From a virus, in the IMG/VR virus record IMGVR_UViG_3300033571_024725, positions 1 through 32,624 of that record: a stretch of 32,624 bases of DNA; one strand, 5' to 3'. The position numbers were made by a program, and so were the translations under genes. This document shows positions 1-32,624 of this stretch, piece by piece. Every line of letters begins with the position of its first letter. Within the stretch, counting starts at the first letter, position 1. Below the pieces are notes generated by a model. That model worked only from the letters and a program-made list of their open reading frames with translations, did not search any database and was not told the origin of the DNA.

Positions 1-21
1 GTGTTCGATTCTCTCGTTGTT

Positions 22-51
22 TTTACAGCGGGTAGGGGTTTTTTCTAAAAT
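22..51 (+). promoter_or_regulatory. Candidate late-operon promoter
   Basis: TTTACA (22-27) and TAAAAT (46-51) are separated by 18 nt, each a 5/6 match to the sigma-70 -35 and -10 hexamers. A start near 58 would give a short leader before the first packaging gene at 84. The tandem 7-bp repeat TGCACTT (51-57 and 58-64) sits at the predicted start and could bind a regulator. This is a sequence match only. Confidence 0.45.
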
Positions 52-63
52 GCACTTTGCACT

Positions 64-70
64 TTTGACA
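64..70 (+). promoter_or_regulatory. Start-associated heptamer TTTGACA, copy 1
   Basis: TTTGACA followed by exactly 13 nt and then GTG at 84. The same spacing recurs at seven other genes, which supports GTG 84 as the true start rather than the out-of-frame ATG at 79. Function unknown. Confidence 0.7.
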
Positions 71-83
71 CTTCGGCCATGGC

Positions 84-791
84 GTGGTCGATCTGCTAGG
101 CAAGCCGGAAGTTGAGCGGACGCCGAAAGGTTCAATCTCTCGGTGGGCGGCTCGGTATGGTTACTCGAACCGCGCGGTCAAAGGGTTCCTTGCCACTGGC
201 AAGGCGGCGGGGGATGTGCCTCCGTTCGATGAGCCGGAGAAAATGGAGGACTGGGGGCGGCGCCACCTTGGGAAGATCACCGGCCGGTTTCGGGCCGGGA
301 TCGAGCAGGCCATGGGGAAAGAGGCCGCCGCGGTGCCCGAGGCTCCGGAAAGTTTCTCGCCAATCCAGCTCCCCGATGTCCAGGCGCATGAGATGGGGAT
401 GGAAGTCCAGCTCGACGGCTACCGGCGGGAGTTCGCGATGCTGGCAAAGATGCGGGAAAAGGCTCTCACCGATGGCGATTTCTCCAGGGCGAACAACTAC
501 TTCGACCAGCAGAGCAAAGTCTCCTCCGAGATCCGGCAGCTTGAGCGGCTCCTGCCGACCATCCTTGAGCAGCGCGGGGATTTCCAACGCACCGCCGAAA
601 CCCGCGCCGCCACCATCGAATTTTTGACAGTGCTGAAACGCTCCCTCCTCGGGCGTGGTGCGAAAGCCGCCGGGCGTCTTCGCGCGGCGTCCTCCGATGT
701 GGAAATGCAGGAAGCCTGGCGCGAACAGATCATCGCCGTTTTCCGGGAGTGTTGCTCGCAGGGCTTCGGCGAAACCCTTTCCCTAGAATGA
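84..791 (+). CDS. Terminase small subunit (probable)
   Basis: A 235-residue protein directly before, and overlapping by 4 bp, the GpA-type large terminase, where phages encode the DNA-recognition subunit of the packaging motor. Residues about 15-60 look like a helix-turn-helix of the Nu1 kind (an ISRWAARYGYSNRAVKGFL stretch). The middle is charged and helical (about 105-170) and could oligomerise. An in-frame stop at 66-68 leaves no earlier start than GTG 84, and the start-associated heptamer ends 13 nt before it. The call rests mainly on position and the HTH-like N-terminus. It would bind the packaging site and hand DNA to the large subunit. Overlap with 788 suggests translational coupling. 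Confidence 0.7.
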   Translation: MVDLLGKPEVERTPKGSISRWAARYGYSNRAVKGFLATGKAAGDVPPFDEPEKMEDWGRRHLGKITGRFRAGIEQAMGKEAAAVPEAPESFSPIQLPDVQAHEMGMEVQLDGYRREFAMLAKMREKALTDGDFSRANNYFDQQSKVSSEIRQLERLLPTILEQRGDFQRTAETRAATIEFLTVLKRSLLGRGAKAAGRLRAASSDVEMQEAWREQIIAVFRECCSQGFGETLSLE

Positions 792-2677
792 AAGCCCGCG
801 ACCTGATCCTCTCGTGCTTCCTCACCGTTTTCCAGCCGCGCGGGGTGATGGGGCTGGGCGCGTGGATGGCCACCAACATCAACCTCCGCTCAACGGAAAA
901 CCCCGGCAAGCCCGGCGCTTACGATCCCGGCTACACCCCATTGCCGGCCATGATCGTCGATGACTTCATGGGTTCCGCCGAGTGGGACGAGCTGCATGTC
1001 CAGAAATCCTCCCAGGCATCGCTCTCCTTTCACACCATGGGGCACCTCGTCCGGAAGATCGCCGAAGATCCAGGAAATGCCATGTATGTGATCGACTCCG
1101 ACAAAGAGGCGAAAAACATTTCCGAGCGCCTGAAAGCCCTCATCGAAGACAGCCCCGCCACCGCCGGGATCTACACCGACTGCCAAGACGAAATCCTCAA
1201 CCTCACCATGCGCCTCCCGGGCATGAACCTCTGGCTGACCGGCGCGGGCTCCGCCGGATCGCTTGCCAACAAAACCGCCACCCTCGGCATCTCCGACGAA
1301 ACCGACAAGCACAAGCTTACCCGCGGCGAGGCGAACACCGTCGATCTTCTCCGCTCCCGGTTGAAAGAGCAGACCGGCGCCAAGCTCATCAACTACTCCA
1401 CCCCCACCCTCGCCAACGGCCAGATCCACCAGGAGTATCTCAGCGGATCACGCCACAAAGCCTTCGTCCCCTGCCCCCACTGCTCCGAGAAACAGGAACT
1501 CGTCTGGGAGCGCGTGAAATTCGGCCATTGCAAAGACCTTACCGGCGAGTGGGATCTCGACCGCGTCTCCCGCGAGACCTACTACGAGTGCGCGGCCTGC
1601 CTGCAGCCGATCCACGACCACCACAAGCGCGCCATCGTCGCCCAGGGCGAGTGGCGTCCCACGAATTTCCGCACCGCCATCGGCGATGATGGCATCGAGA
1701 AACTTGTCCCCGCCTGGTATCCGCGCCGGATGTCCGCCCACTATTCCGACCTCTATTCCCAGAACGAAAACGTCTCCTTCGGCCGCCTTGCCCTGAAATT
1801 TATCGCCGCGCTGAAAGACCCCATGAAAATGCGGGACTTCCTGCAAAACAACCTCGGCCAGCCCGATTCCGAAAGCGTCTCCGACGTCACCGAGGACAAG
1901 ATCCTCGCCCTTCGCGGAGCCTACCGCCGCCAACGCCCCGACCAACTGGAAGCCGACGGCCAAGCCATCGACATGGGCACACCCATTCCCGTCCGCCCGC
2001 TCTTCTGCGCCCTCCTTTCCGATACGCAGGACGACAACTCGAAATACACCCTCCAAGCCTTCTCCCGCACCGGCGATCAATACATCATCGACTGGGGCTC
2101 CTGCATGGAGCTCGCCGATCTCGACGACGTCATGCTCCGCACCGTCCGCTGGACGGAAAGGCAGCCCGACGGCACCATCGAATCCGGCGAAATGCCCGTT
2201 TCCGTCTGCATGATCGACGAAGGCGGCCACCGCACTTACGAAGTCCGCGAGCACGCATACGCCCGTTTCCCCTCCGTTTTCACCTCGAAAGGCTCCAGCT
2301 CCTCCGGCTCCATCATCGCCCTCCGCGATCATCGCATCCGCAAGGCCGACGAACTCGCCCCCACCATGCCCGTCGTGGTTTATGACGACAACACCTTCAA
2401 GCGCGATCTCTACATCCGCCGCATCGCCCGCTTCGATCCGGAGAAATTCGCAGCCTACGGCCAAGCCCGCACCTGGCTCCCGGTCAACCTTGAGACCGAG
2501 TTCACCCGCGAACTCATGAAAGAGCGCCTCGAACGCGATCGCGACGGACGCCTCCGCTGGAACACCCCCAAGGGAAACGACTGGGGCGACACCGTCAAAA
2601 TGGGCCTCATCATCAACACCTACCTTTCCCCCGAACTACTCCGCGCCGAAGCGGCAGAGGCGATGAATGCCGGGTGA
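788..2677 (+). CDS. Terminase large subunit, GpA family
   Basis: A 629-residue ATPase/nuclease that pumps phage DNA into the prohead and cuts it, as lambda gpA does. An ATPase domain lies in about residues 50-220: the P-loop position reads KSSQASLSF (73-81), and LGISDETD (166-173) looks like Walker B. A Zn ribbon follows with CPHC (229-232) and CAAC (268-271), typical of GpA proteins. The nuclease half (about 415-610) has SDTQDD, IDEGG and a conserved WGDTVKMG end. The P-loop lacks the usual GK[ST] signature; lambda gpA is also deviant, so it is probably still active. ATG 788 overlaps the stop of the small subunit (ATGA). Family is clear and gene order agrees. Confidence 0.93.
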   Translation: MKARDLILSCFLTVFQPRGVMGLGAWMATNINLRSTENPGKPGAYDPGYTPLPAMIVDDFMGSAEWDELHVQKSSQASLSFHTMGHLVRKIAEDPGNAMYVIDSDKEAKNISERLKALIEDSPATAGIYTDCQDEILNLTMRLPGMNLWLTGAGSAGSLANKTATLGISDETDKHKLTRGEANTVDLLRSRLKEQTGAKLINYSTPTLANGQIHQEYLSGSRHKAFVPCPHCSEKQELVWERVKFGHCKDLTGEWDLDRVSRETYYECAACLQPIHDHHKRAIVAQGEWRPTNFRTAIGDDGIEKLVPAWYPRRMSAHYSDLYSQNENVSFGRLALKFIAALKDPMKMRDFLQNNLGQPDSESVSDVTEDKILALRGAYRRQRPDQLEADGQAIDMGTPIPVRPLFCALLSDTQDDNSKYTLQAFSRTGDQYIIDWGSCMELADLDDVMLRTVRWTERQPDGTIESGEMPVSVCMIDEGGHRTYEVREHAYARFPSVFTSKGSSSSGSIIALRDHRIRKADELAPTMPVVVYDDNTFKRDLYIRRIARFDPEKFAAYGQARTWLPVNLETEFTRELMKERLERDRDGRLRWNTPKGNDWGDTVKMGLIINTYLSPELLRAEAAEAMNAG

Positions 2678-2678
2678 C

Positions 2679-2685
2679 TTTGACA
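2679..2685 (+). promoter_or_regulatory. Start-associated heptamer TTTGACA, copy 2
   Basis: TTTGACA, 13 nt, then GTG at 2699. It begins just after the large-terminase stop. TTGAC (2680-2684) could pair with GTCAA (2705-2709) across the start codon, but the loop would be long. Confidence 0.7.
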
Positions 2686-2698
2686 CCCCCGCCCTCCC

Positions 2699-2980
2699 GT
2701 GGCCGTCAATGCTCTCGTCGTCAAAAGTCTCACCCTCACCTACACGCGCACGCAGTTGGAAACCGCCCGCGCCACGGCGGCGGCGGACATCCTTTCCGGC
2801 GTGCAGGTGACGCAAGTCAATTTCGAAGGCGGCGGAGCCTCCGGACGCCCCATTTCCGGCGATCCCGCCTACGTCCTGGAGCACATCCAGTCCGCCCTGG
2901 ACACACTCGACGATCCGGATCTCCCCAATCGTCCTTCATCCGCCTTTATGGATCTTTCCCGCCGCACTTTCGGCACCTAA
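2699..2980 (+). CDS. Head-tail joining protein, gpW-like
   Basis: A 93-residue protein between the large terminase and portal, the slot held by lambda W (order A-W-B). gpW plugs the portal after packaging and provides the surface for tail docking. The sequence has a helical N-terminal half and the pattern ending in YVLEHIQSALDTLDD that small gpW-type joiners often show, but no diagnostic motif. GTG 2699 is chosen because it is the first start after the large terminase and has the heptamer at the fixed 13-nt distance. It ends 3 nt before the portal ATG, so the two are probably co-translated. The call depends largely on gene order. Confidence 0.65.
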   Translation: MAVNALVVKSLTLTYTRTQLETARATAAADILSGVQVTQVNFEGGGASGRPISGDPAYVLEHIQSALDTLDDPDLPNRPSSAFMDLSRRTFGT

Positions 2981-2983
2981 ATC

Positions 2984-4555
2984 ATGTCCCGCACCCGCCG
3001 TTCCCGCCGTTCCCGCGCCGCCGCCTTCGATGTTTCCGGCATCGCTGCGCCGTCGGCTGCCATCATCCCGCAAAGCGCCGGTTACGCCCCCAGCGGCCAG
3101 GGATACGATGCCGTTTCCGCCTCCACCATGCGCGGATATGTTTACTGGCCGCAGATGGACACGCGGAAAGAAGTCACCGCCCACACCCACATCGAGATCT
3201 GCCGCCGGGCCCGCGCTTTGTGTGAAAACGTCGGCCTCGCCGGGCACCTCATCGAGTGCATGGCGGATCTGATCGGCTACCTCATGCCGATGGGCGCCAC
3301 GCTCGACAAGGAATGGAACGAGCTGGCAAACGCCAACTTCCTCTCGAAGCAAACCGTCCCCGAAGTCTTCGACGCCTCGGGGAAATTCAACTTCTTCGAA
3401 TACCAGCTCAAGCTCGACGAATCCGCCTTCCGCGATGGCGACGTCCTCCCCGTCCTGACCGAAACCTCCTCCGGCTCCGCCCGCATCGCCACTTACGAGT
3501 CACACCAGATCGCCAACCCCTACGGCGTCCCGCAGAGCGTCGATGGCTGGATGCACGGCGTAAAGCTGAACCGTTTCAACCGCCACATGCGGTATTCGAT
3601 CACCGATCCCGCCGACAAAACCGCCATCCGCACCATCTCCGCCGGTGACTGCATCTACTACGGCCACTTCAAAAAAATCGGGCACGTCCGCCCCGTTTCC
3701 ATCCTCCGCGCCGCCATCAATCACCTTCAGGACATCGGCGAGATCGTCCGCGATGTGAAATACGGCATCAAGGTCCACAACCAAATCCCCCTCACCCTCG
3801 AAAGCCAGCTTGGCACGAATTTCCAATCCAACGCCACCCAGTCCATCGTCGGAAATGTCCGTTCCCGCTCCGTTCCTGGCAGCACCGATACCAGCACCAC
3901 CGCGCAAAAAATCGATTACGAAGAAGTGATGTCCGGCGGAAACATCCCACGCCTCCAGCCCGGCCAATCCCTAAAAGCCCTGGTCTCCGCCACCCCGCAC
4001 CCAAACCAGCTCGCCCTTCTCGATTGGATGGTCCGCGACATTTCATGGGGCTGCGGCTTACCTCCGGAAATCGTCTGGAACATGGACAAGCTCCGCGGAG
4101 CAAACAACCGCCTCCTCAACTCCAAGCTCCAGCGCTGGATCGGAGCCCGCCTCCTCCGCAAAAAAAACTTTGTCCGCCGCTTTTGGGTCTATCACGTCGC
4201 CAAGGAAATGAAAGCCGGCCGCCTCCGCGAGTGCCGCGATCCGGAGTGGTGGAAAGTCGCCATGCTCCCGCAGGAATCCATGACCGCCGACAAAGGCCGC
4301 GAAGGAAAACTCAACATCGATCTCGTCGCCAACCGCCTGATGAGTCTTCAGGACTTCTTCGCCCTCTCCGGCAAAGACTGGCTCACCGAGATCCGCCAGA
4401 TGGCCGCCGAAAACGACCAGCTCCGCGACCTGGGCCTCGCCGTCGCCGACATCGCCCGCGCCACCGCAAAATTCCCCGCCGAGCAACTCGACGAACCCGA
4501 TGAAGACGATCCCGCCACCGCGGACATCGAGGACGAGGAAGAGGAAGAGGAATGA
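2984..4555 (+). CDS. Portal protein, lambda gpB family
   Basis: A 523-residue protein, close to lambda gpB (533). The portal forms the dodecameric ring at one capsid vertex through which DNA is pumped and where the tail joins. The N-terminus is basic and Arg/Ser-rich. The core carries family-like features: a GWMHGVKLNRFNR segment, the RPVSILRAAINHLQDI helix, and a WGCGLPPEIVWNM motif followed by a long helix with RGANNRLLN. The C-terminus ends in an acidic run of Asp and Glu (last ~25 residues). Flanking terminase, gpW-like and S49 protease genes agree. ATG 2984 is the first start after gpW. Confidence 0.92.
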   Translation: MSRTRRSRRSRAAAFDVSGIAAPSAAIIPQSAGYAPSGQGYDAVSASTMRGYVYWPQMDTRKEVTAHTHIEICRRARALCENVGLAGHLIECMADLIGYLMPMGATLDKEWNELANANFLSKQTVPEVFDASGKFNFFEYQLKLDESAFRDGDVLPVLTETSSGSARIATYESHQIANPYGVPQSVDGWMHGVKLNRFNRHMRYSITDPADKTAIRTISAGDCIYYGHFKKIGHVRPVSILRAAINHLQDIGEIVRDVKYGIKVHNQIPLTLESQLGTNFQSNATQSIVGNVRSRSVPGSTDTSTTAQKIDYEEVMSGGNIPRLQPGQSLKALVSATPHPNQLALLDWMVRDISWGCGLPPEIVWNMDKLRGANNRLLNSKLQRWIGARLLRKKNFVRRFWVYHVAKEMKAGRLRECRDPEWWKVAMLPQESMTADKGREGKLNIDLVANRLMSLQDFFALSGKDWLTEIRQMAAENDQLRDLGLAVADIARATAKFPAEQLDEPDEDDPATADIEDEEEEEE

Positions 4556-4601
4556 TCCTCTTCCCTGAAACCTGAACACTCAACCCCAGCAAACTTTCCC
4601 G

Positions 4602-5477
4602 ATGAAACAGCTCCCCCGCATCGCCGCCCGCCTCTACTGCGAGCCATGGAACATCCTCCCCACCAACCACGCCGAGATCGGCAGGCAGTTCCGCGCCCAT
4701 CTTGAGGCCGGAGGCGCGCTCCCCGCCGCCTTCGCCGCCCGCACGGAGTTGGAAAACGCCGCCGACGATCTCACCGGCCCCGCCTGGCGCGATGAGGAAG
4801 GCCGCGTCGGAGCATTTCACACGCAAGTCACCGTGGAAGGCACCACCGCCATCCTCCCCATCCGTGGCGTCCTCGGGAAACACCTCTCCACCCTGGAGAT
4901 GTATTGCGGCGGCTCGGACTACGCCATCATTTCCCAGCAGGCCGCCAACATCGCCGCCGATCCGCGCATCGATCGCGTCATCATGCTCATCGACAGCCCC
5001 GGCGGCAACTGCGTCGGCAACCTCGAATGCGCCCGCTCCCTCCTCGCCATGGCCGGCGTGAAAGACACCGTCGCCTACACCGACACCATGGCCTGCTCCG
5101 CCGCCTACTTCCTCGCATCCGCCGCCGGAGCCTTCATCGCCGCCCCCTCCGCCTTGGTCGGCAGCATCTCCACCTACTGCGCTTACCTGGACGAGTCCCG
5201 GGCCTACGAAATGGAAGGCGTCGAAGTGAAAATGTTCCGCTCCGGCGAAGTGAAAGGAGCAGGCTACCCCGGCAAGCCATGGACGGAGGCCGAGATGGTC
5301 TCCATGCAAGCCGTCACCGATTCCCTCGCCGTCCAGTTCAAAGGCTTTGTCCGCGAGCGCCGCGGCCTCCCCGATTCCGCCATGCAAGGCCAATACTGGC
5401 CAGCCGACTCCGCCCCCGAAGGCGTCATCGATGATATGGCTGACTCCCTCGCCGAACTCCTCCAGCGCCTCGGCTGA
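4602..5477 (+). CDS. Prohead protease, S49 (ClpP/SppA-like), lambda gpC type
   Basis: A 291-residue serine peptidase that would trim scaffold and portal during capsid maturation. The crotonase-like core begins near residue 82 (AILPIRGVLG). IDSPGG (130-135) supplies the oxyanion glycines, Ser166 in ACSAAYF is the likely nucleophile, and Lys218 in GEVKGAG the general base, the S49 Ser-Lys dyad. It is shorter than lambda gpC (439), stopping soon after the protease domain. In lambda the scaffold is nested in the end of C; no nested scaffold is evident here, and a coiled-coil gene at 6182 may serve. A C-rich 46-nt gap precedes ATG 4602. Confidence 0.9.
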   Translation: MKQLPRIAARLYCEPWNILPTNHAEIGRQFRAHLEAGGALPAAFAARTELENAADDLTGPAWRDEEGRVGAFHTQVTVEGTTAILPIRGVLGKHLSTLEMYCGGSDYAIISQQAANIAADPRIDRVIMLIDSPGGNCVGNLECARSLLAMAGVKDTVAYTDTMACSAAYFLASAAGAFIAAPSALVGSISTYCAYLDESRAYEMEGVEVKMFRSGEVKGAGYPGKPWTEAEMVSMQAVTDSLAVQFKGFVRERRGLPDSAMQGQYWPADSAPEGVIDDMADSLAELLQRLG

Positions 5478-5481
5478 TCCC

Positions 5482-5742
5482 ATGGCCGATCCTTCCAGAT
5501 CCCGCCGCTTCCACGCTCCCAAGCGCGTGATGTTTCCGCTCCCCGTCAGCCTGTCCCTCTGCTGCGCCGCGCCCCTCGTTCCTTCCTCCCCCGGCATACG
5601 CTGCACCAAGTGCCGCGCCGCCACGGAGGCCGTCCACGTCCGCCACCTGGGCAGTTGCTACGGCGCAAAACTCGGAGATAAAAAAGCGATCGGCATCACC
5701 GCCACCTGCGCCGTGGAAGCCATCCGCGAGATGGCAGTTTGA
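5482..5742 (+). CDS. Small Cys-containing protein, unknown function
   Basis: An 86-residue ORF starting at ATG 5482, 4 nt after the protease stop. A CTKC pair near residue 41 and further cysteines suggest a small metal-binding knuckle like those of zinc-ribbon phage proteins. It has no clear Shine-Dalgarno site, and the N-terminal half is basic. It opens a run of three small genes placed between protease and scaffold/capsid, which looks like inserted cargo. Its stop overlaps the heptamer of the next gene. Coding status is moderately supported by position and codon composition. Confidence 0.5.
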   Translation: MADPSRSRRFHAPKRVMFPLPVSLSLCCAAPLVPSSPGIRCTKCRAATEAVHVRHLGSCYGAKLGDKKAIGITATCAVEAIREMAV

Positions 5743-5760
5743 CATGCAACGCATTGCATG
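5738..5760 (+). promoter_or_regulatory. Start-associated heptamer, copy 3, with start-codon dyad
   Basis: TTTGACA (5738-5744), 13 nt, ATG 5758. A perfect inverted repeat CATGCAA-CGCA-TTGCATG (5743-5760) includes the whole start codon. It could be an RNA hairpin limiting initiation or an operator for the DNA-binding protein encoded next. Confidence 0.65.
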
Positions 5761-5976
5761 ACCAAACAACATCCCGCAAAGCAGTTACCAGTAATGCTAT
5801 TGACCCGCCCCGAGGCAGCTCAGATCATGGGCGTAAGCATGCGAAAAACAGACAGTTTGATCGCGGAAGGAAAACTGCCGGTGGTCAGGATCGGAGCGTC
5901 TGTTAGGATTTCCCAAAAGTCCTTGGCTGAGTTCATTGAATCGATGGAAACCACTTCTCCATACAAAAACAAGTGA
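5758..5976 (+). CDS. Excisionase-family helix-turn-helix protein (MerR-like HTH_17)
   Basis: A 72-residue DNA-binding protein. Residues 14-61 follow the excisionase/MerR-like plan: LLTRPEAAQIMGVS (first helices and turn), an I/EGKLPVVRIG wing, then a SVRISQKSLAEFIES helix. Such proteins bend DNA in integrase complexes or repress transcription. The gene is clearly less GC-rich than its neighbours and interrupts the head operon, suggesting acquisition. The dyad over its own start codon suggests autoregulation, which is inference. It could be the directionality factor for the integrase at 27.3 kb despite the distance; a second protein of similar fold is encoded at 30866. Confidence 0.75.
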   Translation: MTKQHPAKQLPVMLLTRPEAAQIMGVSMRKTDSLIAEGKLPVVRIGASVRISQKSLAEFIESMETTSPYKNK

Positions 5977-6191
5977 ACGATTCATGCTCAAATTGCAAAT
6001 GGTGGGATGCGCTTGACGAGACGGATGGTTTTTGCGTTCGCTACGCTCCGCGCCCGTTTCTCGTAGAGAAAAAAGAAGACTGGACAACAAGGGAAGTGAT
6101 ATGGCCTCCCACTTCCGCCGGTAGATTTTGCGGAGAGCATCAGCCGAAGAATCGAGCCCAATTTGACACGCCCCGCAGGGCATGTCAGTGA
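5973..6191 (+). CDS. Small Cys-rich protein, probable zinc binder
   Basis: A 72-residue protein beginning with GTG 5973, overlapping the preceding stop by 4 bp. The N-terminus has CSNCKWW (Cys5 and Cys8), then FCVRY (Cys21) and RFCGEH (Cys53), enough ligands for one zinc site. Many phage and bacterial genomes carry short proteins of this CxxC-WW...C...C layout, but I know no assigned role. It is AT-richer than the capsid genes, like the HTH gene it overlaps, so the pair probably arrived together. Its last codons overlap the next gene's start (6182). Confidence 0.6.
   Translation: MNDSCSNCKWWDALDETDGFCVRYAPRPFLVEKKEDWTTREVIWPPTSAGRFCGEHQPKNRAQFDTPRRACQ
6162..6187 (+). promoter_or_regulatory. 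Start-associated heptamer, copy 4, with start-codon hairpin
   Basis: TTTGACA (6162-6168), 13 nt, ATG 6182. Bases 6164-6173 and 6178-6187 form a 10-bp stem with one mismatch around a CGCA loop (TGACACGCCC against GGGCATGTCA), burying the start codon in the stem. The site lies inside the end of the preceding gene. Confidence 0.7.
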
Positions 6192-6691
6192 ACGATAACC
6201 CGCCCGCCCCGGTAGAGGCGCAGGAAACCGCTCCGGCTCCGGCCGTTGCAGCGATCCCCGCCCCCGCCGAAACACCCGCCGCCGAGAGCGCCGCTCCGCG
6301 CAAGCCCGGATTCTTCGCCCGCCTCGCCGGTGCCGATGAAGCCGTCGCTGCCGCAAACAGCGCACTCGCAGCAGAGAAGGCTGCCCACAACGCCACCCGC
6401 ACCGAGCTCGCCAACGCGCAAGCCCTCGTCGCGGAATACCAGGCGCTTGAGGCTCGGTTGGAAGCCGCAGAGACAGCCAGCATCGCCGCCGTAGCGGCAG
6501 CGGCAAAGGCCACCGCCGAAATCCCCCGGCAGGTCGCGACACAAGTCGCCGCCACCGTGGAAGCCCTCGGCGTCACCGAGGACAAGCTCCCCGCCGCCTC
6601 CGAGGATCCACCCGCCAAAGGCGAGGAGTTCTCCCACCTGAAAGGCCGCGCCCGCGCCGCTGCCGCCTTCTCCGCCCAATTCGCGCGCTAA
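6182..6691 (+). CDS. Alanine-rich coiled-coil protein, candidate scaffold
   Basis: A 169-residue protein just before the major capsid gene, the usual place of the assembly scaffold. Residues 1-40 are Pro/Ala-rich and likely disordered. A long Ala/Glu helix with coiled-coil character covers about 50-120 (ANSALAAEKAAHN, LEARLEAAETAS). The C-terminus is charged (GEEFSHLKGRARAAAAF), like the capsid-binding end of scaffolds. ATG 6182 is supported by the heptamer at 13 nt. Position and composition suit an internal scaffold cleaved by the S49 protease; a capsid-decoration or head-fibre role is possible. No family motif is recognised. Confidence 0.55.
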   Translation: MSVNDNPPAPVEAQETAPAPAVAAIPAPAETPAAESAAPRKPGFFARLAGADEAVAAANSALAAEKAAHNATRTELANAQALVAEYQALEARLEAAETASIAAVAAAAKATAEIPRQVATQVAATVEALGVTEDKLPAASEDPPAKGEEFSHLKGRARAAAAFSAQFAR

Positions 6692-6728
6692 CCGTTTCAA
6701 ATAACACCCCCACCCCCCAAACACCACC

Positions 6729-7649
6729 ATGTCACTCACCCTTCTTGATCTCGCAGCCCGCACCGGCAGCGACGCCATCGTCGGACTTATCGAAGATGTC
6801 ACGACCTCCGCACCCGAGTTCCGCAGCGTCCTCGCCCGCCCGATGCCAGGCACCAGCTACAAGCTGACCCGCCGCACCGCCCTGCCAACGCCCGCTTTCC
6901 GCGACGCAAACCCCGGCTCGCTCGCCAGCTCCTCCAGCACCTACGTGCAGGATCTGAAACAGATGTATTTCCTCGATTGCCCGCTTGAGGTGGACGAGAT
7001 GATCATCAAGGGCGACTCCCGCGACATCGGCGATCTCCTCAGCGATGAGGCATCCGGCGCTCTTGAGGCAGCGTTCAACGTCCTCGGCAGCCAGTTTTAC
7101 TACGGCACCGCCGCCGATGCGAAAGGCTTTGCCGGTCTGCAATCGCAGCTCTCCATCGATAGCGTCTTCGCCGGTGGCACTACCTCCACCACTTCCGCCT
7201 ACCTCGTGGACATCTCCCTTCAGGGCGTCCATTTCGTGGTCGGAAACGACGGCGCGATCGAGCTTCCCGATTGGATGAAACAGAAGGTCTCGACAGGCAA
7301 CATGGCCTTCGTCTCGAACCTCTCCAGCTTCATCGGCCTCAACGTCGGCCACACGGATGCCGTTTACCGCGTCCGCGGCGTCAACGCCGGAGCCAACAAA
7401 CTCACCGATGCCAAAGGCGCCGAGCTTCTCAGCAAGGTCCCCGGCCGCATCGCAGCCAAAGGCACCCTCCGCTGGTTCCTCAACCGCACCGCCGCCTATT
7501 CCCTCCAGCTCTCCCGCAGCGCCGTCGGCCAAGTGGATGCCGGAGCATCGGGTCTCCCTGCTTTCGCCCCGTTCCCCACGGAGCTCGGCGGCGTGCCAAT
7601 CATCGTCACCGACTCGCTCCTCGACACCGAGACCACCACCAACAGCTAA
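6729..7649 (+). CDS. Major capsid protein (probable HK97 fold)
   Basis: A 306-residue protein in the major-head slot after protease and scaffold candidate. The N-terminus (MSLTLLDLAARTGSD) is followed by a T/S/P-rich stretch and a YKLTRR segment where the extended loop would lie; DCPLEVDEMIIKG then ALEAAFNVLGSQFYYG match the spine-helix region common in HK97-like capsids, and PVIVTDSLL-like strands occur near the end (GGVPIIVTDSLLD). There is no long N-terminal delta domain, so a separate scaffold is expected. The leader is A/C-rich with no Shine-Dalgarno motif. A very stable GC hairpin follows the stop. Confidence 0.85.
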   Translation: MSLTLLDLAARTGSDAIVGLIEDVTTSAPEFRSVLARPMPGTSYKLTRRTALPTPAFRDANPGSLASSSSTYVQDLKQMYFLDCPLEVDEMIIKGDSRDIGDLLSDEASGALEAAFNVLGSQFYYGTAADAKGFAGLQSQLSIDSVFAGGTTSTTSAYLVDISLQGVHFVVGNDGAIELPDWMKQKVSTGNMAFVSNLSSFIGLNVGHTDAVYRVRGVNAGANKLTDAKGAELLSKVPGRIAAKGTLRWFLNRTAAYSLQLSRSAVGQVDAGASGLPAFAPFPTELGGVPIIVTDSLLDTETTTNS

Positions 7650-7655
7650 CCCCCC

Positions 7656-7683
7656 GCGGCGCGGGCACCACCGCCCGCGCCGC
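7656..7683 (+). terminator. GC-rich hairpin after the capsid gene
   Basis: Perfect 11-bp inverted repeat GCGGCGCGGGC (7656-7666) and GCCCGCGCCGC (7673-7683) around a 6-nt loop, 7 nt after the capsid stop. There is no T run, so it is more likely a transcript-stabilising 3' hairpin or attenuator than a full terminator. Confidence 0.6.
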
Positions 7684-7712
7684 ACCCAAACTCCCACCCC
7701 ACCCCCACGACC

Positions 7713-8126
7713 ATGCCTGATCCAGTTTCCGAACGCCGCCTCCAGGACGCACAAATTAACAAAAGCGTCGCCCTTCCAAGTGGAGCCACCACCGCGAACA
7801 CGACCTCCGTCGATCTCGGTAAAACCCTCCCCTTCCCGATCACGGAAAGCTTCCACGCGCGGCTTTCCACCACCACCGCCGCCGGTGCGAACAACCGGAA
7901 CATCACTGTCCGCTTCCAGGACTCGGCTGACAACATCACCTTCGCAAACATCGCGAAGCTCGGTGCCCTCACCGTGACCGATGCGAACGGAGCCGGATAC
8001 CCGGTTGGCACGTTCACCGTCCAGCTCCCGCCCGACACCCGCCGCTACGTTCGCGGACAGGCCACGGGCGAAGCCAATGGCGGCAACTCCGCCAACGGCA
8101 GCCTCACCGTATCCTTCCTCTTCTGA
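7713..8126 (+). CDS. Probable capsid decoration protein
   Basis: A 137-residue protein rich in Thr, Ala, Asn and Gly and predicted as beta strands (ARLSTTTAAG, NITVRFQDSADN, GTFTVQLPPDTRRYVRG). The pattern of a short all-beta protein right after the capsid gene resembles head decoration proteins of the Bbp16 kind, which bind the outside of the shell. It is the last gene before a strong terminator, so it closes the head transcript. A capsid-vertex or head-fibre protein is the alternative. The many surface Ser/Thr/Asn make it a conceivable acceptor for the glycosyltransferases encoded next, but that is speculation. Confidence 0.55.
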   Translation: MPDPVSERRLQDAQINKSVALPSGATTANTTSVDLGKTLPFPITESFHARLSTTTAAGANNRNITVRFQDSADNITFANIAKLGALTVTDANGAGYPVGTFTVQLPPDTRRYVRGQATGEANGGNSANGSLTVSFLF

Positions 8127-8190
8127 GGATAGGGAACGTCTCTCCCCCACATCTTCCGCAAATCCCCTCCCCCCCCGTGTGCTATGCGCT

Positions 8191-8240
8191 AAGGGCTCGG
8201 TTTGCCACCACCTCCACTCCCGGCAAGCCGAGCCCTTTTT
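8191..8240 (+). terminator. Rho-independent terminator after the head genes
   Basis: A 14-bp stem, GGGCTCGGTTTGCC (8193-8206) with GGCAAGCCGAGCCC (8222-8235, one G-T wobble), a 15-nt loop and a following TTTTTC tract. It separates the head genes from the glycosyltransferase module. Confidence 0.85.
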
Positions 8241-8294
8241 CTTTTCCCAAAAAATCAGAAATCTAAAATCAACAATTATCAATCAGAAATCCCC

Positions 8295-8990
8295 ATGACC
8301 CCAAATCCTGACATCAAACTCGTCGTCGGCCTCCCCGTTTACGGAGGTTATCACCCGCACTTCGTCCCCGGCCTGATGGATCTCGTGCGCCGCCCTCCCT
8401 GCCACTTGAAATTCGCCTTCCAGGTCGGAGACTCCCTGGTTTCCCGCGCGCGGAACCGCCTGGCAGCGAAATTCCTCGCCGATCCGGAAGCCACGCACCT
8501 GCTTTTCCTCGATACCGATCTGATCTTTTCCGTTGATCACATCGCCCGCCTTCTCACCCACGACAAGCCCTTCCTCATCGGCCTCTACCCGAAGAAGCAG
8601 GAAGAGCTCGCATGGGTCTGCAATACTCTCAAGGAATACGGCGGACGCGATCCAGAAACCGGACTCCAGCGCATCCTCTACGGCGGCACCGGCTGCATGC
8701 TCATCGCCCGCGAAGTCTTCACCGCCATCATGGAGAAAAACCCCGATCTCCGCTACGATCCCGACGACGGCGAGGAGGAAATACCCCTTTACGACTTCTT
8801 CAAAGTCGGCGTCCACGAATCCCCCGAAACCGGCCGCCGCCGCTACCTCTCCGAAGACTGGTTTTTCTGCCAACTGGCCGCCGATGCCGGATACGAGCTC
8901 TATGCCGACACCCACGTCGTCCTCAAGCATTGCGGCGATGCCATATTTCCAATCCAGAAAATCGAAGCCGATCAGGAGGTGGAGGCGTGA
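8295..8990 (+). CDS. GT-A family glycosyltransferase (GT2-like)
   Basis: A 231-residue enzyme expected to transfer a sugar from a nucleotide-sugar donor. It starts with a strand, VVGLPVYGGYHPHFV, followed by VSRARNRLAAKFLAD and the metal-binding DxD motif LFLDTDLIF (Asp73-Thr-Asp75). YGGTGCMLIAREVF and SEDWFFCQLAADAG match acceptor-side elements of small GT-A enzymes, Glu/Asp of SEDW being the probable catalytic base. Soluble, no signal peptide. It is behind a terminator with an AT-rich leader and overlaps the next gene (GTGA), so the two form a unit. Target is unknown: host surface glycan, DNA, or a virion protein. Confidence 0.85.
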   Translation: MTPNPDIKLVVGLPVYGGYHPHFVPGLMDLVRRPPCHLKFAFQVGDSLVSRARNRLAAKFLADPEATHLLFLDTDLIFSVDHIARLLTHDKPFLIGLYPKKQEELAWVCNTLKEYGGRDPETGLQRILYGGTGCMLIAREVFTAIMEKNPDLRYDPDDGEEEIPLYDFFKVGVHESPETGRRRYLSEDWFFCQLAADAGYELYADTHVVLKHCGDAIFPIQKIEADQEVEA

Positions 8991-10153
8991 TCGGAGTCAC
9001 CATCGGGACCGGCGACTGGAAATCCCAGGCGCGCAGGGCCGCCCACCGCATGGAGCGCATGACCGGCCTCCGCTGCTACGTCATCGAGGAGGACGCCTAC
9101 GGTTGCGACCATCCCTCATGGCTCAAATGCCACATCCACCGCCTCTTTCCGGAGCAGGATTCCTTCCTCGTCTTTGATGCGGACATCCTTGCTCTCCGCC
9201 CCTGGGAGCCGTGCGCGCTCTTTGAGATGAGCGGGCGCGCTTTCATGGGAGTCCCGGAGCCGAACTCCTCGGCCGTCCGCGCGCAGTGCGAGGAATGGGA
9301 AATCGGCTTCCCCGACGTTTACCTCAACGGCGGACTCCTCATCTTTGGCCGCGAGCACGCACCGGTATGGGATCGCACATGGAGCCGCCACCCCGAAGGC
9401 GGCGCATGGATGGAGCAAACCGCCCTCAACCGTGCCCTCATCGATGAGGCCGTCGAAGTCTGCCGCCTCCCCCGCCGCTTCAACCTCCTGGCCCAGAACG
9501 GCCGCATCAACTCCATTTACTCCCGCGCCACCCTGCGCGATGCCGTGAACGTCCACACATGCGCCATGGCCTCCGCCGATTACTGCCGGAATATCCACGA
9601 AAAAATCCTCGATCACCACCTCTCCGGCAAAGCCGGCCGGAACCGATCCGACCTCCTGCACGAACTCCCGAAAAACAGCGTCGGCGCAGAGATCGGCGTC
9701 TTTTGCGGGGACTACTCCCGCGAGATCCTCGCCACCGTGCAGCCGCAAACCCTCCACCTCGTGGATCTTTTCGAAGGCCACGTCACCTCCGGCGACAAAG
9801 ACGGCCGGCACATGCGCACCGTGGACATGGCCGCCATCCGCCCCGAGCTTCAAGCCCTCGGCAAAAACGTCCACACCCACGCCGCCGATAGCGTAAAGTG
9901 GCTACAGGCGCAGCCCTTCGCCTCCCTCGATTGGGTTTACCTCGACACCACCCACGAATACGAGCGCACCCTCGCCGAGCTCCGCGCCGCCCGCCTAGCC
10001 GTAGTGCCCGGCGGCCTCATCTGCGGCCACGATTTCTCCCGCGCCTTCCCCGGAGTCATCCGCGCCGTGGCGGAGTTCGCCGACGAAACCGGATGCCCCC
10101 TCGAAATCTACGACGGCGACCTCCTGCCCAGCTTCGCCTTTCGGAATGAGTAG
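8987..10153 (+). CDS. Fusion of GT8-like glycosyltransferase and SAM methyltransferase
   Basis: A 388-residue two-domain enzyme starting at GTG 8987, behind a GGAGGTGGAGG Shine-Dalgarno region. Residues 1-200 resemble GT8: DxD in FDADILAL (Asp64-Ala-Asp66), YLNGGLLIFG (NGG 114-116) and EQTALNRAL near 143. Residues about 210-388 are a class I methyltransferase: GAEIGVFCGD (233-242) is the SAM-binding loop, LDTTHEYE and VVPGGLICGHDF are later strands of the Methyltransf_24 type. Together with the preceding enzyme it could add a sugar and methylate it. I do not know this exact fusion as a standard phage gene. It ends 59 bp before the next tail gene. Confidence 0.82.
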   Translation: MIGVTIGTGDWKSQARRAAHRMERMTGLRCYVIEEDAYGCDHPSWLKCHIHRLFPEQDSFLVFDADILALRPWEPCALFEMSGRAFMGVPEPNSSAVRAQCEEWEIGFPDVYLNGGLLIFGREHAPVWDRTWSRHPEGGAWMEQTALNRALIDEAVEVCRLPRRFNLLAQNGRINSIYSRATLRDAVNVHTCAMASADYCRNIHEKILDHHLSGKAGRNRSDLLHELPKNSVGAEIGVFCGDYSREILATVQPQTLHLVDLFEGHVTSGDKDGRHMRTVDMAAIRPELQALGKNVHTHAADSVKWLQAQPFASLDWVYLDTTHEYERTLAELRAARLAVVPGGLICGHDFSRAFPGVIRAVAEFADETGCPLEIYDGDLLPSFAFRNE

Positions 10154-10192
10154 ATCTCCCCTCCCCCACTCTGCCCCTCCCCCGCTCCTCTT

Positions 10193-10199
10193 TTCGACA
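10193..10199 (+). promoter_or_regulatory. Start-associated heptamer TTCGACA, copy 5
   Basis: TTCGACA, 13 nt, ATG 10213, at the end of a pyrimidine-rich leader (10154-10192). Variant with C at the third base. Confidence 0.65.
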
Positions 10200-10212
10200 C
10201 TTCCACCGCATC

Positions 10213-10560
10213 ATGGGCATGTCCTTCTCCCAGCTTGGCCGCTTCCTCACAAAAGCGGACGCCACCCTCACCGAACTCTTCCCCGGCACGCTGGTCATCG
10301 CGGGCGTCAGCTACGCCGTGGCGGCCGTGGGAGCCGGTTCCGCCATGATGGAGTTTGCCAGCGACTACGGCGGCGGCCAGTCACCGCAAGGCAGCCGCTT
10401 TTTCCGCCTTTCGAAAGCCCTGCTCCCCACCCGTCCCGAGACCGGCACCCGGGTCACATGGTTGGGCGCAGGCTCAGAAACCGCCCTTACTATCATGGAG
10501 TGCCCGGATCGCCCCCACGAGCAATCCTGGATGCTCCGCTGCGAACCCACGAACCGATGA
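10213..10560 (+). CDS. Head-tail connector candidate, unknown family
   Basis: A 115-residue protein in the gap between capsid and tail genes, where lambda FII and similar small beta-barrel stoppers lie. Residues 1-25 are helical and the rest looks beta-rich (TLVIAGVSYAVAAVGAG, VTWLGAGSETALTIM). FII-type proteins join the portal ring to the tail. No diagnostic motif is seen, so the call depends on position. Its ATG is fixed by the heptamer at 13 nt, and its stop overlaps the next start (ATGA). Confidence 0.5.
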   Translation: MGMSFSQLGRFLTKADATLTELFPGTLVIAGVSYAVAAVGAGSAMMEFASDYGGGQSPQGSRFFRLSKALLPTRPETGTRVTWLGAGSETALTIMECPDRPHEQSWMLRCEPTNR

Positions 10561-11339
10561 TCACCGCCAACGAAGTCGAAGGCACCGTCCAGGTGATGGC
10601 ATCGATCCGGCGTTTTGCGGAAATCACCGGCGCATCGCTTTCCGAGGAGATCATCCGCACCGCGCGGCTCGTCGCCGTTTCGGTGGCTTACTCCACGCAG
10701 CCCTACGGGAAAACCCCTGCCGTAAAACTCCAGGCGGAAAAGGGCGTCAAGCGGGACATCCGCCGCGTTTTCGCCACACCGTCCTCGCTTTTCAATGTGA
10801 TCGAGGAAAAATACGGCGAGGGCGTAGCCAAGGAATTTTGGCGCGCCCACAAAGCCAACGACGAAGCGAAAATGCGCGCCGTCATGGATCGCGAATCCAT
10901 GGGCATGACCATCATCCGCAGCCCTGAGAAATCCATCCACCAGAAACGCCGCGGCGCGCGAGGCCGTGTCAGCGGCAAACGCGCCTTCCACCTCGTCACC
11001 GACACCCAGTCCCTGGACAGATACATCGCCGAGCGGCAGCGCAAGGTTGGCTTTGCGAAAAGCGGATGGGCCGCCGCCGCCGATGCATGCGGCGGACACC
11101 GTGGCATCCCCGCATGGGCATCCTCCCGCCACAAAGGCCGCGCCCCCGGCGGCGCGATCATCAACCGCGACTCCATCCACCCCAAGGTGGTTCTTTTCAA
11201 TCACGTCGAATACATCACCGAAGTCTGCCCGCCGGACGAGATCAGCGATGCCGTCCGCATCGCCTACATGCGCCTCATCAAGCGAGTTCAGATCCTCATC
11301 AAAAAAGGCTACGCCGCCGCCCGCCTCAAGTCTGAATAA
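10557..11339 (+). CDS. Tail completion / minor tail protein (gpZ or gp10-like)
   Basis: A 260-residue basic protein coupled to the preceding gene by ATGA overlap. The N-terminal helical part is followed by a central region with many Lys/Arg and an AERQRKVGFAKSGWAAAAD stretch, which is reminiscent of HK97-gp10 and lambda gpZ proteins that finish the head-proximal end of the tail. It then ends in two long helices (EISDAVRIAYMRLIKRVQIL). Position before the gpU-like gene matches the Z-U-V order of lambda. Identification is by motif resemblance and order. Confidence 0.6.
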   Translation: MITANEVEGTVQVMASIRRFAEITGASLSEEIIRTARLVAVSVAYSTQPYGKTPAVKLQAEKGVKRDIRRVFATPSSLFNVIEEKYGEGVAKEFWRAHKANDEAKMRAVMDRESMGMTIIRSPEKSIHQKRRGARGRVSGKRAFHLVTDTQSLDRYIAERQRKVGFAKSGWAAAADACGGHRGIPAWASSRHKGRAPGGAIINRDSIHPKVVLFNHVEYITEVCPPDEISDAVRIAYMRLIKRVQILIKKGYAAARLKSE

Positions 11340-11383
11340 ATCCTTCCCTCTCCCCCTCCCTCCCTCACCCCCTCCTCTCCCCC

Positions 11384-11812
11384 ATGGAACTCACCCTCGA
11401 AGACCAGCTCGTCACCGACCTCGTCGATTTCTGGACATCCCACCCGCCCGCATCATTCAACGGCGTTCCCGTCATCCACTTCCGCCGCACCGAGGATCGA
11501 CCGCTGCCGTGCCTCATCATCGGCCACGAAGGATTCGAACGGGAAAAAGCGAAAGGCATGGAAGGCACAGGCCGCGTAAATTTCCGCATCGCCGTCATGT
11601 CCGACATGGACGTCACCGATCCCGACGACCACCGCGCCCTCGCCCGTGCGGCGGACGATGCCATCACCGCCTTCTCGCTCGCTCCCGGCTATCTCGCCCT
11701 CACCTACCTCCACGCCTTCCTCCGCGAGTCCCCAGGAGACGCCATCGAGGATCGCCGCCAGATCACCGTGCTCCGCTGGATCTGCGTCGCCACGCAAATG
11801 CGCCCCGCTTGA
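11384..11812 (+). CDS. Tail terminator protein, gpU-like
   Basis: A 142-residue protein between the gpZ-like and tail tube genes. gpU caps the growing tail tube and binds the head. Features: an N-terminal helix LEDQLVTDLVDFW, a central VNFRIAVMSDMD strand and a helix DHRALARAADDAITAF, then a C-terminal strand (ITVLRWICVAT), an order common to gpU-like and phage minor-tail proteins. A 44-nt leader of almost only C and T precedes ATG 11384; there is no Shine-Dalgarno and no heptamer. Confidence 0.6.
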   Translation: MELTLEDQLVTDLVDFWTSHPPASFNGVPVIHFRRTEDRPLPCLIIGHEGFEREKAKGMEGTGRVNFRIAVMSDMDVTDPDDHRALARAADDAITAFSLAPGYLALTYLHAFLRESPGDAIEDRRQITVLRWICVATQMRPA

Positions 11813-11829
11813 TCCGGCTCCCCCTCCTG

Positions 11830-11850
11830 TTTGACAAGCCCCGCTTGTCA
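11830..11850 (+). promoter_or_regulatory. Start-associated heptamer, copy 6, with perfect hairpin
   Basis: TTTGACA (11830-11836), 13 nt, ATG 11850. TGACAAGC-CCC-GCTTGTCA (11832-11850) is a perfect 8-bp stem with a 3-nt loop ending on the A of the start codon. Confidence 0.75.
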
Positions 11851-12224
11851 TGTCAGCCAACCTGATCGGAACCGTCGCACCATGGGGCATTGCAGCCGCC
11901 GAAACCTCCATCGGCATCATCATCGAGGGAATCGATGAAACGACACGCAACGAGAAAAACTACATCAAAAACATCGTCGGCGAACGCACAGGCCGCTCGG
12001 ATTTTGATGAATCCATCGAGGTGAAACTCTCCGGGAAGATCACCAGCACCGCCCCTTTCACCACCAAGCTCGGCGCGAACATCACCCTGGCGAACACCAT
12101 CGTCTCGAACTCCCTCTTCAACAACAACACCGGCCGCACCGTCGTCAACGAAGTGAAGCGCAGCGCATCCAACGAAGACTGGCGCGGCATCGAGGTGGAC
12201 ATCGAGATCCTGCCCTTCTTCTGA
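11850..12224 (+). CDS. Tail tube (major tail) protein candidate
   Basis: A 124-residue protein in the lambda V position, after the gpU-like gene and before tail chaperone and tape measure. Thr/Asn/Ile-rich with alternating strands (SIEVKLSGKITSTAPF, GANITLANTIV, GIEVDIEILPFF), consistent with the small beta-barrel of tail tubes, and followed by a terminator as a highly made product often is. It is shorter than lambda gpV (246) because there is no Ig-like extra domain. The hairpin over its start hints at translational control. Function inferred from position and composition. Confidence 0.65.
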   Translation: MSANLIGTVAPWGIAAAETSIGIIIEGIDETTRNEKNYIKNIVGERTGRSDFDESIEVKLSGKITSTAPFTTKLGANITLANTIVSNSLFNNNTGRTVVNEVKRSASNEDWRGIEVDIEILPFF

Positions 12225-12237
12225 TTTCTGCCAGCCA

Positions 12238-12265
12238 CCCCGAACCGGCGCAGGCGGGGGTTTTC
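12238..12265 (+). terminator. Probable terminator after the tail tube gene
   Basis: CCCCG (12238-12242) pairs with CGGGG (12255-12259); GTTTTC follows. The stem is short (5-6 bp) but the stop-stem-T-run arrangement is typical and lies directly after a likely abundant product. Confidence 0.5.
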
Positions 12266-12313
12266 ATATGTTTTACCCCGCCCGCGCCACATTTTCCGAC
12301 CATATCCCCCACC

Positions 12314-13090
12314 ATGGATTTCCTCCACGGCAGCCTTCACCAGACCTCGAACACGGATCTCGCCGCCACCCTCGGCACGCTTGGCATCCCGCGCGATCCG
12401 CAGTCCGTCAAAGTGTTCCAGGGCACCACGGAAGCCGTCGCCTTTTACTTCGGGGAAAACTCCCCCTGCCGCTCCTACCCCGTCGCCGCGATGATCCGCG
12501 CATGGGATGATCCGGACTTCGCCCGCACACATCCGCGCCACGCGCTCACCTACATGCGCTGCGCCCTGCGCTCCCGACTCCGGCTGCTGGATTTCTCCCA
12601 CGGAAACGGTCGCATCGCCATAAAAAAGCGCGAGGGCGGCCAGCTCGAAGTCATCCAGTGGGTCTCCCAAGTCCGCCGAGATCCCGCGCCGCGCACTATG
12701 GACGCCGCGACCACCCCGAACCTCCAGACCGAGGATCTGGAGCTTGCCTGCTGCCTCCTTTCCTGCGGCATCCCTTTCTGGAGCGGCAGGCCATACGATC
12801 GGGACGGCAAGCGCCTCACCTTCTACTTCATGCCCTCCAGCGAGTGCGGCCAGTTCCACACCACCTCCCTCATGCTCGCCTGGCAGGACCGCCAATGGCA
12901 CGAGCGGAACCCGGAGCATCCCTTCGCCTACCTCTCCTGCGTCATGGAAAACCGCCGCCGCCTCATGCGCGAGATCAAGGGCGCCGTCCCCATGGTCGTC
13001 TTCCAGAAAGCCGGCCTCCCCCACTTCCTCTCCCTCTCCGCAGACCAGAAAACCGAAACCCTTTTCCTAAAGGAACTGAACAAATTATGA
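12314..13090 (+). CDS. Tail-region protein with duplicated domain, unknown family
   Basis: A 258-residue protein not recognised. It is built of two related halves: residues about 13-95 (from DLAATLGTLGIP through AVAFYF, AAMIRAWDD, HALTYMRCALRSRLRL) and about 145-225 (DLELACCLLSCGIP, LTFYFMP, SLMLAWQD, PFAYLSCVMENRRRL). Each repeat has a helix, a GIP turn, a strand ending in FYF, and a long helix ending in an Arg-rich tail. It sits between tail tube and chaperone genes and ends coupled (ATGA) to the next gene. It could be a tail assembly factor or a cargo gene; nothing in it shows a catalytic site. Confidence 0.6.
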   Translation: MDFLHGSLHQTSNTDLAATLGTLGIPRDPQSVKVFQGTTEAVAFYFGENSPCRSYPVAAMIRAWDDPDFARTHPRHALTYMRCALRSRLRLLDFSHGNGRIAIKKREGGQLEVIQWVSQVRRDPAPRTMDAATTPNLQTEDLELACCLLSCGIPFWSGRPYDRDGKRLTFYFMPSSECGQFHTTSLMLAWQDRQWHERNPEHPFAYLSCVMENRRRLMREIKGAVPMVVFQKAGLPHFLSLSADQKTETLFLKELNKL

Positions 13091-13299
13091 AACAAACCGA
13101 CAAACCAACCGCCGAAGCCACGCCAAACACCGCCATCATCGTCACCCCCACCGTGGAAGTCTCCCCCGCGCTCGCCGCCGGAGACACCGTGAAACACGCC
13201 AACGGAACGGAATACAAGATCCGCCACATCACCGAAGAAGGAGTGGCCCTCGAAGGCGTCGCCAACCTAGTCCACCCCTCCGCCCTCACCAAAGTCTGA
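13087..13299 (+). CDS. Small protein, unknown function
   Basis: A 70-residue protein starting at ATG 13087, overlapping the previous stop by 4 bp. The first 30 residues are Pro/Thr/Ala-rich and likely flexible; the rest is a small beta barrel-like segment (GDTVKHANGTEYKIRHITEEGVALEG) resembling the SH3-type folds seen in small phage accessory proteins. It precedes the tail chaperone gene and may be a tail accessory protein. No motif identifies it. Confidence 0.55.
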   Translation: MKQTDKPTAEATPNTAIIVTPTVEVSPALAAGDTVKHANGTEYKIRHITEEGVALEGVANLVHPSALTKV

Positions 13300-13338
13300 T
13301 CCATCCAAAATCCAAAATTCAACATCTAAAATTTTCCC

Positions 13339-13971
13339 ATGAAATCCCGCATGTCCCTCCTCTCGGAAGCCTTCCGAGACACGCCGCTCACCTTCCTCGG
13401 CCAGCCGCTCCGCCCCGTCACCGCCGGGACGATCCTGCTCCTCATGGAAAGCGTCAACCCGCTTTTCAGCGAAGCCGATACCGAGCCTACGGAATCGGAT
13501 TCGCTGCTTGCCCTCTTTGAGTTCATCCACATCCACACCGCCCCCGAAGAGGAGGTCATCGAGGACTGCGCCATCCTTGGCAGGCTGAAAAAGAAAGCCC
13601 GCATGCTCGCCATGCACGCCCCCCTGGATGAGCTGCAGGCATTCTCCGAAAGATTCGGCGCCCTGCGCACCCGCCTGGAGGCCGCCACCGCCGAGATCAT
13701 CCCGGAGAAAAGCGAGGGAAAGCCGGAAGCGGCAACGACGCCGCCCCTCACTGGATCGCCAACATCGTCCACGCACTCGGCGGGGCCGGCGACCCTGCGC
13801 GCGAAAAATGGATCATCTGGGAACTACCCTTCGAGCGAGCCCTCCAATACCTCCACGCCGCCCACATCGCCAACGGAGCCCGAACCCGCTGGTCGGTTCC
13901 GCATCTGGGAACCCGATCCCACCGAGACCCTTCCGCCGGAGGAGGAGGAGAACGTGACCCCGCTGCCGTAG
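13339..13971 (+). CDS. Tail assembly chaperone, G-type frame
   Basis: A 210-residue zero-frame product in the lambda G position, directly before the tape measure gene. The first 128 residues are helical and acidic (ESVNPLFSEADTEP, LALFEFIHIHTAPEEE) and would bind the tape measure protein and tail subunits during assembly. At codons 127-128 lies the slippery GGGAAAG. Past this the zero frame continues for about 82 codons of low-complexity Ser/Thr/Pro/Glu sequence, much longer than the lambda G tail, and overlaps the T-type frame. An AT-rich leader (13303-13335) precedes ATG 13339. Confidence 0.75.
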   Translation: MKSRMSLLSEAFRDTPLTFLGQPLRPVTAGTILLLMESVNPLFSEADTEPTESDSLLALFEFIHIHTAPEEEVIEDCAILGRLKKKARMLAMHAPLDELQAFSERFGALRTRLEAATAEIIPEKSEGKPEAATTPPLTGSPTSSTHSAGPATLRAKNGSSGNYPSSEPSNTSTPPTSPTEPEPAGRFRIWEPDPTETLPPEEEENVTPLP

Positions 13972-14078
13972 TCGCCGCCCTCCGGAGAGCCTGGATGGAA
14001 AACACCCCCCCTCCCCACATCTCTCCCTCTCCCGCTCCTCTTCCCGATCGCTCTTTCGACACTCCCGCCATCACATGA
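13339..14078 (+). CDS. Tail assembly chaperone GT fusion made by -1 frameshift
   Basis: Reading 128 zero-frame codons, slipping back one base at GGGAAAG and continuing gives a 246-residue protein. The -1 frame (13722-14078) is open and reads like a real tail chaperone domain, with HWIANIVHALGG then REKWIIWELPFERALQYL. It ends at a TGA (14076-14078) that overlaps the tape measure ATG (14075), as expected for coupled genes. In lambda, gpGT is made at a few percent relative to gpG and binds both tape measure and tail tube. This frame has no good start of its own, so it is reached by slippage. Confidence 0.82.
13716..13722 (+). other. Programmed -1 frameshift site GGGAAAG
   Basis: The heptamer falls in the zero frame as G-GGA-AAG, the X-XXY-YYZ pattern and the same slippery sequence as lambda G/T. 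After it the -1 frame has no stop for 118 codons. I did not identify a convincing downstream stimulatory structure. Confidence 0.8.
14055..14061 (+). promoter_or_regulatory. Start-associated heptamer TTCGACA, copy 7
   Basis: TTCGACA, 13 nt, ATG 14075. The site lies inside the -1 frame coding end of the chaperone, at the end of a pyrimidine-rich tract. Confidence 0.65.
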
Positions 14079-16093
14079 ACGGCATCAACATCCCCATCGG
14101 CGGCGACATGGCTCCCTTCCTAGCCGCCGTGGCGGAGTTGAAAGTCGCCATGCAGGATCTCGCATCATCGATCCGCGGCAGCCTCGCCCCCGCCGCCAAG
14201 GCCACCACGGAAACCACCCGTGGCATGATGAACGCCGCGACCGGAGCCACCCGGGCGAAAACCTCTTTCAAGGGGCTTTTCGGCACCATGTCGGAGGTGG
14301 GCATGGGCATCGCCAACATCGCCGCCGGAGCCAAGGGAGTCCGCAGCGCCTTCCGCTTTGTTTCATCGCTTTCGTCTGGCTGGCGCAACGTCGCCAAGGC
14401 CGCCCTGGGAGCCGCCGCCGCCGTCGCGGGCATCATCCTCGCCGCCAAGGCCGCCGGTGCCGCCTTCCGCGTGCTCATGGGCACCGCGCGCGGCGTCTGG
14501 GGTAGCATCAAGGCAGGAGCCAGCTCCGCCGCCTCTGCTGTGAAAGGTGCGTTTTCCGGCATCGGCGGTGCCATCCCCGGCGGCGGGCTTCTCGCTCCTC
14601 TCCTCGGCATCGCCGGAGTGGCCGGCTCCATCATGCTTCTGAAATCCCAGCTCGCCGGGGGCTTCGACCTCGCGGGCGAGATCGAGCGCACCGGAGTCGC
14701 CCTCACCGCCCTCACCGGCTCCGCGCCTGAGGCCGCCCGAGTGATGGACGAAATGCGCAAGACATGGCTCCGCACCGGCACTGACATCGCGGAGCAATCC
14801 GGCACGATCCGCAAGTTCATCGCTCTCGGATTCTCCACCGATGACGCGATGAAGCTCCAGAAAAACATCCTCGATGTCGCCGGAGCCGTCGGCCTCACCA
14901 GCGCCGAGGCCGGGCAGCTCGGCAGCGCGCTCGCCCAGGTGCAGGCGAAGGGCATCGTCTCCATGGAGGAGCTCCGGCAGCAGATCGCGGAAAAAGGAAT
15001 CCCGGTTTTCGATCTACTTGCGAAAAAGCTCGGCGTCACCCAGGCGGAGCTCATGAAGCTGGTGGGTGATGGCAAAGTGCCATCCGAAGCCCTTCTTTCC
15101 ATTTTCCTGAACATGGAAGGCGCCCTCGGGAAATTCTCCGGCGGAGCCGAGCGCATGGGCATGACCTTCACCGGCCTCGTCGCCCGCATGCGCGGCGCAT
15201 GGGAACTCCTGCGCGCCGAGTTCATCGCCCCCATCGCGGACTCGCTCAAGCCCATCCTCGACGCGGGCATCGCCAAGCTGGAGACTTTCAAGGAAGCATT
15301 CCGTGAAGCCGGTAAAACCATCGGAGACACCGTCCTCGCCACCTTCGCTCTCATCCAGGGCGGAAAGGTCGGCGAAGTGTTTGCAAAGGGTCTGGACCTC
15401 GCCATCGCCGGAGCCATGGATCTCCTCATGCGCAGCCTGCAATCCGCCGTTTCCTTTCTCGCATTCGCTCTCCCTCCGATTTTCGACAACCTCTTCAGCC
15501 GCCTCTCCGATCCGCTTTTCCTGAAAGGGCTCGTCAACCTCTTCTCCGGCATCGGCAGCACCCTCGCCTTCCAGATCCGCTCCGCATTCCCCGGCGGCGC
15601 GCACACCATGACCCCCTTCGACGAAGCGCAAGGCCCCGGCCGCATCGAGGGAGGCATGGAACAAATGGCCGCCGGAATGGCACGCAGCGAGAAAACGCTT
15701 GGCGAGGTTCTCAGCGGCGCGCTCGGCAGCGGCATCGCTGCCGCCAAGGAAGGATTCGGGGAAACAGGCCAGTCAGTGAAAGACGCCGCCGCCGAATACA
15801 AGGCGCTCATGGAAACCGTCCGCAAGGAAACCGAAGCCCTCCGAGCCAAGTTCGCCCCTCCCGCCGAAGGAAAAAAAGAAAACGCATTTTCCCCCACCAC
15901 CGGCCTCGGCGAAGCCGTCAAGACCGCCGTCGGCCAGGCGATGACCCTTACCACCTCCCTCGGCCGTGTGGGCGGCGGGGGATTCGGGCGCACCTTCCTC
16001 CCCATGGTTTCCGAGACGAAGAAATCCAACCAGCTTCTCGGCGTCATCGCCCGCAACACCGCCAACTTCGCCGCCACCCCCGCCATCGTCTAA
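14075..16093 (+). CDS. Tape measure protein
   Basis: A 672-residue protein that sets tail length and is ejected with the DNA. N-terminal Ala-rich helices; hydrophobic segments at about 110-138 and 168-190. Residues about 200-350 match the TMP_2-type tape measure domain (GVALTALTGSAPEAARVMDE, GLTSAEAGQLGSALAQVQAKG, LRQQIAEKGIPVFDLLAKKLG). The C-terminal third carries a second hydrophobic region (SAVSFLAFALPPIF). Length predicts a tail of about 100 nm by the usual rule of 0.15 nm per residue. Start at ATG 14075 is supported by the heptamer and by overlap with the chaperone stop. Confidence 0.92.
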   Translation: MNGINIPIGGDMAPFLAAVAELKVAMQDLASSIRGSLAPAAKATTETTRGMMNAATGATRAKTSFKGLFGTMSEVGMGIANIAAGAKGVRSAFRFVSSLSSGWRNVAKAALGAAAAVAGIILAAKAAGAAFRVLMGTARGVWGSIKAGASSAASAVKGAFSGIGGAIPGGGLLAPLLGIAGVAGSIMLLKSQLAGGFDLAGEIERTGVALTALTGSAPEAARVMDEMRKTWLRTGTDIAEQSGTIRKFIALGFSTDDAMKLQKNILDVAGAVGLTSAEAGQLGSALAQVQAKGIVSMEELRQQIAEKGIPVFDLLAKKLGVTQAELMKLVGDGKVPSEALLSIFLNMEGALGKFSGGAERMGMTFTGLVARMRGAWELLRAEFIAPIADSLKPILDAGIAKLETFKEAFREAGKTIGDTVLATFALIQGGKVGEVFAKGLDLAIAGAMDLLMRSLQSAVSFLAFALPPIFDNLFSRLSDPLFLKGLVNLFSGIGSTLAFQIRSAFPGGAHTMTPFDEAQGPGRIEGGMEQMAAGMARSEKTLGEVLSGALGSGIAAAKEGFGETGQSVKDAAAEYKALMETVRKETEALRAKFAPPAEGKKENAFSPTTGLGEAVKTAVGQAMTLTTSLGRVGGGGFGRTFLPMVSETKKSNQLLGVIARNTANFAATPAIV

Positions 16094-16147
16094 CCCTCTT
16101 CCTCTTCGTTTAGAATTTAAAATTTAGAGCTTAAAGCTTTCCTCCCC

Positions 16148-16891
16148 ATGCCAACAGTCAGGAAAACCAACGTCCTCCTCACCCGCGACTTCACATGGAA
16201 GTTCAAGGGCAAGGCCAGCGATGACAACGCCACCTCCGTCCTCCGATACAAGGACGACTTCGCCGACTGGCAAACGCGCTGCCCGCTTTACGGCGACCCG
16301 CACCCCGATCTTCCCGACTTCAAGCTCACCGAGATCGAGGCGGACCGCGAGCCCGGCGACCAGATCGCCGTCACCCTCACCTATGAGGCGAACACCTTCG
16401 CAGTGGAGCTCCCCGGCAAACCCGGCGCGGAAGAGGCCACGGCGCGCTATTCGGCATCCATCACCGGCCGCGAGGAGCACATCCTCACAAACCCTTTCGC
16501 CTCAGAACTCTCCGATACCGAGCTCAAGGCGCTTCTCAACATTTCCAACGGGTCCGAAAACAAGGACGACGGCTCTGCTTGGGATACCGATGTCACCTCT
16601 GAGAACGGCATCGCGCTCCTTTCAAAAATCCGCAAGGGCAACGTCGCGTGCAAATCCAACTCCGTCATCTACACCGAGCGGAAACTGGTCAATTCCCTCT
16701 CTGAAATCAATTATTCCGCCGTCAACAAGCGGCAGTCCCCCCCCGGCCCCGCCACCGGCGGAGCAGCAAACTGGCTCTACATCGGAGCCAATGCAGACCC
16801 CTCGGAAGACGGCGAGACATGGACGCTTGAGCGCCAGTGGGAGTTCAGCCCCACAGGATGGGACCCGGATCTCTACCCCGCCGTATCATGA
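16148..16891 (+). CDS. Tail protein after the tape measure, unknown family
   Basis: A 247-residue acidic, soluble protein in the slot where siphophages encode distal-tail or tail-tip proteins. It is mostly beta (VLLTRDFTWKFKGK, QIAVTLTYEANTFAVEL, ARYSASITGREEHIL) with a helical middle (SELSDTELKALLNIS). No motif identifies it as lambda M, L or K, and there is no NlpC/P60 protease. It is preceded by an AT-rich leader (16109-16140) and coupled to the next gene (ATGA). Role as tail-tip component is inferred from location. Confidence 0.55.
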   Translation: MPTVRKTNVLLTRDFTWKFKGKASDDNATSVLRYKDDFADWQTRCPLYGDPHPDLPDFKLTEIEADREPGDQIAVTLTYEANTFAVELPGKPGAEEATARYSASITGREEHILTNPFASELSDTELKALLNISNGSENKDDGSAWDTDVTSENGIALLSKIRKGNVACKSNSVIYTERKLVNSLSEINYSAVNKRQSPPGPATGGAANWLYIGANADPSEDGETWTLERQWEFSPTGWDPDLYPAVS

Positions 16892-17556
16892 AGCCACTCC
16901 CCCGCGCCAAGATCGGAAAGCCCGGCACCGTCTCCCCGGATGCCTGGAACCGCGTCATCGACGAGCTGGAGGCCATGAAAAAGCGCGTTGCCGCGCTCAC
17001 CCCGCACGCCTCCCCGGACATCACCCACAAGCATTCCCAGAACGGCTTCACCTCCCACCTCACACGCCGCCGCAGCGGCGGCGGGGGAAATCCGATCAGG
17101 CCTCTGGTCATCTTGGGAAGTCGCCCCGCATACATTGAGGCACCCGCTTCCCCCGTCACCCCGCCCGCAAAACGATATTTCATAGAGTGGGGAACAATTA
17201 ACGAGATTGTCGCAACGAACTGGGACGCCCATTTCGACCTCAGCGCCACCAGGTATTTCTTCGCGGAAATCACCTTTGTCGCCTCGGATCAGCTCAAAGT
17301 GGCTTCATGGCAGATACTCACCGGAGCAGCTTCCAACACCCACGTCACACCCGACTGGGACGTAGGTGATCCGCGCCCGGCAAAGATGGTGATTCTGCTT
17401 GGGGTCGTCTCTGTGATCGGCAGCACTCACACCATTTCCCAGTCTGGCGCAGGATCTATTTCGGTGGGTGAGCAGATCACCACGATCAACCAGGGCGGGG
17501 CGGGCGAAACATTGATCGGCAAGCAGCTTGTTTATCAGCGTCAAAACCACGAATGA
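16888..17556 (+). CDS. Tail-tip or fibre-associated protein, unknown family
   Basis: A 222-residue protein starting at ATG 16888 inside the overlap with the previous gene. The first 50 residues include a helix (DAWNRVIDELEAMKKRVAAL) that could trimerise; a Gly/Arg-rich linker follows, then beta strands (RYFIEWGTINEIV, RYFFAEITFVAS) and a Gly/Ser-rich repeat-like end. A helical bundle followed by beta is common in tail fibre or fibre-attachment proteins. It overlaps the next gene by 4 bp. Confidence 0.5.
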   Translation: MKPLPRAKIGKPGTVSPDAWNRVIDELEAMKKRVAALTPHASPDITHKHSQNGFTSHLTRRRSGGGGNPIRPLVILGSRPAYIEAPASPVTPPAKRYFIEWGTINEIVATNWDAHFDLSATRYFFAEITFVASDQLKVASWQILTGAASNTHVTPDWDVGDPRPAKMVILLGVVSVIGSTHTISQSGAGSISVGEQITTINQGGAGETLIGKQLVYQRQNHE

Positions 17557-19307
17557 ACTTTTCTGAGTCACAGTTGAGACCGCCCCAGACCGGATTTCTC
17601 TCTGCAAAGTCCGTCGCTTACCGGGTCCCGCACACTCCCTTTTGGAACGATCCCGCGACAAACGCGGAAAGCAAAACGCGGGCCTTCTATGGAGATGATT
17701 TCTTTCTCCAAAACAAGAGCACAATCGAATACGAGGAAGATCTCCCCGATAACCCTGGAGAAGGCCGTTTTGTCTCGAACGATCCGATCTGCGGTTTTGC
17801 CGCTTACAGCCTTTCCACAGCGGTCGGTTATGGACTCAGCGAAGATGACTCGGGGACGAGGGAACTGGTTTATGTTTTTGATGAGACGGAAAACGAGGTG
17901 CGCATCGAAACCATCGCCGTGGACGGGCATCCCACCGGAGGGTTCAATACGCGCACGGCTACCACCTCGGTCAGCGGAAACCAATACGAAGATGATCCCG
18001 AAAAAGTCGCCTACGCCACCGTTACCCTGTCGGGTGCAGTAAACAAGACGACGCTGGGAGATTACCTGGATGAGTGGCGGAGCAAGCCTGAAGAGTTCCG
18101 CTTTTTAACGGGGAACACTGCAGGCGCGACGAAAAGCGAGAGCGACGGGTATCTGGCCGAGGTCGGCGGCGGAGATCTTCGGGCGCGGCCATACACCTTC
18201 AACGCCTTCTCCGCATCCGGTATGACCGGGGACATTGCTGCGCTGTGGAACGGAAATTTTACGGCGGAAGTTTCCCGTGTCACCCGGAAAAACGCCCCTG
18301 TGATATATCGGGAGCAATCAGAAGGTCATACCTACGAGGTCACTTTTTTAAGTATTGGAAGTAACATTTACAGGAATGGCTATTCGGAGGAAAGCGTTTC
18401 CGATCCGATTACTTCATACCGGGATGATTACGGGATTTTCGAAGATGGGGAGGGACTGGAAAACTCTCCGCTTTTTTCTACCTCAGCATATACAATCGGC
18501 GATTTGGTAGGTGGCACTGGAGACGGAAATGAAAATTCTGTTTTTTTCATTTCTAGGGACGGCAAGCAATACCGACTGACTTTTCCGACAGAGGTCTTGA
18601 TTACGGACGCCAATACGCTCAAGTCTCCAGAGATAACCATAGAAGCCTCGGGAGGTCTTGAGAAGATTGAGCAGAAAGTGGAAGGGGATTGGGTTGTACT
18701 GGCTGACGTTGAAAATGGCGATAACCCACAAAACCTAATAGGATACAGTGTTCGCGATACAAATACACGGCTCTTTGCGGTGATCCGCCGCAGGCGGGGG
18801 TCACGTTACGGCTTCCTTCCCCTGGACTACATCGGGTCCACGCGCTATCGGGTAAAAAGTTACAAAATACATCTAACTCCTGAAACTGTCATTTTAGATG
18901 ACGGGGCGTGTGGTGACGATGTAAGCGGCAGCTACGATGCGGAATGGTATCAGGAGCATGATGCCGTCACAGGCCTCCTGAAACCGCGAGTGGTTACGGA
19001 ATGGGCGGCGGTGATCAATGGCGAGGACTGGACGCCGGAAGATGCTCCCTCTAATGTCTTTTTTTCCGGCAGCACTCTAGTAACCAGCACGGCAACGCTC
19101 CAACGCTGGGAAGGCGAACCAATAACAAGCGGGCGGTTCATCGTCGCATTCGACTACCCAATTCCCGACGGGAAAATCATATCGACCTCCACGTTTTCCG
19201 CTGCCGTGTCATTTACCGGCGGGATCAACGTCAGCGAAGAAGTGGCATTGTTGCCACCTGCATCCGGTCGATCGGTGTTTTTCGAGGGATTCCGTTTGCG
19301 CGAGTGA
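17553..19307 (+). CDS. Large tail protein, unknown family
   Basis: A 584-residue beta-rich protein coupled to the previous gene. It contains repeated Tyr/Gly/Asp-rich segments (VAYRVPHTPFWND, ENEVRIETIAVDG, YTFNAFSASGMTGD) and no Cys cluster or membrane segment. Part of it (about 18300-18800) is distinctly AT-rich compared with the flanks, suggesting recent exchange of an internal domain, as happens in host-recognition proteins. It replaces, in order, lambda J/I/K genes, none of which I can match. Probable role: baseplate or central tail-tip protein. Confidence 0.5.
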   Translation: MNFSESQLRPPQTGFLSAKSVAYRVPHTPFWNDPATNAESKTRAFYGDDFFLQNKSTIEYEEDLPDNPGEGRFVSNDPICGFAAYSLSTAVGYGLSEDDSGTRELVYVFDETENEVRIETIAVDGHPTGGFNTRTATTSVSGNQYEDDPEKVAYATVTLSGAVNKTTLGDYLDEWRSKPEEFRFLTGNTAGATKSESDGYLAEVGGGDLRARPYTFNAFSASGMTGDIAALWNGNFTAEVSRVTRKNAPVIYREQSEGHTYEVTFLSIGSNIYRNGYSEESVSDPITSYRDDYGIFEDGEGLENSPLFSTSAYTIGDLVGGTGDGNENSVFFISRDGKQYRLTFPTEVLITDANTLKSPEITIEASGGLEKIEQKVEGDWVVLADVENGDNPQNLIGYSVRDTNTRLFAVIRRRRGSRYGFLPLDYIGSTRYRVKSYKIHLTPETVILDDGACGDDVSGSYDAEWYQEHDAVTGLLKPRVVTEWAAVINGEDWTPEDAPSNVFFSGSTLVTSTATLQRWEGEPITSGRFIVAFDYPIPDGKIISTSTFSAAVSFTGGINVSEEVALLPPASGRSVFFEGFRLRE

Positions 19308-19308
19308 A

Positions 19309-19315
19309 TTTGACT
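19309..19315 (+). promoter_or_regulatory. Start-associated heptamer TTTGACT, copy 8
   Basis: TTTGACT, 13 nt, ATG 19329. The last base differs from the other copies. It follows the preceding stop by 1 nt. Confidence 0.55.
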
Positions 19316-19328
19316 TCCCCCCCAGCGC

Positions 19329-20213
19329 ATGATCCTGTCATCTGCGCAAGGCCGCTATGCCCTCTCGGCCGTAGGCACGGCCACATCAACGGGAGTTTCC
19401 GGCAGCCCTACCATCGGCTTCGCACCCGTGCCCATCACCTATCCGGACGCTTCGGTCGCCTACGTCGCCCGCTGCATCCTTGCCGCCGCGACGGATGAGG
19501 CGATCATCGTCCTTTCCACCGGCGTGACCTCCGCCTCCGATGTGTGGGTTGCAGGAGTTGCCCAGGTGGAGACCGCCACCATCGTCGCCGCGGCCGGCTG
19601 CACATCCAACGGCACCATGACCCTCGTCGTCACCTCCGCAGGGATGGCCGGCTCGCCGAAAAACGTCGCCGTCCCCCTCACCACCGCCGCGCACACCACC
19701 GCCGCCCTCATCGCCGCCGCCGCCCGCACCGCCCTGGCTGCGGATACCGCCGTGGCCTCCCGCTTCACCGTCGGCGGATCGGGAGCGGCCATCACGCTCA
19801 CCCGCCTTCCGTCCTCCACTTTCACCATCCCCACCGGCACGCTGCCAATCTACCCGGCCAACGATGGCACGCTGAACCTCGCCATCCCCTCCGGCCTCGG
19901 CGTCACCGCCGCCGCCACCTCCACCAACACCACCGCAGGCGTCGCCAGCGACGGAGCCTACTGGATCGATGGGGACGGCAAGGACTTCGAGGGCATCACA
20001 CTCCCCACCATGACCGGGCTTTTCGGACTCCTCATCAAATCGAACTCCGGCGCATTCAACCTCACCACCACCGGCTCCGAGTATGGCGACGAGATGCTGG
20101 ACGGCCAGACCGTCATCCGCCTTTCCGACGGCACCACAGCCTTACCCGTCACCACCGCCACCTTCGCCGCCGTCTCCACCTCCGACCTCACCCTGACCGT
20201 TCTGGGTTACTGA
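19329..20213 (+). CDS. Ala/Thr-rich tail fibre protein
   Basis: A 294-residue protein made largely of Ala, Thr, Gly, Ser and Val strands (GTATSTGVSGSPTIGFAP, GTMTLVVTSAGMAGSP, GLGVTAAATSTNTTAG). Such composition is typical of fibrous or Ig-like phage surface domains. There is no recognisable enzyme motif. The start is supported by the heptamer at 13 nt. With the next genes it forms a fibre block. Confidence 0.5.
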   Translation: MILSSAQGRYALSAVGTATSTGVSGSPTIGFAPVPITYPDASVAYVARCILAAATDEAIIVLSTGVTSASDVWVAGVAQVETATIVAAAGCTSNGTMTLVVTSAGMAGSPKNVAVPLTTAAHTTAALIAAAARTALAADTAVASRFTVGGSGAAITLTRLPSSTFTIPTGTLPIYPANDGTLNLAIPSGLGVTAAATSTNTTAGVASDGAYWIDGDGKDFEGITLPTMTGLFGLLIKSNSGAFNLTTTGSEYGDEMLDGQTVIRLSDGTTALPVTTATFAAVSTSDLTLTVLGY

Positions 20214-20218
20214 TCACC

Positions 20219-20560
20219 ATGGCACGCCCTGCACACATAACCCTGCCTGACATCGTCCGCGGCGATACCTGGGACGGCATAACGGTCGGCCTCAGCACGG
20301 ATGGAACCCTGCTCGACGATCCGCTTGCAAGTGTCAGGATGTCATTCAGCGCCGCTGGAACAGACGTCGACGCGCTCATGCTGACCAGTGCCGCCGGGCA
20401 GATCGTGATCACCTCCGCGGCGGAATGGCGTTTCACCGTCAACGCGATCACGCCCTTCCCGCTGCCCGTCGGCACCTTTTACTGGAACATCGAGACAACC
20501 GATTCCGGCAGCTCAATCAAAACCTATTTGGCCGGAACGATTCTAGTGATCAACGACTAA
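20219..20560 (+). CDS. Small tail/fibre protein, unknown function
   Basis: A 113-residue protein starting at ATG 20219, 5 nt after the preceding stop. Alternating strands (WDGITVGLSTDGTLLDDP, QIVITSAAEWRFTVNAI, GTFYWNIETTDSGSSI) suggest a compact beta sandwich. Its stop overlaps the next start (TAATG), so translation is coupled to the collagen-like protein; it might be that fibre's base or chaperone. No family is recognised. Confidence 0.5.
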   Translation: MARPAHITLPDIVRGDTWDGITVGLSTDGTLLDDPLASVRMSFSAAGTDVDALMLTSAAGQIVITSAAEWRFTVNAITPFPLPVGTFYWNIETTDSGSSIKTYLAGTILVIND

Positions 20561-21048
20561 TGGATCAACTCGAAGAGATCATCCACGCGGACGTCTTTGT
20601 CGAAAGCGAAACCGTCCATGTCGAATTTCAGACGGGCGCGCGCGGGCCACAAGGCCCAGCAGGCGCGACTGGACCAGCCGGAGCAACCGGCGCGACCGGG
20701 GCCACCGGGGCAACCGGAGCGACGGGGGCAGTTGGACCAGTCGGGCCACAAGGACCAAACGCCGTCACCGATAGCACCACCACCGATCTTGCCGGTTTCC
20801 TCGTCGGCAAGGCTGGCAGCGTCGATGCCGTCAACCCGTGGATCATCCTGGTAGGTGAGGCCACCACGAACGGCGTCGATGTCGCCATCACGGGCGGCAC
20901 TTACCTGATCTACAACTACAACGGCGTGACGATCTACCGCTTCATTTCGACAGCGGAAGACGCGAACGGCTACCCCGTTGAGGACTCGTTCTACGCCACC
21001 CTTAGCGGCGGCGCACTGAGCGGGAAAATCTGCCAACGGAACACCTAG
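20560..21048 (+). CDS. Collagen-like repeat fibre protein
   Basis: A 162-residue protein. Residues 1-25 form a short N-terminal cap, then about 13 Gly-X-Y triplets (about 26-63, many GAT or GPA/GPQ) that would form a trimeric collagen-like stalk. Beyond it is a beta domain (TYLIYNYNGVTIYRF). Bacteriophage collagen-like proteins are typically trimeric tail fibres or fibre-tip elements. The DNA is an imperfect 9-bp repeat. A second protein with the same layout is encoded at 23756. Confidence 0.75.
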   Translation: MDQLEEIIHADVFVESETVHVEFQTGARGPQGPAGATGPAGATGATGATGATGATGAVGPVGPQGPNAVTDSTTTDLAGFLVGKAGSVDAVNPWIILVGEATTNGVDVAITGGTYLIYNYNGVTIYRFISTAEDANGYPVEDSFYATLSGGALSGKICQRNT

Positions 21049-21051
21049 CAC

Positions 21052-23736
21052 ATGGCATTCGCACTCGGCACAACGGCAGGCGCAGGCACGATCTCGATTG
21101 TGGCTGGCGGCACGGTAGTGACGGGAGTCGGCACCAACTTCCAAGCCGCGAACGTCGGCGCCATCCTCGTTGTCGGAGCACAGTGGGGCGTGATCGCCAC
21201 GCGAACCAGCACCACCAGCGTGACTCTCGACCGGGCGTTCGCCACGGCTGTGACGGCCTCGGCCTACAACATATCGGCCAACATCCCAGTCATCACTCAG
21301 ACAGGCACGGATACAAGCTTGGCGGGACTGACAGGCGTTCCAGGTGTCACGACCAGCCTGAACCTCTGGACGCTCACAAGCGCAACGCTGGTGATCAATG
21401 GCAGCCTTACTATCAACCGACTGACCAACCGTCTGCGGTTTCTAAATCCGGCCTCGGTTGTAACGGCCTCAACGACGATTGCGGCGATGACCGTAGGAGC
21501 GACAGGCACGTTCAACAACTCGGTAGCACAGAGCTTGAATGGCTACACCTATCGGTCGGGCAATTACTCGATCCTGTTCGACGTGACCATCCCAGCTATT
21601 GCCTCCCATTCAACAGGGATCTTGATCGGCACTATTTTGGGTTCAACAACAGTGCTTGAAGGAGACATTGAGTTTACGGCTACGTTAGCATCCGTGTTGC
21701 TGTTTGGCTTTCTCGGCACAACCACGCTTCAATTCGGGGCGTTGTTAAACTCAAGCGCCGTTGGCACCAACTATTTATTCTTTGTTCCGTTTTCGACAGG
21801 AAACCTAACGCTGAACAATTACACCAGCGTTGGGATTTCCCTTCGAGTGGCAGACAACCCCCTGACGATCAACAACTATGCGGCAACGGCTGGGCCGAAC
21901 GCAATCAACATCAACACCGGAAGTCCGATCAACAACCCTCAATATGTTGGGTTGCAAGACTTGGGAAATGCCGCCCCCATCAGAACGGCAGCGACAAGCC
22001 TGAAGTATTTCCGGCTTGTGAACTTTTCATCCTCAGCCCTGCAACCCGCCGCTAGTTTGGCAAGCACGACTGGCTCGCAGGTGCTTTTCGTCAATCAGCT
22101 CATCCTTTCAGCTACTGGTTCTGCGGGAGCCATTCAAGATGTGAAATTTTGGGCGAGAGACAGTAACAATGGCTCTCGTTCATCCACCAACTACGGCGCA
22201 GGGCAAGCGTATGAAATCGCGACGACCGGAAACCTAACCTACACGGCGACGACAAATGCGAGCGGCATCGCCCCAACGCTGGACATCATCAGCGTCATTT
22301 ACTGGCAGGATACAGCATCAACTTTCGTGCGGGACTACCGCGGCAATGACTCATCGACTTCGCAGAACCTCAACATCTACCAGTGCGCCTACAACTACGC
22401 GCTGTCCAATTCGTTGACCAATCTGTATCCCCTCTCTACATCCGGCATCTATGGCGGCGCATCCGCGCGTAGCCAGACCTTCGTGCTGCTGGCAGACACC
22501 TCGATCACGGAGCCGGTAATGGCGACGGTGGCGGCTTACACCACCCTCGATAACAACGCCGAGCTTTACGACTACGCCAAGTATCACCTTTACACCAACT
22601 TCGCAGGGCAAACCGAAACCTTTGTCACCGGCACGGGCAACGCCGGATCACGCAACGTCATCATCAACGCGACGGCCTTAGTGCCGTTTACCGCCACCTC
22701 CGCGCTGGCGATCAAATCATCTGACTTTTCCGGCGACATCACGACAAGCGGATCGGTGATCCTTGCCAACGGCGCAGTGCTTTCCAACAACACCGTCAGC
22801 GCACCGAATGTCATTCAGGACGTGCCGACGAGCCTGACCGGCGTCACGATGACCGGGAACCTCAATTACAGCACAAACACGCCGATCACAATCACCCTGA
22901 CCGACTGCGACATCCAAGGCACGGTTTCCAACAGCGGATCCGCGCAGGTCAATATTGTGCTCGTCAATACGACCATCGCGGTGGTCGGTGCAAACGTGGT
23001 CGCACAACAGTTCGCCACGATCTCCGCTCCCAACTTGCTTTCAGGCTCGCGGGTGCGGGTTTACGACGAGGACAACGCGGTGGAGCTGTTCAACGGCGTC
23101 CTCGCCAGCGCCGGGTTCAGCCAGTCTTTCGTCTACACCGCCGACACCACCGTGACGCTCACAGCCACCTATGCGAGCGGAGCAACGGCCAAGCTCGGCC
23201 TCTCTGCAACCGGCATCTTCTCCGCCACCGGCGTCACGTTCCTCGCCTCACAAGCCGACGATACGGTTTACAACGGCAACGCGATCAACGGTTCAGCCGT
23301 GACGGGATTCACAGCCGACTACGCCCAAGACGATGTAAACCTGACGATGGCGACAAACTTCTCCGGTGCTAACCTCTACGCCTGGTGGGTTTACAACACG
23401 ACCACCGAGCAAGGCATCCGCGAATTTTTCGGGGGCATCACCGCGATCGACGCGGCCAACCTGCGGATCAACACCGGCACGGTTAGCGTGTATCTCGATA
23501 ACAGCACGGCCTTGTTCATCTATCAGACTGACGCGGTTCGCATATTCCGATCCGACAACGCCTATCCCGCGCGCACCGTCACCACGGGCGGTGGCGGCAT
23601 CAGCGTCAACTGGATCTCCAACGTCTATGTAACCGGCGTCGATCTGACGACGCTGGCCAAGGAAGCATCGCTCACGGTGGTTAACAACGGCGTCAAGAAG
23701 GCCAGCAAGCTCATCCCGCATACCACCAACCTTTGA
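21052..23736 (+). CDS. Large beta-rich tail fibre protein
   Basis: An 894-residue protein, Thr/Ala/Asn/Ser-rich, beginning 3 nt after the collagen-like gene. The first 80 residues (ISIVAGGTVVTGVGTNFQ) match a strand-turn pattern of phage tail-fibre shaft repeats. Long runs of NxT/S-type strands (NGSLTINRLTNRLRFL, GNLTLNNYTSVGIS, NISANIPVIT) suggest a beta-helix or beta-prism trunk. The last 60 residues (SVNWISNVYVTGVDLTTLAKEA) end in a helix and a short tail. No catalytic motif is seen. GC is lower than in the head genes, as is common for host-recognition genes. Confidence 0.6.
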   Translation: MAFALGTTAGAGTISIVAGGTVVTGVGTNFQAANVGAILVVGAQWGVIATRTSTTSVTLDRAFATAVTASAYNISANIPVITQTGTDTSLAGLTGVPGVTTSLNLWTLTSATLVINGSLTINRLTNRLRFLNPASVVTASTTIAAMTVGATGTFNNSVAQSLNGYTYRSGNYSILFDVTIPAIASHSTGILIGTILGSTTVLEGDIEFTATLASVLLFGFLGTTTLQFGALLNSSAVGTNYLFFVPFSTGNLTLNNYTSVGISLRVADNPLTINNYAATAGPNAININTGSPINNPQYVGLQDLGNAAPIRTAATSLKYFRLVNFSSSALQPAASLASTTGSQVLFVNQLILSATGSAGAIQDVKFWARDSNNGSRSSTNYGAGQAYEIATTGNLTYTATTNASGIAPTLDIISVIYWQDTASTFVRDYRGNDSSTSQNLNIYQCAYNYALSNSLTNLYPLSTSGIYGGASARSQTFVLLADTSITEPVMATVAAYTTLDNNAELYDYAKYHLYTNFAGQTETFVTGTGNAGSRNVIINATALVPFTATSALAIKSSDFSGDITTSGSVILANGAVLSNNTVSAPNVIQDVPTSLTGVTMTGNLNYSTNTPITITLTDCDIQGTVSNSGSAQVNIVLVNTTIAVVGANVVAQQFATISAPNLLSGSRVRVYDEDNAVELFNGVLASAGFSQSFVYTADTTVTLTATYASGATAKLGLSATGIFSATGVTFLASQADDTVYNGNAINGSAVTGFTADYAQDDVNLTMATNFSGANLYAWWVYNTTTEQGIREFFGGITAIDAANLRINTGTVSVYLDNSTALFIYQTDAVRIFRSDNAYPARTVTTGGGGISVNWISNVYVTGVDLTTLAKEASLTVVNNGVKKASKLIPHTTNL

Positions 23737-23755
23737 CATCACCCCCTCATCGAAC

Positions 23756-26272
23756 ATGGCAATCGTAATCCACGCGACGATAGAAACCACCGGCGGCGAC
23801 ATCGAGGCCGAAATCAATGCCGCGGCTCGCGGGCCGAAGGGTGATACCGGAGACACTGGCGCCACCGGAGCCACCGGAGCGCAAGGCGACCGTGCAGGCC
23901 TCAAATACACGTTCGATACGAACACAGGCCCCGCCGCACCGAGTCCAGGTCACATCAAATTCAACAGCTCGACCTTGAGTTCAGTCACTCGGATCTCGAT
24001 TCGGGACACGGATATCGACGGCAGCGACACTAGCGCATTGTTGGCGCTCATCGACGACTCGACCTCCACGGTCAAGGCACGCGTCGTCATTCGCAGCAAC
24101 TCGAACGCGGACATCAGCCATTTCAACTTCCTCGTCACCAGTGTAACCGACGAGGGCAATCACCACCACATCAACGGCACATTCGTGTCCGGCTCTGCCT
24201 TTACGAACGGCGAGGTCGTCACGTTCGACTTCTACGCGACCGGCGACAAGGGCGACATCGGCAACACCGGACCCGCTGGCCCCAGCAACATCACCACCTC
24301 CACGGCCACGACCATCAACGGCCTGATCAAGGGCAACGGCTCAACCGTAGCACAAGCCATCGCCGGGACAGATTACGAAACCCCAGCCGGAGCCGCCGCA
24401 CAGATCGCTCCAGTAGCGGCGGACGTGTCGCTCATCAGCGGCAACGTCCTGCCACTCACCCGCCGCAAAATAGCGACATCGACTCAGACTGGCTCCCCCG
24501 CCCCACTAAAGATTTGCCAGTTAATCATGGGCGATAGCTTCGGCATCGGACTCCCGATAAATCGGTCTGTGCAGACTGTCCGCGAAAACGGTGACTTCAC
24601 CATGACGCCATCGGGTGGAGCGGCCACCGAAGGCGGACAATTCGCCCTCACCCCACCGGGGCAGCTTTACCGCATGTCGGCAGCGGGGCATATCGTTACA
24701 TCCGTGCTGAATCAGATCGCACACAAGGTAACCTGTATTTATTCCACAGTGGCAGGCGGCGGGAGTTTCGCGTTGGAGGTTAGGGCAGATGGCGGAGCAT
24801 GGGTCGAAGTCCCCTTGGCAACCACGGCCAATCCCATAAACACCGACAATGGCGGTGCCGCATCCGCTGCGTCCTTCACCCATACTTTCGGCGATTCGCT
24901 GCCCCGTGAAATCCGCGCCAAATGGATCAGTGGGACAAGCAGGATTTTGTATTTCATCCTATCGGATTTAGCAACCGGAGCTGGCCATACACGCGGCGGA
25001 TCTGCCGAGCATTTACTCGCTCTTGGTGGCATTGTAATCCAAAACTACGCCACCACACCAGATTCCATCTGGACGACTTTCCTGAATGCCATACAGCCGG
25101 ACTTCGTGGTGATAAAATCGGATGATGATTACAATCTCAACCCGATTAGCGGAGTGTATTCCAAGCTTGCAGCGATCCGGGCGATGGACTGGATTTTCCT
25201 TTCCAACCACCCGACAGCCGGTCAACCGACGCAGATTTTGAGCGCATCGGATCAAACCTTAAAATCCCTTGCGCTTGACAATGGGCAGGCATTTTTTGAT
25301 TGCCGCCGTGCGCTCCCGAACCATGCAGGCATTGTCGCGCTTGGACTTACCACTGACAACTATCATCTCAATGCAGCAGGCAATCAGGTATTGCAGACAG
25401 CCATGATGAATGCCGCTGGCCGGGGGCTGCTCACTGCGATGGAGATGCACCCGACGGGCATCAGAGGGACCCCATCATATTTTAACGGGACAGGGCGGTT
25501 TTTCCAGAATGCGTATTCCGGTTTCACGGACGCCCTGGCAATCGGGCAATTTCGAGAGGGGAGTAACTCTAACCCAACGCCTGCGTGGTCGCTGCAAATG
25601 CCTGCACTCAACCAGATTACGGAAAAGATTAGCGGGAACTGGGTGCGGATGCTTATCAAAAATAGTCGTCGCATTTTCAGCGGCGGGACAAACGGCCTTG
25701 GTTCATCTCAGGACATAGTGACAAATGTCACCCGCGACGCACATGCCGTCGTCGAATTTCATTCGGGCAACCAGAGTGTTCCATGTGCCGCCGTATCAAC
25801 GCAGACCGGATTTGTGGGTGATGCGCTATTCGGCCAGCGCGACACCTTTCCTAACTCAACAGGCTCACGTGCATGGGGCGTCAATGCTTACGGAGATGCG
25901 GATTTCAAAACATCTCGTAACACCCCTGTAACCGTCGCAGGACTCCCCGCGCTGGTAAATACAACATCGGGCACAACGGTCGGAGATGAGACGATGACCA
26001 CGGGCCTCTATTATCGGATCGTCGCAATTGGCACAACTGACTTCACCACGCTCGGAGCGGCATCAAACACGGTCGGCCTGATCTTCCTCAAAAACGCGGC
26101 GGTGACATACGGCACCGGCACGGTCATCCGCATGGTTACCGCGACAGCGACCGAAGCTTTTGTGACAGACGCATCAGTCGTCCACGCTGGTAACTCCGGG
26201 ACGGTCGTGGCAGGCGGGGGATCAAACAATCTGCCTGTTTATTACGACGGCACAAACTGGAGAATATCCTAA
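23756..26272 (+). CDS. Tail fibre with collagen-like stalks and SGNH esterase domain
   Basis: An 838-residue fibre. A short N-terminal cap is followed by Gly-X-Y triplets (26-46, GPKGDTGDTG...) and a second run (163-177, GDKGDIGNTG...), then a linker and an SGNH/GDSL hydrolase-like domain from about 250: LIMGDSFG carries the nucleophile Ser261, and DNYHLNAAGN supplies Asp534 and His537. A third acidic segment (KSDDDYN, about 454-460) replaces the usual GxND block, so this assignment is tentative. The C-terminus has a GTTDFTTLGA strand pattern used by fibre tips. Likely deacetylates or de-esterifies host surface polysaccharide. Confidence 0.75.
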   Translation: MAIVIHATIETTGGDIEAEINAAARGPKGDTGDTGATGATGAQGDRAGLKYTFDTNTGPAAPSPGHIKFNSSTLSSVTRISIRDTDIDGSDTSALLALIDDSTSTVKARVVIRSNSNADISHFNFLVTSVTDEGNHHHINGTFVSGSAFTNGEVVTFDFYATGDKGDIGNTGPAGPSNITTSTATTINGLIKGNGSTVAQAIAGTDYETPAGAAAQIAPVAADVSLISGNVLPLTRRKIATSTQTGSPAPLKICQLIMGDSFGIGLPINRSVQTVRENGDFTMTPSGGAATEGGQFALTPPGQLYRMSAAGHIVTSVLNQIAHKVTCIYSTVAGGGSFALEVRADGGAWVEVPLATTANPINTDNGGAASAASFTHTFGDSLPREIRAKWISGTSRILYFILSDLATGAGHTRGGSAEHLLALGGIVIQNYATTPDSIWTTFLNAIQPDFVVIKSDDDYNLNPISGVYSKLAAIRAMDWIFLSNHPTAGQPTQILSASDQTLKSLALDNGQAFFDCRRALPNHAGIVALGLTTDNYHLNAAGNQVLQTAMMNAAGRGLLTAMEMHPTGIRGTPSYFNGTGRFFQNAYSGFTDALAIGQFREGSNSNPTPAWSLQMPALNQITEKISGNWVRMLIKNSRRIFSGGTNGLGSSQDIVTNVTRDAHAVVEFHSGNQSVPCAAVSTQTGFVGDALFGQRDTFPNSTGSRAWGVNAYGDADFKTSRNTPVTVAGLPALVNTTSGTTVGDETMTTGLYYRIVAIGTTDFTTLGAASNTVGLIFLKNAAVTYGTGTVIRMVTATATEAFVTDASVVHAGNSGTVVAGGGSNNLPVYYDGTNWRIS

Positions 26273-26292
26273 TCAACAATCAATCCCGAACA

Positions 26293-26496
26293 ATGACCGT
26301 CCCAACCGAATGGATTTTGACCGTGCTGATCGCACTCGCCACCGTCATCTCGACTCTGGCCGCGATCATTTACCGCTCGCTGGCCGCCGAGATCGCCACG
26401 CTGCGCACCATCGTGACCAAACTCCAGGATGATGTGGATCGCCTCAGCAAAGGCTGCGGCCTCGGGACATGCCTCTACAAAAATCGACACTTATGA
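26293..26496 (+). CDS. Small membrane protein, i-spanin- or holin-like
   Basis: A 67-residue protein with one hydrophobic N-terminal helix (WILTVLIALATVISTLAAIIY, cut short here to the core) followed by a charged coiled-coil (ATLRTIVTKLQDDVDRLSK). This is the i-spanin or antiholin layout: membrane anchor plus periplasmic coiled coil, but it is very short. Start ATG 26293; its stop overlaps the next start. Part of a four-gene overlapping lysis cassette, which supports the assignment to lysis but not the exact role. Confidence 0.5.
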   Translation: MTVPTEWILTVLIALATVISTLAAIIYRSLAAEIATLRTIVTKLQDDVDRLSKGCGLGTCLYKNRHL

Positions 26497-26654
26497 AGAC
26501 CACCATACTCGGACTGCTTGCAGCCGTCGCCGCTACCATCCAAACCACCGTCCAGCAAGGCCACTCGCTGGCCGATTGGAAGACATGGATCTTGCCGGTA
26601 TCCCTAGCCGTCCTCGGCTATCTCAGCAACGACCAACCTACAACAAAGCCATGA
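26493..26654 (+). CDS. Candidate holin, small two-helix membrane protein
   Basis: A 53-residue protein beginning at ATG 26493, overlapping the previous stop (ATGA). Two hydrophobic stretches (ILGLLAAVAATI, then WILPVSLAVLGYL) flank a polar turn with Gln, His and Asp, a holin-like topology. It lies directly before a lipoprotein and the endolysin. Very short for a holin, so an antiholin or membrane anchor is possible. Confidence 0.5.
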   Translation: MKTTILGLLAAVAATIQTTVQQGHSLADWKTWILPVSLAVLGYLSNDQPTTKP

Positions 26655-26821
26655 AAATCATACTCGCCCTCGCCTGCCTCGCGCTGGCCTCCTGCGTCTC
26701 GACAACCACCACGATCACCTCGCCTGACGGCACGGTGACGGTCATCGAGCAACGCGGCATCGACCAGTCATCCGTCGCCGCTGCCACTCAGATCAGCCGC
26801 TCGATCAACCCGACCAAATGA
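26651..26821 (+). CDS. Small lipoprotein, o-spanin (Rz1-like) candidate
   Basis: A 56-residue protein with a signal peptide (ILALACLAL) and a lipobox ending at ASC, so Cys15 would be lipidated. The mature part is Thr-rich and beta (STTTTITSPDGTVTVIEQR), about 42 residues. Small outer-membrane lipoproteins in a lysis cassette are usually o-spanins, which join an i-spanin and fuse the membranes of Gram-negative hosts. Unlike lambda Rz1 it is not proline-rich. Starts overlapping the previous stop; ends overlapping the endolysin start. Confidence 0.6.
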   Translation: MKIILALACLALASCVSTTTTITSPDGTVTVIEQRGIDQSSVAAATQISRSINPTK

Positions 26822-27342
26822 CCAAGGCTGCGCCCATCGCCCGCGAGATCGTGCGTATCGCCAGATCAGAGATCGGCGTTCAGGAAATCAACGGCACGAA
26901 CTGCGGAGTGCGCGTCGATGAATACAAGGCCGCCACATGGCTTGATCCGACAAAAGGATGGCCATGGTGCGCGGCTTTCGTCTGCTGGGTGATCCGCCGG
27001 TCTCTGGAAACCATCGGAGCCCGGGAAACGGAGACCTTCACCCGCCCGCAGACAGCCGGAGCATGGGACATGGAGAACTGGTCTCTCAGGCAGGACTCCA
27101 CCACATGGACACTCAAAGCGCACCGCGGCGACATCCTCCCTGGCGACATCGTCGTCTTCACCTTTTCCCACATCGGCTTTGCCGTATCAGCCCCGGACAA
27201 AGATGGATTTGTCACCACCATCGAGGGCAACACCGACGCAGCCGGAACCCGCGAGGGTGGCGGGGTTTTCGCAAAAAAGCGGCACCTTTCCAAGATCCGC
27301 AGCCGCATCCGTTTCCGGCACGAAAAACTTATCCTGGCATAG
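26818..27342 (+). CDS. Endolysin, CHAP/NlpC-P60-like amidase
   Basis: A 174-residue papain-like peptidoglycan hydrolase. The catalytic Cys51 lies in WPWCAAFV, His118 in FSHIGFAV, and a polar EGNTD (136-140) completes the site, the CHAP / TIGR02594-like order. It has no signal peptide, so it needs the holin to reach the wall. Residues 1-45 resemble N-terminal helices of such amidases (REIVRIARSEIGV). It is the last late gene; its stop is one base from the end of the convergent integrase. Confidence 0.85.
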   Translation: MTKAAPIAREIVRIARSEIGVQEINGTNCGVRVDEYKAATWLDPTKGWPWCAAFVCWVIRRSLETIGARETETFTRPQTAGAWDMENWSLRQDSTTWTLKAHRGDILPGDIVVFTFSHIGFAVSAPDKDGFVTTIEGNTDAAGTREGGGVFAKKRHLSKIRSRIRFRHEKLILA

Positions 27343-27363
27343 CCTAGCTCACCGATACTAGGC
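27342..27363. terminator. Weak hairpin between convergent genes
   Basis: GCCTAG (27342-27347) and CTAGGC (27358-27363) form a 6-bp dyad with a 10-nt loop at the endolysin/integrase junction. No T run on either strand, so termination is only possible. Confidence 0.3.
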
Positions 27364-28594
27364 CGAGCCACTCATCGCCCCACCCCGCCGGGATCGGCCG
27401 CCGGTAGCAATCGCGGATGACCTTCGGCGAGTTCCCCGCCCACTCCGCCACGCGGTTGTAATCATTTCCCTCCCGCTGGAGCATGTAAGTGATCGCCGAG
27501 TGCCGCAGCACATCCGCAGGCCACTCCATTCCCATCGATCGCGCCAGCAGCGAAAGCCTTTCCCGCGAAGCTTTCAGGCACACCGCCTCGCCCGCCGCCG
27601 TCGCCCCGTTCACCGCGTCCTCCAGCACCGGCCGCAGCAGATCAGGGATCGGCACCCACCTCTCCCGGTTCGTCTTCCCCACCACCTGGGGCGAAAGGTA
27701 GAGCATGCCGTTCGCGAAATCGAAAGCATCCCGCCGCAGCCGCAGGCACTCCGATGGCCGGCACCCGAGCCAGCCCGCGATCAGCAGATAGGGCAGGTAT
27801 CGTTTTTCCTCCGAATCCATTACCTTTTTAACAAACCTCCGCATCTGGGCTGGCGAGAAAATCCCCGGCGCCACATCGTCCAGGCGCGGCCTTTTCATCC
27901 CCACCGTCGGCAGAGGACGAGCAAGCGGCCACCACCCCAGCGCCGCGAACCGCGCGAAAAACGTCGTCGTCTGCGTCAACCGGTTCCGCACCGTCCGCTT
28001 CGAAAGCCCTGCCGCGAACACGTAGGGCTCCAGATCCTCGCGCTTCACCAGCAGCAGATTGCGATCCCCCACCGTTCCCTTCAAACCCTCCCCCGCCGTC
28101 CTCATCGTTGATCGCGTGGCAGTGGGAGCCTTCGAATACTCCCCCACCACTGCATCAACCGCCGCATGGAAACCAACCTCCTCGACTCCGCCCGGCCCAT
28201 GGCTGCGAAAATACTCCGCGGCCTCCTTCAAACGCTCCACGCCGCCCAAAGCCCGCAAAGCCACGCCGAACACCCGCACCAAATCCCCCACCGACTCCCC
28301 CCCGCTGTCCCTGGTCATCCGCCGCAAAGCCTCCAGAGCCTCGCCCTCCGCCGGTGAAACCCACCTCCGCCCCGTAGCCCGCGCCAGCTCGCGCACCTTC
28401 TCCTCCGCGAACTGCAAGGCATCGCCTTCGGCCTTCCGCGTCGTATCCTTCCAAGCCCCCTCCTCCCTCCACCGCAACCAAAACCGGCCGTCGCCCCGCA
28501 TGGAAACCACCACCACAGCCCCCCCGAACGAAATTTTGCGAGGCCATGTCTCCTCATCCTTCCCATCCGATATTTTTCCTTTTGCCCTCCCCAT
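27344..28594 (-). CDS. Tyrosine recombinase (phage integrase)
   Basis: A 416-residue protein with an N-terminal DNA-arm region (about 1-130), a core-binding domain (about 140-235) and the catalytic domain. Arg279 in GCRPSECLRL, Lys307 in VGKTNRERW, Arg364 in DVLRHSA and the nucleophile Tyr397 in RDCYRRP are in place. At the first position of box II the usual His is Asp361, and the usual His/Trp is Asn388 (WAGNSP). These substitutions are unusual but occur at conserved motif positions, so the enzyme may still work. The start is on the side of the attP at 28.7 kb; the gene is on the minus strand with G-rich coding sequence. Confidence 0.9.
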   Translation of the reverse strand: MGRAKGKISDGKDEETWPRKISFGGAVVVVSMRGDGRFWLRWREEGAWKDTTRKAEGDALQFAEEKVRELARATGRRWVSPAEGEALEALRRMTRDSGGESVGDLVRVFGVALRALGGVERLKEAAEYFRSHGPGGVEEVGFHAAVDAVVGEYSKAPTATRSTMRTAGEGLKGTVGDRNLLLVKREDLEPYVFAAGLSKRTVRNRLTQTTTFFARFAALGWWPLARPLPTVGMKRPRLDDVAPGIFSPAQMRRFVKKVMDSEEKRYLPYLLIAGWLGCRPSECLRLRRDAFDFANGMLYLSPQVVGKTNRERWVPIPDLLRPVLEDAVNGATAAGEAVCLKASRERLSLLARSMGMEWPADVLRHSAITYMLQREGNDYNRVAEWAGNSPKVIRDCYRRPIPAGWGDEWLGLVSVS

Positions 28595-28612
28595 GCCTCA
28601 GCCTTAGATTCC

Positions 28613-28632
28613 TGACAGCAAATGACAGCAAA
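28613..28632 (+). repeat. Tandem TGACAGCAAA repeats, putative integrase arm sites
   Basis: Two adjacent copies of TGACAGCAAA (28613-28622 and 28623-28632) in the 339-bp gene-free region between the integrase and the next gene. A third copy lies on the far side of the att core. Confidence 0.6.
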
Positions 28633-28640
28633 AAATCCCC

Positions 28641-28666
28641 CCAAATACCCCCAAATCCCCCCAAAT
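28641..28666 (+). repeat. Ten-base periodic CCAAAT repeats
   Basis: CCAAAT at 28641, 28651 and 28661, separated by C runs, giving exactly one copy per helical turn. A possible protein-binding array in the attP arm. Function unknown. Confidence 0.45.
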
Positions 28667-28694
28667 CCCATCCCACCAGTCTCAAGCACCCAAC

Positions 28695-28761
28695 AAAAAA
28701 CCCTTGAACCTATTGGGATTCAAGGGTTTGAGAATGGAGCGGGCGATGAGATTCGAACTCA
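28695..28761 (-). other. attP core: tRNA 3' end (probable tRNA-Gly) plus terminator
   Basis: On the minus strand 28761-28735 reads as the 3' part of a tRNA: TTCGAAT loop with four of five T-stem pairs, the CGCCCGC acceptor strand, discriminator U and CCA. G/C acceptor and U73 are typical of bacterial tRNA-Gly. The rest of the tRNA is absent. Following it, an 11-bp stem (28719-28729 with 28698-28708, loop 10 nt) and a T run (minus strand of 28695-28700) make a terminator in the tRNA orientation. Integration here would restore the host tRNA together with its terminator. Confidence 0.8.
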
Positions 28762-28817
28762 GTTTTTAGGAAGGCGGTTGCTTGGGTGGGTTGGGTTTTG
28801 CCGTTTTGACAGGGGGC

Positions 28818-28827
28818 TGACAGCAAA
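28818..28827 (+). repeat. Third TGACAGCAAA copy, opposite arm of attP
   Basis: Same 10-mer as at 28613 and 28623, in the same orientation but on the other side of the tRNA-like core. Nearby TTTTGACAGG (28804-28813) is a partial match. The arrangement suits attP arm sites. Confidence 0.55.
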
Positions 28828-28933
28828 AAGGAGGGCGTTTTGAGTGCTTCGGAGTGGGTCGATTTCGGGTTTTTTTTGTGCGCCTGGTGCCTCGGGTGGA
28901 TCGTCCGGGGATGGGTGCGGAGGGGGCGCTAGA

Positions 28934-29119
28934 TTAGTCTTTGCCATGAAGCGCAAGGCCGATCAGAAAGGTGAAAACTCCCAGCGCTAGGGCAACGAAC
29001 AAGGCTCCAAGAAAGGAAAGAAAAACCCATTCTGATGTCAGTTGCCGCGAGAGGATGATCCAGCCTATTGCCACTCCCCCCATCATGCCGATGACTCCAT
29101 ATTGTGCTGGTTTTTTCAT
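28934..29119 (-). CDS. Small two-helix membrane protein, unknown function
   Basis: A 61-residue protein with two hydrophobic segments (YGVIGMMGGVAIGWIIL and FLSFLGALFVALALGVFTF) and a charged end. On the minus strand between the repressor and attP, in the lysogenic transcript. Small prophage membrane proteins at this place often block superinfection, but no motif shows it. Start at 29119. Confidence 0.55.
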   Translation of the reverse strand: MKKPAQYGVIGMMGGVAIGWIILSRQLTSEWVFLSFLGALFVALALGVFTFLIGLALHGKD

Positions 29120-29226
29120 GGGGATGCTATGAATTGCCTGATCCTCATTGGCAAGCGGAAAGGGCTTGCAGTCCTATGCCTTGCGGGCTGTGTTAAACCT
29201 GCACCAAAGGCAGGGGTGGAACGGGC

Positions 29227-29667
29227 TCAGTTTCCGCCGGGGATCTTTTTGCCGTAGTTGCTTAGATCGGGCTCTTCTTCGGCTGCTTTATTCAGGAGAT
29301 GGATTGCGGTTTCATCCTGCCAGTAGGGATGCCGCTGGATGTCACGGCGGATAGTGCCGGTGATGAATTGCGCTTGCGTCTGCCCCACCCTGGCGGCCAT
29401 GCGGCCGAGGACGTGCCATTCCTGATCAGTGAACTCCAAGCAGCCTTGCAAGGTCGCGGTGGTGGCGATGCGCGGTGGGAGGATGCCGAAGAAATACCAG
29501 TCTAGCAGGGCTTTTTCTGATTCTGACAAGCCACGGCTGCCTTTTTCAATCTTGGAAACGGCGGTCTGTGTGATGCCTAACAGATCTCCGATTTCCTCCT
29601 GATTCATGCCTTTTTGGCTACGGATTGCCCGCAAATCAGCGGGGGTGACTTCTTTGAATTCGTTCAT
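29227..29667 (-). CDS. XRE-family repressor, lacking a peptidase domain
   Basis: A 146-residue protein with an N-terminal helix-turn-helix (residues about 10-60: LRAIRSQKGMNQEEIGDLLG then ITQTAVSKIEKGSRGLS), the cI/Cro fold. Its C-terminal half (about 65-146) carries no LexA-like Ser-Lys peptidase, so RecA-stimulated self-cleavage is not expected; induction may use an antirepressor. Divergent from the early genes across a 97-bp control region with dyads. Likely master regulator of lysogeny, by position and fold. Confidence 0.82.
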   Translation of the reverse strand: MNEFKEVTPADLRAIRSQKGMNQEEIGDLLGITQTAVSKIEKGSRGLSESEKALLDWYFFGILPPRIATTATLQGCLEFTDQEWHVLGRMAARVGQTQAQFITGTIRRDIQRHPYWQDETAIHLLNKAAEEEPDLSNYGKKIPGGN

Positions 29668-29679
29668 TTCGTAGGGGTT

Positions 29680-29749
29680 TTAACATTTTTATGGTAAATC
29701 GCAAGTTTTTCCTTGCAGGTTTAGTCTAATTCGAATAATCAGTTATTCG
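29680..29749. promoter_or_regulatory. Divergent control region with candidate operators
   Basis: Between the repressor (start 29667, minus) and the first early gene (29765, plus). CGAATAA-TCAG-TTATTCG (29732-29749) is a perfect 7-4-7 inverted repeat. TTAACAT-N4-ATGGTAA (29680-29697) has the same geometry with one mismatch, and GCAAG-N6-CTTGC (29701-29716) is another. The region is AT-rich. Exact promoters were not resolved. Confidence 0.6.
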
Positions 29750-29764
29750 TAATCGCAATACGAG

Positions 29765-29944
29765 ATGAGCAAGACAGCAGAGACGAGACAGGAAGGCAGC
29801 CGGACGAAGATCGTTTTCGATCTACGTGATGAGCTGGATACGGAGGAGCTGAGAGCCTTTGAGGCGCGGGCGGAGGAGGCGGGGAAGGATCTGACGGATT
29901 ACTTCCTGAACCTGACGATCAGGAGGCCGGATGAGGCTGCTTGA
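29765..29944 (+). CDS. Small charged early protein (possible DNA binder)
   Basis: A 59-residue protein, first on the early transcript, opposite the repressor. It begins MSKTAETRQEGSRTKIVFDL and continues with acidic helices (TEELRAFEARAEEAG), then TDYFLNLTIRRP. The strand followed by two helices is compatible with a ribbon-helix-helix protein, and the site is where Cro-like regulators are found, but no specific family is recognised. Confidence 0.55.
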   Translation: MSKTAETRQEGSRTKIVFDLRDELDTEELRAFEARAEEAGKDLTDYFLNLTIRRPDEAA

Positions 29945-29986
29945 TGATTTTCCGATGGACGAAAAAAAACGAACCAAAAAACGACA

Positions 29987-30286
29987 ATGGCAATGACAAG
30001 CAAAAGACCGGCGATACGCGAAGGCGATGGGCTGAGAAGAGCGAAGGCGACGGGGGATGTGCGGCAGGAGCCTGCGCCGAACCGTCGCCCACATTTTAGG
30101 GGGGAAGAGGATGCGATCCTGCGGGGGGCGGAAAAGGTGGCAGGCGATCCGACGCTGGTGCGGGTGGAGTGCCTGTGGCGCACACAGAAGGTTCTGCGGA
30201 AGGCGGGGTTCCTGAATCCCCGGCCCTTTTACCGCTACCTGGTGAAGATCGAGGAGAAGGGAGGCCGGCTGTGCGTGTGCCGCTGA
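29987..30286 (+). CDS. Basic early protein, unknown function
   Basis: A 99-residue Arg-rich protein. The N-terminal third is basic and disordered-looking; helices about 45-95 follow (DAILRGAEKVAGDPTLVRVE, LRKAGFLNPRPFYRYLVKI). No metal or catalytic motif. ATG 29987 is used, with a second ATG at 29993. Its stop overlaps a short hydrophobic ORF. Confidence 0.55.
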   Translation: MAMTSKRPAIREGDGLRRAKATGDVRQEPAPNRRPHFRGEEDAILRGAEKVAGDPTLVRVECLWRTQKVLRKAGFLNPRPFYRYLVKIEEKGGRLCVCR

Positions 30287-30357
30287 TGGTCTTCGATGCG
30301 GTGCTGATCGGCGTGGCCTGGGGGCTGATCTGGTGGTTTACGCGGGGGATGATCTGA
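30271..30357 (+). CDS. Very small single-helix membrane protein
   Basis: A 28-residue ORF from GTG 30271, with a good GGAGG 6-7 nt upstream, or 23 residues from ATG 30286, which overlaps the previous stop. Nearly all of it is one hydrophobic helix (FDAVLIGVAWGLIWWF) with an Arg near the C-terminus. The coupling and ribosome-binding site favour a real micro-protein. Role unknown. Confidence 0.4.
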   Translation: MRVPLMVFDAVLIGVAWGLIWWFTRGMI

Positions 30358-30384
30358 AACTGCAAATTTCAAAATTCAAGGAAG

Positions 30385-30630
30385 ATGAATAGAAAGAAAG
30401 GGATCAACACGGGCGGCGGCACTCCGAAGGGGGTGAGGAAGGCGAAGCGGCGGATGACGAAGGAGACAAGCGGCATCGCACAGAACGGATGTTGGGATGG
30501 GTTCTCGGATGTGAAGACGGCTTGCAACCGATTCCTCCGCGAGCGGGTGGATGCGGGCCAGATGACGGAAAAGCAGGCTTTGCCGAGATTTTTCAGCAAG
30601 GCGCAAAAAACAAGCAGGGAGATACCATGA
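30385..30630 (+). CDS. Basic early protein, unknown function
   Basis: An 81-residue Lys/Arg-rich protein beginning MNRKKGINTGGG. It contains a helical middle (DVKTACNRFLRERVDAGQM). It follows an AT-rich leader (30358-30380) and overlaps the next gene (ATGA). No family recognised. Confidence 0.5.
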   Translation: MNRKKGINTGGGTPKGVRKAKRRMTKETSGIAQNGCWDGFSDVKTACNRFLRERVDAGQMTEKQALPRFFSKAQKTSREIP

Positions 30631-30869
30631 AGGAAATTTTTATCATGTTGCCAGGGCGGGATGACCTGCGGCTGCGGATCTCGGTGGCGGTGGAGGAGGA
30701 CAATCGTTTCCCAACGCCGCTGGAGCTGCCCAGGTGGGAGGAGGTGGAGCCGGTCAAGGCCGCCGCGATTCTTGCGGAGCTTTCGCTTGCGGTGAATTTG
30801 GCGGATGACATCGATCTGGCGGAGATCCGCTGGGCGCCGGTTACGACGGAAGGGGGGATTACCAGATGA
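30627..30869 (+). CDS. Acidic early protein, unknown function
   Basis: An 80-residue acidic protein starting at ATG 30627 within the previous stop. Sequence EIFIMLPGRDDLRLRISVAVEED then helices (PVKAAAILAELSLAVNLADD). It might be a small interaction domain. Overlaps the next start. Confidence 0.5.
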   Translation: MKEIFIMLPGRDDLRLRISVAVEEDNRFPTPLELPRWEEVEPVKAAAILAELSLAVNLADDIDLAEIRWAPVTTEGGITR

Positions 30870-31159
30870 GTTCCTTGATGCAGGAGGAGTTCGCGATGAA
30901 GAGCGAGGTGGCGAGGTATCTGCGGATCGAGCCTAGCGATGTGGATCGCGCGGTGAAACAGGACAAGCTGCCCTGCATTCGGCTGCTGGGAGCGGGAAGG
31001 TTTACCCAGAGGTTCCCGCTGCGGGCGGTGCATGCCTGGCTGTTGGAACGGACGGACAATGCGCCTGACCGGATGTGGGATTATAAGCAATTTCTTCAGG
31101 ATTTCTCAAAAACCGTGATGGCGAAAAATCCAAAACTTAAAATTCAAAATTCAAAATGA
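30866..31159 (+). CDS. Excisionase-like helix-turn-helix protein
   Basis: A 97-residue protein with a DNA-binding segment at about 12-58: KSEVARYLRIEPSDVDRAVK, then QDKLPCIRLLGAGRFTQRF and a helix PLRAVHAWLLER, the order of HTH_17/excisionase proteins. It could be the integrase's directionality factor or an early regulator. Starts overlapping the previous stop; its last codons run through an AAAATTCAA repeat. A second protein of the same general fold is at 5758. Confidence 0.7.
   Translation: MSSLMQEEFAMKSEVARYLRIEPSDVDRAVKQDKLPCIRLLGAGRFTQRFPLRAVHAWLLERTDNAPDRMWDYKQFLQDFSKTVMAKNPKLKIQNSK
31139..31154 (+). repeat. AT-rich AAAATTCAA repeats before a start codon
   Basis: Two overlapping copies of AAAATTCAA (31139-31147, 31146-31154) just before the next start. 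The same 9-mer precedes genes at 13339 (13314-13322) and 30385 (30371-30379). Confidence 0.5.
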
Positions 31160-31401
31160 TGAATACCAAAACAGACAGACCGATGATGGATGTGGAGCTC
31201 TATGCGGGGCCGCTGGACGGGCATTTGTGCGAGGTGCCGGTGGAGCCCGGGTGCATGGGGCTTTGGATTTTCGAGCACAGGACGGAGGATGAGTTGACCC
31301 GGCATGCCTATGAGATGATGCCGAGGACGACGCCGACGGGAAGATGGGAACTGCGGTGGAACTGCTGCGTTTCGCGCCAGCGGAGAGGGGGTGTGTCGTG
31401 A
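31156..31401 (+). CDS. Small early protein of GPLDG type
   Basis: An 81-residue protein with VELYAGPLDGHLCEVP near the N-terminus, a motif common in small phage and bacterial proteins of unknown function, followed by GCMGLWIFEHR. It overlaps its neighbours (ATG 31156 in the previous stop; its own stop at the next GTG). No function known to me. Confidence 0.6.
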   Translation: MMNTKTDRPMMDVELYAGPLDGHLCEVPVEPGCMGLWIFEHRTEDELTRHAYEMMPRTTPTGRWELRWNCCVSRQRRGGVS

Positions 31402-32201
31402 GCCGGCCAAGGGATGGCGGGGACGAGGTGCTGGATCGGCAGGCTCTGGAGGAGTATGGCCGGATGACGAGCGGGCTGGACGCGCACCATGCGCTGGCTC
31501 CGGATGAGATCGCGATGATGAATGAGGAGGGCAGCCATCTCGACGGGGAGCGCGATGCGCTGCGGGAGGAGATTTTCTCGGGGGTGTGCGCGTATACGAT
31601 CGCGGCGGGGACGCATCCTGTGGAGGTGCGGGGGCGGATGAGGGCGCTGATGGAGAGATTCGGCGCGGATAGTTTGAAAAAAATGTCCGATGAGTCAGGA
31701 GCGTGGTGGGATGAGGTGGCTGTGGGGGAGGTTTGCCGGAAGTTTGATGAGGCGAGGAAGAGATCGGGGGGCGAGGATGAGACATCGGCCTTCCTGCTTT
31801 CCGTTTCGAAGAAGATCCGGGAGGAGGGGGATGAGTTTTTCGTGTTCCAGAGTTTCCGCGGGCTTTGCAAATTTTGGATTTGCGAGGGCACAAGCTGGAA
31901 GGCGGCGGTGGGTGTGCATATGGCGTTGTTGAAGACGCTGCGGCCGTCCCTGCTGACGGTGATGGAGCGCCGGAACGGCAAGGATGTGCCGGTGATGATG
32001 TCCCTGGATGACATCGCGGTGCTGTGCGGGGATGCCGGGAAGGCCACGGTCTCTGCACGGATCAAGCGGGTGTTCAACCGCAAGCTGGAGGCGCAGGGAA
32101 TGCTTGGCTGCTTCGCCCATTTCCAAAAGAGCCCGGAGGCGGTGGAGAGGTATCGGGCGGCGCAGCTTGGGAATACGAACCGGCGGAGGAAGGTGGGATG
32201 A
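31398..32201 (+). CDS. Early protein, unknown, with possible DNA-binding end
   Basis: A 267-residue protein from GTG 31398, overlapping the previous stop and behind a G-rich Shine-Dalgarno-like stretch. Mostly helical and charged. The C-terminal part (about 195-267) includes SLDDIAVLCGDAGKATVSARIKR, which resembles a helix-turn-helix, and a basic end (NTNRRRKVG). Position among early genes suggests a replication or regulatory role, but no helicase, primase or origin-binding motif is seen. Confidence 0.55.
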   Translation: MSRPRDGGDEVLDRQALEEYGRMTSGLDAHHALAPDEIAMMNEEGSHLDGERDALREEIFSGVCAYTIAAGTHPVEVRGRMRALMERFGADSLKKMSDESGAWWDEVAVGEVCRKFDEARKRSGGEDETSAFLLSVSKKIREEGDEFFVFQSFRGLCKFWICEGTSWKAAVGVHMALLKTLRPSLLTVMERRNGKDVPVMMSLDDIAVLCGDAGKATVSARIKRVFNRKLEAQGMLGCFAHFQKSPEAVERYRAAQLGNTNRRRKVG

Positions 32202-32283
32202 AAGAAGATTTCAGAGACCAGAAGCCAGAGGCCAGAGGGAACGCAGAGCGCACACGCGGCGCGAACCACCAATAACCACCACC

Positions 32284-32574
32284 ATGCCAAACGATAAACA
32301 AACAACCAGCGAGTCGCCGTCGTGTGGCGCGGCTTGTTCTCCTAGATGGATTTACCATTACTGCGCTATCCACGCGCCAAAAACTGGGGCAACGGCCTAT
32401 ACCGACGGCATCGCTACAAAGAACAAGCCGATCATCACATGGGATGATTACATGGAGCTGAAGGCTGCGATTGTGTCTAAGTTTGAGAACCCCATTCCGC
32501 CATCGGATCTGACAGTGATCTCTATTACTTTATTGGAGAACGCTGAGTCCATCCACCCCGAATCGAAGCCCTAA
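32284..32574 (+). CDS. Small early protein, unknown function
   Basis: A 96-residue protein from ATG 32284, preceded by a short repeat-rich gap. It has several Cys near the N-terminus (PSCGAACSPRW, YHYCAIHA) and a helical middle (WDDYMELKAAIVSKF). AT-richer than the genes before it. No known family. Confidence 0.5.
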   Translation: MPNDKQTTSESPSCGAACSPRWIYHYCAIHAPKTGATAYTDGIATKNKPIITWDDYMELKAAIVSKFENPIPPSDLTVISITLLENAESIHPESKP

Positions 32575-32578
32575 GATT

Positions 32579-32624
32579 ATGAAACAAAACCAAACTGAAT
32601 CGAAGCAGAAAGACATTGAAGAAC
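32579..32624 (+). CDS. Start of a further gene, cut by the window end
   Basis: ATG 32579, 4 nt after the previous stop, opens a frame reading MKQNQTESKQKDIEE to the window end. Too short to identify. Confidence 0.4.
   Translation, partial: MKQNQTESKQKDIEE

Follow-up and report, generated by a model that had tools for sequence, protein, structure and literature searches.

The pentamer TTGAC was tied to the start codon at a distance of 13–17 nt across three data sets. This TTGAC element is most likely a phage-specific, non-Shine–Dalgarno translation-start element that is read in the mRNA, and the probability of this reading was put at roughly 0.55. The window, the whole stretch of DNA analysed here, spans the 32,624 bases of an IMG/VR virus record and has 60% GC. 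Its gene content is that of a siphovirus-like late module (TerL, portal, head protease, major capsid, tape measure, fibre-like, and endolysin genes), and an integrase lies on the reverse strand.

The Spaced Heptamer in the Window

The initial annotation reported TTTGACA or TTCGACA (once TTTGACT) at exactly 13 nt before eight start codons. All eight coordinates were confirmed (Table 1). Six of the starts are ATG and two are GTG, and the frames that they open have 72–672 codons. Within the window, the heptamer and its fixed distance stood as described; in relatives, the core widens to TTGAC[A/T/G] or TCGACA and the spacing to 13–17 nt. The repeat had been taken to end at 19331, but a ninth copy at 23732 extends the interval to 23758. 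No site with exactly 13 nt lies right of 19.4 kb, and the element is located in the head-tail module. A C at position −1 was present at all eight starts, as had been noted; it occurred at 83% of motif starts versus 47% of other starts in the same phages and is only partly specific to the element.

Table 1. Copies of the spaced heptamer in the window, with the starts that they precede and their counterparts in the closest record (R) and in L018.
Motif	Position	Strand	ORF opened	Product or location	Spacer hairpin	Counterparts
TTTGACA-N13-GTG	64..86	+	84-791	235 aa, upstream of TerL		R: at 64, 14 nt
TTTGACA-N13-GTG	2679..2701	+	2699-2980	93 aa, between TerL and portal		R: at 2692, 13 nt; L018: 15 nt
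TTTGACA-N13-ATG	5738..5760	+	5758-5976	72 aa, HTH_17/excisionase-like	TGCAA-CGCA-TTGCA	gene not found in R
TTTGACA-N13-ATG	6162..6184	+	6182-6691	169 aa	GCCC-CGCA-GGGC	R: at 5739, 13 nt
TTCGACA-N13-ATG	10193..10215	+	10213-10560	115 aa		R: ATCGACA-N13-ATG, before 9848; L018: TTCGACA-N13
TTTGACA-N13-ATG	11830..11852	+	11850-12224	124 aa	TGACAAGC-CCC-GCTTGTCA (perfect)	R: at 12339, 13 nt; L018: at 9981, 13 nt
TTCGACA-N13-ATG	14055..14077	+	14075-16093	672 aa, tail tape measure		R: TTGACA-N16-ATG, before 14686
TTTGACT-N13-ATG	19309..19331	+	19329-20213	294 aa		
TTTGACA-N17-ATG (ninth copy)	23732..23758	+	23756-26272	tail-fibre-like; TGA of the motif is the stop of ORF 21052-23736		

The structure prediction for the product of ORF 11850-12224 reached a pLDDT of only 29. 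Rfam gave no match at the gathering threshold within the window.

The effect of composition was investigated with 300 dinucleotide shuffles of the window. In the shuffles, 13 nt had 0.04 cases on average and never more than 1, and no spacing between 3 and 40 exceeded 2. In the real window, TTTGACA at 13 nt ranked first among all combinations of heptamer and spacing, and the 419 other arrangements of its letters all stayed at 2 or below. The claim that composition does not account for the spacing was borne out by this control. The heptamer alone was barely enriched, with 19 copies against 13 expected. The special feature is the spacing, not the number of heptamers.

Conservation in Related Phages

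The closest record, IMGVR_UViG_3300004155_000012 (R), has 45–83% protein identity with the window over most of the late module to 16.9 kb. Loss of the spacing in related phages, which the initial annotation had named as the finding that would overturn it, was not observed: R carries the element at six orthologous starts (Table 1). The spacers of these pairs have diverged. The first differences inside the coding sequence are mostly synonymous, as at 2699 and 11850, and this drift, beginning immediately past the start codon, indicates that the starts are real. Judged by the comparison with R, in which the spacers diverged while the element was kept, the heptamer is held by selection.

Two sets of more distant contigs were examined. 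The first comprised about 34–35 contigs collected via relatives of the major capsid protein. A blind positional ranking of 5-mers at gene starts placed TTGAC at −19 first (29 found, 2.0 expected); −22 formed a secondary peak. The second set comprised 80 more contigs from a TerS search, and the unbiased positional k-mer test again ranked TTGAC at −19 first. With the TerS starts left out, it kept the first rank at 28 versus 2.3 expected, and spacings of 13, 14, 16, and 17 nt stood out. TTGAC[T/G/A] lies 13–17 nt before TerS in all 57 distinct leaders with a readable start. TTGAC is invariant in these leaders, and most columns upstream of it carry less than 0.5 bit. The consensus of the 21 gene families with 13-nt spacing was TTYGACA-CSCCCNCCRKGGC-ATG, with a spacer of 73% GC.

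Genes Carrying the Element

The element was present before TerS, joining, and tail genes and absent before portal and major capsid genes. Its presence is conserved gene by gene. Discordant homologous pairs numbered 60 versus 137 expected, and none of 5000 permutations was as extreme in either the heterogeneity or the discordance statistic. An initial form of the test, which counted pairs with the motif in both members, was not significant. The major capsid and portal genes, which never carry the element in the set, often have longer A/C-rich leaders or abut the upstream stop.

The element was also related to the distance between genes. It was carried by 23 of 33 genes with a gap of 15–28 nt, by none of 31 with 4–14 nt, and by 7 of 36 with 29–60 nt (p = 3e-5). 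In the TerS set, 73 of 77 genes with a gap of 15–28 nt carried it, a count that includes redundant contigs. In many cases the upstream TGA lies within the element, or the element directly follows the stop codon, so that the intergenic gap barely exceeds the element. A match at 17 nt before TerL is probably spurious, as it falls within the conserved coding sequence of TerS.

Among the roles proposed in the initial annotation, translation is favoured by the link to the start codon, the overlap with stop codons, and the 23 of 33 genes with a 15–28 nt gap. The suggested role in recombination found no support; flanks and spacers diverge freely, and the element stays with the orthologous gene.

Hosts of the Phages

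Among annotated phages, a related capsid was found only in Akkermansia phage Chantilly, in which the element was absent at 13–17 nt apart from one case at chance level. Relatives of the capsid protein were found in 17 of 388 Verrucomicrobiota genomes and relatives of TerS in 10 of 388, and several of these prophages carry the element. A TerL scan of the genome contigs gave no matches. The relatives are prophages of Verrucomicrobiota.

In partial samples of four host chromosomes (G080, G231, G071, and G330; 190–400 kb per host, with genes called by a simple script), the element preceded 0.7–3.3% of called genes, with no positional peak. By inspection of 145 Verrucomicrobiota genomes, the 13-nt spacing was not above the 21-nt control. 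Some genomes had a raw excess of TTTGACA-N13-ATG that was at least partly due to composition, as in G119 with 30% GC, and an outlier at the control spacing in G122 was a multicopy repeat. A host-wide signal was rejected by the sampled genes of the four hosts and of the AT-rich G119. The lack of the element in sampled host genes points to a phage signal.

Predicted Hairpin at the Start Codon

The GC-rich spacer is predicted to fold often into a hairpin, and the TerS leaders gave the best support for this. The sequence from TTGACA through the spacer to ATG was more stable than with a shuffled spacer (z −7.2). Motif starts were more structured than other starts, at about −3.5 versus −1.3 to −2.2 kcal/mol. 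Perfect hairpins of differing sequence occur at 11830 in the window, at 5739 in R (TGACAC-CCCTCCC-GTGTCA), and in L058 (GACTCCGC-AGCCA-GCGGAGTC). Across gene families, the half-swap test was null (z −0.4), and the exchange of halves between sites removed most of the folding effect. A universal hairpin was rejected on this result, and pairing was retained for a subset of sites and for the TerS leaders. In the latter, the half-swap gave z −3.0; 76.7% of cells were paired versus 69.3% in shuffled leaders (0/500), with all slid versions worse, and covariation was 0.207 versus 0.115 (1/500). Relatedness among the sequences can inflate all of these values.

These features are also what a translational operator could leave. 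UUGAC and the hairpin would then be bound by a phage or host RNA-binding protein, which would repress or time the translation of low-copy structural genes, as do T4 RegA and the coat operators of RNA phages. The subset hairpin can pair TTGAC with the bases preceding ATG, the starts with the motif are the more structured ones, and conservation is gene-specific, with capsid and portal always free of the element. Against these points, not all sites fold, as the family-wide half-swap showed. Leaders of 29–60 nt have room for an operator yet carry the element less often than gaps of 15–28 nt, and, among genes other than those for structure and lysis, no phage regulator common to the window and R was found. 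The operator is a possible explanation, although an unlikely one.

Promoter and Shine–Dalgarno Signals

TTGACA is identical to the −35 consensus of sigma-70. It could be a −35-like or phage polymerase element for many short or leaderless late transcripts; phages can have many promoters, and leaderless transcripts would explain a fixed distance to the start. However, TANNNT near the start was no more frequent than in controls (3% versus 4%), which agrees with the earlier statement that the heptamer is no normal promoter. Apart from the start codon, no DNA element upstream or downstream of the motif had a fixed position. For a leaderless promoter, the spacer that would need melting is 73% GC, and no AT-rich −10 was found at about 7–12 nt before the start. 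About half of the called genes in the TerS set, redundancy included, would need a promoter of their own. A promoter was considered improbable, more so than the operator.

In agreement with the initial annotation, the heptamer is not a Shine–Dalgarno (SD) sequence either. SD-like cores occurred at 6% of motif starts versus 23% of other starts in the same phages (p = 0.02), and the difference was weak in the second contig set (p = 0.08). Overall, SD sequences were at background in the window, R, and L018; several motif-poor capsid relatives use SD sequences in about 40–50% of genes. The 16S rRNA of one host has an intact, normal 3′ end (CCUCCUUUCU) and holds no UGUCAA, that is, no 6-nt complement to UUGACA. 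Direct pairing with rRNA is therefore unlikely, and a protein reader is suggested.

Cleavage of the mRNA at UUGAC by an endonuclease, which would trim each cistron to a short leader during processing or decay, agrees with the place of the element at gene boundaries, often immediately past a stop codon. A processing site would not have to keep a set distance from the start codon, and no nuclease is implicated; this explanation is very unlikely. An artefact of stop-codon context, composition, or a recombination linker is scarcely credible and already contradicted by the results. In 41 of 77 TerS sites, the upstream stop is the TGA within TTGAC, and the TerL match is probably false. However, TCGACA variants contain no stop, sites at least 40 nt from the upstream stop retain the spacing, and T1, T2, and C5 show the same invariance as TGA; shuffles exclude composition, and the element stays with its own gene despite diverging flanks.

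Proposed Role in Translation Initiation

A start element read in translation is favoured because the motif is linked to the start codon without a promoter feature, lies at the edge of the 30S footprint, is present mainly where other aids to initiation are lacking, and occurs where SD sequences are nearly absent. The expected 30S footprint has its upstream edge at about −20 to −14. The core, TTGAC[A/T/G] or TCGACA, would sit at this edge and would be followed by the GC-rich spacer of 13–17 nt, which runs up to the start codon and often holds a small hairpin. In genes with no SD sequence, no translational coupling, and no long unstructured leader, the element would act as a ribosome-binding site does. 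UUGAC would be recognized by a phage or host protein or by the ribosome itself. Action in translation is deduced from sequence.

Several points count against the translation reading. A stable hairpin beside the start codon normally hinders initiation. The sampled host genes lack the signal, and the reading has to suppose a special reader. The element never precedes the major capsid gene, which presumably has the highest expression. The 16S rRNA of one host offers no 6-nt complement for simple pairing, and the SD difference was weak in the second contig set.

A further, speculative possibility, about as doubtful as the operator, is that these phages reprogramme initiation. A ribosome-associated factor supplied or modified by the phage might read UUGAC where the 30S subunit has its upstream edge and steer ribosomes to viral genes. 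The host would make little use of SD pairing, and its own genes would lack the signal.

Comparison with Known Systems

The comparison with start-associated sequences of mycobacteriophages in the initial annotation was apt; the logic is common and the sequence differs. The SAS/ESAS of cluster K mycobacteriophages have an unknown function, with a suggested role in translation, and about half of the copies have an inverted repeat (PMC3203893, PMC12699233). Like the TTGAC element, they are short repeats in one orientation upstream of many phage starts, conserved by gene family, rare in the host, and sometimes hold the upstream stop. The SAS (GGGATAGGAGCCC) has an AGGAG SD core, lies 3–7 bp from the start, and precedes non-structural genes only, whereas the TTGAC element (TTYGACA-CSCCCNCCRKGGC-start) has no SD core, lies at 13–17 nt, and precedes structural genes of Verrucomicrobiota phages. 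The TTGAC element works like the SAS but is outside the SAS family.

The element resembles an SD sequence in its fixed short distance to the start codon inside polycistronic late transcripts, but TTGAC is not complementary to the 3′ end of 16S rRNA. It also lies further upstream than the usual SD position. The −35 box of sigma-70 shares the hexamer TTGACA; the TTGAC element has no −10 partner, and its distance is fixed to the start codon. Small hairpins at start codons also occur in translational operators of phages, such as those of T4 RegA and the RNA-phage coat protein; here they are predicted at a subset of sites and are not universal.

Verrucomicrobia include SD-scarce members, and in Bacteroidota the anti-SD is concealed (PMC10783764). 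The non-SD leaders of SD-scarce bacteria are alike in that initiation takes place in a low-SD setting (PMC10783764). The A-rich leaders of Bacteroidota are diffuse compositional signals of host genes (PMC10783764), whereas TTGAC is a near-invariant word of 5–6 nt that the sampled host genes do not use. No earlier description of a TTGAC start element was found in the literature searched.

For the open question of how start codons are located in SD-scarce bacteria, a near-invariant and precisely spaced viral signal that host genes do not share offers a defined handle on the reader and the rule. The TTGAC signal would also aid start annotation and the recognition of Verrucomicrobiota phages in metagenomes.

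Features of the window, related contigs and compared genomes
Feature	Location	Observation
Small HTH_17/excisionase-like gene	window 5758-5976	carries the TTGAC element; inserted in head module
Leaders of major capsid gene and next gene	window 6729, 7713; L020 9622; L024 5040	A/C-rich
Inverted repeats at start codons	L033 5496; L024 2282; L025 7092	long; in L025 the loop holds ATG
Contig starts	window 1-70; L009 1-70	coincide within a base or so
Two adjoining genes, contig L286 of host G330	about 17841-18048 (minus-strand coordinates)	TTGACA 15-16 nt before each
Late genes of Akkermansia phage Chantilly (L014)	5571, 7775, 8278	TTGAC 19-23 nt upstream of each start
Repeat in genome G122	for example C3:6625-6654	>20 near-identical copies

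Gene content and contig ends

The excisionase-like gene was missing in the close relative IMGVR_UViG_3300004155_000012. The start point shared by the window and the related contig L009 adjoined the first late gene on its upstream side. The contig sizes were 27.4 and 32.6 kb, and the end sequences were weakly alike. The common start is perhaps a true packaging end (cos).

TTGAC in other genomes

The L286 two-gene stretch is possibly an unrecognised prophage fragment. The TTGAC spacing in Chantilly could reflect either chance or a longer-spacing variant. G122 was an outlier at the control spacing in the genome survey. Its multicopy sequence, TTGACACGTATGAAATCACGTGTTGCCATG, is probably an insertion element.

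Start leaders and initiation style

The start codon itself lay within or was surrounded by inverted repeats in three contigs, as exemplified by TTTCCACGC..GCGTGGAAA. The leaders of the major capsid gene and the next gene had neither Shine-Dalgarno (SD) nor TTGAC and were apparently unstructured. In these phages, such A/C-rich leaders make up a second type of gene-start leader. SD-like cores were found at about 40-50% of starts in TTGAC-free capsid relatives (L029, L056, L064, L068, and L130); therefore, initiation style varies inside one phage family.
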